Of a stretch of 46,903 nucleotides of DNA, positions 1-46,903 are shown piece after piece. The stretch comes from Alistipes sp. (GTDB lineage: Bacteria > Bacteroidota > Bacteroidia > Bacteroidales > Rikenellaceae): assembly GCA_017465055.1 (NCBI GenBank), contig JAFTWZ010000004.1:1-46903 (forward strand), given 5' to 3'. The notes beneath the pieces were generated by a model. It worked only from the letters and a program-made list of their open reading frames with translations, was not told where the DNA came from and made no database searches. The translations under genes were made by a program, and so were the position numbers. The number at the start of each line of letters is the position of its first letter. Position 1 is the first letter of the stretch.

Positions 1-630
1 AATCTTATCAGTATTTACATTGCCATCATCCTCACTAACCGCACCAACCAAAACATCTACATTACTCCACAGCAACTCTGCCTGATCCAAGCTCACAATC
101 TTTCCGTGTCGTCCGCCATCCCACACATCGAAGACCACACCCTGCTTTACACCATCGTCGTAGTAATCACCGGCTTTATATATCTTTGAGATAGATGTGA
201 CACCCACTTTTTGGTCGACTGGCATAGACCCAACTAACGATGAAACAACAGAGACCAGTTCCGAAAAGCGCGTTTTGAAATCGGGATAAGACTCTATCCA
301 GTGGCAATTATTAAGCATCAAGTAGAACTCATCGTAGTTCTCGAGAGTTGCTAAATCTATCTTATACGGGACAATAGGCTTACGATTTGAGAATGCTATA
401 TTTATCTCGCTCTCAACCCACGGAGATATGGCAGACTGCTCCGAGAAGACCAGTACTACGGCCTTACACTCCTTAATAGCCTGGGTGATTACAGTGGCAT
501 ACTTCGAGCCTACAGGGATATCACGCGGTGCCATCCAGCACCTAATACCATTATCCTCCAACTCGTGGCATATAGCCTGAGCCGTTGGAGCATTTTTGCT
601 CGAATAGCTTATAAATACGTCATATTTCAT
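1..630 (-). CDS. TIR-domain protein, 3' end outside window
   Basis: An open frame of 210 codons begins at the ATG on 628-630 and runs off the window edge without a stop. Residues 1-80 carry a bacterial TIR domain. It starts MKYDVFISYSSKN, continues with CWMAPRDIPVGSKY (31-44), and has SPWVESE (69-75), where E75 sits at the position of the TIR catalytic glutamate. TIR domains of this type often cleave NAD or make nucleotide signals in anti-phage systems; some only bind proteins. After a linker, about residues 150-195 contain GDYYDDGVKQGVVFDVW followed by GGRHGKIVSLDQAELLWS. This resembles the G-Y-GVVF-HGKIVS opening of DUF1566/Lcl-type domains in Bacteroidetes surface proteins. No partner gene is visible. 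It is transcribed away from the rnc operon from its own promoter. The TIR call is strong, the second domain is tentative and the defence role is inferred. Confidence 0.85.
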   Translation of the reverse strand, partial: MKYDVFISYSSKNAPTAQAICHELEDNGIRCWMAPRDIPVGSKYATVITQAIKECKAVVLVFSEQSAISPWVESEINIAFSNRKPIVPYKIDLATLENYDEFYLMLNNCHWIESYPDFKTRFSELVSVVSSLVGSMPVDQKVGVTSISKIYKAGDYYDDGVKQGVVFDVWDGGRHGKIVSLDQAELLWSNVDVLVGAVSEDDGNVNTDKI

Positions 631-663
631 AGTTAGCAGCCAGTTAGTAACGATACAGTAGAA

Positions 664-695
664 CAAAAGTAGCAAATATTTTATCAAACGACAAA
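664..695 (-). promoter_or_regulatory. Promoter of the TIR gene
   Basis: On the minus strand, TACTTTTG (664-671) fits the Bacteroidetes -7 consensus TAnnTTTG. TTTG (692-695) fits the -33 box, with 20 bp between them. Transcription would start near 657, giving a leader of about 27 nt before the TIR start at 630. Both boxes lie inside the terminator hairpin of the upstream rnc operon. Confidence 0.65.
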
Positions 696-706
696 TATTT
701 GCTACT
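664..706 (-). terminator. Intrinsic terminator of the acpP-fabF-rnc operon
   Basis: A perfect 14-bp inverted repeat (668-681 and 693-706, AGTAGCAAATATTT and its complement) encloses an 11-nt loop. On the minus strand it is followed by TTTTG. It lies 63 bp after the rnc stop codon, so it would end transcripts coming from rnc. Confidence 0.7.
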
Positions 707-769
707 CAATTATTAACCAACGACACCACAAGGCTAATTGGCAATGCCGCGTTAACTGCGACGCCGCCG

Positions 770-1555
770 TTAATTGGCGATGCGGTCGTACGTATCCAAG
801 ATACGGGCGCTACTCTCGTCGGTAAGCGTCATCGGGGAGTCCTGCGACACAGAGAAGGCGGCACTCTGCTCGGCCTGCTTCTTAGAGTCGCCCGTGCCGT
901 GACCCGCGGCGATGCCCCCGATATAGACCGTAGAGTGGAACGTGGGGTGAGAGCTGTGGCCACCACCCTCGTGCGTAGTGCGGAACTCAATGCTATAGTG
1001 GTTCTTCTGACACCACTCGATAAGGCGGCTCTTGAAGTCGGTCTCCGACTGAAGCATCTCCTCGACCGAGATATAGCGCGCAAAAATATTATTGATAAGC
1101 AGGCGGTTGACAAAGTCGTAGCCCTGGTCGAGGTAGATAGCACCCATCATAGCCTCGAAGGCATCGCCGTAGATATGCTTCTGCGTAGCGTTGCCCGCAG
1201 CATTCGATATGACGTGCTTGTCGAGGCCTATCTCCGAGGCTATGCGGTTGAGCGACTGGCGCGAAACAATCTTCGAGCGCAGCTGCGTCATAAAGCCCTC
1301 GTCGCTATCGGGAAACTCGATAAACAAAAAATCGGAAGTGACACTCTCGATAACGGCATCGCCCAAGAACTCAAGGCGCTCGTTGTTTATATGGCTGCCA
1401 TCCTCGAGCTCTACCGAGGCAGACTTATGTATCAGGGCGAGCTTATATAGCTCTATATTGTGGGGGATAAAGCCGAACATATCGTCGATAGCGACATAGA
1501 AACTCTTATCGCTACCGAAACGTCGACGAAATGGACGTAGTATGAAATCGAACAT
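770..1555 (-). CDS. rnc: Ribonuclease III
   Basis: The enzyme cleaves double-stranded RNA in rRNA processing and mRNA turnover in the cytoplasm. The 261-residue product has the RNase III signature NNERLEFLGDAV at 57-68 and the second acidic motif GDAFEAMMGAIYLDQG. These supply the Mg-binding acidic residues. A C-terminal double-stranded-RNA-binding domain follows (about 175-245), beginning near SRLIEWCQKN. The length is normal for Bacteroidales, slightly longer than the enterobacterial enzyme because of an N-terminal extension (about 25 residues) and a C-terminal tail. It is the last gene of acpP-fabF-rnc, 30 bp after fabF, an order widely conserved in Bacteroidetes. A terminator follows at 664-706. 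The start ATG at 1553-1555 gives the full domain with no competing upstream start. Confidence 0.96.
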   Translation of the reverse strand: MFDFILRPFRRRFGSDKSFYVAIDDMFGFIPHNIELYKLALIHKSASVELEDGSHINNERLEFLGDAVIESVTSDFLFIEFPDSDEGFMTQLRSKIVSRQSLNRIASEIGLDKHVISNAAGNATQKHIYGDAFEAMMGAIYLDQGYDFVNRLLINNIFARYISVEEMLQSETDFKSRLIEWCQKNHYSIEFRTTHEGGGHSSHPTFHSTVYIGGIAAGHGTGDSKKQAEQSAAFSVSQDSPMTLTDESSARILDTYDRIAN

Positions 1556-1585
1556 AGTTATATATTACTCCAAAAATAGTTGTTA

Positions 1586-2836
1586 CTACTCCGCAAGGCG
1601 GCGGAAGATAACCGTCGAGTTGTGACCACCGAAACCAAAGGTGTTGCTCAGTGCTACGTTCACTTCACACTTGCGCGCTGCGCCAAGCGTCAAATCAAGG
1701 TCCGAGCCGATCTCTGGGTCGAGATTCTCGACATTAATAGTTGGAGGAATGATGCCCTTAGTGAGGGCCATAATGCAGGCCAATGCCTCGATTACGGCGG
1801 CAGCGCCCAAGAGGTGTCCCGTCATAGACTTCGTTGACGAGATGCTCACACTCTCAAGATGCGAGCCAAATACCTTGCGCAAGGCCTTAATCTCAGCGAT
1901 ATCGCCTAACGGCGTCGAGGTGCCGTGGACGTTAATGTAGTCGACAGCCGAGGCCTCGATGCCTGCGTCGCTAAGAGCCTCCTCCATCGACAATATAGCA
2001 CCCTCGCCCTCGGGGTGGGGAGCTGTCATATGGTGGGCATCGGCGGACATACCGCCACCTGCCACCTCGCAGTATATCTTAGCACCTCGCTGCAGGGCGT
2101 GCTCATACTCCTCGAGCACTAAAGCACCCGCACCCTCGCCCATAACAAAGCCGTCGCGGTCCTTGTCGAAGGGACGCGAGGCGTGCTCGGGGTCGTCGTT
2201 GCGCGTAGAGAGTGCCTGCATAGAGCTGAAGCCTCCGACACCAGCCTGGATGATGGGGGCCTCGGCACCTCCCGTAACGATAACCTCGGCCTTACCCAGA
2301 CGGATAAGGTTTACGGCATCGATGATTGCGTGGTTAGACGAGGCACAGGCCGACGTGACGCTATAGTTAGGACCCATAAATCCGTACTTCATAGCTATAT
2401 GACCTGCGGCTAAGTCGGCAATCATACGAGGTACAAAGAATGGACTAAACCGAGGGAGTTCACCTCCCTTGGCATAGTCCATACACTCCTGAAAATAGGT
2501 CTCGATACCGCCCACACCCGAGCTCCACACGACGCCACAGCGACGACGGTTAACATCGTCACCAAGAGCGGCATCGGCAACAGCCTCCGTAGCTGCCACA
2601 AGGGCAAACTGCGCAAAGCGGTCGTACTTGCGGACCTCCTTGCGGTCGAAATATCGCGACCAATCGTAATTTTTTACCTCGCACGCAAAGCGCACCTTGA
2701 AATTCGAAGCATCGAAATTGGTAATGGGGGCAGCGCCACTGACGCCCAACTCCAAATTGCGGAAATACTCCTCAATATTGTTACCGATAGGGTTAATCGT
2801 ACCTATACCTGTAACCACTACTCTCCTCAGCTCCAT
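1586..2836 (-). CDS. fabF: Beta-ketoacyl-ACP synthase II
   Basis: This is the condensing enzyme of type II fatty acid synthesis: it joins malonyl-ACP to an acyl-ACP chain with loss of CO2. The 416-residue protein has the complete Cys-His-His catalytic triad: C164 in TSACASSN, H304 in VHGTSTPLGD and H341 in SMTGHLLGAA. The N-terminal thiolase-fold start RRVVVTGIGTINPIG and the C-terminal NTFGFGGHN motif are both present, so it is intact. It lies 43 bp downstream of acpP, the carrier protein that delivers its substrates, and 30 bp upstream of rnc, with no promoter-like sequence in either gap. All three are therefore probably one transcript. Confidence 0.97.
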   Translation of the reverse strand: MELRRVVVTGIGTINPIGNNIEEYFRNLELGVSGAAPITNFDASNFKVRFACEVKNYDWSRYFDRKEVRKYDRFAQFALVAATEAVADAALGDDVNRRRCGVVWSSGVGGIETYFQECMDYAKGGELPRFSPFFVPRMIADLAAGHIAMKYGFMGPNYSVTSACASSNHAIIDAVNLIRLGKAEVIVTGGAEAPIIQAGVGGFSSMQALSTRNDDPEHASRPFDKDRDGFVMGEGAGALVLEEYEHALQRGAKIYCEVAGGGMSADAHHMTAPHPEGEGAILSMEEALSDAGIEASAVDYINVHGTSTPLGDIAEIKALRKVFGSHLESVSISSTKSMTGHLLGAAAVIEALACIMALTKGIIPPTINVENLDPEIGSDLDLTLGAARKCEVNVALSNTFGFGGHNSTVIFRRLAE

Positions 2837-2879
2837 AACTCACAATCACGTATTTGCGTACCAAAAGGTAGGTATTCTA

Positions 2880-3113
2880 TTACTTGTGTGCCTCGATGTA
2901 GTTGATAGCATCGCCGACAGTCTGAATCTTCTCAGCGTCGCCATCAGGAATCTGAAGGTCGAAAGCCTTCTCGAACTCCATAATAAGCTCAACCTGATCC
3001 AATGAATCAGCACCAAGGTGTGCAGTAAAGCTTGCCTCAGGCACTACCTCTGACTCCTTAACACCCAACTTGTCAACGATAATCTCGACAACTTTTGACT
3101 GAATTTCTGACAT
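2880..3113 (-). CDS. acpP: Acyl carrier protein
   Basis: This small acidic cytoplasmic protein of 77 residues carries growing acyl chains on a phosphopantetheine arm. The attachment site is S37 in [12 protein letters not shown], the canonical DSL motif. The sequence shows the four-helix ACP pattern without insertions and has the usual family length. It is first in the acpP-fabF-rnc operon. A -7 element sits about 90 bp upstream (3202-3209). Confidence 0.97.
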
Positions 3114-3201
3114 AATAAATAAGTTTTAGTTAAACATTATAGTAGTAAAAATTTATCTACTGTAACTACGCCTGACAAATATTTTTTTTAGTCAGACGAT
3201 G

Positions 3202-3209
3202 CAAAAGTA
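3202..3209 (-). promoter_or_regulatory. Putative -7 box of the acpP operon
   Basis: Minus-strand TACTTTTG matches TAnnTTTG, about 90 bp upstream of the acpP start. No good -33 box (TTTG) is found 19-21 bp away, so the assignment rests on the -7 match and position only. It lies 13 bp from the oppositely oriented -7 box of the pepE operon, so the two divergent operons may compete for polymerase. Confidence 0.45.
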
Positions 3210-3222
3210 ACACTTTTTTTAT

Positions 3223-3230
3223 TATCTTTG
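3223..3230 (+). promoter_or_regulatory. Putative -7 box of the pepE operon
   Basis: TATCTTTG is an exact match to the favoured Bacteroidetes -7 sequence. It lies 71 bp before the pepE ATG and implies a start near 3237. The -33 region holds only a T-run (3212-3220) rather than a clean TTTG. Confidence 0.5.
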
Positions 3231-3301
3231 ACATTATGACGCAAAAATTTTATCAACGACTTTAAACGTATATATATTAACACACTAATATTCAGTATTT
3301 T

Positions 3302-4012
3302 ATGAATTTATTACTTATTTCCAATTCCACCAACGCAGGTGAGCCTTATTTGAAATATCCCATCGAGGAGATTGCTAAAACACTAAAGGGCGTAACCGAG
3401 GTAGTATTTATTCCATATGCCGCCGTGACATTCTCCTACGACGAGTATGAGGCTAAGGTGCAGCAGCGATTCAACGAGATTGGCATTAAGGTTAACTCCG
3501 TACACCACGCACTGAACAAGCGTAACTTCGTGCGCCACGCTCAGGCTATCGTAATCGGCGGTGGCAACACCTTTGCTCTACTTAAGAAGATGCAGGAGGA
3601 GGACCTCTTGGATATGATTCACCGCCGCGTGAAGGCAGGAGTGCCATACGTAGGCTGGTCGGCTGGTAGCAACGTCACCTGCCCTACGATATGCACCACC
3701 AACGATATGCCTATCGTGCAGCCCGAGTCGTTCCGAGCAATAGGCCTTGTGTCGTTCCAGATCAACCCCCACTACCTCGACGCTAACCCTGAGGGTCACG
3801 CTGGCGAGACACGCGAGCAGCGCATACTCGAGTATCTCGAGGCCAACCGCAGCCGCTATGTCGTAGGTCTGCGCGAGGGGTGTATGCTCCGCATCGACGA
3901 CAACGGCATCGAGCTTATAGGCTCACGCCCTATGCGCATCTTCCGCAAGGGTATGGAGACATACGAGGTGCAGCCTGGCGATAACATCGACTTCCTACTA
4001 CGCAACAGATAA
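3302..4012 (+). CDS. pepE: Peptidase E (alpha-aspartyl dipeptidase), S51 family
   Basis: This cytoplasmic serine peptidase hydrolyses dipeptides with N-terminal aspartate. The 236-residue product has the S51 nucleophile elbow VGWSAGSNV, with Ser in GWSAGS. It also has the glycine-rich VIGGGNTFALLKKM segment and the histidine region INPHYLDANPEGHAGETREQRI, all matching the PepE fold (related to class I glutamine amidotransferases). Length is normal. The stop overlaps the next gene's start by one base (TAATG), so the two are translationally coupled. Confidence in the family is high; substrate is inferred from the family. Confidence 0.93.
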   Translation: MNLLLISNSTNAGEPYLKYPIEEIAKTLKGVTEVVFIPYAAVTFSYDEYEAKVQQRFNEIGIKVNSVHHALNKRNFVRHAQAIVIGGGNTFALLKKMQEEDLLDMIHRRVKAGVPYVGWSAGSNVTCPTICTTNDMPIVQPESFRAIGLVSFQINPHYLDANPEGHAGETREQRILEYLEANRSRYVVGLREGCMLRIDDNGIELIGSRPMRIFRKGMETYEVQPGDNIDFLLRNR

Positions 4013-4386
4013 TGGGCCCAGGTCCAAAGATCGACATAACCACTATAGATATTGGCCAGCGTGGCGAGACGCTGGCCACGGAGTGGTTACGCCAGAGGGG
4101 ATACTACATCGTCGAGCGAAACTGGCGCATAGGGCACTACGAGATAGATATCATTGCCGAGCACTTCGACACACTACACTTTATCGAGGTCAAGACCCGA
4201 CGACCTGGAGCGTGGCAGTCGGCCTACGACAGCATCAACGAGCAGAAGCGACGCACGTTGCGACGTGGCGCTATGGCCTACCGAGCGATATATCGCTCGC
4301 AGAGGCATCTGCAGTTCGACCTTGTGGCCGTGACGTTAGACACCTTTGGCGGCTACTCGATAGAGTACACCGAGAATATTCTATAG
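4012..4386 (+). CDS. UPF0102 / YraN-family protein
   Basis: The 124-residue protein belongs to the YraN family, a predicted restriction-endonuclease-like fold of unsettled function. Motifs: GETLATEWLRQRGYYIVERNWR at the N-terminus (cited as two adjoining pieces GETLATEWLRQRG and YYIVERNWR), then EIDIIAEH and HFIEVKTRR. Together these give the D...E-x-K nuclease-like acidic core. Its start overlaps the pepE stop by one base, and it precedes waaA by 15 bp, consistent with one operon. The family is universal in bacteria but its role is unproven. Confidence 0.9.
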   Translation: MGPGPKIDITTIDIGQRGETLATEWLRQRGYYIVERNWRIGHYEIDIIAEHFDTLHFIEVKTRRPGAWQSAYDSINEQKRRTLRRGAMAYRAIYRSQRHLQFDLVAVTLDTFGGYSIEYTENIL

Positions 4387-4401
4387 ACGCGTAGGGCCGA
4401 T

Positions 4402-5640
4402 ATGGGTTTATTATATAATATAGGTATCCGATGCTACACTGCGGCCATAGCCACTGCTGGCGTTGCACACGCTAAAGCGAGGCTGTGGCGCGAGGGACGT
4501 CGTGGCCTATTGGAGCGCATCGAGGGAGATATGGCACACGAGACAAGGGCTCGCGTGTGGATTCACGCCGCCTCGCTCGGTGAGTTCGAGCAGGCAAGGC
4601 CCATAATCGACAAGCTGCGCAAGGAGCGCCCCGAGGTGGCCATAGTAGTCACCTTCTTCTCGCCCTCGGGCTACGAGATTCGCAAAGATTACAACAAGGC
4701 CGACTACGTATATTACCTTGCGGCCGACACGCCTCAAAATGCCAGACGCTTCACTGAGGCCGTAGCTCCACAAGTGGCCATATTCGTAAAGTATGAGTTC
4801 TGGCTAAACTACTTAGCCGAGCTTCGCCGTCGCCACACACCCACATATCTTGTCTCGGCGATATTTCGTCGTAAATCGATATTCTTTCGTCCCTGGGGCG
4901 GAGCGTGGCGCAGGGCACTGGCCACCTACGACACCCTATTTGTGCAAAACGAGGAGTCGAAACATCTGCTCGAGAGTATCGGCTATCACAACGCTACCAT
5001 AGCTGGCGACACGCGCTTTGACCGTGTGGCTACGATAGCCAAGCAACCTACGAAGATACCCATCGTAGAGAGGTTCAGAGGTAATAGGCGGCTCTTCGTG
5101 GCTGGCTCAACGTGGCAACGCGACGAGGAGATACTCCTCGAGCTAATCAACTCCAATCCCGAGATTTGCTTTGTCATCGCCCCACACGAGATGGACCAAA
5201 GGCGCATCGACCACCTCATCTCGGAGGTCGAGGGTGGCGCTGTACGCTACACAGAGTCGTGCGACAGGAGCGACTTTAGCAACGTTCAGGTACTCATTCT
5301 CGACACCATAGGTCTTCTATCGAGCCTCTATAGCTATGCCACGTGGGCATACGTCGGTGGAGGCTTTGGCGCGGGGATACACAACACGTTGGAGGCCGCA
5401 ACATTCGGCCTTGCAATAGCCTTCGGCCCGAGGTATCGGAAGTTTCAGGAGGCCTGCGATATGATAGAGCTCAGGGCGGCACGAAGCGTACGAAGCGCCG
5501 CGGAGCTTAAGGCGTGGTTTGCACCTCTGCGCGACGATAGGGTCTGCCTCGAGCAGGCAAGCCGTGCGGCGAGAGCCTATGCCGAGCGAAACTGCGGAGC
5601 AACGACGCTCATCACCGAGGCGATACTTAAGCATCTATAG
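4402..5640 (+). CDS. waaA: 3-deoxy-D-manno-octulosonic acid (Kdo) transferase
   Basis: This inner-membrane-associated glycosyltransferase (GT30) adds Kdo from CMP-Kdo to lipid A precursors. The 412-residue protein shows the GT-B pattern: N-terminal IHAASLGEFEQARP motif, middle PWGGAWRRAL and VQNEESKHLLESIG, then GDTRFDRV and the C-terminal nucleotide-sugar site AYVGGGFGAGIHNTLEAATFG. Length is typical. It is the last gene of the pepE-yraN-waaA operon, 15 bp after its neighbour. It converges on the minus-strand lipoprotein at 5700 with a small inverted repeat between them. Confidence 0.95.
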   Translation: MGLLYNIGIRCYTAAIATAGVAHAKARLWREGRRGLLERIEGDMAHETRARVWIHAASLGEFEQARPIIDKLRKERPEVAIVVTFFSPSGYEIRKDYNKADYVYYLAADTPQNARRFTEAVAPQVAIFVKYEFWLNYLAELRRRHTPTYLVSAIFRRKSIFFRPWGGAWRRALATYDTLFVQNEESKHLLESIGYHNATIAGDTRFDRVATIAKQPTKIPIVERFRGNRRLFVAGSTWQRDEEILLELINSNPEICFVIAPHEMDQRRIDHLISEVEGGAVRYTESCDRSDFSNVQVLILDTIGLLSSLYSYATWAYVGGGFGAGIHNTLEAATFGLAIAFGPRYRKFQEACDMIELRAARSVRSAAELKAWFAPLRDDRVCLEQASRAARAYAERNCGATTLITEAILKHL

Positions 5641-5671
5641 CGCCCACATTAAATACGACAAATAGGCAGAC

Positions 5672-5701
5672 AACGTAGATACGGGACATAGCGTCTACGT
5701 T
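5672..5701. terminator. Inverted repeat between convergent genes
   Basis: AACGTAGA (5672-5679) and TCTACGTT (5694-5701) form an 8-bp stem with a 14-nt loop between waaA and the convergent lipoprotein gene. There is no clear T-tract on either side, so termination activity is a guess from position. Confidence 0.4.
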
Positions 5702-6062
5702 AGAGCGCTATGTTTAGGTGCTCGATATCGCCCAGTTGCTTAATCTCGAAGCCATCAACCGAGGTCATCTTAAACGTCGCCTCGTACTTGCCATCCGCAG
5801 TGTACCGATGCTCTACGCCCTCGCGATACTCCTCCACAGTGCCATCGCCCCAATCGACCGAGCCTTGAGGAGCGTCGCCACGCCACTCGGGCGAGCAGAG
5901 ATGGCTCATACTATGTCGTATCGTGAGTCCAAACGTCGGGACAACAACCTCAACACCTGGTTCAGGCTCGGGCTCGGGCTGTGGCTGTGGCCCTTGAGGT
6001 TCTCCCCTCTTTGTGCACCCTGCAACGAGCAGCAGCGCTACAATATATGTCAATCTCTTCAT
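5700..6062 (-). CDS. Small PKD-like lipoprotein
   Basis: The 120-residue protein starts with a lipoprotein signal (MKRLTYIVALLLVAGC, lipid-modified Cys at 16). A Pro/Glu-rich linker (PQPQPEPEPEPG) follows. The compact domain has VDWGDGTVEEY followed by HRYTADGKYEATFK, the WGDG-T plus H-Y-x-x-x-G-x-Y pattern of PKD-type beta-sandwich domains. It lies 3 bp downstream of the C10 peptidase gene, so they are surely co-transcribed. It may bind the peptidase or anchor at the outer surface. No enzymatic motif is present. The exact function is unknown. Confidence 0.75.
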   Translation of the reverse strand: MKRLTYIVALLLVAGCTKRGEPQGPQPQPEPEPEPGVEVVVPTFGLTIRHSMSHLCSPEWRGDAPQGSVDWGDGTVEEYREGVEHRYTADGKYEATFKMTSVDGFEIKQLGDIEHLNIAL

Positions 6063-6065
6063 CGT

Positions 6066-7805
6066 CTACAAATCATTAAGCGTGAACGTATAACTGCGAC
6101 TATCGCCGACCTCCTTACGCTCGAGATATATCATATAGAGGTCTTTACGATTTAGCTGCTTAGTATCGATAGTCGTGGCGTAGGCCGTAGAGCTAACCGC
6201 GCTCTCGACAACGCTGCCAAGCATATAGAGCGTAACGGTCACACCTCTATCGTGCGCGATGGTCATAACGCCCGAGGTCTTATCGAACTTTAGCGACGTA
6301 GTCTGGCCAATCGTAGGATAGCGCAACACTATCTCCCACTGCGTATTATCGGCATAGGGTAACATCGCGTGCCACTTATCGCTCTGCTGGCTGCGATAAT
6401 AGGCGCGAAGCCTATCGCCCGCGCAGATATCCTCACGCACAACAGCATAGACATCTAATACGGAGGTAGCATAGGCAGCATCGAGCGCCAGAGCAGTCGC
6501 CTCCGAGGCCCACGACTTAAACTGGCCCGTGATATCACAAACGCCCACACGTATATAGCCATCGAAGTTAACAACCGAAGGGTTGGCTATGGAGATGCCC
6601 TTGATCAAGAACTCCTCGCCCGAGACGAACTCTTTGGTCTCGGTGGTCATACCCGGAGTGCTGAGATATAGCAAGTTATCAACCTCGCCATCGCGCACAG
6701 GGTGCACACCAAGAAATGCCCAGTGCGTAGCATCGAAGTGATACTCGTCGAGGATAAGTCCATCAATCCTGAAGAAGCCATTGCTCACACCTCCCCAGCC
6801 CCAGTTTACGTGGAAGTGGTCGTTGTCGTCGAAGCCGTCGAGGACAAAGGCGTGTCCCGCCTCGTCGGCCGTATAGGCGCTATAGAAAATGGGGCGGTTA
6901 GCCTCTATCTCGCTACGCAAGAGCTCGTTCCAAGCCTCGGCCGTATAGTAGTCGCGCATAGCGTAGTGGCACGAGGGGCTATAGCCATAGTTTTCGTACA
7001 TAGCAACGCCATCGGGCATTGCCCCCGTAGCCTCGGCGGCATAGTCGGCCTTGAACGAGTGGCCCAGGTCGGCCATAAGCACCGCCACAGCCTCGCCCTC
7101 GGCATCGTTGTACTCGCCCTCGACATAGTCGTAGAGCATATTATCCCAGTCGTAGGCGTGGTTTAGGTCGCGCGACGACACCTCTATGCCCTTAGTGAGC
7201 GTAGTGAACGGCTCGGATGCTCCGCGTGCCCTCTCAGGCCAGCGGTTGTAGTGCATAATAATGGCCATAGCCGTCTGTGTGCACCCCGTAAGCGAGAGCT
7301 GATCACCATCCTTAGGGCAGTAGTTATTATATGGCGCGTGCTGACTCCAGCGTGCGGTGTTAAGGAGCGTAGCACTGACTGGCACATTCACCTCGCTCCA
7401 TAGCTTGTCCGTAGATGCCGCAGTGGCAATATCGTTACGGCGAGCATAGCTAACCACGCCATCGACATAGCGTAGCCACGCTGCGAAATTCGTTGGCAAC
7501 ATATCGCACGGTGCTACCGCGTAGCGCGTAGAGTATGCCAAGATGGGGGCTACCCTATCGTCGCCCGAGACGATTACGAAGCCTCGGCCCGACGTAGGCG
7601 TTATGACATAGAACGTAGGCGCCGCACCGCTACGCGTAGTGCCAAGCGCGCTGCTATCCCACGCCACGACGACATCGTCGCTGCGCGTAGCGCCACCGAG
7701 CACCGCACGAGCGACATCCAAAGCGACGCTGCGAGGCACCTCCTTAGCCACCACGCTGCTAATCGTAGCAACGGCAATGGCAAATAGTAGAAAAACTCTC
7801 TTCAT
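6066..7805 (-). CDS. C10 family (streptopain-like) cysteine peptidase precursor
   Basis: This secreted cysteine protease has 579 residues. A signal peptide (1-20, cleaved near VVA-KE) precedes a propeptide with the Spi/PrtT pattern, including GFVIVSGDDRVAPILAYS (75-92). The catalytic domain has Cys175 in GCTQTAMAIIMHYNRWP and His318 in AGHAFVLDGF, followed by HFHVNWGWGG (330-339), the streptopain Trp-rich loop. A C-terminal beta-rich region (about 370-579) probably serves surface attachment or substrate binding; no sorting signal of the type IX kind is certain. Bacteroides C10 proteases (the Bfp family) have the same layout. It shares an operon with the lipoprotein at 5700, and lies downstream of the S8/lipoprotein cassettes behind a terminator. 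No promoter is obvious in the 61-bp gap, so it may be read through. Confidence 0.92.
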   Translation of the reverse strand: MKRVFLLFAIAVATISSVVAKEVPRSVALDVARAVLGGATRSDDVVVAWDSSALGTTRSGAAPTFYVITPTSGRGFVIVSGDDRVAPILAYSTRYAVAPCDMLPTNFAAWLRYVDGVVSYARRNDIATAASTDKLWSEVNVPVSATLLNTARWSQHAPYNNYCPKDGDQLSLTGCTQTAMAIIMHYNRWPERARGASEPFTTLTKGIEVSSRDLNHAYDWDNMLYDYVEGEYNDAEGEAVAVLMADLGHSFKADYAAEATGAMPDGVAMYENYGYSPSCHYAMRDYYTAEAWNELLRSEIEANRPIFYSAYTADEAGHAFVLDGFDDNDHFHVNWGWGGVSNGFFRIDGLILDEYHFDATHWAFLGVHPVRDGEVDNLLYLSTPGMTTETKEFVSGEEFLIKGISIANPSVVNFDGYIRVGVCDITGQFKSWASEATALALDAAYATSVLDVYAVVREDICAGDRLRAYYRSQQSDKWHAMLPYADNTQWEIVLRYPTIGQTTSLKFDKTSGVMTIAHDRGVTVTLYMLGSVVESAVSSTAYATTIDTKQLNRKDLYMIYLERKEVGDSRSYTFTLNDL

Positions 7806-7811
7806 AGTCTT

Positions 7812-7844
7812 AAAAAAGGGGTAACTCCGCGTAGGAATTACCCC
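7812..7844 (-). terminator. Intrinsic terminator after the small lipoprotein gene
   Basis: On the minus strand GGGGTAA (7838-7844) pairs with TTACCCC (7818-7824), followed by TTTTTT (7812-7817). It lies 23 bp after the stop of the lipoprotein gene at 7867 and 7 bp before the C10 peptidase start, so it may attenuate transcription into the peptidase gene. Confidence 0.75.
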
Positions 7845-7866
7845 ATAATCTGATAGTTAGAGTCGA

Positions 7867-8322
7867 TTACAAGAATGGAACAACCTCCGATGAGCGAGTA
7901 GTTGTAGCCTCCGAGATAACCTCCTCGGGAATCTCACACTTGGTGTATACGCTGGTAACCGACTGGTCCTCCTGGCTATACATAGTGAGCATATCGCCAT
8001 CTACGGCAAACTTATAACCCGAAGCCCAGTTTGTGCCATCTGCGTATGTGCCAGTGAGGATTTCGCCACTGGTCTTGAACGTACCTTCGAAGAGCTCGTA
8101 GTCGAGCGTCCACACCTGCTGGTAGATAGCGAAGGTGGCATCGCTGTTAAGGTCGAGGTAGACGTTAAACTCCGTAGCCTCGCCGTTCCACTCGGTAAGC
8201 ATCCACTCGCCAACCACCTTAGAGTTAACACCATTACCACCATTTGGGGTCTTATCCTTATCACATCCTACGAGCGTTGCCGCGAGCAACAACATCATAG
8301 AGAGTATCTTCAAACTTTTCAT
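7867..8322 (-). CDS. Lipocalin-like lipoprotein, copy 1
   Basis: The 151-residue product has a lipoprotein signal MKSLKILSMMLLLAATLVGC (Cys20). The compact domain begins VVGEWMLTEWNG and contains repeated short beta strands, as in lipocalin-like or DUF-type small Bacteroidetes lipoproteins. The C-terminus reads ATTTRSSEVVPFL. It is paralogous to the protein encoded at 10941, sharing the MKSLKI start, the FNVY and the ALYQQVYS/AIYQQVWT-like stretches and the RxSExVPFL end. Each copy follows an S8 peptidase gene (here a 34-bp gap), so a role as partner, inhibitor or chaperone of the peptidase is possible but unproven. Confidence 0.8.
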   Translation of the reverse strand: MKSLKILSMMLLLAATLVGCDKDKTPNGGNGVNSKVVGEWMLTEWNGEATEFNVYLDLNSDATFAIYQQVWTLDYELFEGTFKTSGEILTGTYADGTNWASGYKFAVDGDMLTMYSQEDQSVTSVYTKCEIPEEVISEATTTRSSEVVPFL

Positions 8323-8356
8323 ATCGTTGTTCTTAATTTAGCGTTATCGAATTACA

Positions 8357-10354
8357 TTACAACCAGCCACCAGGAACGATAGGAGCACCTGTACCCTCAT
8401 CGACCTTAATACCTGGGCGCACCACAAAGGCAAACTCCTGCTCGGCCTCCATACCACCAGTAATCTGGCCACCACCTACGGCGGTGCCACCAGCAATGTA
8501 CTTCAGCTTCACCAGCGCCGAGCCAGGCTTGGTACAAGTGATAAGGAGCTTGCTGCCCATAAAGCGGCAGTCGGTGATGCCGAGCTTCTCCTTAACCTCG
8601 TCCGAAATCTCAGACTCGAGCATCTTGACCTGAAGGTTACCATCGCCGATGTAGTAGTTGATATCGAGGATAACCTGCTCGCCAAGCGGCACAGGGATAC
8701 AAGTAGTGCCACGCACGGCCATAAGTACACGGTAGGCATCGATAAGGCCTGTACCCATCTTGTTGTTATACGTCTGAAGGTTCATCGTGCCATTAGTTCC
8801 ATAATTGGCCTTTGAGCCCTCGAACTTAAGACTCGAAACCGAAGATACGATGATATCCTTAAGCTCGGGGAGGGTAAGCACGATGCCATTGTCGGCAGCA
8901 TAAGAGATAGCCAAAGCGGCGATACCCGACACGTGAGGACACGCCATCGACGTACCCTGCATAAAGGCATACTTGTCGCCTGGGAGTGTAGATGCTACGC
9001 AACCGCTCTCGACAGTCGAACCGTTACGACGGAAATACTCGCCACCAGGAGCCGTTACGTTGCAACCACGGTCGAAGCAGGTATAGTATGTAGGATTGCC
9101 ATCAGGGCCGATAGCCGACACTGCGATAAGCTTGTTATAGGCTGCTGGATAGCCAGCCACAGACTTGCCATCGTTACCCGCAGCGAAGATGATGATACCA
9201 CCTTCGAGGTTTGGATGGTTCTTGGTCTCCATAAAATACTGGAACGCCTTCCACTCGACGCCCGTTTGACCGTTCTCGAACATACTATCGTTAGAGATCT
9301 GTCCTGCCTCGAAGCCCCAAGAGTTCTGCAACACACAAGCGCCACGATCGGCAGCATACTCAACAGCTGCGGCCGTAGCACTTACGCCAGCAGCATTACC
9401 GCCCGAGATAATCTGGCACGAGATAAGGCGCACGCCATCGCCATTGCCCGAGCCACCAGCAACGCCTGCAACGCCGATACCGTTATTGCTTACGGCAGCT
9501 ACCGTACCTGCAACGTGAGTACCGTGGCCCGAGTCGCCATTACGTGTCCAGGTCACACGGCCGTTATCAACGAAGTTGTAGCCATATACGTCATCGGTGT
9601 AGCCATTGTTATCATCGTCAACACCCTCTTGGCCATTGAGCTCAGCCTCGTTAACGAGCATATTGGGCTGGAGATCCTTGTGAGAGTAACATACGCCCTC
9701 GTCGACAACAGCTACAACGACATCGGGACGGCCAGTTGTAAGCTCCCAAGCAGCAAATAGGTTGATATCGGCACCAGCCACAGCATTGGGGAAATCTACC
9801 GTACCATCGTTGTTATAGTGCCACTGACGTGGGAGCAACGTATCGTCGAAGGGCACACCCTCGGCACGCGTTGTGGCCATCATCTGTGGATCGACCTCGA
9901 TAGCCTCGACCTGAGGCTTCTGTACCTTAGTAGAGAACTGCACGCGCTCGACGTCGTCAATCTCGGCGAGGCGCTGAGCTGCAACCTCGAGGTCGGTATC
10001 AGCTGGCAGCGATACGGTGTACCAGCGGTGCATATCGAGCTGGCGCTTACGCTCGGCGTTGACCTTGAAGTTGAAGACGGGCTTAACCTCCACAGCGCCT
10101 AATGCCACTGCAGCCTCGTCAAGCGCCGTAACACCCGAGCGTGTAGATACCTCGGCAGCGAGGAGCTTCTCGGCAGCAGACTCGCTGACATAGATGATAA
10201 GCTCGCCCTGCGCAGCATTATCTGCAGTGTTCACAAACTTCTTCGCGATGGCGACCTTGCTGGCCTCACCGCCACGCTCATCTACAGGATCGGTGGTACA
10301 CGCTACGGCCATCATACCTGCCAATGCAAGAAGAAAAATCTTGGTTCTATTCAT
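8357..10354 (-). CDS. S8 subtilisin-like peptidase lipoprotein, copy 1
   Basis: This secreted or surface serine protease has 665 residues. The lipobox is MMAVAC (Cys19). A propeptide region (about 45-145, starting GELIIYVSESAAEKLL) resembles subtilisin inhibitor propeptides. The catalytic triad is complete: Asp218 in VAVVDEGVCYSHKDLQ, His277 in GDSGHGTHVAGTVAA, and Ser469 in MQGTSMACPHVSG; Asn394 in FAAGNDG is the oxyanion residue. The DDDNNGYTDDVYGYNF stretch (247-262) is usual for Bacteroidetes S8 enzymes. A C-terminal beta domain ends with PGGWL. It has a close paralog at 11441, each followed by a small lipoprotein gene, so the cassette was duplicated. A -7 box with the same surrounding sequence lies upstream of each. 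Confidence 0.94.
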   Translation of the reverse strand: MNRTKIFLLALAGMMAVACTTDPVDERGGEASKVAIAKKFVNTADNAAQGELIIYVSESAAEKLLAAEVSTRSGVTALDEAAVALGAVEVKPVFNFKVNAERKRQLDMHRWYTVSLPADTDLEVAAQRLAEIDDVERVQFSTKVQKPQVEAIEVDPQMMATTRAEGVPFDDTLLPRQWHYNNDGTVDFPNAVAGADINLFAAWELTTGRPDVVVAVVDEGVCYSHKDLQPNMLVNEAELNGQEGVDDDNNGYTDDVYGYNFVDNGRVTWTRNGDSGHGTHVAGTVAAVSNNGIGVAGVAGGSGNGDGVRLISCQIISGGNAAGVSATAAAVEYAADRGACVLQNSWGFEAGQISNDSMFENGQTGVEWKAFQYFMETKNHPNLEGGIIIFAAGNDGKSVAGYPAAYNKLIAVSAIGPDGNPTYYTCFDRGCNVTAPGGEYFRRNGSTVESGCVASTLPGDKYAFMQGTSMACPHVSGIAALAISYAADNGIVLTLPELKDIIVSSVSSLKFEGSKANYGTNGTMNLQTYNNKMGTGLIDAYRVLMAVRGTTCIPVPLGEQVILDINYYIGDGNLQVKMLESEISDEVKEKLGITDCRFMGSKLLITCTKPGSALVKLKYIAGGTAVGGGQITGGMEAEQEFAFVVRPGIKVDEGTGAPIVPGGWL

Positions 10355-10417
10355 AGTTGTTATAAGTTAAAAGTTTCGCGTTTAGAGGCATTGCCCGAAT
10401 AACAATCGCTCAAGATG

Positions 10418-10425
10418 CAAAGATA
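10418..10425 (-). promoter_or_regulatory. -7 box of the S8 peptidase cassette, copy 1
   Basis: Minus-strand TATCTTTG lies about 64 bp upstream of the start. The surrounding sequence (plus strand TCAAGATGCAAA) is shared with the region upstream of the second S8 gene. The -33 box is weak. Confidence 0.5.
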
Positions 10426-10490
10426 TAAAAAAATCGTGAATTAAAAGCATTTAGGCGATAAATTGCTACGATAGTTGGCGTGCAGGAGGG

Positions 10491-10858
10491 GTTGGCTTGC
10501 GCGTGGAGGGTTTAAGGGTAGTTCGCGCCTAAAGGCGCTAAAGGGTAGTTCGCAGGCAAAGCCTGCTAAAGAGTAGCTCGCTCGCTAAAGCGAGCAAAGG
10601 GTAGCGAAGGGTAGCGAAGGGAGCAGGTAGGTCGGTGCGGCTAAAGCGTTGTCGCTGGTGTGAGAGTGGTTACTATGAGTTTCGATGGGTTATAATGAGT
10701 TTCTATGACGGAGAGGTTTGTGCGTTAAACCGTTGTCGCAGGCGCTAAACTCCTTAATCTCATTAAGCTCCCTAATCTCCCTTTAGCACCGCAGGTGCGC
10801 TCTACTCTTTAGCTCGCGCAAGCGAGCGAACTACCCTTCTACTACCCTCCCCCAGCAA
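10491..10858. repeat. Mosaic palindromic intergenic repeat, copy 1
   Basis: This 586-bp gene-free gap holds an element with two arms. The left arm repeats the linker TAAAGGGTAGTTC with mini-hairpins GCGCC-TAAA-GGCGC, GCAGGC-AAA-GCCTGC and GCTCGC-TAAA-GCGAGC. The right arm holds the reversed linker (CTACYCTTTAG) with GCACC-GCA-GGTGC and GCTCGC-GCAA-GCGAGC. The core includes CTAAAGCGTTGTCGCTGG and an inserted block of 10-mers (ATGAGTTTCT type), then 9-mers of the CTCCTTAAT type. It has the same orientation as copies 3 and 4. No ORF of credible coding quality overlaps. Confidence 0.8.
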
Positions 10859-10900
10859 CAAAAATCCCGAAGGATGCACTAAAGCGTACAGCCTTCGGGA
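10859..10900 (-). terminator. Intrinsic terminator of the S8/lipoprotein cassette, copy 2
   Basis: On the minus strand TCCCGAAGG (10892-10900) pairs with CCTTCGGGA (10865-10873), followed by TTTTTG. It lies about 40 bp after the stop of the lipoprotein gene at 10941. Confidence 0.75.
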
Positions 10901-10940
10901 CTTAATGCGATGGGCTACAGATGCCCTATAGAGTCGAAAA

Positions 10941-11408
10941 CTACAAGAAAGGAACGAACTCCGAGGCACGTGTGCCCGTAGCCTCCTCCTTAACCTCGTC
11001 GGGAATAGTGCAGGCCTCGTAGATATAGGTTACGGGGTGCTCCTCCTTGCTCTTAAGGGTCATAGTCTTGCCATCCTCGGTGATACCGCCAGTGTAGTCG
11101 CACTTCCAGTCACCACCATCGAAGTAGCTACCCGAGAGCGTGTTGCCACTAACCTTGTACTCGCCATCGTAGAACTTGTAATCGATGCTGTAGACCTGCT
11201 GATAGAGGGCAAACAGACCCGAAGAGAAGCCGATGTAGACGTTAAACTCGGCAGCAACACCATCTACCGACACGAGCTTCCACTCCTGCTCAATATTATC
11301 AAAGCCACCAACCGTTGGTGTATCTTCGTCGCCACCACCCTTCTTATCACAAGCTGTCATTGCCAAAGCGAGCAACGCTACGAGCGACCATATCTTCAAA
11401 CTTTTCAT
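10941..11408 (-). CDS. Lipocalin-like lipoprotein, copy 2
   Basis: From the ATG at 11406-11408 the product has 155 residues and begins MKSLKIWSLVALLALAMTAC, a clear lipoprotein signal. An upstream ATG at 11420 would add MIRD. I prefer the inner one because the paralog at 8322 also begins MKSLKI. The mature part (EQEWKLVSVDGVAAEFNVY, then ALYQQVYSIDYKFYDGEY) has the small beta-barrel look of lipocalin-like lipoproteins. It ends TRASEFVPFL. It follows the second S8 peptidase by 32 bp and ends at a terminator. Pairing with the protease is conserved in both copies, but the function is unknown. Confidence 0.8.
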   Translation of the reverse strand: MKSLKIWSLVALLALAMTACDKKGGGDEDTPTVGGFDNIEQEWKLVSVDGVAAEFNVYIGFSSGLFALYQQVYSIDYKFYDGEYKVSGNTLSGSYFDGGDWKCDYTGGITEDGKTMTLKSKEEHPVTYIYEACTIPDEVKEEATGTRASEFVPFL

Positions 11409-11440
11409 ATCTCGAATCAATTTTTACGTTATTTTTCAGA

Positions 11441-13531
11441 TTACATCCAGCCGCCATTATCGTTAGTATCGCGAACCACGACAACGACCTCCTTCTCCAT
11501 AAGCTTACCACCAGTGGTATTGCCACCACCTACGGTCTTACCGCCAGCGATATACTTAAGAGTAACCATACCGATACCTGCATTCTTAGGTGTGAAGTAT
11601 ACCTTACCACCGAACAAATCGACCTTATCGATACCGAGACGGCTCTTAGTGTTATCGTCAATATCGAAAGAGTTGTAGCCTGTGATAGAGATGCTACCAT
11701 CGCCAACCAATTTAGCGGGATCGAGCTCTATCTCCTCACCCACAATAGCAGGCACACAGATAGTACCGCGCACGCTCTGGATAGCCATCAAGGCATCAAT
11801 CTTACCAGTACCCATCTTGCCCTTGTAGCTATCAAGGCCCATCATATAAGTTGCTGTTTTATCGCCATACACCTTCGTTCCAGTAAGGCGGTTATCTATA
11901 TTACGTACCGATGAGGTAATGATATCGTAGAGCTGAGTATTTGTAAGCGTAATGCCATTCTCAACAGCGTATGAGAGTACCAACGCTGCGATACCCGACA
12001 CGTGAGGACAAGCCATTGATGTACCCTGCATATAACCGTAGTCTGTGCCATACTTTTGTAGGGTTGCTGGGTCTACGGTCTCGGCAGGGATTGTTGAGAG
12101 CACACTACCCTCAAACGCATAGTCAAAAGAGTACTCACCTGTAATCCAAAAATCGCCACCAGGAGCAGCCACGTTACAGCCATAATTATAGTTGGTATAT
12201 GTTGTAGGCAGACCATCTGGAGCATAAGCAGTTACGGCGATAAACTCGTTGTAAGCACCTGGATAGTCGGCAGAGGCCTTAGCGTCGTTACCTGCGGCGA
12301 AGATAACCACATTGCCACGCATTGCCGAGCAGCTGCTCTGGCTTACGAAGTAGCGCAAGCCTGCAAGCTCAACGCCAGCACCGTACTGCTCGTAGTCGGC
12401 ATCGGTAGTGGCAGAGGCAGCAGACTGAGGATAGCCCCACGAGCACTGGAGGATACAAGCACCATTGTCGGCAGCATACTCAGCACCGCGAGCGTTTGTA
12501 GCAAAAGTACTGTTGTCCTCGCCATCGAAGATCTGGATAGACATAATGCGCACGCCATCGCCATTACCTGAGCCACCTGCAACGCCAGCCACGCCGAGGC
12601 CATTGTTGTTTACGGCAGCTACAGTACCTGCTACGTGAGTACCGTGGCCTACATCACCATCCCAATACTTGTTACCCTTAGAGTCTGTCTTGATTGAGCC
12701 CTGATCCCACGAGATATTGCCAGAGAGCTTACCTGAAGCAGAGAGATCTACGCAGTTGACGCCGTAGATATCATCGACAACGCCATTACCATCGTCATCG
12801 ACACCTGGCTGACCATTAAGCTCTGCCTGGTTTTTCCACATATTTGCCTCCAAGTCGGGGTGGTTATACTTAACACCCTCGTCCATCACAGCCACAACAA
12901 TTTGGTTGCTACCTGAGGTATACTTCCAAGCAGCAAAGGCGTTGATATCCTCGCCCTCCTTCGATGTCTTGTAGATAGACTGAAGGCCCTGGTTGTGGTA
13001 GTGCCACTGAAGCTCGAGCATAGGGTCATTGAAAGGCGCGTCGCCATCGGCACGTGTTGCCATACGCTCCTGTGCAGGGCGTGCCGACATCTGTGGACGC
13101 ATCAGTACGGTAGCAAACTCCACACGCTCCACCTCGCTCATCGCTGCGAACTTCTGAGCTACTACATCGATGTCTGCCTCCTTGTCGAATCTAACGACAA
13201 ACCAGCGGTGCATATTCATAGCGCGCTTCTGCTCGCCATTGATATTCATATTAAATACGGGATGTAGCGATGTAGCGCCACAATCGACGTTGAGAGCATC
13301 GATAGCTCCGCTGTCGGAACGTGTTACTGACGCTGCCTGAGACCACACGTCGGCAGTCTCCTCGTCGACATAGAGGATAAGCTCGCCAGGGGCGGCATTC
13401 TCCGAGGTGTTGATAATCTTCTTAGCCACACTCTTCTCTGCTACAACGCCCTCGTCTATCACGGGATCGGTAACGCAGGCTGATGTAAGAAGCGCCACTA
13501 AGGCAAACATTAAAATTCTACCCTTGTTCAT
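11441..13531 (-). CDS. S8 subtilisin-like peptidase lipoprotein, copy 2
   Basis: From the ATG at 13529-13531 the protein has 696 residues with signal MNKGRILMFALVALLTSAC (Cys19). The upstream ATG at 13558 would put extra hydrophobic residues before the signal, so I reject it. The propeptide begins GELILYVDEETADVW. The triad is Asp217 in VAVMDEGVKYNHPDL, His296 in DVGHGTHVAGTVAA and Ser505 in MQGTSMACPHVSG, with Asn415 in FAAGNDA. It is clearly paralogous to the peptidase at 8357, with several loop insertions (for example around 262-290 and 465-495). These may change specificity. The C-terminus is NDNGGWM. It is the first gene of the two-gene cassette. Confidence 0.94.
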   Translation of the reverse strand: MNKGRILMFALVALLTSACVTDPVIDEGVVAEKSVAKKIINTSENAAPGELILYVDEETADVWSQAASVTRSDSGAIDALNVDCGATSLHPVFNMNINGEQKRAMNMHRWFVVRFDKEADIDVVAQKFAAMSEVERVEFATVLMRPQMSARPAQERMATRADGDAPFNDPMLELQWHYHNQGLQSIYKTSKEGEDINAFAAWKYTSGSNQIVVAVMDEGVKYNHPDLEANMWKNQAELNGQPGVDDDGNGVVDDIYGVNCVDLSASGKLSGNISWDQGSIKTDSKGNKYWDGDVGHGTHVAGTVAAVNNNGLGVAGVAGGSGNGDGVRIMSIQIFDGEDNSTFATNARGAEYAADNGACILQCSWGYPQSAASATTDADYEQYGAGVELAGLRYFVSQSSCSAMRGNVVIFAAGNDAKASADYPGAYNEFIAVTAYAPDGLPTTYTNYNYGCNVAAPGGDFWITGEYSFDYAFEGSVLSTIPAETVDPATLQKYGTDYGYMQGTSMACPHVSGIAALVLSYAVENGITLTNTQLYDIITSSVRNIDNRLTGTKVYGDKTATYMMGLDSYKGKMGTGKIDALMAIQSVRGTICVPAIVGEEIELDPAKLVGDGSISITGYNSFDIDDNTKSRLGIDKVDLFGGKVYFTPKNAGIGMVTLKYIAGGKTVGGGNTTGGKLMEKEVVVVVRDTNDNGGWM

Positions 13532-13572
13532 AGTTATTAAAAATTTAAAAATAATCATACCACTTCAAGATG

Positions 13573-13580
13573 CAAATATA
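13573..13580 (-). promoter_or_regulatory. -7 box of the S8 peptidase cassette, copy 2
   Basis: Minus-strand TATATTTG lies 42 bp upstream of the start. The flank TCAAGATGCAAA (plus strand) is shared with the copy-1 promoter. No convincing -33 box was found. Confidence 0.5.
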
Positions 13581-13676
13581 GATAAAATTTTCGGTTGTGG
13601 AAATATTTTCGCCTTTTCTCGAAAAAAAGTTGCATATATGCAAGGATGTTGGTTATGACAGTGTTGATGGTGGTGC

Positions 13677-13987
13677 GTGGGAGGGGGAGAGTAGTTAAAA
13701 GAGTAGTTCGCTCGCTTGCGCGAGCTAAAGGGTAGGGCGCGCCTGCGGCGCTAAAGAGTAGTGCGCACCTGCGGTGCTAAAGAGTAGCTCGCGCCTGCGG
13801 CTCTAAAGGGAGTTTAGTGAGTTTAAGGAATTTAAGGAACTTAACGTCAGCGGCAACGCCACAACCGCACTTGCCTCCCTGCTACCCTCCGCTACCCTTT
13901 AGCAGGCTATGCCTGCGAACTACCCTCCGCTACCCTTTAGCAGGCTCTGCCTGCGAGCTACCCTTTCTTCTACCCCTTCACCACCCA
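13677..13987. repeat. Mosaic palindromic intergenic repeat, copy 2 (inverted)
   Basis: Built from the same modules as copy 1 but in reverse orientation: its core (AACGTCAGCGGCAACGCCAC) is the reverse complement of the GTGGCGTTGTCGCTAACGTT-like core of copies 3 and 4. Left-arm hairpins: GCTCGC-TTGC-GCGAGC, GCGCC-TGC-GGCGC, GCACC-TGC-GGTGC and an imperfect one (GCGCCTGCGGCTC). The right arm has GCAGGC-TAT-GCCTGC and GCAGGC-TCT-GCCTGC separated by CTACCCTTTA linkers. It fills most of the 523-bp gap between the SusCD operon terminator and the S8 cassette promoter. No coding sequence is credible here. Confidence 0.8.
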
Positions 13988-14000
13988 ACGGTGCGAACAC

Positions 14001-14033
14001 AAAACAAGCGGCCCACCCCGAGGGGCAGGCCGC
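14001..14033 (-). terminator. Intrinsic terminator of the SusCD operon
   Basis: On the minus strand GCGGCC (14028-14033) pairs with GGCCGC (14008-14013), with an inner CCCC/GGGG stem. TTGTTTTG follows. It lies 22 bp after the operon's last stop codon. Confidence 0.75.
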
Positions 14034-14054
14034 AAGATCAGGACAATCTAACGA

Positions 14055-16388
14055 TTATCGCTTAAGGGTTGTAAGCTTCATAGAGCCAAGTGGAGTTGCA
14101 GCCATAGGCTTAACAATCTCAACACGCTCGCTCAACGCAGTCTTAACACCTGCATACTCTACCTTGTCAGCAGCAACAGACAACACCTTTGCAGATGTCT
14201 CTGGAGCCTCCTCCTCTACGTAAGGCACGATAGTAGCCTCAGGAGTAAAGCGGAAGTGGAAGTTGCCAGTGAAACTTTGATCCTCTGCAGTGTAATTGAA
14301 GATAGCTGCACCGTAGTATGTCTTAAGAGCCATAGCGCCATCAGCTACAGAGAGCTGGAGAGGAGCCATAGGATTAAACTCAGCATTCTCCGAGCTCTGA
14401 TAAGAGTATACCAATGTTCCCTCCTGGTTGTAGTAACCATAGAGCTTACCAAACTGGCTACCCTCATCCTCGTAGTTGAACAAGATACCATTCATTGTAA
14501 GGATTGAAGTCTCGGGGTTGAAATCGCAATACCAAGACGAACCATCGAATGTTGAGTTAGTCCAGAAGAAGGTAGTATAGCTCTTAGCTGGAACGATAGT
14601 AAATACCTCCTCGTATTCGCCCTCAGTGAACTTGTAAGAGCCTACAGGGAATGTACCATCGTACTTAGGAAGCTCATACTCGATAGTCTTATCTACGTTA
14701 GTGCCGTAGATAGTCTCGAAACGCAACTTAACAACGAAGTTAGGAGTCTCGGCAGTAACGTTGAAGGTCATAAGAGCAGCGCCATTCTCAGCGATCTTTG
14801 CAATAATTGACGATGCATCGCCAGCGTATTCAGCGAAGAGAGTCTCATCATCAACCTTCTGCTGTACCAAAGCCTGAGCATTACCATACCAGAACTTTAC
14901 AGCCTTAAGCTGCGAAGCGTCGGCAACAACCTTGCAAGCTACGTTGAAGCAAGCAGGTTCCTCAGCCTCTACCTCGGCCTTCTTATCCTCCTCGGCGAAG
15001 TATGCTGGAGTGTTAACCTCTACGTTAACCTCAACCTCAGGCATATCACCCGAACCGTTGAAGTAGAAGTTGTAGACAAGAGCATTGTCAGTCTTAGCCT
15101 CGCCCTCAGCAGAGTAAGGAACTGCTACAAGAGTGTAGACACCCTTAGAGAGCTCAACCTCCCAACGCTTAGTCTCGGCATCACCCTCGTAGATCTTAAG
15201 GTCGCTGCTACCAGCTACGATAGCCTCGATAGCATCTGTTGGATCTGCGGTGATATCACCAGGAACGAATGCGAACTTGTAGGTATCAACATCACCACCA
15301 AAGGCGAAGTTGAAGATAGCGCGAGCAGTAGCACCATCAGCCGATACGTACATACCATCGTACGTTACAGCCATATCGTAGTTAACAAACTCGGTGCCTG
15401 GCAAGTAGTACTGCAAGTAACCAGCAGTATTACCCTTACCGAAGTAACCAGCATAACCACCATCCTTGAATGCAGCAAGCTCAACACCCTCTTTAGGGAA
15501 TGAGATAATGCCATTCTTCAAAACTACTGGACCAGCATCCTCCCAAACAAGACAAGCCAAGTCGAAGAGAGTACCGTTCTGGTCACCCACAACTTTGCAA
15601 TTGAGGAATACTACCTGTGCTTTATTACCCTGAGAATCAGTGCAAACCTCACCGAACTTAACGTTGTTAGGGTCGGTAATATCGAACTCAACATAAGTCT
15701 TGGCATCGCCTGCAGTGAAATTGAAGAACTGAGGAACGCCACCCCACATAGTACCGATAGTCTCGGGAGCATAAACGTTGACAGCGCGGATGCGGTTAGG
15801 CGCGAGAGCGTGCTGCTGGAACTCAACATAAGCACCTACACCCTGATATGCCTCACCACCCTCGAGAATAGTCCAAAGGAGGTCATCGAAGTAGATACCC
15901 TGGCCCATAGAGTTCCAAGGCTCAGGAATCATAATAGTGTAGACATACTCCGAAGTAGCATAGCTTGAAGCCTCAGCCTGGTCTACCTGAACGCGGACAG
16001 CGTACTCACGACCAATCTCGAGCTTGCTACCATCGAACTCGATAATGAAATTTGCCTTATCGGCATCAGCATCGAATGACACATTGCGTGGGAAGGTGAA
16101 CAATTCAGCTGCAGTATCGTCGGTAGAGGCAGGAACATACTCTGCACGAACAGTTACGTCGGCAGCCACTGCGGTGTTCATACGACCCACAACGACAGCA
16201 ACAGATTTTGACTCGGCAGTAACCTCGAAGTCTGCAGTGCTGGGCAGATACGCACCCATATTCTTATCCTGAGAACCGGGTGTGTAGTCAGCATACTTGT
16301 GCTCGCACGATGTCAACGTAATGACACCTACGAAGGCAAGAAGCAGATATATAAAATTAAATCTTTTCATACTTTTCTTGTTTTTCAT
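14055..16388 (-). CDS. SusCD-associated surface lipoprotein
   Basis: The 777-residue protein (or 771 from the inner ATG at 16370, MKRFNFIYLLLAFVGVITLTSC) has a lipoprotein signal. The N-terminal Calx-beta/Ig-like segment is about residues 45-150, with ADVTVRAEYVPAS then SFDADADKANFIIEF. Several more beta-rich regions follow. It is third in the operon behind susC and susD (20 bp after the susD stop), where surface glycan-binding or protease-type accessory lipoproteins usually sit. No catalytic motif was recognised, so it is most likely a SusE/F-like ligand-binding partner by position. The specific fold family is not identified. Confidence 0.78.
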   Translation of the reverse strand: MKNKKSMKRFNFIYLLLAFVGVITLTSCEHKYADYTPGSQDKNMGAYLPSTADFEVTAESKSVAVVVGRMNTAVAADVTVRAEYVPASTDDTAAELFTFPRNVSFDADADKANFIIEFDGSKLEIGREYAVRVQVDQAEASSYATSEYVYTIMIPEPWNSMGQGIYFDDLLWTILEGGEAYQGVGAYVEFQQHALAPNRIRAVNVYAPETIGTMWGGVPQFFNFTAGDAKTYVEFDITDPNNVKFGEVCTDSQGNKAQVVFLNCKVVGDQNGTLFDLACLVWEDAGPVVLKNGIISFPKEGVELAAFKDGGYAGYFGKGNTAGYLQYYLPGTEFVNYDMAVTYDGMYVSADGATARAIFNFAFGGDVDTYKFAFVPGDITADPTDAIEAIVAGSSDLKIYEGDAETKRWEVELSKGVYTLVAVPYSAEGEAKTDNALVYNFYFNGSGDMPEVEVNVEVNTPAYFAEEDKKAEVEAEEPACFNVACKVVADASQLKAVKFWYGNAQALVQQKVDDETLFAEYAGDASSIIAKIAENGAALMTFNVTAETPNFVVKLRFETIYGTNVDKTIEYELPKYDGTFPVGSYKFTEGEYEEVFTIVPAKSYTTFFWTNSTFDGSSWYCDFNPETSILTMNGILFNYEDEGSQFGKLYGYYNQEGTLVYSYQSSENAEFNPMAPLQLSVADGAMALKTYYGAAIFNYTAEDQSFTGNFHFRFTPEATIVPYVEEEAPETSAKVLSVAADKVEYAGVKTALSERVEIVKPMAATPLGSMKLTTLKR

Positions 16389-16408
16389 TAATTAGTACCG
16401 ACTAAATA

Positions 16409-18163
16409 CTATAAGTCCTGAATAGCGATATAAACATCAGTAGGATCAGGGTTATTCTTATCAGCAGGGATACCTAAGTTAACCTGAGTCTCGAACTGTG
16501 GGAACATAGGAGTCCACCAAGGCAAACGACCTGTAGAGTTGAAGCGGCGCTGAGGATCGTAGCTTGTGCCCTCGTAAGCACAAGTAACACCCTTGTTCAA
16601 ACGCTTCATATCGTACATAACGACACCCTCGCCCCAGAACTCAATACCCTTCTGGAAGATAATCTCATCCAAAATATCCTGAGTTCTGATTGAGTATGAC
16701 GAATCGCGGTTCGACATAAACTGAGCGAGCTGCTGCATAGCTGCATCTGCACCCTGAATGTGGTAGGTAGCCTCCATATCGATGAAGTACATCTCCTCGC
16801 AACGCATCATAGGAATAGCGATAGCACCTGCGGTCATAAAGTCAGTACGGTTACCCTGACCTGGACGGAACTTAAAGAAGGTGTAAGGTGCATATGTGCA
16901 AAACTCTTCGAATGACGTAACCGTTGTGTAAGGCTTAAACGCATCCCACGCAACTTTAGCCAGCTCCTCGTCGGCAATGAATACATCCTGCTGCAACTCC
17001 TCATCCCACTGAGTGCTGAAGTGTGCTGGATCAATCATCAACTTCTTACGGAAGTCGCCATTACCAAGACGCTCGTAGGCCTTAGAGCTAACACCAGGGT
17101 TGGTCAATGGACCGTAGCCATAAGCTGCCTCAGGACACATATGAGCGCTGAACTGGTGAAGGTTACCAGCGATAGTGTCGGTAGAGTGCTGCAATGTCCA
17201 CATCCAAGAAGATGCCTTAGTATTGAAACCAGTGATAGGGTTAGTCCACTCATCCTCGGTCATAATAGCACCACCGAAGGCAGCAATAGCCATCTTTGCG
17301 TACTCCGCAGCCTTAGCATAAGCCTCCTTACCCTCTGGAAGCTCACCACTGAGACCATCCTCGAAGCCACCCAACCAGAGGTAAGCACGAGCGTAGAGAC
17401 CGTAAACAACAGCCAAAGTAGGATCGGTTGTACCATTAGGAACATAGTCAGCCGATGAGAATGCCTCAGCAGCATACTCAAGGTCGCTGAAGATGAAGGT
17501 AAAGAGCTCCTCACGTGTAACACGTGGGTTGTTCTTTGCTGCAGACTCGTCAGTAAACTCGTTTACGATAGGTACTGTAAGACCTGCTACATTGAGGCAA
17601 GCATCATCGTAGCTACCACTGTTGCCGAGATCACCAGCATATACTGGCAAAGCCTCGAAGGCACGAGCAAGGTCGAGATAGAAGCTTGCACGGTAGGTAC
17701 GTGCGATTGCCGAGTATGACTTCAATTTGTCGTTGCCAGCAGTCAAAACGACAACGTCGTTACAAGATTTGATCTGTGGGTAGTAGGTATACCAGAACTG
17801 TACTGGCATATACCCAGTTGCACCATAGCCCTTACCCCAAGCGCCCATCATAAAGCGGTTGTAACCAGGAGCATTACCCATAAGCCAACCATTAGTACAG
17901 ATAAGCTGTGCAGCCTGATCGTTGAAGACGCCTACTGATGGGAAACCGAAATCACAGTGATCCCAACCACCGTAAGCTGGTGCAAGGACACCACGAGGAA
18001 TACCCTTAAGCAAATTCTCAGCCACGATATCCATCTGACCACCCATAAGCTGCTCCTGTGTGATGGTGCTGGTCTTTGGGAAGGTCTCGCGGATACATCC
18101 ACTGAGCGCAACCGTTGCACCAAGTGCAACTGCTGCCACTGTTAATATCTTTGTAATTTTCAT
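16409..18163 (-). CDS. SusD/RagB-family nutrient-binding lipoprotein
   Basis: The outer-membrane lipoprotein caps the SusC transporter and binds the ligand. The 584-residue product has signal MKITKILTVAAVALGATVALSGC (lipid-modified Cys22 in LSGC). It also shows the TPR-helical SusD pattern: YSAIARTYRASFYLDLARAF, the middle region VTREELFTFIFSDLEYAAEAF, and the C-terminal RCEEMYFIDMEA and DEIIFQKGIEFWGEG motifs. The end WWTPMFPQFETQVNLGIP is usual for the family. It lies 21 bp after susC. Substrate cannot be told from sequence; no glycoside hydrolase is nearby, so a peptide or host-protein ligand is possible given the neighbouring proteases. Confidence 0.93.
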   Translation of the reverse strand: MKITKILTVAAVALGATVALSGCIRETFPKTSTITQEQLMGGQMDIVAENLLKGIPRGVLAPAYGGWDHCDFGFPSVGVFNDQAAQLICTNGWLMGNAPGYNRFMMGAWGKGYGATGYMPVQFWYTYYPQIKSCNDVVVLTAGNDKLKSYSAIARTYRASFYLDLARAFEALPVYAGDLGNSGSYDDACLNVAGLTVPIVNEFTDESAAKNNPRVTREELFTFIFSDLEYAAEAFSSADYVPNGTTDPTLAVVYGLYARAYLWLGGFEDGLSGELPEGKEAYAKAAEYAKMAIAAFGGAIMTEDEWTNPITGFNTKASSWMWTLQHSTDTIAGNLHQFSAHMCPEAAYGYGPLTNPGVSSKAYERLGNGDFRKKLMIDPAHFSTQWDEELQQDVFIADEELAKVAWDAFKPYTTVTSFEEFCTYAPYTFFKFRPGQGNRTDFMTAGAIAIPMMRCEEMYFIDMEATYHIQGADAAMQQLAQFMSNRDSSYSIRTQDILDEIIFQKGIEFWGEGVVMYDMKRLNKGVTCAYEGTSYDPQRRFNSTGRLPWWTPMFPQFETQVNLGIPADKNNPDPTDVYIAIQDL

Positions 18164-18184
18164 AATCTTATATATTATTTAAAA

Positions 18185-21100
18185 TTAGAATGTCAAGGTT
18201 ACACCACCAGAGATAGTACGGATAGGTGAGTACTGACCGGTACCTGTACCACGTGGATCGAAGCCCTTACGTGCTGACCAATACCATACGTTGTCGCATA
18301 CTACGTATACGCGCAAGTTCTGGATGTGACCCTTCCACCACTTAGCAGGGAATGTATAACCGAGGCTAATATTAGATATGTTCAAGTAGTTAGTACTTGT
18401 CAAGAAACGTGTAGATGTAGCGTTTACATACTCATCGGCATACTGGAAACGTGGGATGTTAGAATCCTTGTTGTCCTGTGACCAAGCATCCAACAAATCC
18501 AAGTGGTAGTTCTTACCAAGTGAAGATGCTGTAGATGGCGACATATAACCAGCGTAAGAACCATCGATAGTAGTACCACCAAGCTGATAGTCAAATGCAA
18601 CAGAGAAGTCGAAACCGTATGCGTACAAAGTAGTACCGAAACCACCGAATACGTCGGCCAAAGTAGAATCGAAGAGCTTCTTTGAATCGTGGTCAGATGA
18701 CATCTCACCATAGTCAGAAGTCTTTCTCCAGCCACCCTCAACAGAGTCGTCCTTCTTATACCACATAGACTGACCAGTCTCAGGATTTACACCTGCGTAC
18801 TCGTGGATGTAGAGAGTGTTAAGTGGAAGACCCTCAGCAAGGAATGTGCTACCTGAGATGAAACCTGAGTGGCCATCAACAGTACGATCCTTACGTGACT
18901 CTGGCAAGCTCAACACCTTATTCTTAACCCAAGTAAGGTTAGCATTTACAGACCATACAACGTTGCGTGTGCGGAAGATATCGCCGTTCAACACAACCTC
19001 GATACCTGTATTTGCCATATCACCAATGTTGTCGTAGTATGATGAGTAACCCATAGATGGAGCTACTGGCACTGAGAACAACATATCAGATGTCAAACGG
19101 TAGAAGTAGTCGATGCTACCAGTCAAGCGGTCATTCCACAAACCGAACTCAGCACCTACGTTGAGGTTGGCGTTAGTCTCCCAAGTGATGTTAGGATTAC
19201 CCTTAGCACCGAACATAATAGAGATACCGTCGTTACCATCGTTCGATACAGAGTAGAGGTCGGTGTACATATAAGAACCGATAGCATCGTTACCCTGTGA
19301 ACCATAAGATGCCTTAAGCTTCAACATTGAGAATACTGGAGCATCGAACCAAGACTCGCGGTTGATAATCCAAGCAGCACCTACTGACCAGAAGTTACCC
19401 CAACGGTGATCTGGGTGGAAGTTAGAAGAGGCATCGCGACGATATGATGCAGATGCGAAGATACGACCATCGTACTCGTACATAGCACGTACGAAGTAAC
19501 CCTCGTTGAGGTACTCGCCAAAGGCTGAAGATATGCTCTTACCATCGACGATAGCACCGTTAAGCTCGAGGTTGTCGGTAGAGTAGACGTTGGTCTTGAA
19601 ACCGCCCAAAGAGTAAGAACGGAGGGCATAGGTCTCGTGACCGAGCAATACCTGGAGGTTGTGCTCCTCGTTAGCACCGAACGACTTGTTGTAGTTGAGC
19701 AACTGCTGCAAGTTGTGGTTGTATGAACGACCGTGGCTCTTAGTAAGGTGACCCTTGTTGGCAGCAAACTGACCGTAGTATGGGTTCTTCAAAGATGTAG
19801 TACGAGTCTCGTCGATTGTAACCGAACCGTTCAAAGTGAATACCAAACCAGGGATGATAGTGAAATCAGCAAAACCGCTTACAGAGAATGCGTTACCCTC
19901 AGAGTTAGCCTCGTCGAGCCAGATGTTCTGCAATGGGTTAGACTGTGCACCAGAGAAACGAGTAAGACCCCAGACTGAACCATCACCAGAGTCGTAGATA
20001 GGCCACTTCTCGTCGTACTCCTTGCCGTAGTAGCCGTGACCAGCCTTGTTGTCCTCGTACATAATGTTACCCTCGCCGTCGCGGATGTAGACTGGGTAGA
20101 TAGGAGCCATATCCGATACAGCAGCAAATACGTCACCGGTAGAACCGTCACCCTCGTTAGTTGAAGATGCACCATTCCAGTTGAAGTTGGTGTAGCTAAA
20201 GTTACCACCTACCTTCAACCACTTCTTAGCCTGGTAGTCGGCACGCATACGAGCAGTCCAACGGTACATATTAGAACCGTCGGTGATACCTGTGTTGTTC
20301 AAGTAACCGAATGATGCATAGAAGTTTGACTTCTCAGATGCAGCAGCGATAGATACGTTGTACTCCTGACGGAATGATGGGTCGTACAACTCATCGTACC
20401 AGTCGTCTGGACGTACGGTATACTCCTGACCGTTGTAAGAGATCTTACGGCCGAGAGTAGCGTTAGGATTGAGCTTACCGTTTGAACCGATAAGAGTCTG
20501 ACCAGCAGGAACATTGTAGACGTTGTAACCAAGACCACCCTCACCAGTTGAAGTAAGCATCTGGTTAGCGAGGATATGTGCTGCAGAAGCATCGAGCTTA
20601 TCCTTGTCCATATACTTGTTCTTCAATGCAGTGTAGTGCATCTCGTAGTACTGACCTGGATCGCGAGTGTAGTCATAGAGCTGACGAGCAGCCATATTTA
20701 CACCCCACTTAGCGTCGAATGTTACACGAGCATCACCAGCCTTAGCACGCTTGGTAGTAATCATAATGACACCATTAGCACCACGAGCACCATAAAGTGC
20801 GTTTGATGCAGCATCCTTCAAGACGGTCATAGTCTCGATATCGGCCATATTGATGTTGTTCTTATCGCCCTCGTAAGGCACGCCATCGACAACCCACAAT
20901 GGGTCGTTACCAGCGTTGATAGAACCGATACCACGGATACGGATGGTAGGCTCAGAACCGAGCGAACCAGAACCCTGTGATGTCTGAAGACCTGCTACCT
21001 TACCTGCAAGAGCATTAGCAACGTTTGAAGACTGAGTCTTGGCAAGCTCATCAGACTTAAGCGTTGCAGCAGAACCTGTAAAGGCCTCCTTCTTTGCAGT

Positions 21101-21439
21101 ACCGAACGCCTGAACGACAACCTCATCGAGCTGCTTTGAATCGGCAGCGAGAACGACGTCGATAGTCGTGCGACCTGCTACAGCAACTTCCTGTGTCTGC
21201 AAACCGAGGTAAGAGAATTCCAAGGTTGCATTCGCATCAGCTGCAATCTCATAATAACCGGCAACGTCAGTAGATGTGCCTCGGGTAGTACCCTTAACAA
21301 CAACTGCTGCTCCGATGACTGGAGTACCAGTCTCATCGGTTACTGTACCGGTAACACGCTGACCTTGTGCAAATGCGCCGAAGCAGCCCAAGATCAGAGT
21401 TGCGACCATTGATAGTACAACTTTTCTAACCATAAGCAT
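18185..21439 (-). CDS. SusC/RagA-family TonB-dependent outer-membrane transporter
   Basis: This outer-membrane beta-barrel importer has about 1084 residues from the ATG at 21437-21439 (MLMVRKVVLSMVATL then ILGCFGAFAQ). An ATG at 21487 would prefix sixteen residues (MKKLYNFIQIFFHLKL) and give a double hydrophobic stretch, so I favour the inner start. After the signal peptide come a CarboxypepD_reg-like domain (GTVTDETGTPVIGAAVVVKG), the SusC motif LDEVVVQAFGTAKKEAFTGS, and a plug domain (IRIRGIGSINAGNDPLWVVDG). The barrel ends GGVTLTF. It is the first gene of the SusCD operon, with a good promoter at 21577-21607. Confidence 0.94.
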   Translation of the reverse strand: MLMVRKVVLSMVATLILGCFGAFAQGQRVTGTVTDETGTPVIGAAVVVKGTTRGTSTDVAGYYEIAADANATLEFSYLGLQTQEVAVAGRTTIDVVLAADSKQLDEVVVQAFGTAKKEAFTGSAATLKSDELAKTQSSNVANALAGKVAGLQTSQGSGSLGSEPTIRIRGIGSINAGNDPLWVVDGVPYEGDKNNINMADIETMTVLKDAASNALYGARGANGVIMITTKRAKAGDARVTFDAKWGVNMAARQLYDYTRDPGQYYEMHYTALKNKYMDKDKLDASAAHILANQMLTSTGEGGLGYNVYNVPAGQTLIGSNGKLNPNATLGRKISYNGQEYTVRPDDWYDELYDPSFRQEYNVSIAAASEKSNFYASFGYLNNTGITDGSNMYRWTARMRADYQAKKWLKVGGNFSYTNFNWNGASSTNEGDGSTGDVFAAVSDMAPIYPVYIRDGEGNIMYEDNKAGHGYYGKEYDEKWPIYDSGDGSVWGLTRFSGAQSNPLQNIWLDEANSEGNAFSVSGFADFTIIPGLVFTLNGSVTIDETRTTSLKNPYYGQFAANKGHLTKSHGRSYNHNLQQLLNYNKSFGANEEHNLQVLLGHETYALRSYSLGGFKTNVYSTDNLELNGAIVDGKSISSAFGEYLNEGYFVRAMYEYDGRIFASASYRRDASSNFHPDHRWGNFWSVGAAWIINRESWFDAPVFSMLKLKASYGSQGNDAIGSYMYTDLYSVSNDGNDGISIMFGAKGNPNITWETNANLNVGAEFGLWNDRLTGSIDYFYRLTSDMLFSVPVAPSMGYSSYYDNIGDMANTGIEVVLNGDIFRTRNVVWSVNANLTWVKNKVLSLPESRKDRTVDGHSGFISGSTFLAEGLPLNTLYIHEYAGVNPETGQSMWYKKDDSVEGGWRKTSDYGEMSSDHDSKKLFDSTLADVFGGFGTTLYAYGFDFSVAFDYQLGGTTIDGSYAGYMSPSTASSLGKNYHLDLLDAWSQDNKDSNIPRFQYADEYVNATSTRFLTSTNYLNISNISLGYTFPAKWWKGHIQNLRVYVVCDNVWYWSARKGFDPRGTGTGQYSPIRTISGGVTLTF

Positions 21440-21576
21440 TAGTTTTAAGTGAAAAAAAATTTGTATAAAGTTATAAAGTTTTTTCATTTACTCGACGCTC
21501 GTAGCCATCACCCAGCGCCACCATATCGGCGCACACAGTAGCGCAATAGGTACACTATCGGCGTAAAGTTAATGCA

Positions 21577-21607
21577 CAAAGATAGCCTATTTAATTGAAA
21601 TAGCAAA
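21577..21607 (-). promoter_or_regulatory. Promoter of the SusCD operon
   Basis: Minus-strand -7 box TATCTTTG (21577-21584) and -33 TTTG (21604-21607), 19 bp apart, are an exact Bacteroidetes consensus pair. The predicted start near 21571 leaves an untranslated leader of about 130 nt. Confidence 0.75.
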
Positions 21608-21830
21608 AATTCCCACTATTTTTTTTGCTACAATACATATAAATATAGGAATATAGTCACGCTACGTGGCTCAAATTGCACACTTCACGGCGAGATAAAA
21701 ACCCACAAACACCCATAATTCATCAACGAAAAGAGGACATCGCAGAGTAAACGGCATAATTATCGAATATGCTCATTTTTTTCGTATTTGTGACAAATTA
21801 CCCCACTTGTGTTAAAAAAATAACATAGCT

Positions 21831-21860
21831 GTTGCGTAGAGAAAATTTTTTGTATATTTG
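21831..21860 (+). promoter_or_regulatory. Promoter of the Oar-like receptor gene
   Basis: TATATTTG (21853-21860) at -7 and GTTG (21831-21834) at -33, 18 bp apart. The start near 21867 leaves a leader of about 200 nt that carries a large inverted repeat. Confidence 0.65.
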
Positions 21861-21900
21861 CAACCGCAAACGGGGACTAAATGGTCTCGGAGCGAGAAAA

Positions 21901-22020
21901 GAAATTGTAGATGAATAGCTAATTTTAGGCTTGCGAAGTGCGAGAAACCGCAGCATACTGGGCGTATGTGAGGATTTCGAGAACGAGCGTAACGACAAAG
22001 TAGCATTCATATACAATTTC
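21901..22020 (+). repeat. Long inverted repeat in the receptor gene's leader
   Basis: A 16-bp arm (21901-21916, GAAATTGTAGATGAAT) pairs with 22005-22020 (ATTCATATACAATTTC) at 15 of 16 positions across 88 bp. Near the centre is a perfect hairpin, CATAC-TGGGC-GTATG (21954-21968). The intervening halves (TGCGAGAAACC and GGATTTCGAGAACGAGC) are imperfectly complementary. It lies wholly in the predicted 5' UTR of the receptor at 22069. It could be a structured regulatory leader or a small palindromic (MITE-like) insertion; the sequence alone does not decide. Confidence 0.6.
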
Positions 22021-22068
22021 TACAAGTTATAAACCTGACACATAAATAGTGTCCCAAAATCCTAATCT

Positions 22069-25000
22069 ATGAAGCGACTGCTTTTGAGTGTCGCACTGTC
22101 TCTTGTCGTGGCAGTGGCAACGGCACAGGTTACTACCTCGTCGGTACGAGGTCGTGTAACACACAACGACAACCCTCTATTAGGTGCTGCGGTAGTAGCA
22201 ACTCACACCCCATCGGGCTCGCAGTATGGAGCATCGACTAATACCGATGGATACTACGCAATCAGCGGAATGCGAGTAGGTGGCCCTTACACCATAACAA
22301 TCTCATACATAGGATATAACGACGCTGTGTTCGAGGATATATCGCTCGGCATAGGAGAGGCTATGGAGATAGACGCCGAGCTTACCGAGAGCTCAATAGA
22401 GCTTGACAACATAAACGTCGTGGCATTCTCGGCAAGGCTGCGCGACGTGGACGACTTCTCGCGCGCTGAGATGGAGGTGATACCCTCGATAGACCGCTCG
22501 ATATACGATCTGACAAGCATTATGTCGTCGGCCGTAGCCCCTGCGTCGGGAGGTATAATACTCGGAGGCCAGAGCACGCGATACAACGCCTTCAGCATCG
22601 ATGGCACGCCTTCGGCCGATATCTACGGATTGGGCACTACGGGAATGACTGGCTCGCTAACCGAGGCAAACCCCATACCGCTCGATGCGCTCGAGAGAGT
22701 GACCATATCGACGTCGACGGTAGATGTGAGTGAGAGCGGCTTTACGGGGGGCGCTATCAAGGCGGTAACGCGCTCGGGAAACAACGAGTTCGAGGGCTCG
22801 GCATATACCTACTTTAATAATGAGCACTTCTGGGGCACGACGCCTGGCAGGGGTGTAGAGGAGCGCACGCCTCTCTCGGAGCAGATGACAAACATCGTAG
22901 GCGTAACGTTCGGAGGCCCGATAGTTAGAAATAAGCTCTTCTTCTTCGCGGCAGGAGAGTTCAACCGCAGCGTGACACCCTCGACAAACCACCCCACCAC
23001 GGGCAATGCGGCACTCACGCTCGACGAGGCAGAGAGGATAGCCGAGCGTTACGAGGCGCTCACAGGCTACGACGGTGGCGGCTATGGCGAGCACAGCGTA
23101 CTGGCGCTCACAGGCTCGGCAGTGGCACGTCTCGACTGGAACATCAACAGCGGCAACCACCTATCGCTGCGCTACAATATGCTTCACGCCGATGCCCACG
23201 ACTCGGCAAACACGCTGCAGTCGTTCTACTTCACAGGCGCCGAGTACACGAACATCAACCGCACACACTCGGTAGTTGCCGAGCTCAACTCGTCGAACTA
23301 CCATAAGGCCGTAGAGCGCAACATCTCGAACACGGCGCGCATAGGCTACACACGTCTTACGGATGGTCGCACCACGCCCGAGAGCCTCCCTGCGGTGATT
23401 ATCAACGGCCTCGGCGAGCGCGGCAATGGCTCGGCGACGATAGGCACAAACCCTTACTCGGGCTGCAACGTGCTCAAGCAGGATGTATTCATCTTTGGCG
23501 ACGACCTGCACATCCAGGCGCCAGGACTACACTACATAACCATAGGCACGTCGAACGAGATATATCGCGCCGACAACCTATACTTGGCCAATGCGCGCGG
23601 CACCTACACCTACAACACGCTCGAGGACTTTGTGGCCGACAACGCCTCGAAGTATCAGTATGGCTACTTCGCCGACGGCAGGCGCAACCTACCTATAACC
23701 ACGGGACAGTTTGCCGTATATGCTCAAGATGAGGTGATAACGAGCCTCGGAAAGCTCACGTACGGTCTGCGCGTAGACATCCCCGTGATGTTCAACACCC
23801 CCGTAGCCAACGAGGCGTTCAACAGCAGTGCTTTTGTGGAGAGGTATGGCACGAAGACGGGCGACATACCACGCGCTCAGGTGCTCCTCTCGCCACGTAT
23901 CGGCCTGGAGCGTAGCATAGCAGCGGGCCTGAATCTACGCGCCAGCGCAGGCATATACACTGGTCGCATACCCTTCGTATGGCTCTCGAACTGCTACCAG
24001 AATACGGGTCTGCGCTCTACAAGCGTGACGGTGAACGACCCTGCGGCGACGCCCGACTTCAGCCTTAACCCCGAGAGCATCGGAATAATGAGCAACCCCG
24101 CCATCGACATCGTGTCGGAGGATTTCCGCTACCCACAGGTGTTCCGCGCGGCGCTCGGCTTGGAGTATAGCTATCGCGGCCTGCGCCTAAACCTCGATGC
24201 CGACTACTCGAAGGGCATAAACAACATCTTCGTCGAGAACCTCGTGGCCGAGGATAGTGGCCGAAAGCTATACGTCGGAGGCGAGGGCAGCGACGTGGCG
24301 GCCACATACTACAACGCTACGACCAGCGACTTCTCGGCGGTATATCGTCTGAGCAATACGCAGCGAGGATACTCGTGGTCGGCAACGGCACGTGCCGAGT
24401 ACGCCTTTGCAGGGACGCTGGAGGGTCTGCGCCTCGTGGCAGCATACACCTACTCGCAGTCGAAGAGCGTAAACGACGGAGTCTCGGCACAGTCGTCGTC
24501 GAACTGGGGACGCACCTATGCCGTAAATAGCAACGCCCCAGCGCTGAGCAACTCGGTATATGAGTTTCCGCACAAGGTGGTGGCCTCGGCAAGCTACACA
24601 CGCCGCTACGGCCTCTTTGGCACGCGCGTGATGCTGCTCTACAACGGCTTCTCGGGCGAGCACTACTCGCTGACGTATGCTAAGGGTAAGGTTGACGTCA
24701 ACGGCGACTCGTACAAGGGTAACTCGCTGATATACATACCCACCGAGGCGGAGATGCCGACTATGTTGTGGGCCGATGACAGCTCACAGGCGGCCTTTAA
24801 CGACTATATCGAGGGCGACAGCTACCTACGCACGCACCGTGGTAGGTTTGCCGAGCGTAACTCGCACTCGCTGCCCTTTGTGCACCGCCTCGACCTGCAC
24901 GTTGCGCAGTCGTTCTACTTCTCGAAGAGCAGCGACCGCCGCATAGAGCTATCGCTCGACGTGCTCAACCTCTCGAACCTCATCTCTCGCTCGTGGGGTT

Positions 25001-25167
25001 TGGTACACCGCACGACAAACTGGGCACTCTCGCCCGTCACGGTCACCGAGCTACGCGAGGTGGAGGGTGGCTACCGCCCAGTATATAAGTTCAACGGCGC
25101 GAGCTACACGGTCGACGACATCGCCTCGAGATGGCATATGCAGATAGGCCTGCGCGTGGTGTTCTAA
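22069..25167 (+). CDS. Oar-like TonB-dependent receptor
   Basis: This outer-membrane protein has 1032 residues. The signal peptide MKRLLLSVALSLVVAVATAQ is followed by a carboxypeptidase-regulatory-like domain (VRGRVTHNDNPLLGAAVVA, then TNTDGYYAISGMRVGGPY). A plug domain comes next (about 110-250; ILGGQSTRYNAFSIDG, then SGFTGGAIKAVTRSGNNEFEGSAY). A long barrel ends in MQIGLRVVF, with the terminal phenylalanine of an outer-membrane barrel. The plug's GG-A-I-x-x-V-T-R-S-G-x-N-x-F-x-G-S motif marks the Oar-like group, which differs from SusC in usually lacking a SusD partner; none is present here. The substrate is unknown. A predicted promoter and structured leader precede it. Confidence 0.93.
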   Translation: MKRLLLSVALSLVVAVATAQVTTSSVRGRVTHNDNPLLGAAVVATHTPSGSQYGASTNTDGYYAISGMRVGGPYTITISYIGYNDAVFEDISLGIGEAMEIDAELTESSIELDNINVVAFSARLRDVDDFSRAEMEVIPSIDRSIYDLTSIMSSAVAPASGGIILGGQSTRYNAFSIDGTPSADIYGLGTTGMTGSLTEANPIPLDALERVTISTSTVDVSESGFTGGAIKAVTRSGNNEFEGSAYTYFNNEHFWGTTPGRGVEERTPLSEQMTNIVGVTFGGPIVRNKLFFFAAGEFNRSVTPSTNHPTTGNAALTLDEAERIAERYEALTGYDGGGYGEHSVLALTGSAVARLDWNINSGNHLSLRYNMLHADAHDSANTLQSFYFTGAEYTNINRTHSVVAELNSSNYHKAVERNISNTARIGYTRLTDGRTTPESLPAVIINGLGERGNGSATIGTNPYSGCNVLKQDVFIFGDDLHIQAPGLHYITIGTSNEIYRADNLYLANARGTYTYNTLEDFVADNASKYQYGYFADGRRNLPITTGQFAVYAQDEVITSLGKLTYGLRVDIPVMFNTPVANEAFNSSAFVERYGTKTGDIPRAQVLLSPRIGLERSIAAGLNLRASAGIYTGRIPFVWLSNCYQNTGLRSTSVTVNDPAATPDFSLNPESIGIMSNPAIDIVSEDFRYPQVFRAALGLEYSYRGLRLNLDADYSKGINNIFVENLVAEDSGRKLYVGGEGSDVAATYYNATTSDFSAVYRLSNTQRGYSWSATARAEYAFAGTLEGLRLVAAYTYSQSKSVNDGVSAQSSSNWGRTYAVNSNAPALSNSVYEFPHKVVASASYTRRYGLFGTRVMLLYNGFSGEHYSLTYAKGKVDVNGDSYKGNSLIYIPTEAEMPTMLWADDSSQAAFNDYIEGDSYLRTHRGRFAERNSHSLPFVHRLDLHVAQSFYFSKSSDRRIELSLDVLNLSNLISRSWGLVHRTTNWALSPVTVTELREVEGGYRPVYKFNGASYTVDDIASRWHMQIGLRVVF

Positions 25168-25189
25168 GAGAGAGGGCGGCGCGTGAGGG

Positions 25190-25457
25190 TTGGCGCGTGA
25201 AAGATTAAGAGTAGTTCGCGCCTGCGGCGCTAAAGAGTAGCTCGCAGGCAAAGCCTGCTAAAGGGTAGCTCGCTCGCTAAAGCGAGCTAAAGGGGAGTGA
25301 AGGGAACAGGCTGCTTTGTGCGGTTGTGGCGTTGTCGCTAACACTAAACTCCTTAAACTCCTTAAGTTCCTTAAACTCCCTTTAGCACCGCAGGTGCGAG
25401 CTACCCTTTAGCGCCTTTAGGCGCGAACTACCCTTTTACTACCCTTTAACTCCCCCC
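25190..25457. repeat. Mosaic palindromic intergenic repeat, copy 3
   Basis: This fills the 317-bp gap between the receptor and the BspA-like gene. Left arm: GCGCC-TGC-GGCGC, GCAGGC-AAA-GCCTGC and GCTCGC-TAAA-GCGAGC, each preceded by a TAAAGRGTAGYTC linker. Core: GTGCGGTTGTGGCGTTGTCG, then nonamers of the CTCCTTAAA type. Right arm: GCACC-GCA-GGTGC and GCGCC-TTT-AGGCGC in reversed linkers. It has the same orientation as copies 1 and 4. Confidence 0.8.
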
Positions 25458-25484
25458 AAAAAACCGACACAACAGTCCGACACT

Positions 25485-27566
25485 ATGAAGATAAGATTTG
25501 ACATATTGATGCTCGTCATCACACTTACGACCTTATTGGCGTGCAGCAGCGAGAAGAGTCAGTTTGGCATCCTCTTCGACCAGGCGTGCGATATGACCTC
25601 GCCATACGACCACGCGGGCGAGGTGCGCACCTTCACATTCAACGCCACGACAGCGTGGAGCGTGACTACAGAGGCCGAGGCCTCGTGGCTCGGCGTAGAG
25701 CCCAGCGCGGGAGAGGCAGGATTCGGGCAGTTTAACATCGTAGTCGACGAGAACACATCGTCCGAAGAGCGGTACGCACACGTCGTGGTACGCTCTGGGG
25801 GCGAGAGCCTAAGCATAGAGGTTGTGCAGCAGCGAAAACCGATATTCGAGCGCGAGGAGATGGAGGTATACACCATAGGCGCCGAGGGTGGCACAATAGA
25901 TATCGACATAGCGACGAATAAGGAGTACACCATATCGATAGCGACGACCGAGAGGTGGCTAACGGCCGAGGTGGAGGCTACGCGAGCGCTCAGGAGCGAG
26001 AGGATAACCTTTGCGGCCACGCCCAACGACGGGGAGCTGGCGCGCGTGGCGATGGTGAGCATAGTATCCTCTGATGGCGCGGTGCTCGACACCTTCGACA
26101 TAGTGCAGGCTGCGGAGCATAGCGCGACAAACGAGATAGTATACCACACCGACGACAACACCCTTGCTGCGCTAAGCACCGTGGCGGCCGAGGAGTATGG
26201 CGCCGAGCTGCGCTGCCACTTCTACGACGCCGAGCGAGCCTGCTACCGTATGGTCTTTGGCAGTAACGTCAGGCGCATCCCCGAGCGCTGCTTTGCCCAG
26301 CAGAGCCACATCACACAGATACTCCTCCCCGAGAGGCTCGAGGCGATAGCCAGTGGCGCTTTTGCCGGGTGTACGGGGTGTCACCGCTTCGTAATACCGC
26401 GCCGCGTGACGACCATAGGTAGCGCTATATTCGAGGGGTGCGCAGGGGTGCTCATCACCGAGTGTAACATACCGAGTAGCGACGCCACGGCCACGGAGTC
26501 GGGACACTGGCTCTACGGCTCGGCCTTCGACCACGTGGAGGTGCGTGGCAAGGTGGGAGCGCGAGCATTCAGCGGCTACGGCCTGCGTAGCGTAACCTTC
26601 GGCGAGGGTGTCGGCGCGGTCTCAGTAGAGGCCTTTGCTGCGTGCGGCGCTCTCGAGAGCGTATATGCCCCCTCGGTAGCCTCGTGGTGCGGGATAAACT
26701 TCGGCAATGGCGAGGCCAACCCACTCAATAGCGGCAACGTAGCGCTCATCATTGACAACGAGGTACTCACGGCGCTCGACGTTGACAGCGAGGTGGAGGC
26801 CATAGGCCCCTACGCCTTCTACAACTATGTGGCGCTCGAGAGCATAACCCTCGGCGACGGGGTGAAATCTATAGGTCGTGGGGCTTTCGAGCTCTGCGAC
26901 GCGAGGAGCATAGCGCTCGGCAGGGGTATCAGGAGCGTAGGTCGCGGGGCGCTATATGGCTGTCGGTGCGACGTGCTGAGCATAGCATTTACGCTTCCCG
27001 ACTTCGGCTACGACGCCACAAGTGCGAGCCACTGGCTCTGGGGCATCGAGGCGGAGAGCATAGTGATAGGCGACGGCGTGACTGCGATAGGGAGCCTTGC
27101 GCTTAGCAACATCGCGACGCTGCGTAGCGTGACCATCGAGGGCAGCCTCTCCGAGCTCGGCGAGGGAGTCTTTGCCAACAACGCCAGCCTCGAGCATATA
27201 TCGTTAGTGTCGGGCCTCGAACGCCTCAGCAGACACACGCTATATGGCTGTTGCGCGCTTGTCGAGGTGCACCTGCCTGCGAGCATCACGACCATCGAGG
27301 AGTATGCACTGCAGGGTTGCAGCGCGCTGAGGAGCATATATATGGGCCCTGCGGTGAGCTACATCGGCAACTACGCCCTGCAGGGGTGCTGCGCCCTCAA
27401 GACGCTGCATATCGCCGCCACTACGCCCCCGACACTCGGTGGTAACTACGCCCTCGACACCAGGAGTGCAAGCCTTGTCGTCTACGTGCCAGCCTCGGCA
27501 CTCGAGGCCTACCGCACGGCCGAGGGGTGGAGCTCGCTAAGGTGCAGTGCGCAGACTGAAGAGTAG
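25485..27566 (+). CDS. BACON-domain, BspA-type leucine-rich repeat lipoprotein
   Basis: This surface lipoprotein has 693 residues. The signal ends TLLAC (Cys20). Two BACON-type beta domains follow: about 30-120 (ATTAWSVTTEAEASWLGVEP; ending EVVQQRK) and about 123-212 (EEGGTIDIDI-like, ending DTFDIVQA). Residues about 220-690 are BspA/LRR_5 repeats, recognisable as x-I-x-x-x-A-F-x-x-C-x-x-L units. Examples are IASGAFAGCTG, IGPYAFYNYVALESITLGDG and IEEYALQGCSALRSIYMG. Such proteins bind host or polysaccharide ligands at the cell surface. No catalytic domain was seen. The gene has its own upstream gap filled with repeat copy 3 and no clear -7/-33 pair. Confidence 0.88.
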   Translation: MKIRFDILMLVITLTTLLACSSEKSQFGILFDQACDMTSPYDHAGEVRTFTFNATTAWSVTTEAEASWLGVEPSAGEAGFGQFNIVVDENTSSEERYAHVVVRSGGESLSIEVVQQRKPIFEREEMEVYTIGAEGGTIDIDIATNKEYTISIATTERWLTAEVEATRALRSERITFAATPNDGELARVAMVSIVSSDGAVLDTFDIVQAAEHSATNEIVYHTDDNTLAALSTVAAEEYGAELRCHFYDAERACYRMVFGSNVRRIPERCFAQQSHITQILLPERLEAIASGAFAGCTGCHRFVIPRRVTTIGSAIFEGCAGVLITECNIPSSDATATESGHWLYGSAFDHVEVRGKVGARAFSGYGLRSVTFGEGVGAVSVEAFAACGALESVYAPSVASWCGINFGNGEANPLNSGNVALIIDNEVLTALDVDSEVEAIGPYAFYNYVALESITLGDGVKSIGRGAFELCDARSIALGRGIRSVGRGALYGCRCDVLSIAFTLPDFGYDATSASHWLWGIEAESIVIGDGVTAIGSLALSNIATLRSVTIEGSLSELGEGVFANNASLEHISLVSGLERLSRHTLYGCCALVEVHLPASITTIEEYALQGCSALRSIYMGPAVSYIGNYALQGCCALKTLHIAATTPPTLGGNYALDTRSASLVVYVPASALEAYRTAEGWSSLRCSAQTEE

Positions 27567-27590
27567 TGGAAAGGGTGGAGACGGCAGGGA

Positions 27591-27716
27591 GCGCAGGGAA
27601 ATTAGAGACCACAGAGACGCAGGGACGCAGAGACAACAGAGAAAGATGATAGCCGACTTCGTTGTTGTCTCTCTCGTCTCTCTCGTCCCTGTTGTCTCTC
27701 TCGTCTCTGTAGTCTC
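27591..27716. repeat. AGAGAC/GTCTCT palindromic repeat, copy A
   Basis: The left half is made of 9-bp units AGAGACNNN, the right half of GTCTCTNNN units (GTCTCTCTC, GTCTCTGTA and others). The asymmetric centre is AAGATGATAGCCGACTTCG, so the whole is an imperfect palindrome of about 125 bp. The reverse-complement copy at 28434-28557 matches it almost base for base in the outer 60 bp. It sits between the BspA-like gene and the DUF6549-like gene (convergent), so it may also act as a terminator. Confidence 0.8.
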
Positions 27717-27732
27717 TTCCCGTCCCTTTCGT

Positions 27733-28380
27733 CTACCTCCCTAACTCTATATACTCGCTATATACTAATCGCGTGTGCGGATTCGAGCTCCACACCTCCT
27801 GGCGTATGCCCTTAGTGCCGAAACGGAAGAAGAGAAAGCGTCGGGGCACGCGATGCACTACCTGCCGCAGGGTATCAACCATCTGATAATCAAGATTTAG
27901 CGTATCACCACGCAGAACTCCAGCGATATGCAGCCACGGCGTCGTATAGGTAAAGCGCCGCTGGCTCTCGCGCACATCGTGCATATCCTGCACATCCTGT
28001 CTTTGTCGTCCCAGCAGCGTGCTATCGTGCTGACTTTGAGGCATTATGGCTGCGGTATCGGAGGTTATCGGTATAGTGAGGGCTACCGAAGTCACGGTAG
28101 CGGCGGTGGCGTAGCTCTCGACGCGCCTTAGGCGCAGGCCGAGCGAGCGTATCTGCTCGGTGTCGTGGCGGCGCTCGCGGCGCAGCTCGCTGATGGTCAG
28201 CTGCATACGTGCTACGGAGGCGGCCGAGGCGTCGAGGCGCGTGCGGTAGTAGGTGATGCCCTCGTCGAGTGCCGCGATGTTGCTCCTCAGGCGGCGGTTG
28301 TCGCGCGCAAGGCTCAGGATTACTGCCCCTGCCACCACCGTGGCGGCAACAAGCAAAAGAAGTGTTGTAAGGTGTTTCAT
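27733..28380 (-). CDS. DUF6549-like membrane-anchored coiled-coil protein
   Basis: The 215-residue protein starts at the ATG on 28378-28380 (MKHLTTLLLLVAATVVAGAV), with one N-terminal membrane segment. A long heptad-like helix follows (about 25-95; LRSNIAALDEGITYYRTRLD, then ISELRRERRHDTEQIRSLG). The C-terminal domain contains LHIAGVLRGDTLNLDYQ and a final VYSEYIELGR. I assign it to DUF6549 by resemblance; such proteins recur in Bacteroidetes mobile elements and prophages, and their role is unknown. A longer frame runs upstream to 28671 but lies in repeat sequence, so I reject that start. It is bracketed by inverted copies of the AGAGAC repeat, so its context is unusual. No promoter was recognised. 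Confidence 0.6.
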   Translation of the reverse strand: MKHLTTLLLLVAATVVAGAVILSLARDNRRLRSNIAALDEGITYYRTRLDASAASVARMQLTISELRRERRHDTEQIRSLGLRLRRVESYATAATVTSVALTIPITSDTAAIMPQSQHDSTLLGRQRQDVQDMHDVRESQRRFTYTTPWLHIAGVLRGDTLNLDYQMVDTLRQVVHRVPRRFLFFRFGTKGIRQEVWSSNPHTRLVYSEYIELGR

Positions 28381-28433
28381 AGGTTTTAGGTGTTTAGTGG
28401 TTGGCTGGGGGTGAGGGAAGAGACGATAGGGAT

Positions 28434-28557
28434 GGAAGAGACTACAGAGACGAAAGAGACGGAAGAGACGAGAGAGACAACAACGAAGTCGGGCATCATC
28501 TTTCTCTGTTGTCTCTGCGTCCCTGTGGTCTCTGTGGTCTCTAATTTCCCTGCGCTC
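28434..28557. repeat. AGAGAC/GTCTCT palindromic repeat, copy B (inverted)
   Basis: Reverse complement of copy A, with centre CGAAGTCGGGCATCATCTTTC. Together the copies flank the DUF6549-like gene on both sides, separated by about 720 bp. It ends at the last codons of the RepA-like gene. Confidence 0.8.
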
Positions 28558-29747
28558 TACCCCTCCCCACTCGTCACACCTGTCACACTTGTCACACCTG
28601 TCACACTGGGGTACGCCCCTGTGACATTGTGACATTGTGACACCGTGACAGGCTCGGTCGCAGCAACACATACCAGATTATCGCGCGCAATAAGCTCGCC
28701 CCTATCGATAAGTCGCTTGATGCGCATCTGCGCCGTAGTGCGACTAAGAGAGAATAGACTCTCTATCTTATGTGTCAGCGTAGCGCGCTCCACAGCACCG
28801 CCATACTCGCTACGTAGAAGCTCTATGATGCGGTCGCCAGGTCGCTGCGACAAGTTCTGGGGCACGTCGCAGAGCTGCGGGATACCCTCCTCCGAGACGC
28901 GGAACGCAAAGCGCTCGAAGGGCTCGTTACGGCAGAACTGAGGCTCGACAATAGAGCACTCGCCGTTACGATGCACGTAGATGACACTCTCGGCCTTACG
29001 TTGCAGCGCCGAGCCGAGGTGACCACGCGCCTTGTCGCTACCAGGATTGGTATGCAACACACAGAGTATGTGTGTATTAGTCTTGGTACTGAGCGACATA
29101 AGCTGACCTACCAGCGCATCGCTCTCCTCGAGGTCGTTGGTGTTGCGCTGCAGGTCGGCGATACCGTCTATCACTATCAGGTCAACAGGATAGTGATATA
29201 TGGTCTCTAACATTATTGTATAACGCTCCTGAGGCGATAGCTCGCGGAGCGTGAGCGTCGTGAGGTTAGGCTCGGAGACTAACCCTGCACGCTTGGCACC
29301 CGTCATCGTCGAGATGCGGTCTACCACCCTGCGCACGTGACGCTCACCCTGCTCGGTATCGACCCATAGAACGTTGATATTCATATTTTTAGCAACGTTC
29401 TGGAAGTTGTCGAGGCCGTTGTAGGGTATGGCCATTGCCGAAGCTACGAGGGCCGAGGCAAGGAATGTCTTCTTGCTCTTTGCCTCGCCACATATGGCCG
29501 AGATGTTACCGCGCGAGCAGACGCACGCCCCATCGATAGATATCAGTGGCTGCTCCTCGGGTAGAGGCTTATCCATATCTATAATATATGGTTGAATAAG
29601 TGCCTCTACACGGTCAAACTCCGCAGCCTTGAGTAGCGTCTGATTGGTGTTAGGCAGTAAAAATTTGAACTTAGGGGGCTCCGCAGTGATGCCCTCTACC
29701 CCACTGGTGCTCTGTGGCTCAGTAGGCATTGTGTCGGTTGTACTCAT
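28557..29747 (-). CDS. RepA-like AAA ATPase of mobile-element type
   Basis: The 396-residue protein has a P-loop variant GEAKSKKT in ISAICGEAKSKKTFLASAL, a Walker B-like VDLIVIDGIADL, and HILCVLHTNPGSDKARGHLGS, the AAA_25/RepA pattern. These are replicative-helicase-like RecA-fold ATPases found on plasmids and integrated elements. A winged-helix-like C-terminal part (about 310-365; LSRTTAQMRIKRLIDRGELI) may bind DNA. The last 25 or so residues are repetitive (VTGVTSVTGVTSGEG) because the gene end runs into the GTCACA repeat at 28571-28652, suggesting the repeat replaced or extended the original end. Promoter at 29966-29997. No relaxase is near, so it is likely an orphan remnant. Confidence 0.75.
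   Translation of the reverse strand: MSTTDTMPTEPQSTSGVEGITAEPPKFKFLLPNTNQTLLKAAEFDRVEALIQPYIIDMDKPLPEEQPLISIDGACVCSRGNISAICGEAKSKKTFLASALVASAMAIPYNGLDNFQNVAKNMNINVLWVDTEQGERHVRRVVDRISTMTGAKRAGLVSEPNLTTLTLRELSPQERYTIMLETIYHYPVDLIVIDGIADLQRNTNDLEESDALVGQLMSLSTKTNTHILCVLHTNPGSDKARGHLGSALQRKAESVIYVHRNGECSIVEPQFCRNEPFERFAFRVSEEGIPQLCDVPQNLSQRPGDRIIELLRSEYGGAVERATLTHKIESLFSLSRTTAQMRIKRLIDRGELIARDNLVCVAATEPVTVSQCHNVTGAYPSVTGVTSVTGVTSGEG
28571..28652. repeat. GTCACA/TGTGAC palindromic repeat, copy A
   Basis: Tandem 9-bp units (GTCACACCT, GTCACACTT) form one arm. GTGACATT 8-bp units form the other. The centre is CACTGGGGTACGCCCCTGTG, a GC hairpin. It encodes the C-terminal tail of the RepA-like protein. 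It is the reverse complement of 30074-30178, with high identity through the centre. Confidence 0.8.
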
Positions 29748-29818
29748 AATTCTAAGTGTTACGTGTTGGTTTATAGGTTTGTATATGCTGTTGTTAGTGT
29801 TGCGTGCTTTGGGCGCTG

Positions 29819-29944
29819 TGGGTTACTATGGGTTTCGATGGGTTATAATGAGTCTCTATGACGGAGAGGTGTGTGCGTTAACCTCGTAGTCGCTTACATA
29901 GTAACTCATATTACCCCATCTTAACTCATATTACCCCATCGTGG
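29819..29944. repeat. GGGTTACTAT palindromic repeat
   Basis: The left arm (29820-29859) is made of 10-bp units such as GGGTTACTAT, GGGTTTCGAT and GGGTTATAAT. The right arm (29897-29941) has the reverse-complement type ATAGTAACTCATATTACCCC repeated. The block from 29820 to about 29890 is nearly identical to an insert in the core of mosaic repeat copy 1 (about 10662-10735), and copy 4 carries a similar block. It lies in the RepA-like gene's leader. Confidence 0.7.
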
Positions 29945-29965
29945 CTTAGCACCACTACCTCGCTG

Positions 29966-29997
29966 CAAATATACAATATTTAAACACGTTTGTCAAG
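29966..29997 (-). promoter_or_regulatory. Promoter of the RepA-like gene
   Basis: Minus-strand TATATTTG (29966-29973) at -7 and TTG (29994-29996) at -33, 20 bp apart, inside an AT-rich stretch. The leader of about 210 nt would contain the GGGTTACTAT palindrome. Confidence 0.6.
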
Positions 29998-30073
29998 TGT
30001 TTTGATAAATATTTTTACTTTACGAGTTAATTTTCTGTACTCGAGTGTTTTGGGGGTAGTTGCTGATGGGTGT

Positions 30074-30178
30074 TGTCACGATGTCACAATGTCACACTGT
30101 CACAGGGGTGTGGCCCAGTGTGACAGGGTGTGACAAGTGTGACAGGGGGTGACAAGGGGGTGACAGGGGGTGACAGGG
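30074..30178. repeat. GTCACA/TGTGAC palindromic repeat, copy B (inverted)
   Basis: Units of GTCACAAT and GTCACACT type on one side, TGTGACAGG and GGGTGACAG types on the other, centre CACAGGGGTGTGGCCCAGTG. It is an inverted copy of 28571-28652, so the two bracket the RepA-like gene. It abuts mosaic repeat copy 4. Confidence 0.8.
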
Positions 30179-30179
30179 G

Positions 30180-30583
30180 GGCTTGCGCGTGAAAGATTAA
30201 GGGTAGTTGAAGGGTAGGGCGCAGGCAGAGCCTGCTAAAGGGTAGCTCGCTCGCTAAAGCGAGCTAAAGGGTAGCGAAGGGAGCAGGGAGCTTTGTGCGG
30301 CTAAAGCGTTGTCGCTGGCGAATGAATGGGTTACGATGAGTTGCTATGAGTTACTATGGGTTACTATGACGGCAGGGGTGGTGCGGTTGTGGCGTTGTCG
30401 CTAACGCTAAACTCCTTAAACTCCTTAAGTTCCTTAAGCTCCTTAATCTCATTAAGCTCCTTAATCTCCCTTTAGCACCGTAGGTGCGCTCTACCCTTTA
30501 GCGCCTTTAGGCGCGAGCTACCCTTCTACTACCCTTTAGCTCGCGCCAGCGAGCGCCCTACTCTTCAACTCCCCCTCCCCCAG
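30180..30583. repeat. Mosaic palindromic intergenic repeat, copy 4
   Basis: Left arm: GCAGGC-AGA-GCCTGC and GCTCGC-TAAA-GCGAGC with AAGGGTAG linkers. Then comes a block of 10-mers (ATGAGTTACT, ATGGGTTACT), the shared core GTGCGGTTGTGGCGTTGTCG and seven CTCCTTAAN-type nonamers. Right arm: GCACC-GTA-GGTGC, GCGCC-TTT-AGGCGC and GCTCGC-GCCA-GCGAGC. It has the same orientation as copies 1 and 3. With the other repeats it fills the 1001-bp gap before the NifU-like operon; no gene is seen there. Confidence 0.8.
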
Positions 30584-30609
30584 TTTTTAAAAAAACTTAC
30601 TAACTCAGG

Positions 30610-30640
30610 TTGGTAATTCCATTTTATTTTCGTAACTTTG
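30610..30640 (+). promoter_or_regulatory. Promoter of the NifU-like/GGGtGRT operon
   Basis: TAACTTTG (30633-30640) at -7 and TTGG (30610-30613) at -33, 19 bp apart. Predicted start about 30647. Confidence 0.7.
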
Positions 30641-30646
30641 TCACGA

Positions 30647-30699
30647 TTTGTGCTACGGTAAAGGCTACGACCCCAGTAGCGACCATCGCAGGGCACAAG
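30647..30699 (+). ncRNA. Candidate structured 5' leader
   Basis: TTTGTGC (30647-30653) pairs with GCACAAG (30693-30699) as an outer stem. GCTAC (30664-30668) and GTAGC (30676-30680) form an inner hairpin, with a possible GGT/ACC step between. The outer stem starts at the predicted transcription start. It is 50 nt before the NifU-like ATG. I do not recognise a known riboswitch class. Confidence 0.4.
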
Positions 30700-30748
30700 A
30701 ACAACTAAATAATGTATTGACACACAATAAATTAAAACAACAAAGACT

Positions 30749-31441
30749 ATGATTTACTCACACGAAGTGCAGCAGATGTGCTGCGTGAAGAAGGGTGCTA
30801 ACCACGAGTCTGCACCTATCCCCGAGGAGGGAAAATGGGTACGCGCTAAGGAGATTAAGGATATCTCGGGCCTTACGCACGGTATCGGCTGGTGCGCACC
30901 ACAGCAGGGAGCTTGCAAGCTCACGCTCAACGTTAAGGACGGTATCATCGAGGAGGCTCTCGTCGAGACTATCGGTTGCTCGGGTATGACCCACTCGGCA
31001 GCTATGGCATCGGAGATTCTCCCAGGCAAGACCATCCTCGAGGCGCTGAACACCGACCTTGTGTGCGACGCCATCAACACCGCTATGCGCGAGCTCTTCA
31101 AGCAGATTGTCTACGGACGTACGCAGTCGGCATTCTCGGAGGGTGGCCTTGTTATCGGCGCATCACTCGAGGACCTCGGTAAGGGTCTTCGCTCGCAGGT
31201 AGGTACTATGTTCGGCACCAACGCTAAGGGTACTCGCTACCTCGAGATGGCCGAGGGATACTGCACACGTATGGCCCTCGACGCCAACGACGAGGTTATC
31301 GGCTACGAGTTCGTACACCTGGGCAAGATGATGGACTTCATCAAGAAGGGCATCGAGCCCGCCGAGGCACTGGAGAAGGCTAAGGGTTCTTATGGCCGCT
31401 TCAAGGATGCTGTTAAGTATATCGACCCTCGTCACGAGTAA
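30749..31441 (+). CDS. NifU-like iron-sulfur scaffold-family protein
   Basis: The 230-residue protein shows the IscU/NifU N-terminal fold: GWCAPQQGACKLTLNVKDGIIEEA, cited as GWCAPQQGACKLTL and VKDGIIEEA, then ETIGCSGMTHSAAMASEIL. The cysteines here (in GWC, GAC, IGCSG) are the likely cluster or metal ligands. It is longer than IscU, with an added C-terminal half (MAEGYCTRMALDANDEVIGY). It is followed 44 bp later by the GGGtGRT gene. In Bacteroidetes and Firmicutes these two are commonly paired, and their joint function is unknown. Scaffold activity is inferred only from family membership. A promoter and a structured leader precede it. Confidence 0.85.
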   Translation: MIYSHEVQQMCCVKKGANHESAPIPEEGKWVRAKEIKDISGLTHGIGWCAPQQGACKLTLNVKDGIIEEALVETIGCSGMTHSAAMASEILPGKTILEALNTDLVCDAINTAMRELFKQIVYGRTQSAFSEGGLVIGASLEDLGKGLRSQVGTMFGTNAKGTRYLEMAEGYCTRMALDANDEVIGYEFVHLGKMMDFIKKGIEPAEALEKAKGSYGRFKDAVKYIDPRHE

Positions 31442-31485
31442 TGCGAGCGTTCGGGAGTTTATTAACCATTAAATTTTAGGAAATT

Positions 31486-32484
31486 ATGGCATTATTTGAG
31501 AGCTACGAGCGCAGAATCGATAAGATCAACGCTGTGCTTGCACAATATGGTATCAAATCAGTAGAGGAGGCTAAGGCAATCTGCGACGAGAAGGGCATCG
31601 ACCCATACAAGATGTGCGAAGAGACCCAGCCTATCTGCTTCGAGAACGCTAAGTGGGCCTATGTTGTGGGCGCCGCTATCGCTATTAAGAAGGGTTGCAC
31701 CAACGCTGCCGACGCTGCCGAGGCTATCGGCGAGGGCCTCCAGGCCTTCTGCATCAACGGCTCGGTAGCCGAGGATCGTAAGGTAGGTATCGGCCACGGT
31801 AACCTCGCAGCACGTCTTCTCCGCGAGGAGACCCAGTGCTTCGCATTCCTCGCAGGCCACGAGTCGTTCGCCGCTGCCGAGGGCGCTATCAAGATTGCGG
31901 AGATGGCTAACCGCGTGCGTAAGAACCCCTTGCGCGTAATCCTCAACGGCCTCGGTAAGGACGCCGCAAAGATTATCTCGCGCATCAACGGCTTCACCTA
32001 CGTACGTACCGAGTTCGACTACTACACTGGCGAGGTTCACGAGGTGGAGACCATCTCTTACTCTGACGGTCTTCGCTCTAAGGTGCGCTGCTATGGCGCC
32101 GACGACGTACGCGAGGGCGTAGCTATTATGTGGAAGGAGGACGTAGACGTATCTATCACGGGTAACTCTACCAACCCTACACGCTTCCAGCACCCCGTAG
32201 CAGGTACATATAAGAAGGAGCGCACACTCGCTGGCAAGAAGTACTTCTCTGTAGCCTCGGGCGGTGGTACTGGCCGTACTCTTCACCCCGACAATATGGC
32301 CGCAGGCCCTGCATCATACGGTATGACCGACACAATGGGCCGTATGCACTCAGACGCACAGTTCGCAGGCTCGTCGTCAGTTCCCGCACACGTTGAGATG
32401 ATGGGCTTCCTCGGTATGGGTAACAACCCTATGGTGGGTGCGACTGTGGCTATTGCAGTAGCTATCCAGCAGGCAATGAACTAA
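31486..32484 (+). CDS. GGGtGRT protein
   Basis: The 332-residue protein carries the family's name motif GGGTGRT at about 259-265 (SVASGGGTGRTLHPDN). Other conserved stretches are KVGIGHGNLAARLLREETQC (140s region), RVILNGLGKDAAKIISRING and a C-terminal MGFLGMGNNPMVGATVAIAVA. It has no signal peptide and is probably cytoplasmic. The reaction is unknown. It is regularly next to the NifU-like gene, as here, so cluster-related or metal-related chemistry is a reasonable guess only. The intrinsic terminator at 32533 ends the operon. Confidence 0.9.
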   Translation: MALFESYERRIDKINAVLAQYGIKSVEEAKAICDEKGIDPYKMCEETQPICFENAKWAYVVGAAIAIKKGCTNAADAAEAIGEGLQAFCINGSVAEDRKVGIGHGNLAARLLREETQCFAFLAGHESFAAAEGAIKIAEMANRVRKNPLRVILNGLGKDAAKIISRINGFTYVRTEFDYYTGEVHEVETISYSDGLRSKVRCYGADDVREGVAIMWKEDVDVSITGNSTNPTRFQHPVAGTYKKERTLAGKKYFSVASGGGTGRTLHPDNMAAGPASYGMTDTMGRMHSDAQFAGSSSVPAHVEMMGFLGMGNNPMVGATVAIAVAIQQAMN

Positions 32485-32532
32485 TTACACAATCGGTAGC
32501 GTCAATTATTTGAAGCTATCTTGTGAATAGAT

Positions 32533-32567
32533 ATCCCCGTAATTCGTGAAGAGTTACGGGGATTTTT
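32533..32567 (+). terminator. Intrinsic terminator of the GGGtGRT operon
   Basis: ATCCCCGTAA (32533-32542) pairs with TTACGGGGAT (32553-32562, including flanks), followed by TTTTT to 32567. It lies 49 bp after the stop. Confidence 0.85.
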
Positions 32568-32655
32568 GTGTCTGTATAGACGAATAGATTAGACTCCTCG
32601 TCATGATGGTTGTGGCTACGATTAGGCGTAATATCACCTATTTTCTGCTACTTAT

Positions 32656-32692
32656 CTGCTACCATTTTTCGATTTTCAGAATCTGGTAGCAG
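32656..32692. repeat. 9-bp inverted repeat upstream of the integrase
   Basis: CTGCTACCA (32656-32664) and TGGTAGCAG (32684-32692) are perfect inverted repeats with a 19-bp AT-rich spacer, 85 bp before the integrase ATG. It could be an operator, an integrase core or arm site, or part of attL. The rest of the 292-bp gap holds only the terminator at 32533. Confidence 0.5.
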
Positions 32693-32776
32693 GAATCGTT
32701 GTAACTAAATGTATATCGGCAAGATACGCTCTTTTTAACTTCGTGTTTCAAGGCTCAAAAATCACTAGTTTTTACT

Positions 32777-33985
32777 ATGAAACGAAGAAGTTTTGCTACC
32801 ACTTTTTGTGTATCTCCGAGTAGAACACGCAGAAATGGCTTATCACCCATCAATCTTACCATTAGTTATAATGGCTCACGGGCTACTATGTCTACTGGTA
32901 GACAGGTAAAGTTTGAGGACTGGGACAACAAGAGACAACGAGTTAGAGGCAGCAGCGATGAGGCTAATGCTATAAACGATCATCTTCAGCTACTACGAAC
33001 TAGGCTCTATGATAAGGAGAATGAACTATTGGAGCGTGGCTACATTGTTAATGCCAACATTCTGCGTGATGCAATGCTCGATAGAATAGACACCTTGCAG
33101 GCAAAGAGCCTGATGCAACTATTTAGAGAGTACCTTGCCGATAGGAAGAGTGATATGGAGTGTGGCAAGATAGCGAAGGATACCTATACGAATATAGAGC
33201 GAGCATACGAATTGGTGCTGATGTATCTTAAACACCGCTATAAGCGTAGCGATATGGCTCTATTAGAGCTCAACCACTCATTTATCGCTTCGTTCCATAC
33301 ATTCTTACTCAACAACCGCAAGATGAAGCAGAACACATCGGTTAAGTCTTTGCGGATACTCAAGCAGGTAATCAATGTGGCGTTAGCTGATAGGCATCTG
33401 CCAACTGATCCATTTGTTAAGTTCAAGATTCAGCGTGAGGTTGTGGAGCGTGATTTTCTAACGAATGATGAGTTGGAGAGCATCATCAACCACAGTTTCT
33501 CTACAAGCCGACTTGAACGAGCCAGGGATGTCTTTGTCTTTGCGTGCTATACAGGTCTTTCGTATAGTGACCTAAAGACACTCGCAAAGGAGCATATCTC
33601 GGAGGATGATAGTGGTAGATTGTGGATAAAGAAGCATCGAGTGAAGACTGGCGTCTTGTTTCGAGTACCACTATTACCTATTCCCAAGCTGATATTAGAG
33701 AAATATCGTGAGAGTGAAGAGATGTTGCCCGTGGGGGACTTGTCAACATTCGACGAATATCTGAAGGAAATAGCCGCTCTTTGTGGTATCAACAAGCGTG
33801 TATCAACACATACAGCACGCTACACCTTCGCTACAACGGTAACTCTCACAAATCGTGTTTCGATTGATGTTGTTGCTAAAATGATGGGGCATACCAACAC
33901 GCGTATGACATCGCACTACGCCAAGGTCGTAGATGACTACATAGCCGCCGAGATGGATAGGCTTCAGGAGGTGTATGGGGAGTAA
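32777..33985 (+). CDS. Tyrosine recombinase (integrase), Bacteroidetes type
   Basis: The 402-residue site-specific recombinase has an arm-binding N-terminal region (about 15-110), a SAM-like core-binding domain (about 110-215) and a catalytic domain. Catalytic residues seen: H-x-x-R in THTARYTFATT, H in MMGHTNTRM and the nucleophile Tyr in SHYAKV. At the first-Arg position the sequence reads CYTGLSYSDLKTL, with Ser where most integrases have Arg. This is the substitution described for IntDOT of CTnDOT, so it probably remains active. It lies just after the GGGtGRT operon terminator and is first in the putative integrated element. Confidence 0.92.
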   Translation: MKRRSFATTFCVSPSRTRRNGLSPINLTISYNGSRATMSTGRQVKFEDWDNKRQRVRGSSDEANAINDHLQLLRTRLYDKENELLERGYIVNANILRDAMLDRIDTLQAKSLMQLFREYLADRKSDMECGKIAKDTYTNIERAYELVLMYLKHRYKRSDMALLELNHSFIASFHTFLLNNRKMKQNTSVKSLRILKQVINVALADRHLPTDPFVKFKIQREVVERDFLTNDELESIINHSFSTSRLERARDVFVFACYTGLSYSDLKTLAKEHISEDDSGRLWIKKHRVKTGVLFRVPLLPIPKLILEKYRESEEMLPVGDLSTFDEYLKEIAALCGINKRVSTHTARYTFATTVTLTNRVSIDVVAKMMGHTNTRMTSHYAKVVDDYIAAEMDRLQEVYGE

Positions 33986-33992
33986 TACTTGA

Positions 33993-34044
33993 TGACAGAC
34001 TTTGTTAGGGGGTATAGAAAATACCCCTTGACAGATGTCTGTCA
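33993..34044 (+). terminator. Nested stem structure after the integrase
   Basis: Inner stem GGGGTAT (34009-34015) / ATACCCC (34021-34027). A second hairpin is TGACAGA (34029-34035) / TCTGTCA (34038-34044). Alternatively TGACAGAC (33993-34000) can pair with GTCTGTCA (34037-34044) to enclose the inner stem. It may act as a terminator or as a recombinase-related structure; a similar layout follows the helicase gene. Confidence 0.55.
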
Positions 34045-34076
34045 CGATATCACATCTCTTATTAAAAATTGTTTAC

Positions 34077-34084
34077 TAAATTTG
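34077..34084 (+). promoter_or_regulatory. Possible -7 box of the unknown gene at 34111
   Basis: TAAATTTG matches TAnnTTTG 27 bp before the ATG. There is no clear -33 box. Confidence 0.35.
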
Positions 34085-34110
34085 CATAATAACACTTTAA
34101 CATAAGTTAT

Positions 34111-35001
34111 ATGCTATTCATAAGTGATAAAGAGCTATATCGAGTTCTAAAGATGACTGATAAGTATTATGGAATTAATAAATATGTACTATCTATGGTG
34201 CATCCAGAAGTTTGGAATATCTCCGATATCTCTGCAGGAGAATCAATCTCTATACAAAGTCACGACAGATATGAGTCTTTTACCAGGTCGTTACTATACA
34301 ACCTCAATACTGAAGGTTATCTCGGAAAATTTAATGATATAGACACTATAGCTAAGGCTCTATATATTGTTAGTAAATACTTGTGGCATATTCGCTATAT
34401 ACGCAATGAAGAAGATGTGACAGAAGATGATGAGTATATACCTGATATTAATGCTTACATAAAAGATCTCGCGATTGATGATATGCTTAGGCTATATATA
34501 GGTTGTCGGCAAGCACTTGAGAAAGATAATGACTATCTTGGCACTATTGAACTACATATACCCAAATTACAAAAAACGATTAAACTCAGCAACTGGAATA
34601 ACTGGATAATTCATCACCTTGTAAAATATAGCAGCGAACACTTGCCAGAAATAGAGTGCTCTCTAGATAAGGCAGATGAACTATGGAAAAAAAGGCATCC
34701 TATCGGGCACAAAGAAGATGGCGATTACAAATCTGTTGTGTATGGAACCTATAACCTACTTAAAGAGTTTTACAACGGAGATAAAGACACCATGATACCT
34801 AACTGTATTCGCAAGATTACAGCAAACTTTATAGAGCTACACGCAGCCTTGTTGGGGAAGTTTCCCACGGACATAACTTTGGATAATATTGGAGCAACCA
34901 TAAAATCGTGCTTAAAAAAAGAACCTCAACTACTGTGCAATAAAACGTGTTTAGAAGAACTGAATTCATCTGGACGAGCTGAGTATATTGATATCTATTA
35001 G
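34111..35001 (+). CDS. Unrecognised protein of the integrated element
   Basis: The 296-residue protein has no signal peptide and no obvious membrane span. It is acidic and mostly predicted helical, with motifs such as YNLNTEGYLGKFNDIDTIAK and IVSKYLWHIRYIRNEEDVTE, and a Lys-rich segment around WKKRHPIGHKEDGDYK. I do not recognise a domain. It begins after the integrase's stem structure and ends with a good terminator (35025-35070), so it is transcribed alone. Composition is clearly more AT-rich than the core genes, which agrees with recent acquisition. Position within the element suggests cargo, such as defence or regulation, but that is inference. Confidence 0.6.
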   Translation: MLFISDKELYRVLKMTDKYYGINKYVLSMVHPEVWNISDISAGESISIQSHDRYESFTRSLLYNLNTEGYLGKFNDIDTIAKALYIVSKYLWHIRYIRNEEDVTEDDEYIPDINAYIKDLAIDDMLRLYIGCRQALEKDNDYLGTIELHIPKLQKTIKLSNWNNWIIHHLVKYSSEHLPEIECSLDKADELWKKRHPIGHKEDGDYKSVVYGTYNLLKEFYNGDKDTMIPNCIRKITANFIELHAALLGKFPTDITLDNIGATIKSCLKKEPQLLCNKTCLEELNSSGRAEYIDIY

Positions 35002-35024
35002 AATAGTTTAACTATCTTATTATC

Positions 35025-35070
35025 AAATGGAAAGAATTATGTCATATAGGACTGATTCTTTCCATTTTTT
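35025..35070 (+). terminator. Intrinsic terminator of the unknown gene
   Basis: AAATGGAAAGAAT (35025-35037) pairs perfectly with ATTCTTTCCATTT (35055-35067), followed by further T residues. Confidence 0.8.
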
Positions 35071-35073
35071 ATT

Positions 35074-35106
35074 TTTGGAAACAACTATTTTTCACCATTA
35101 TCTTTG
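35074..35106 (+). promoter_or_regulatory. Promoter of the helicase-like gene
   Basis: TATCTTTG (35099-35106) at -7 and TTTG (35074-35077) at -33, 21 bp apart. It lies directly behind the preceding terminator and gives a leader of about 70 nt. Confidence 0.65.
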
Positions 35107-35184
35107 CAATGTCGGACCAGATAAACCGCGGCTATCGAGGACGACTGGAGCTCCCCAATGGAGTAAACTTTAATATTAATCCAT

Positions 35185-36960
35185 ATGATGATACATTATA
35201 TAAGTATAAATAAGAATCAGTGGCTCTCAGATGTGCTTAAGGAGATACCCACAAATACAATTTTCAACAAGACACTCACAGGATGTGGTGCAACTACACT
35301 AGAGATTAACGCAGCTCGCAACTCTATCATCATCGAGCCTAATGTACCCGTAATTATTGGTAAGAAGGTACAACACCCACAGATACTAGCCGTATACGAG
35401 GGCATAAACAAGGATGATATCAAAGCCTACCTCGCAGGAGAGTATGATGGATACCGCAAAATTATAACCACCCCTGAAGGGTTTGCTAAGAAGGTAATGC
35501 CTGCAATGTGCGAGACTGACACGAATGTCTACAACGATTACTTCCTACTTTTTGACGAGTGCGAAAAGACCATACAAGACATCGGGTATAGAGGCGACAT
35601 CTACCTACCAATAGAGGATTTTTTCAAGTTTAAGGGTAAGGCGATGGTATCAGCGACACCCATTATGCCAAGCGACCCTCGATTTAGAGAGTTCGATATG
35701 ATTAGGCTGAAACCAACCTATGCATATAAAATGAAATTACGAGTACGTATCACTACCAACACTGTGAGGGTACTTAGGAGGGTCATAGAGCTATGTGAAG
35801 AACATAACAAGAAGGCTTGTATATTTTTCAACTCGACAGATGCAACCCTTAAGATTATTCACACACTTAAACTCGAGGGAAAGAGCAAGGTGTTCTGCTC
35901 TGAAAAGAGTATGAAGAAACTGAAGAAAGAGGGTTATAAGGATGTTAGCGATAAACTGTCTGATCTTGCCGATGTAAATTTCTTCACAAGTCGCTTCTAC
36001 TCTGCTGTGGACATCAGCATTAACGAGAAGCCTGTTGTGATTGTGCTCACTGATGTATACAATGCTCCATACTCAACAATAGACCCTTCAACAGAGGTTT
36101 ATCAGGCGGTAGGAAGATTTAGAAATGGTGTACACAATATCTACCACATCACTAATTGGGATGCCAACATTACTCCAAGGTCTCATGATGCCGTATTCCA
36201 CAACCTAAATAGCTTGGAACTAGCATATAGAAGCGTAGAGGATGTGATGCGCATGTCTGACCCAATAGGCAAAGCGGCTATTCAAAAGTCGCTTAACGAG
36301 ATGGAGTATAGTAGATTCCTAACCACCTCTGGAAGCCGCAACTACCTAATGTGGGATAACGCATGGGAAGACGAAAAGATCAAAGGCTACTACAAAAATG
36401 AGGCGAGTATAAAGAACGCATATAAGGATGCGCCTTTCGTTACAGAATTTAAAGCATCAACACTTCCTGTTACTGATGAGGATAGACTCAGATTTTCCAA
36501 GGAGCGACTTATAAGCACATGTTCATTATGGAGAGGAGCGATGACACTGCTCGACAATATTGGCAAGGCTAACATAGATAAAGAGAGTGCATTTATCATC
36601 GACGAACTCGGCGAAGAATTTAGGACGATGATCGAGGCTCACACCATTCTCGGATCAGAACGCATAAAGAGACTAGGATACGACAGACACAAAATAGAGG
36701 CGGCTTTAGATAATATTCGCGAGAATATATTACTTACATCGGATGAGATGCAGAAAGCAGTATATGGTAAATATAGTGAGGGAGACATGGTGTCCGTTGC
36801 AGAAATAACCCAATTTATGAAGAACTTGATTAATGAAAAGGGAATATTTTACAAGCATCACATTGATCGCACACTGATACAGTTGTACTTTGAGATTACG
36901 GATAAGCGAGACAGGGCAGCTAGATACTATGTCCTAGGCAAGAAGAAGTTTGAATTTTAA
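35185..36960 (+). CDS. SF2-helicase-like ATPase of the integrated element
   Basis: The 591-residue protein has the SF2 order of motifs. Motif I-like LTGCGATTLEI is degenerate: GCGATT rather than GxGKT, lacking the Walker A lysine. Motif II is LLFDECEK, motif III is MVSATP, and the motif VI-like stretch is YQAVGRFRNGV. RecA-like domain 2 spans about 190-330. The Walker A lysine being absent suggests it may bind but not hydrolyse nucleotide normally, or use another residue. Families of this kind occur on Bacteroides mobilisable and phage-like elements with unproven roles. The C-terminal third (about 390-591) is unrecognised. Upstream promoter 35074-35106; downstream stem structure 36967. Confidence 0.75.
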   Translation: MMIHYISINKNQWLSDVLKEIPTNTIFNKTLTGCGATTLEINAARNSIIIEPNVPVIIGKKVQHPQILAVYEGINKDDIKAYLAGEYDGYRKIITTPEGFAKKVMPAMCETDTNVYNDYFLLFDECEKTIQDIGYRGDIYLPIEDFFKFKGKAMVSATPIMPSDPRFREFDMIRLKPTYAYKMKLRVRITTNTVRVLRRVIELCEEHNKKACIFFNSTDATLKIIHTLKLEGKSKVFCSEKSMKKLKKEGYKDVSDKLSDLADVNFFTSRFYSAVDISINEKPVVIVLTDVYNAPYSTIDPSTEVYQAVGRFRNGVHNIYHITNWDANITPRSHDAVFHNLNSLELAYRSVEDVMRMSDPIGKAAIQKSLNEMEYSRFLTTSGSRNYLMWDNAWEDEKIKGYYKNEASIKNAYKDAPFVTEFKASTLPVTDEDRLRFSKERLISTCSLWRGAMTLLDNIGKANIDKESAFIIDELGEEFRTMIEAHTILGSERIKRLGYDRHKIEAALDNIRENILLTSDEMQKAVYGKYSEGDMVSVAEITQFMKNLINEKGIFYKHHIDRTLIQLYFEITDKRDRAARYYVLGKKKFEF

Positions 36961-36966
36961 TATGTC

Positions 36967-37023
36967 GTGACAGACTACGCGGGAGGTCTAGAAATATACC
37001 TCCCGTCATAGTCCGTCACTTTA
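36967..37023 (+). terminator. Nested stem terminator after the helicase-like gene
   Basis: Outer stem GTGACAGACTA (36967-36977) / TAGTCCGTCAC (37009-37019) with one mismatch. Inner stem GGGAGGT (36981-36987) / ACCTCCC (36998-37004). TTTAT follows. Same layout and the same GACAGACT outer sequence as the structure after the integrase. Confidence 0.65.
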
Positions 37024-37165
37024 TATTGTATATCTTATACACACATACATACCTAAACAAACGCCCCCGCCCCATCGTAAAATGCAAAGTCAGTTTACTT
37101 AACGATTTCTCACTAAAACAGGCTGAAAATTAATTAGTTATTAATCAATTAAAATCAGCTTGTAT

Positions 37166-37876
37166 ATGCAGTTAAGAAAGACAATGCGTCAGGCGGCTAA
37201 AATGCGTTTAGCGCTGACAGGTGCAAGTGGCGCGGGGAAGACCTATTCATCGCTACTTATCGCCTACGGAATGACCAACGACTGGTCGAAAATCGCAGTT
37301 ATCGACTCCGAGAACTGTTCAGCAGATCTGTATGCTCACCTTGGTGCATACAATGTACTTACTCTTGACAGCTTCTCGCCAGAGACCTATATTGAGGCTA
37401 TCAATATTTGCGAGGAGGCTGGAGCAGAGGTTATCATTATCGATAGCATATCTCACTGCTGGGACTATCTACTCGATTTTCACTCCTCTATGCAAGGCAA
37501 CTCATTTACCAACTGGTCGAAAGTTACTCCTCGACAGAACGCCTTTATCCAGCGCATACTATCTTCAAATGCACACATCATCTGCACAATGCGCTCAAAG
37601 CAGGACTATGTGCTTTCGGAGAAGAACGGTAAGATGGTACCCGAGAAGGTGGGTCTAAAGTCCGTGCAGCGTGACAATGTAGACTATGAGTTTACCGCAG
37701 TCCTCGATATTGCTATGAACCATCGTGCAACAGCCTCTAAAGATCGTACGGGGCTATTCACTGGTCGTGCCGAGTTTCAGATTACGCCACAGGTAGGCAA
37801 AGCTATTCTTGCGTGGTGTAACAATGTTCAACCTCAAACACATAGCAGCTATGACACCGCCCGCATTACAGCTTAA
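37166..37876 (+). CDS. RecA/Sak4-like P-loop ATPase
   Basis: From the ATG at 37166 the protein has 236 residues. Walker A is LTGASGAGKTYSSLLIAYG, Walker B-like is EVIIIDSISHCW, and a later motif is IICTMRSKQDYVLSEKNG. This is the AAA_24/Sak4 pattern of phage and mobile-element ATPases that work in single-strand annealing or recombination. It is followed by and overlaps the DUF3871 gene in another frame, so the two are coupled. A TTG start six bases upstream is possible but unneeded. Role in element replication or recombination is inferred. The AT-rich spacer before it (37021-37165) contains short inverted AT repeats but no clear promoter. Confidence 0.75.
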   Translation: MQLRKTMRQAAKMRLALTGASGAGKTYSSLLIAYGMTNDWSKIAVIDSENCSADLYAHLGAYNVLTLDSFSPETYIEAINICEEAGAEVIIIDSISHCWDYLLDFHSSMQGNSFTNWSKVTPRQNAFIQRILSSNAHIICTMRSKQDYVLSEKNGKMVPEKVGLKSVQRDNVDYEFTAVLDIAMNHRATASKDRTGLFTGRAEFQITPQVGKAILAWCNNVQPQTHSSYDTARITA

Positions 37877-38852
37877 CAGCATTGAGCTTAATCCGTTTGC
37901 CCTACAGATAGCCGAGCTTAAGCCTCAGGTGCAGCACACTCGACACTTTATAGAGGCAAATACTACGCCCACAACTATCGAGCATCTGCGCGATGACTGT
38001 GTTGTTCCTGTATTTAGCAAAGATAACGAGGTGACAATCTCACATCAAGCATTTATCGAGACTCTACTCGGTGCAGCATATCGAGTCTTCCCTCGTGAAG
38101 CAATCGATGCACCTGATATTGTGGTGTCACATATTATCAAGGGGCGTATCCCAGAGGCTATACACAAGCCCGTAAGAGAGCTATTGGATAGCGACAAGAC
38201 GATATACTATGAGCGTATGGCGTTCTGCATAGAGATACCTACTATCTACCAGGATATTGACGGCAACCGCCTAAACCTATCCATTGGTGGAGTACGAGCC
38301 TATAACCACGAGAACCTATACTCCCGTAAGGGCGTTGAGAAGTTTAAGATATTTATAGGCTTCAAGAATCTCGTTTGCTGTAACCTCTGTGTATCGACCG
38401 ATGGACTAAAGAGTGACCTTCGAGTAATGAGTGTACAGGAACTATTCGATGCTACTGTAAGGCTGTTTGAGACATACAATACCGAGGCACACCTTTGCCA
38501 AATGTCGAATATGCTCAACTATTCGCTTACGGAACATCAGTTTGCACAGCTTATAGGCAAGACTCGACTATATCAGTACTTACCTACTGCTGAGCGAAAG
38601 ATGCTACCCGCTATGGAGTTTACTGACTGCCATATCAATAGCGTAGCCAAGGCATATTACGCTGATGAGAACTTTGGTAGAGTAGATGGCGTAGACATCG
38701 ACCTATGGCGAGTATATAACCTCTTCACAGGGGCTAATAAGTCGAGCTATATAGACACCTTTCTGGATCGTTCTTTAGGTGCTACCAATCTTATTACAGG
38801 CATATCACACGCCTTGGATGGCGATAGTGTTTATCGATGGTTTATCGACTAA
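37824..38852 (+). CDS. DUF3871 family protein
   Basis: From the ATG at 37824 the protein has 342 residues, overlapping the ATPase gene by 53 bp; the inner ATG at 37851 (MTPPALQLNSIEL) is an alternative that overlaps by 26 bp. The body matches the DUF3871 pattern: GAAYRVFPREAIDAPDIVVSH, IHKPVRELLD, GGVRAYNHENLYSR and KFKIFIGFKNLVCCNLCVST. These proteins are common on Bacteroidetes integrated elements and prophages and have no known activity. It is the last gene of the element's visible module and ends at a terminator. Confidence 0.8.
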   Translation: MFNLKHIAAMTPPALQLNSIELNPFALQIAELKPQVQHTRHFIEANTTPTTIEHLRDDCVVPVFSKDNEVTISHQAFIETLLGAAYRVFPREAIDAPDIVVSHIIKGRIPEAIHKPVRELLDSDKTIYYERMAFCIEIPTIYQDIDGNRLNLSIGGVRAYNHENLYSRKGVEKFKIFIGFKNLVCCNLCVSTDGLKSDLRVMSVQELFDATVRLFETYNTEAHLCQMSNMLNYSLTEHQFAQLIGKTRLYQYLPTAERKMLPAMEFTDCHINSVAKAYYADENFGRVDGVDIDLWRVYNLFTGANKSSYIDTFLDRSLGATNLITGISHALDGDSVYRWFID

Positions 38853-38860
38853 CCGCAGAT

Positions 38861-38893
38861 ATACCCTTGCAGTCTCGGCTGCAGGGGTATTTT
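38861..38893 (+). terminator. Intrinsic terminator of the ATPase-DUF3871 pair
   Basis: ATACCCTTGCAG (38861-38872) pairs with CTGCAGGGGTAT (38879-38890) around a 6-nt loop, followed by TTT. It lies 9 bp after the DUF3871 stop. Confidence 0.85.
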
Positions 38894-39244
38894 GCTTTGT
38901 ATCGTAAAACACAATATATGTGGAGACAACTGACTGCGTTATTTGAGCCATATCAATAGCTTATGCAACTATGATTACTATAAGGAAAGGCCTAACATTG
39001 TCGAGATCCCTATATTTTAGATATGCTATGCGAGATTTACCTCACAAGGTATGCCAGAACACACCTTTATGGGCGTAATAAGACAATACTACCCAAGCTA
39101 CATATAACATTATTATATCTCAATATTGATTTTTGGGAATGTTTTGTTGAAATTTGCACTCCGATAAAATCGTTCTTTTATACCTGTTTTTATAAGGCAA
39201 CAGCAAAAATGTCCGCCAAACTGCACAATCTGCCAAAAGTTTAC

Positions 39245-39252
39245 TATCTTTG
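39245..39252 (+). promoter_or_regulatory. Possible -7 box of the surface-protein operon
   Basis: TATCTTTG is an exact -7 match but has no good -33 box. It would give a leader of about 250 nt before the small peptide gene, with a stem-loop (about 39345-39371, CGTCATACC/GGGTATGGCG). The gap 38894-39502 otherwise holds only an 86-codon open frame (39023-39283) with poor coding character. Confidence 0.4.
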
Positions 39253-39502
39253 TGGTAACATATTATTTACGCGGAAAGTGTAAGTTTATTCACAGAGAAT
39301 AAATCTGGTAAATTTAGAAGAGTGAATAGGCGGACATCTTCCTGCGTCATACCTTCATATTGGGTATGGCGTGGGGCTGTTGCTTATTTTATCTTCAAGG
39401 CTTTACCAGAGCCCATTCTCTTAAAATAAGTTTTCAGCACCACGCTTTCTTTTTTATAAATCACTATCGAGGTGCGGGTAGTCACAAATAGAGTCTTTGT
39501 AT

Positions 39503-39640
39503 ATGGAGACGACTCAGAGTAAAATTTACAATAGCCCACACATTGAACAGATTTTCGTTGATGTAGAACAAGGATTCTCTCTGTCATCGGAGATTGGAGA
39601 CTGGGAAGATGGCAGTTCCGATGAGGGGACAGCAGAATAG
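39503..39640 (+). CDS. Small acidic peptide upstream of a surface lipoprotein
   Basis: This 45-codon gene was too short for a 60-codon ORF cut-off. It begins METTQSKIYNSPHIEQIFVD and ends DWEDGSSDEGTAE. The pattern K-x-Y-x-S-P-x-I-E then a hydrophobic stretch and an acidic SS-x-x-x-DWEDG tail resembles short peptides encoded beside fimbrillin or surface-protein genes in Bacteroidetes. It lies 27 bp before the large lipoprotein gene and is likely co-transcribed. The role is unknown. Confidence 0.55.
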   Translation: METTQSKIYNSPHIEQIFVDVEQGFSLSSEIGDWEDGSSDEGTAE

Positions 39641-39667
39641 AAAATAAACCACAAAACACATAACACT

Positions 39668-42553
39668 ATGAAACACAAGCTACTATTTACATTAGGCATT
39701 AGTTTGTTGACATTTGCGAGTTGTACACAAGATTTCGACGAGCCAACGCCTATCACGCCATCTCCTGAAGGGGCTATCGCCATTAACATTAGTGGCAGCA
39801 TTGCACAGACCTACACTACACGTGTTGATGATGGAGGTTTTTGCGATGGCGATCAAATAGGTTTATTTGGAGTTAACTACTCCGAAAATAATACTGTGCC
39901 TGGGGTGCTTCTTGACAAAGATAATCAGGTGGATAATGCTCGCTATACCTTCGATGAAGAAAATTTTACATGGAACTCAACTGGAGGTATATATTATAAG
40001 GATGCTAACACTAATATTGATCTCTATGGCTATTACCCTTATGCCAATGTTGAGAGTGTTAGTGCATACAAATTTGAGGTTGCGCAAGATCAATCGGGTG
40101 CTAATGCTGTCGATGGTTATGCGATGTCAGACTTTTTGTGGGGTAAGGCAGAGAATATAGTTCCAAGCGAAACAAAGGTGAAGATTAAATTCAACCATCA
40201 AATGGCTTGTGCTAATGTCATATTGGTTGAAGGTAATGGTTTCACAGGCGATGAATGGAATACGTTAAATAAAAGCGTATTAGCAATGAACATCTCTCGT
40301 CTATCTACCATTGACCTTGCAACAGGAATGGTTACGGCCACTGGCGATTCTGAACTTGAAGGAATTGTAATGAAGCATAATACAGATGGTTTTAGGGCTA
40401 TTGTCGTTCCACAGAGTGTGCCAGCTGGTAAGACCTTATTCTCAATCACAATAAATGGTATCAGTTATCGATACAAGAAAGACACAGATTTCGTATATGA
40501 ATCTGGCAAACAGTCAAGGTTCACTATCACTGTCAACAAGAAAGAGCACACAGGCGAATATGAGTTTGTTTTGACCAATACCGAGATTATAGACTGGGTT
40601 GCAGATCTCGATACCCACGGTGGCGAGGCTCGTCAATACTATGTGGTGCATCAGGAGGAGCCAAACACTCTATCTGCTAAATTGCGAGCAGCAAAGAAGG
40701 ACCCCGCCAAAATTAAGAACTTGAAGATTTCTGGTAAGATAGGTGCTGCTGACTTCTATTTTATGCGAGATTCGATGATGGTTTTGCAAGCTATTAATTT
40801 AAAAGAGAGTGAAATTGCAGAATATGACACCTATCCTGCTCATGAAATTCCTCAAGGAGCCTTAAAAAACAAGTCTACTCTTACGCAATTTTGTTTCCCT
40901 GAGAAAGTTGTAAAAATTGGAGAACAAGCCTTCGCTGAATGTATACTCTTATCTGGGGCGTTAATAATTCCTGACGAAGTGGTAGAGATATCATCGGGAG
41001 CATTTTCTGGATGTTCAAATATCGCATCACTTTCACTGCCTGCTCAACTAGAGAGAATAGGAAGTTTTGCGTTTCATAGATGTCATTCGTTATCAGGATC
41101 CCTTTGCCTCCCCGAATCTGTAATATATATAGGAGGAGATGCCTTCTCTGATTGTTCAGGACTTACGGGTTCGTTAATACTACCTAATAATTTGAAAGAT
41201 TTGGGTTCTCATTCATTTGCAGATTGCTCAGGATTTACAGGGTCTCTATCTATACCGCAATCATTAAAAACCATATATGGTGCGACATTCTATGGCTGTT
41301 CGGGACTGAATGGACAATTAATTTTACATGATAACCTCTCTTTGAGCAATGATAAATATGAAGGCCCAAATGGGGGAACTAATGTTGGCATCTTTGAAAA
41401 TTGCAGGTTTCAGGGAGAACTGAAAATCCCCAACAACATTACGACTATTCCAAAAGCCTGTTTCCGTGGCTGTCAATTTTCCTCTATCGCAGGTTTCCCA
41501 GAAGGATTGTTAAGTATTGAAGATAAAGCATTCAGTTTCAATGATCGTTTATCTGGAGTTATAGAGTTCCCCGAATCATTAGTATCTGTGGGCATACAAG
41601 CCTTTGAATATTGCCGTAATATAGAAGGAGTTATTTTACCAAGTGATTTAGCGGTTATTAAGACAAATGCTTTTAGTGGTTGTTATTACATAAATAAATT
41701 AGTTTGTAAATCGAATGAACCACCAATGGTTCAAAGTGGAGTGTTTAATGGAGTATCTAAAACAAACTTTGCTGTAGAAGTTCCAGAGTCCGCAGTAAAC
41801 CGATATCAAACAGATACTGGATGGAGTGATTTTGAACGAATAGGTGCATTCTATGACTTTTCTACTTCATGCCGCAAGATGCGAGTACTTAATGCTACAT
41901 ATAGCCGAAAAATAGTTTTGCGAGCACCTGCAAATTATACATGGAGTATCGAAAGTCAGCCCAACTGGATATCAGTAACACCATCTAGCGGAGTAGGTAC
42001 GCAGAACGTAATTATCACTGTTAATGAGATGGCATCTACGGAGGTAGATTCTTTCGAAATCAATACAGGTTCGTATAATAATCCTAAGTATGAAACCCAT
42101 GAAGGACGAGCTGGAGAGATCGTATTCATACTTAACGACAAGGACTATCGCATAACTATGGATGTGGAACAGTACAACTGTGAGTATAGAGATGGGGATG
42201 TGATTGTTAACCAAACGGCAACAAAGGGCAATGGAGTAAACCTCGTATTTATGGGCGACTGCTTCGATGCAAGAGACATCGCCATGGGAAGCTATTTGGA
42301 TGGTATTAACGAAGCTATTGAGTATTATTTCGCGATTGAGCCATACCATACATACCGTGATTACTTCAATGTATGTACGATAGTGGGTATGTCCAACGAT
42401 AGCGGCCTAGGAACTATGAATACCATTAAGGAGGCAAAGTTTGGTTCTCAATATATGAATTATGGTATATCGCCTAATACAAATATAACTATTATCTCAG
42501 GGAAAAACGAACGAATGAGGGAAAATAATGATGGCGGCACTGGTGTTCAATGA
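39668..42553 (+). pseudogene. Fimbrillin-like/BspA/BACON surface lipoprotein, truncated in its M64 domain
   Basis: The open frame codes 961 residues. Lipobox LTFASC (Cys19). About 25-300 is a fimbrillin/Mfa-like domain (DGDQIGLFGVNYSE, YGYYPYANVESVSAYKF). About 370-730 is BspA-type LRR_5 repeats (IGEQAFAECILLSGALIIPD, IGGDAFSDCSGLTGSLILPN). About 738-845 is a BACON-like domain (YTWSIESQPNWISVTPSSGVG). About 848-961 begins an M64 (IgA peptidase-like) domain: GNGVNLVFMGDCFDARDIAM, then YRDYFNVCTIVGMSND. The frame stops before any HExxH zinc motif, so the peptidase part is incomplete and probably inactive. The next gene is a tyrosine recombinase 200 bp on, so insertion or recombination is the likely cause. 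It may still be exported. Confidence 0.8.
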
Positions 42554-42756
42554 CTTATGAGGACTTACGATGAAAGCCTCGCCGAAGCAAAAGTGCAAGA
42601 AAATGAAAGGTAATGCGTGCGGACGGTTTCTTATCCATTACCCGATAACGAAGTAAGTTTATAGGTCGTTGGAGGTTATTTCTACTCTCTGCCATATTCT
42701 GCATAACAATGTACAACTCGCTGATAACTAATTTTGTAACCAAAAAAGATTGGATT

Positions 42757-43980
42757 ATGCGAAGTACATTTAAGGTGCTGTTCTATGTGAATGGCAGTAA
42801 GGAGAAAAACGGTATTGTTCCCATTATGGGACGAGTGACAATCAACGGTTCGGTGGCTCAATTCAGTTGCAAGCAGAGCATCGCAAAAACGATGTGGGAT
42901 GCCAAAGGTAATCGGGCAAAAGGCAAGAGTAAGGAGGCACGGGACATCAATTTGGCTTTGGATAACATCAAGGCTCAAATCATCAAGCACTATCAACGCC
43001 TGTCGGATAGAGAGGCGTTTGTAACAGCCGAAATGGTACGCAATGCCTATCAAGGTATAGGAACAGAGTATGAAACATTGCTCGGTGCATTTGATAAAGA
43101 CAACGAGAGCTTCAAGAAGCGTATCGGCATAGACCGTGCAGCAAGTTCCTACAAGGTACGTGTAAGGTCAAGAAATCATTTGGCAGCGTTCATTAAGAAG
43201 TGTTACAAGCGTAGCGATATTGCTATGCTTGAACTTACTCCCGACTTTATCAAGGAGTACGAAATCTACCTCTCTACCGATGCAGGGCTACACAATGGCA
43301 GTGTGTGGGCACATTGTATGTGGTTAAAGACAATCGTATCAAAGGCACATTATAACGGACTGACACCGAGGAATCCATTTGCCCAATATCGGGTTAATCA
43401 GAACATCAAGGAGAGGCAATACCTTACCGAAGATGAAATAAAGGCTGTGATGACACACGAATTTGCGGATAAGAAGTTGGCCTATATCCGAGACTTGTTC
43501 GTATTCGCAAGTTTCACCGCCTTGTCATTTGTGGATATTAAAGAACTTACCACCGATGACATTGTAGAGGTAAACGGTGAGAAATGGATACTGTCGAAGC
43601 GACACAAGACAAAGGTCAATTTCCAAGTGAAGTTGTTGGATATTCCATTGCAGATAATCAAGCGTTACGAGAGGTTTCAGGAGAACAAGTTGGTGTTCCC
43701 TAATCTCAACTATTGGAATATCTGTAAACCGCTGAAAAAGATGATAAAAGAGTGTGGAATCGACAAAGAAATTTCATTCCATTCAAGTCGTCATGGATTC
43801 GCTACGCTTGCTCTCAGTAAGGGCGTTCCAATTGAGAGTGTAAGTCGAGTATTGGGGCATACGAACATTGTCACCACACAAAAGTATGCCAAGATTACCA
43901 CCGAGAAAATCGACAAGGATTTGACGATGTTCGGCAACCGCCTTAATCAATCATTCAGTGAAATATCAATAGCGATGTAA
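42757..43980 (+). CDS. Tyrosine recombinase, invertase/integrase type
   Basis: From ATG 42757 the protein has 407 residues and begins MRSTFKVLFYVNGSKEKNG, the usual start of Bacteroidetes recombinases with an Arm-DNA-bind_5 domain. The ATG at 42709 would add residues of poor fit. SAM-like core about 130-230. Catalytic residues: HSSRHGFATLA (H-x-x-R), GHTNIVTTQ (His) and Tyr in QKYAKI. The first-Arg region reads FTALSFVDIKEL without Arg, as in IntDOT-like enzymes. Members of this group drive site-specific inversions next to surface-protein or restriction-specificity genes. It lies right after the truncated lipoprotein gene, so either it caused that truncation or it controls variation at the locus. 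No matching inverted site was identified. Confidence 0.9.
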   Translation: MRSTFKVLFYVNGSKEKNGIVPIMGRVTINGSVAQFSCKQSIAKTMWDAKGNRAKGKSKEARDINLALDNIKAQIIKHYQRLSDREAFVTAEMVRNAYQGIGTEYETLLGAFDKDNESFKKRIGIDRAASSYKVRVRSRNHLAAFIKKCYKRSDIAMLELTPDFIKEYEIYLSTDAGLHNGSVWAHCMWLKTIVSKAHYNGLTPRNPFAQYRVNQNIKERQYLTEDEIKAVMTHEFADKKLAYIRDLFVFASFTALSFVDIKELTTDDIVEVNGEKWILSKRHKTKVNFQVKLLDIPLQIIKRYERFQENKLVFPNLNYWNICKPLKKMIKECGIDKEISFHSSRHGFATLALSKGVPIESVSRVLGHTNIVTTQKYAKITTEKIDKDLTMFGNRLNQSFSEISIAM

Positions 43981-43982
43981 CT

Positions 43983-44316
43983 ATGGCACGAGCAATCATA
44001 ACAATCAGTGAAAGCGGCAGGGTGAATATCCCAAGCGGTAATGTCTGGATGTCTGAAGTGGAGTTGGTGGAGTTGTTCGGGGTTGATAGTCCCGACACTC
44101 CGAGCCGCCATCAGAGCGATATACAAGAGTGGAACGCTTAAACCTGCAGCAACCCAAAGATGCGATTTTGCTGCCTCTGCAAGTTGGGCAACATTCTACA
44201 ATCTTGAAGTGGTCATTGCACTTGCGTTTCGCTTGAACTCCTATGAGGCAAGCAGGATAAGGCAAAGGGTGTTGGAGGGTTTATGCCAGCGAAAAGAGAA
44301 TGGGTACATTGGGTAA
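43983..44316 (+). pseudogene. RhuM/virulence-like small protein, frameshifted
   Basis: Reading from ATG 43983 gives MARAIITISESGRVNIPSGN, then VWMSEVELVELFGVDSP before the frame is lost and stops at 44139 or so. One base on, a second frame continues TLRAAIRAIYKSGTL, then EVVIALAFRLNSYEASRIRQ and stops at 44316. The two parts together look like one small Bacteroides protein of the type annotated as RhuM-like. The simplest lesion is one extra C in the CCC run at 44091-44093. It lies 2 bp after the recombinase stop, an arrangement often seen, so it may be part of the recombinase module. Confidence 0.7.
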
Positions 44317-44407
44317 TAGTGTGCATAGCCATTGTCTATTATCATAAAAGTATGATAGTAAAGCTATTTAAGCTGATTTGACAAGCGTTACAATCGAAAA
44401 TCTTTTG

Positions 44408-44415
44408 TACCTTTG
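44408..44415 (+). promoter_or_regulatory. Possible -7 box of the DUF1016 gene
   Basis: TACCTTTG matches TAnnTTTG 31 bp before the ATG. The nearest TTTG (44377-44380) is 27 bp away, farther than the usual 19-21 bp. Confidence 0.45.
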
Positions 44416-44446
44416 CATCAGGTTTAAGCAATAGAGAGATAAGAGT

Positions 44447-45475
44447 ATGAAGGATATAACCGTATCAAGAGCATTAAACGAAGAGGAGTATAACGAACTT
44501 CTGCGACAGGCTGTCGCAGTAATAGAGACCTCTCGATTACAGATTGCCAAACAACTGAACACAGTTGCTATGTCTTCATATTGGGAGATTGGTAAGTTGT
44601 TGGAAGAATGTAAACTTGATAGCAAACACGGCGATGGCGTTGTAGAAAGATTGTCTATTGATTTGAAGTCTAAATATCCCGATATGGGCTTGTCTCCGAG
44701 AAACCTATGGGATATGAAGAAGTTCTATCTTCGTTATAATGAGTGTGATACAAAACTGCGACAGGCTGTCGCAGTTTTACCGTGGGGTCACAACTTGCTT
44801 CTTATGAGCTATGATTTGTCTCCTGAATATGTGGTATTTTACGCAAATGAAGTGATTACAAAAGGTTGGTCACGAGATATGCTTCGCCACGCATTGAAAT
44901 CAGAATACCATCTTTCTATTGATGCAGTAGAAAAATCCAACAACTTTACAGCAACACTCCCCACACAACAAGCCGAGTATGCAAATGAGGTGTTCCGTAG
45001 CAGTTACAATCTTGGATTCATTGATGCTATTGAGCCGTTGAAGGAGTTGGAGTTGGAACGTCGCCTTGTGCAGAAGATTACCACATTTATAATGGAATTG
45101 GGCAGCGGTTTCAGTTTCATTGGTAATCAGCATACGCTAACTTTCAACGATAAGGAATATAGGGTTGATTTACTCTTCTTCCATCGCCGACTTCGCTCTA
45201 TGGTTGCCATAGAATTAAAGATTGGCGAGTTTAAGCCAGAATATGTGGGAAAAATGAATTTCTACCTGTCGCTATTGGATAAGTTTGAAAAAGCTCCAGA
45301 CGAAAATCCATCTATCGGAATCATACTTTGTGCGGAGAAAGACCACTTGGAGGTAGAGTTGGCTCTGCAAGATGTAAACAAACCTATTGGTGTAGCTGAA
45401 TATCAATACTTGTTGCCTAAAAATAAGTTGCAAGAATTAATAACGGATGAAATAAGAAAGTCAAAGAATTTATAA
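44447..45475 (+). CDS. DUF1016/YhcG family PDDEXK nuclease-domain protein
   Basis: The 342-residue protein has an N-terminal DUF1016_N helical domain (about 15-165; SSYWEIGKLLEECKLDSKHG, then GLSPRNLWDMKKFYLRY and LPWGHNLLLM). The C-terminal domain (about 190-335) has the nuclease core RVDLLFFHRRLRSMVAIELK, with D and E-x-K of the PDDEXK fold, and KMNFYLSLLDKFEK. Family members are common near type I restriction loci, phages and defence islands. Their biochemical role is uncertain. No hsd genes are in view. The gene contains two identical 20-bp palindromes coding for LRQAVAV (44501-44520 and 44756-44775). The next gene is a SMEK-NACHT protein, 55 bp on. Confidence 0.9.
   Translation: MKDITVSRALNEEEYNELLRQAVAVIETSRLQIAKQLNTVAMSSYWEIGKLLEECKLDSKHGDGVVERLSIDLKSKYPDMGLSPRNLWDMKKFYLRYNECDTKLRQAVAVLPWGHNLLLMSYDLSPEYVVFYANEVITKGWSRDMLRHALKSEYHLSIDAVEKSNNFTATLPTQQAEYANEVFRSSYNLGFIDAIEPLKELELERRLVQKITTFIMELGSGFSFIGNQHTLTFNDKEYRVDLLFFHRRLRSMVAIELKIGEFKPEYVGKMNFYLSLLDKFEKAPDENPSIGIILCAEKDHLEVELALQDVNKPIGVAEYQYLLPKNKLQELITDEIRKSKNL
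44501..44520. repeat. Palindrome CTGCGACA-GGC-TGTCGCAG, copy 1
   Basis: This 19-bp perfect inverted repeat plus one T lies in the DUF1016 gene and encodes LRQAVAV. An exact 20-bp copy lies at 44756-44775. Confidence 0.85.
44756..44775. repeat. Palindrome CTGCGACA-GGC-TGTCGCAG, copy 2
   Basis: Exact copy of 44501-44520, in the same codon phase of the same gene, 255 bp downstream. It encodes the start of the conserved LRQAVAVLPWGHN stretch. Confidence 0.85.
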
Positions 45476-45530
45476 AATCACTTTTAATAGAATCACTGGC
45501 AATTCTGATAAACTTAAAATTGTTTTTATT

Positions 45531-46796
45531 ATGAATCGGCAAGAAACCTTATTTAGAATATCGCAATTACTTTCTCGTTTTACAGAACAAGTTAAAATAC
45601 TAAATTCAAATGGGGAATTTAGTATTAACATCCATGCTGAGAATATTTTAATAAATATTCTAAACATCATATATGACTGTAATCTAAAGAATGTAAACTA
45701 TGAAGAAAATAAGATTTATCCAAGTATTGATCTCAGAGATTATGATAAAAGAATTGCCATACAAGTAACATCCACTTCTAGTTTAGATAAAATTAAGCAT
45801 ACCTTGTCAGGTTTTATCTCAAACGAATTATATAAGAATTTTGACACTTTATATGTATACATAATCACAGAAAAGCAGAAAAAATATAAGCAGAGTTCTA
45901 TTGATGAGATAATTGGAGATAAAATTAAATTTACAACAGGATGTATTATCGATAAAACAGATTTATACAAAATCCTAAATGCTCAAAATGATGATCAAAA
46001 CATTATAAATGTATGTAAATTACTTGAGAGTCAATTTGCGGATAATAAAAATGAATTTGATAAATGGGAGTTATATTGTAAAGGCTTATACGAATACGAT
46101 CAATATATCAAAAATTTATACACATATTTTGATATTAAAGGATTTTCACCGCGAGTAAATAACACCTTGGTTCGATTGAATATAGACAAGATATATGTAC
46201 CATTGAAATTTAAATTCGATTTTTCAAATAATTCAGATGAGAACATACCAAAAGATAAAAAAACCTCGTATGATATTATTACTGCACTAACGAATTTTGA
46301 TAAGATTGTCATTTTAGGAGACCCTGGCTCGGGGAAATCTACGACTTTGAAATATTTAGCATATACTATATGTGCACATAGAGCAGGTAATGAACAATTA
46401 CAAACATATATCCCAATATATCTAAAAGCAACAGAATTTGCAAAATACCTTTTTGATACGGGACGAAGTTTGTCAGAGTTCATTATAGATATTAATACTA
46501 AATACGGTTTGTTGTTTTCGAAGAGTTTAGAGAACAACAAATTAATTGTGTTAATAGATGGTCTAGATGAGATAAATATCACTAATCAAAGACATAATGT
46601 AGTAGAAAAAATAAATTCTTTCACTGCTCAATATCCTGAAATAAAAATTATAGTCTCTTCTAGAATAGTTGGTTACAAAGAAACACGATTAAGTGGTTAC
46701 TTTTTCCATTTCGAAGTTGATAAATTTTCCGACAAACAGATATATTTATTCTTAAACAATTGTATAATCGGCAAAACGATTTGTACAACTTTGTAA
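45531..46796 (+). pseudogene. SMEK-NACHT NTPase (bacterial NLR-like), 3' truncated
   Basis: The open frame gives 421 residues. About 1-145 is a SMEK domain (LLSRFTEQVKILNSNGEFSI, cited with NIHAENILINILNIIYDCNL next, then RIAIQVTSTSSLDKIKHTL). A NACHT domain follows with Walker A GDPGSGKST (263-271) and Walker B LIVLIDGLDEI (338-348), then sensor-like KIIVSSRIVGY. SMEK-NACHT proteins are studied as anti-phage STAND NTPases. The family normally continues for some hundreds of residues beyond this point; here the frame ends CIIGKTICTTL just after FSDKQIYLFLNN. In the +1 frame another 26 or so residues (LYNRQNDLYNFVKRN) look protein-like before a stop, so a frameshift plus loss of the 3' part is possible. 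No sensor domain remains, so it is likely inactive as such. Confidence 0.75.
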
Positions 46797-46903
46797 AACG
46801 AAATGTGCAAAAATCCAAAATTTTTGCGAGCGTTTGAAGCGTCCATTTGAGCGGAAATTAAACGCTTTTCAAACACTATTCAAACGATATTCAAAAGCAA
46901 ACC
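46797..46903. other. Non-coding tail with three 11-bp repeats
   Basis: The last 107 bp has no gene. It holds three tandem 11-mers of TTCAAACNNTA type (46868-46900). An inverted match, CGTTTGAA, lies at 46831-46838. Repeats of this kind can be recombinase or replication-protein sites, but the stretch is too short to say. It is the junction where the SMEK-NACHT gene loses its continuation. Confidence 0.45.

Follow-up and report, generated by a model that had tools for sequence, protein, structure and literature searches.

The four intergenic regions analysed here belong to a dispersed family of palindromic composite repeats, and in related species arrays of such repeats flank a gene encoding a predicted four-helix-bundle protein. 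The window, that is the whole stretch of DNA that was analysed, comprises 46,903 nt of Alistipes sp. (GCA_017465055.1, contig JAFTWZ010000004.1, positions 1-46,903, forward strand). REP-like repeats are usually explained by their RAYT transposase. Here an abundant and fast-changing REP-like family was observed in a genus in which our searches found no RAYT, with a quite different gene between the arrays, and this suggests a different partner for the repeats. The explanation that we tentatively prefer, at a little short of an even chance, is that these are REP/BIME-like composite repeats whose source locus carries a helix-bundle protein where REPtrons carry a RAYT, and whose turnover proceeds via recombination between linkers. 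If the link holds, a widespread protein family would gain a function, and REP-like repeats could arise in a second way.

Anatomy of the elements

The four regions had been described as sharing one design, and on re-reading all of them did. The four stem types (GCGCC, GCACC, GCAGGC, GCTCGC), the core and the nonamers were all present in the elements. We counted 21 modules, where about 21 had been claimed (5, 6, 5 and 5 in elements 1 to 4), and they were arranged in two facing arms according to the formula RGTAG-NNC-stem-loop-stem-TAAAG. Nineteen modules with perfect stems were found by a script search, while the two imperfect ones, the third of element 1 and the fourth of element 2, were identified by eye. 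A twentieth row of the script search (30385-30412) was a chance match inside the core and was discarded.

Coordinates of the four elements and their parts in the window
Feature	Position	Strand	Remark
Element 1	10491..10858	+	left end GCTTGCGCGTG, three + modules, core, 10-mers, second core-like stretch, nonamers, two - modules
Module GCGCC(T)	10516..10543	+	script
Module GCAGGC	10543..10571	+	script
Module GCTCGC	10571..10600	+	by eye; CAAAGG after stem; end approximate
Core, CTAAAG variant GTGCGGCTAAAGCGTTGTCG	10635..10654	+	pattern search
Module GCACC	10781..10806	-	script
Module GCTCGC	10807..10835	-	script
Element 2, inverted	13677..13987	-	between terminator 14008-14033 and start of S8 peptidase gene 11441-13558
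Module GCTCGC	13702..13730	+	script
Module GCGCC	13730..13756	+	script
Module GCACC	13757..13782	+	script
Module GCGCC	13783..13808	+	by eye; imperfect, mismatched stem; ends approximate
Core, one mismatch	13851..13870	-	pattern search
Module GCAGGC	13897..13924	-	script
Module GCAGGC, second copy	13935..13962	-	script
Element 3	25190..25457	+	read, script, folded
Module GCGCC	25210..25235	+	script
Module GCAGGC	25236..25263	+	script
Module GCTCGC	25263..25292	+	script
Core, exact	25318..25337	+	pattern search
Nonamer array	25345..25379	+	repeat reading
Module GCACC	25380..25405	-	script
Module GCGCC(T)	25406..25432	-	script
Element 4	30180..30583	+	divergent gap, upstream of NifU_N gene 30749-31441
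Module GCAGGC	30212..30240	+	script
Module GCTCGC	30240..30269	+	script
Core, CTAAAG variant	30295..30314	+	pattern search
10-mer array TTACTATGAG	30326..30369	+	repeat reading
Core, exact	30381..30400	+	pattern search
Nonamer array	30408..30469	+	repeat reading
Module GCACC	30470..30495	-	script
Module GCGCC(T)	30496..30522	-	script
Module GCTCGC	30534..30562	-	script

The inserts between linkers were self-complementary with stems of at least 5 bp in 144 of 203 cases (3.3 in shuffled sequences), and in a second set in 221 of 301 (3.7 in shuffled sequences). Across species 99.0% of stem cells were paired and 42 two-sided changes were observed (compared with 8.3). Structure prediction gave strong folds for the two elements folded, element 3 (z = -8.4 as RNA, -7.3 as DNA) and element 4 (z = -5.9 as RNA).

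The differing order and number of modules had been taken for shuffling. The modules were indeed interchangeable, with gain and loss between identical linkers, but their order in the Alistipes sp. genome was not free. There the left arm often read GCGCC-GCAGGC-GCTCGC, even in tandem-duplicated or inverted copies, while the other arm was more variable. The inner pairs of facing arms had equal stems in 3 of 50 cases (about 10 expected). A rule that all stems along an arm differ was true in three groups and broken in RGIG2147, where neighbouring modules had the same stem in 19 of 91 cases (11.9 expected), unlike in the other groups.

Distribution in the genome and in the genus

The family was not unique to the window. 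A genome-wide search with two mismatches allowed gave 69 linker matches and 22 core matches, and reversed-pattern controls gave none. The Alistipes sp. genome was the richest in modules, with 79 module pairs, and our element set from this genome comprises the 63 pairs in the stretches first examined. The stretches examined contained 37 repeat clusters, of which 7 overlapped a called gene by more than 30 bp and 30 did not; we put the 7 overlaps down to lenient search words or poor ORF calls. The gene calls behind the placement of clusters and the directions of neighbours came from a simple script. At least two contig ends of the assembly, the start of one contig and the end of another, fell inside an element.

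Within the genus, 7 of the 180 genomes searched carried the frame of linkers and modules, while a sample of 392 further genomes from the order gave no instance of it. Linkers other than those of this family also occurred elsewhere in the genus. RGIG4198 was rejected as a bearer: it had only 2 matches, both in a stretch identical to the Alistipes sp. genome, intergenic DNA included, while another gene was 91% identical. This stretch is either a misbinned contig or a recent transfer. The module-pair pattern gave no match in viral contigs, and a viral origin of the arrays was rejected.

The helix-bundle gene and the proposed origin of the arrays

One gene junction, situated among protein-coding genes, carried arrays in six species. 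In all six genomes in which a TIGR04258 gene was seen there (SIG185, RGIG2147, RGIG5329, RGIG213, G185 and G039), it lay between two arrays, which were direct repeats (82-97% identity over 66-265 bp). In G185 and G039 these arrays were built on other, unrelated linkers. Among 19 genomes readable at this junction, 6 had the gene and arrays, 2 arrays only, 11 neither (by reading) and none the gene only (Fisher p = 0.001, which overstates the case, since the species are related and a single junction is compared, so that the association reflects one evolutionary event at least in part). RGIG4198 had three irregular hairpins there, and if they were scored as an array the counts would be 6, 3 and 10. 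Three bearers with few copies, G161, G037 and G135, had 4 of 4, 10 of 10 and 5 of 9 of their exact module pairs at this junction, which makes 19 of 23 in all.

All five flanked proteins tested exceeded the TIGR04258 cut-off of 40 bits (69.7, 60.7, 69.4, 54.0 and 52.5 bits) and scored above 24 bits with TIGR02436, while one of the five reached the PF05635 cut-off of 33.8. Judged by these profiles, the protein is a four-helix-bundle suffix-domain protein (TIGR04258) related to 23S rRNA intervening-sequence proteins. Its matches to solved structures were weak (best relevant 2gsc_A, E = 0.018 and 0.089). Relatives were found once in viral contigs, once in plasmids and not in phages. On a viral contig a distant relative (39%) was bracketed by a 45-nt direct repeat (84%), which speaks for a link between protein and repeats. 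The relative from Prevotella nigrescens (40%) had a palindromic repeat at just one of its sides, which speaks against it. This 3' repeat gave 5 BLAST places in its record, but we did not count it as dispersed, because it had a single site within 50 kb. To our knowledge the family is widespread and without known function; we know of no biochemical activity by which a four-helix bundle would move DNA, and of no link between the four-helix-bundle and intervening-sequence proteins and dispersed hairpin arrays.

In the preferred explanation, each element is a REP/BIME-like composite in which a species-specific middle separates two facing arms made of GTAG-tagged hairpin modules. The source locus in related species would be the single junction where the TIGR04258 gene lies between direct-repeat arrays. 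We infer that the helix-bundle protein acts in trans, in the place that the RAYT holds in a REPtron, and that the arrays at other junctions stem from this locus. Settled arrays would persist, and their modules would be copied, lost and exchanged through identical linkers by slippage, recombination and gene conversion, so that each genome would homogenise its own set. Perfect stems would be kept by selection or by hairpin-templated correction. It counts against this explanation that in Alistipes sp., the genome richest in modules, the gene was absent at this junction and from roughly 248 kb examined, a smaller part of the genome; it has probably been lost from the junction. An extension, which we consider unlikely, is that the protein recognises folded modules and promotes their genome-wide copying and homogenisation. 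Linkers and stems would then co-evolve species by species, and equal stems would be avoided between facing arms.

It is also possible, although rather less probable than the preferred explanation, that recombination and replication slippage alone, or else some unknown enzyme, spread the resident arrays and made them uniform, and that the helix-bundle gene is a bystander caught between arrays. Several observations are consistent with this: arrays stood at common junctions with mostly different module sets, whole arms were duplicated in tandem, and sister genomes differed in presence or absence. The common junctions, which a blind sample gave in 3 of 7 cases, a small count, agree with the preferred explanation as well. 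Many arrays within the 248 kb also had no TIGR04258 gene nearby. A passage in PMC7202029 describes template switching that turns imperfect hairpins perfect, which fits as well. However, a bystander would hardly lie between direct-repeat arrays even in species with unrelated linkers, nor would low-copy species be expected to carry their modules mainly at its junction. Even without the helix-bundle link, junctions common to up to six species display module turnover directly, and they allow a test of whether palindrome perfection results from selection or from replication-templated correction.

The elements had been suggested to act as bidirectional terminators or mRNA-end stabilisers, which would be held at junctions by selection. 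The two-sided stem changes, strong folds and shared junctions agree with such RNA or transcription elements. Genes were called on both sides of 27 elements; of these, 9 were in divergent, 12 in same-direction and 6 in convergent gaps, compared with 17:34:10 for all gaps above 150 bp in the same stretches, those of the elements included; therefore there was no 3'-end bias. Moreover, sister species lacked elements at some junctions. A search for intrinsic bidirectional terminators in elements 1 and 2 gave three weak matches, two of them overlapping, with tails CTACTCTTTA, TACTCTTTAG and ACCCTTTCTT, none of which qualified. Since a third of the elements (9 of 27) lie in divergent gaps and a strong intrinsic terminator already precedes element 2, we do not favour this as the main function and consider it improbable.

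Two readings that invoke a transposase appear very improbable. Non-autonomous, MITE-like transposons mobilised by an unrelated transposase acting in trans would account for dispersed copies, for presence or absence between sister genomes and for the left end GCTKGCGCGTG..AAGRGTAG, which recurred in at least 23 of 40 pattern matches (some of the others were modules), but the ends, length and content of the elements were highly variable and no obvious target duplication was observed at junctions read by eye. The helicase-like AAA_25 gene beside some elements was rejected as a linked mobiliser, because bearers (4 of 7) had it no more often than non-bearers (10 of 13). True REP/BIME (REPIN) elements mobilised by a RAYT, absent from the assemblies or lost, would explain the GTAG 5' of the hairpin, the many intergenic copies and the inverted pairing, and part of PMC3733652 reports that REPtrons can be lost. 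The RAYT-like transposase that had been envisaged was not detected: Y1_Tnp (PF01797) gave no match in the Alistipes sp. genome, in 60 same-genus genomes (all drafts, several 96-99% complete) or in six frame-bearing draft MAGs (of which RGIG5329 is also among the 60), whereas among 40 genomes from other families within the order the search was positive in 31. The tag also stands 3 nt from the stem and is often GTTG in RGIG2147, RGIG5329 and RGIG213.

Comparison with known repeat systems

It had been stated that no described family has this structure. No catalogued match was found: Rfam covariance models gave none at the gathering threshold over the window and two sub-threshold matches for 10401-14100, and in open-licence literature we found no description of this family. 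The design is nevertheless close to described GTAG-tagged REPs in a BIME-like arrangement. The modules are palindromes of about 20-40 bp with an unpaired 5' GTAG-like tag, they occur in many intergenic copies, and the inverted units are able to fold together, as in elements 3 and 4. Facing partners with unlike stems, as observed here, are reported as REP heterodimers in a part of PMC3733652. The same source describes CGTC-tagged REPs as palindromic repeats without a dedicated transposase; in this they are alike, by description and not by array anatomy, although their tag is another one.

The flanked protein matches the profiles of 23S rRNA intervening-sequence proteins (TIGR02436, TIGR04258, PF05635), but its locus lies between protein-coding genes and not inside 23S rRNA. 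In contrast to REPs and BIMEs, several stem types here share one linker, up to six modules follow each other in the same orientation, a tandem having nine, the tag is separated from the stem and in other species partly GTTG, and the gene flanked by repeats in the relatives is TIGR04258 instead of a cognate RAYT. In comparison with REPtrons, the flanking arrays are direct repeats, and other linkers are used elsewhere in the genus. As in REPtrons, the repeats are lineage-specific and a gene is flanked by them at one locus.

Structure and spread of the hairpin arrays in the window and its genome

We re-read the four intergenic regions that the original prediction had described as mosaics of mini-hairpin modules, and the layout was borne out. 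Each module consists of RGTAG, 3 nt, a stem (mostly 5-7 bp), a loop (mostly 2-5 nt), the returning stem and TAAAG. Elements 1-4 contain 21 modules, 19 of them perfect and found by script (one extra row was discarded as a chance match) and 2 imperfect and read by eye. An arm of plus modules is followed by the core with short tandem repeats and then by an arm of minus modules; element 2 has the same whole arrangement in reverse. For elements 3 and 4, folding predicted that the two arms pair via their linkers with the hairpins protruding (z = -8.4 as RNA and -7.3 as DNA for element 3; z = -5.9 as RNA for element 4).

Coordinates of the elements and of features near arrays or related genes
Sequence	Position	Strand	Feature
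Window	10491-10858		Element 1
Window	13677-13987		Element 2, inverted
Window	14008-14033		Strong terminator on one side of element 2
Window	25190-25457		Element 3
Window	27667-27734, 28418-28542, 30098-30180		Further short tandem repeats, 9-mers GTCTCTCTC/AGAGACGAA and 10-mers GTGACAGGGG
Window	27733-28671	minus	DUF6549 gene
Window	28557-29747	minus	AAA_25 gene, 115-bp overlap with DUF6549 gene
Window	30180-30583		Element 4
Window	32000-46000		Low-GC region with AAA_24 (weak Sak4-like PHROG match) and DUF3871
Window	42709-43980		Tyrosine integrase gene in the low-GC region
L069 (own genome)	about 610-757		Second dispersed repeat beside an array
L127 (RGIG2147)	about 5887-5912		Outermost linker GGTAAAGAGTAG, in which the helix-bundle gene has its final codons and stop
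L274 (Prevotella nigrescens)	3195-3248		Palindromic 10-bp repeats (CCTAGTATCCCTAGGGTTCCTAGG) that closely follow the 3' end of a four-helix-bundle suffix gene

The window corresponds to contig C39 in a draft assembly (2,130,381 bases, 49 contigs, 84.41% complete). In this genome the linker TAAAGRGTAGYTC occurs 69 times and the core 22 times with at most 2 mismatches, and reversed controls gave 0 for both. We analyzed 224,437 bases of own stretches, holding 63 of the 79 genome-wide exact module pairs. Among 203 candidate inserts chosen there without requiring pairing, 144 had a perfect stem of at least 5 bp (shuffled mean 3.3). The common left arm GCGCC-GCAGGC-GCTCGC is present in tandem, twice in L069 and three times, reversed, in L087. 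The same left-arm sequence stands at the start of L069 (contig C1) and the end of L098 (C41), and the genes flanking these ends stand side by side in SIG185 (L133). Therefore the assembly seems to be broken inside an element. A second repeat, likewise intergenic and dispersed (TTGTTGTCAAAAG, CAACGCTCGGCAAAAATGCCGTCGATGGG), frequently adjoins arrays (L069, L071, L086, L088, L095).

Both neighbouring genes were called for 27 of 37 clusters (9 divergent, 12 same-direction, 6 convergent); gaps longer than 150 bp in the same stretches were 17 divergent, 34 same-direction and 10 convergent. Element 2 is bordered by the strong terminator (14008-14033) on one side and by the start of a subtilase gene on the other. 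At this gap modules were absent from five of the six relatives read (G040, G039, G011, G021, G017), and the sixth, G058, had a remnant of them. Near a paralogue of the AAA_25 gene in L069 there are two elements, one on each side. At the S8 gap, nonamers resembling GTCTCTCTC/AGAGACGAA are also seen in relatives that lack modules. The low-GC region looks like a mobile-element or prophage-like remnant.

Pairing and turnover of the stems

Other species carry different stems on the same linker (GCAAGC, GCCCGC, GTGCC, GCTGC, GAGAGC, GAGCC and others). We selected 48 distinct fixed-length inserts without requiring pairing, and all six pairs were formed in 43, five in 4 and four in 1. Cells were paired in 99.0%, versus 82.1% after shuffling and 18.8-46.2% after sliding; as related sequences readily beat shuffles, the slid control weighs most. 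Changes on both sides were found in 42 cells versus 8.3, and covariation was 0.443 versus 0.106. Such two-sided changes are predicted by selection and also by quasipalindrome correction (PMC7202029).

Head-to-head inner pairs had equal stem classes in 3 of 50 cases (1/17, 2/15, 0/14, 0/4), with 10.7 expected by random draw and 9.8 given the inner frequencies, the pairs being non-independent because of block copying. A heterodimer preference in other REPs, linked to escape from palindrome cleavage, is reported in PMC3733652. Same-strand neighbours shared a stem in 9 of 80 cases in the own genome (expected 22.2), 1 of 46 in SIG185 (10.6) and 0 of 24 in other species (4.5), and more commonly than expected in RGIG2147 (19 of 91; 11.9).

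Occurrence in relatives and shared junctions

We searched 84,980 species genomes, a set that may lack records close to the own genome, with the module-pair pattern. All 47 stretches obtained came from Alistipes sp. MAGs (RGIG4198, RGIG5329, RGIG2147, RGIG6253, RGIG213) or Rikenellaceae bacterium SIG185. A slightly wider pattern matched 7 of 180 genus genomes (79, 57, 54, 10, 9, 4 and 2 matches) and 0 of 392 other genomes sampled from the order (controls 0 in both). All six other bearers belong to a set of 36 genomes (counting the own one) in which a 1161-aa own protein has a match of at least 87%. On a 30-genome tree, including five other bearers and leaving out G037, the own genome and SIG185 were sisters (support 100/100). 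The genus may be Cryptobacteroides or the RC9 group. The linker and module frame required 4 changes, at least 3 of them forced, or 3 changes, at least 2 forced, without RGIG4198 (G149). Handles of MAGs other than SIG185 were equated with their names through identity of the matched sequences. In RGIG4198 the stretch L101 shows no difference from own L070, even between genes, while other genes differ; it is a misbinned contig or a recent transfer.

In species without the frame (RGIG4198 included; 47 loci, 219,843 bases) we detected four clusters of at least 4 close hairpins, by an insensitive criterion that found only 9 clusters in 177,534 own bases. They represent three places (G011, G039, G185), two clusters being one place (shuffled 0). 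Their stem words GCAGGC, GCAAGC, GAGAGC and GCACC are common to frame-bearing species.

In sixteen loci of other species a gene matched one that lies close to an own element, and in 11 the array was at the same junction; this comparison is biased, since both sides were chosen because they hold arrays. The remainder were the identical L101 and four with a different or undecided junction. Stem classes were unlike the own ones in 10 of the 11; in the exception (L084/L124) GCAGGC and GCTCGC were present in both, with different loops and middle. We also took a blind SIG185 sample (343,281 bases, 8 elements) with a flanking ortholog for seven own elements. The corresponding junction held an array in three (L079, second of L084, L096; p = 0.004 at 5% and 0.014 at 8% chance occupancy, both guessed) and none in four (L080, first of L084, L083, L095). 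The L080 junction is about 80 bp in SIG185 versus 512 in the own genome, and at L083 and L095 the SIG185 neighbourhood differs.

A candidate source junction and comparison with REP elements

At one junction an array is present in six species (own, SIG185, RGIG2147, RGIG5329, RGIG213, RGIG6253), in each case no more than about 110 bp upstream of a sequence that hardly differs between them, ACATTGTTCGTTTATTCAAAAAT..TAACTTTG. Low-copy bearers have their module pairs mainly there (G161 4/4, G037 10/10, G135 5/9). A gene of 183-186 codons is present at this junction in six of 20 genomes read: SIG185, RGIG2147, RGIG5329 and RGIG213, with the frame, and G185 and G039, without it, whose linkers differ (TTTAAGGGC; TTGAAGGGC, TTGGAGGGGC). 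In all six, arrays lie on both sides of the gene and form a direct-repeat pair (identity in SIG185 83.6% over 183, RGIG2147 82.3% over 265, RGIG5329 84.4% over 256, RGIG213 84.3% over 255, G185 96.9% over 163, G039 87.9% over 66). The pair within a genome outscored the same flank compared with any other of these species in five of six (not SIG185), as homogenisation inside genomes predicts.

At this junction the own genome has an array and no gene, as though whatever lay between two arrays had been lost. In G011 the hairpins are weaker and the gene is absent, and the RGIG6253 contig begins inside the array. By reading, the remaining 11 genomes have neither gene nor array; among them, three irregular hairpins were noted in RGIG4198 and one hairpin in G058.

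All five junction proteins tested scored above cut-off for TIGR04258 (four helix bundle suffix domain) and TIGR02436; they matched PF05635 (23S rRNA-intervening sequence protein) at E = 4e-8 to 1.4e-5, one of them reaching its cut-off. PDB matches were weak. A relative on a viral contig (39%) lies between the two copies (84% identical) of a 45-nt direct repeat, and one in P. nigrescens (40%) has palindromic 10-bp repeats, but only on its 3' side. The wider family presumably includes Avd of diversity-generating retroelements. We infer that the helix-bundle protein has a role in spreading the arrays.

We found no description of these arrays in open-licence full-text literature. They resemble GTAG REPs by their tag, palindromic form, copy number and inversion, but they differ in having no match to a Y1 transposase and in flanking a different gene. 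Therefore we consider that they work like REP/BIME, rather than being RAYT-associated REP.
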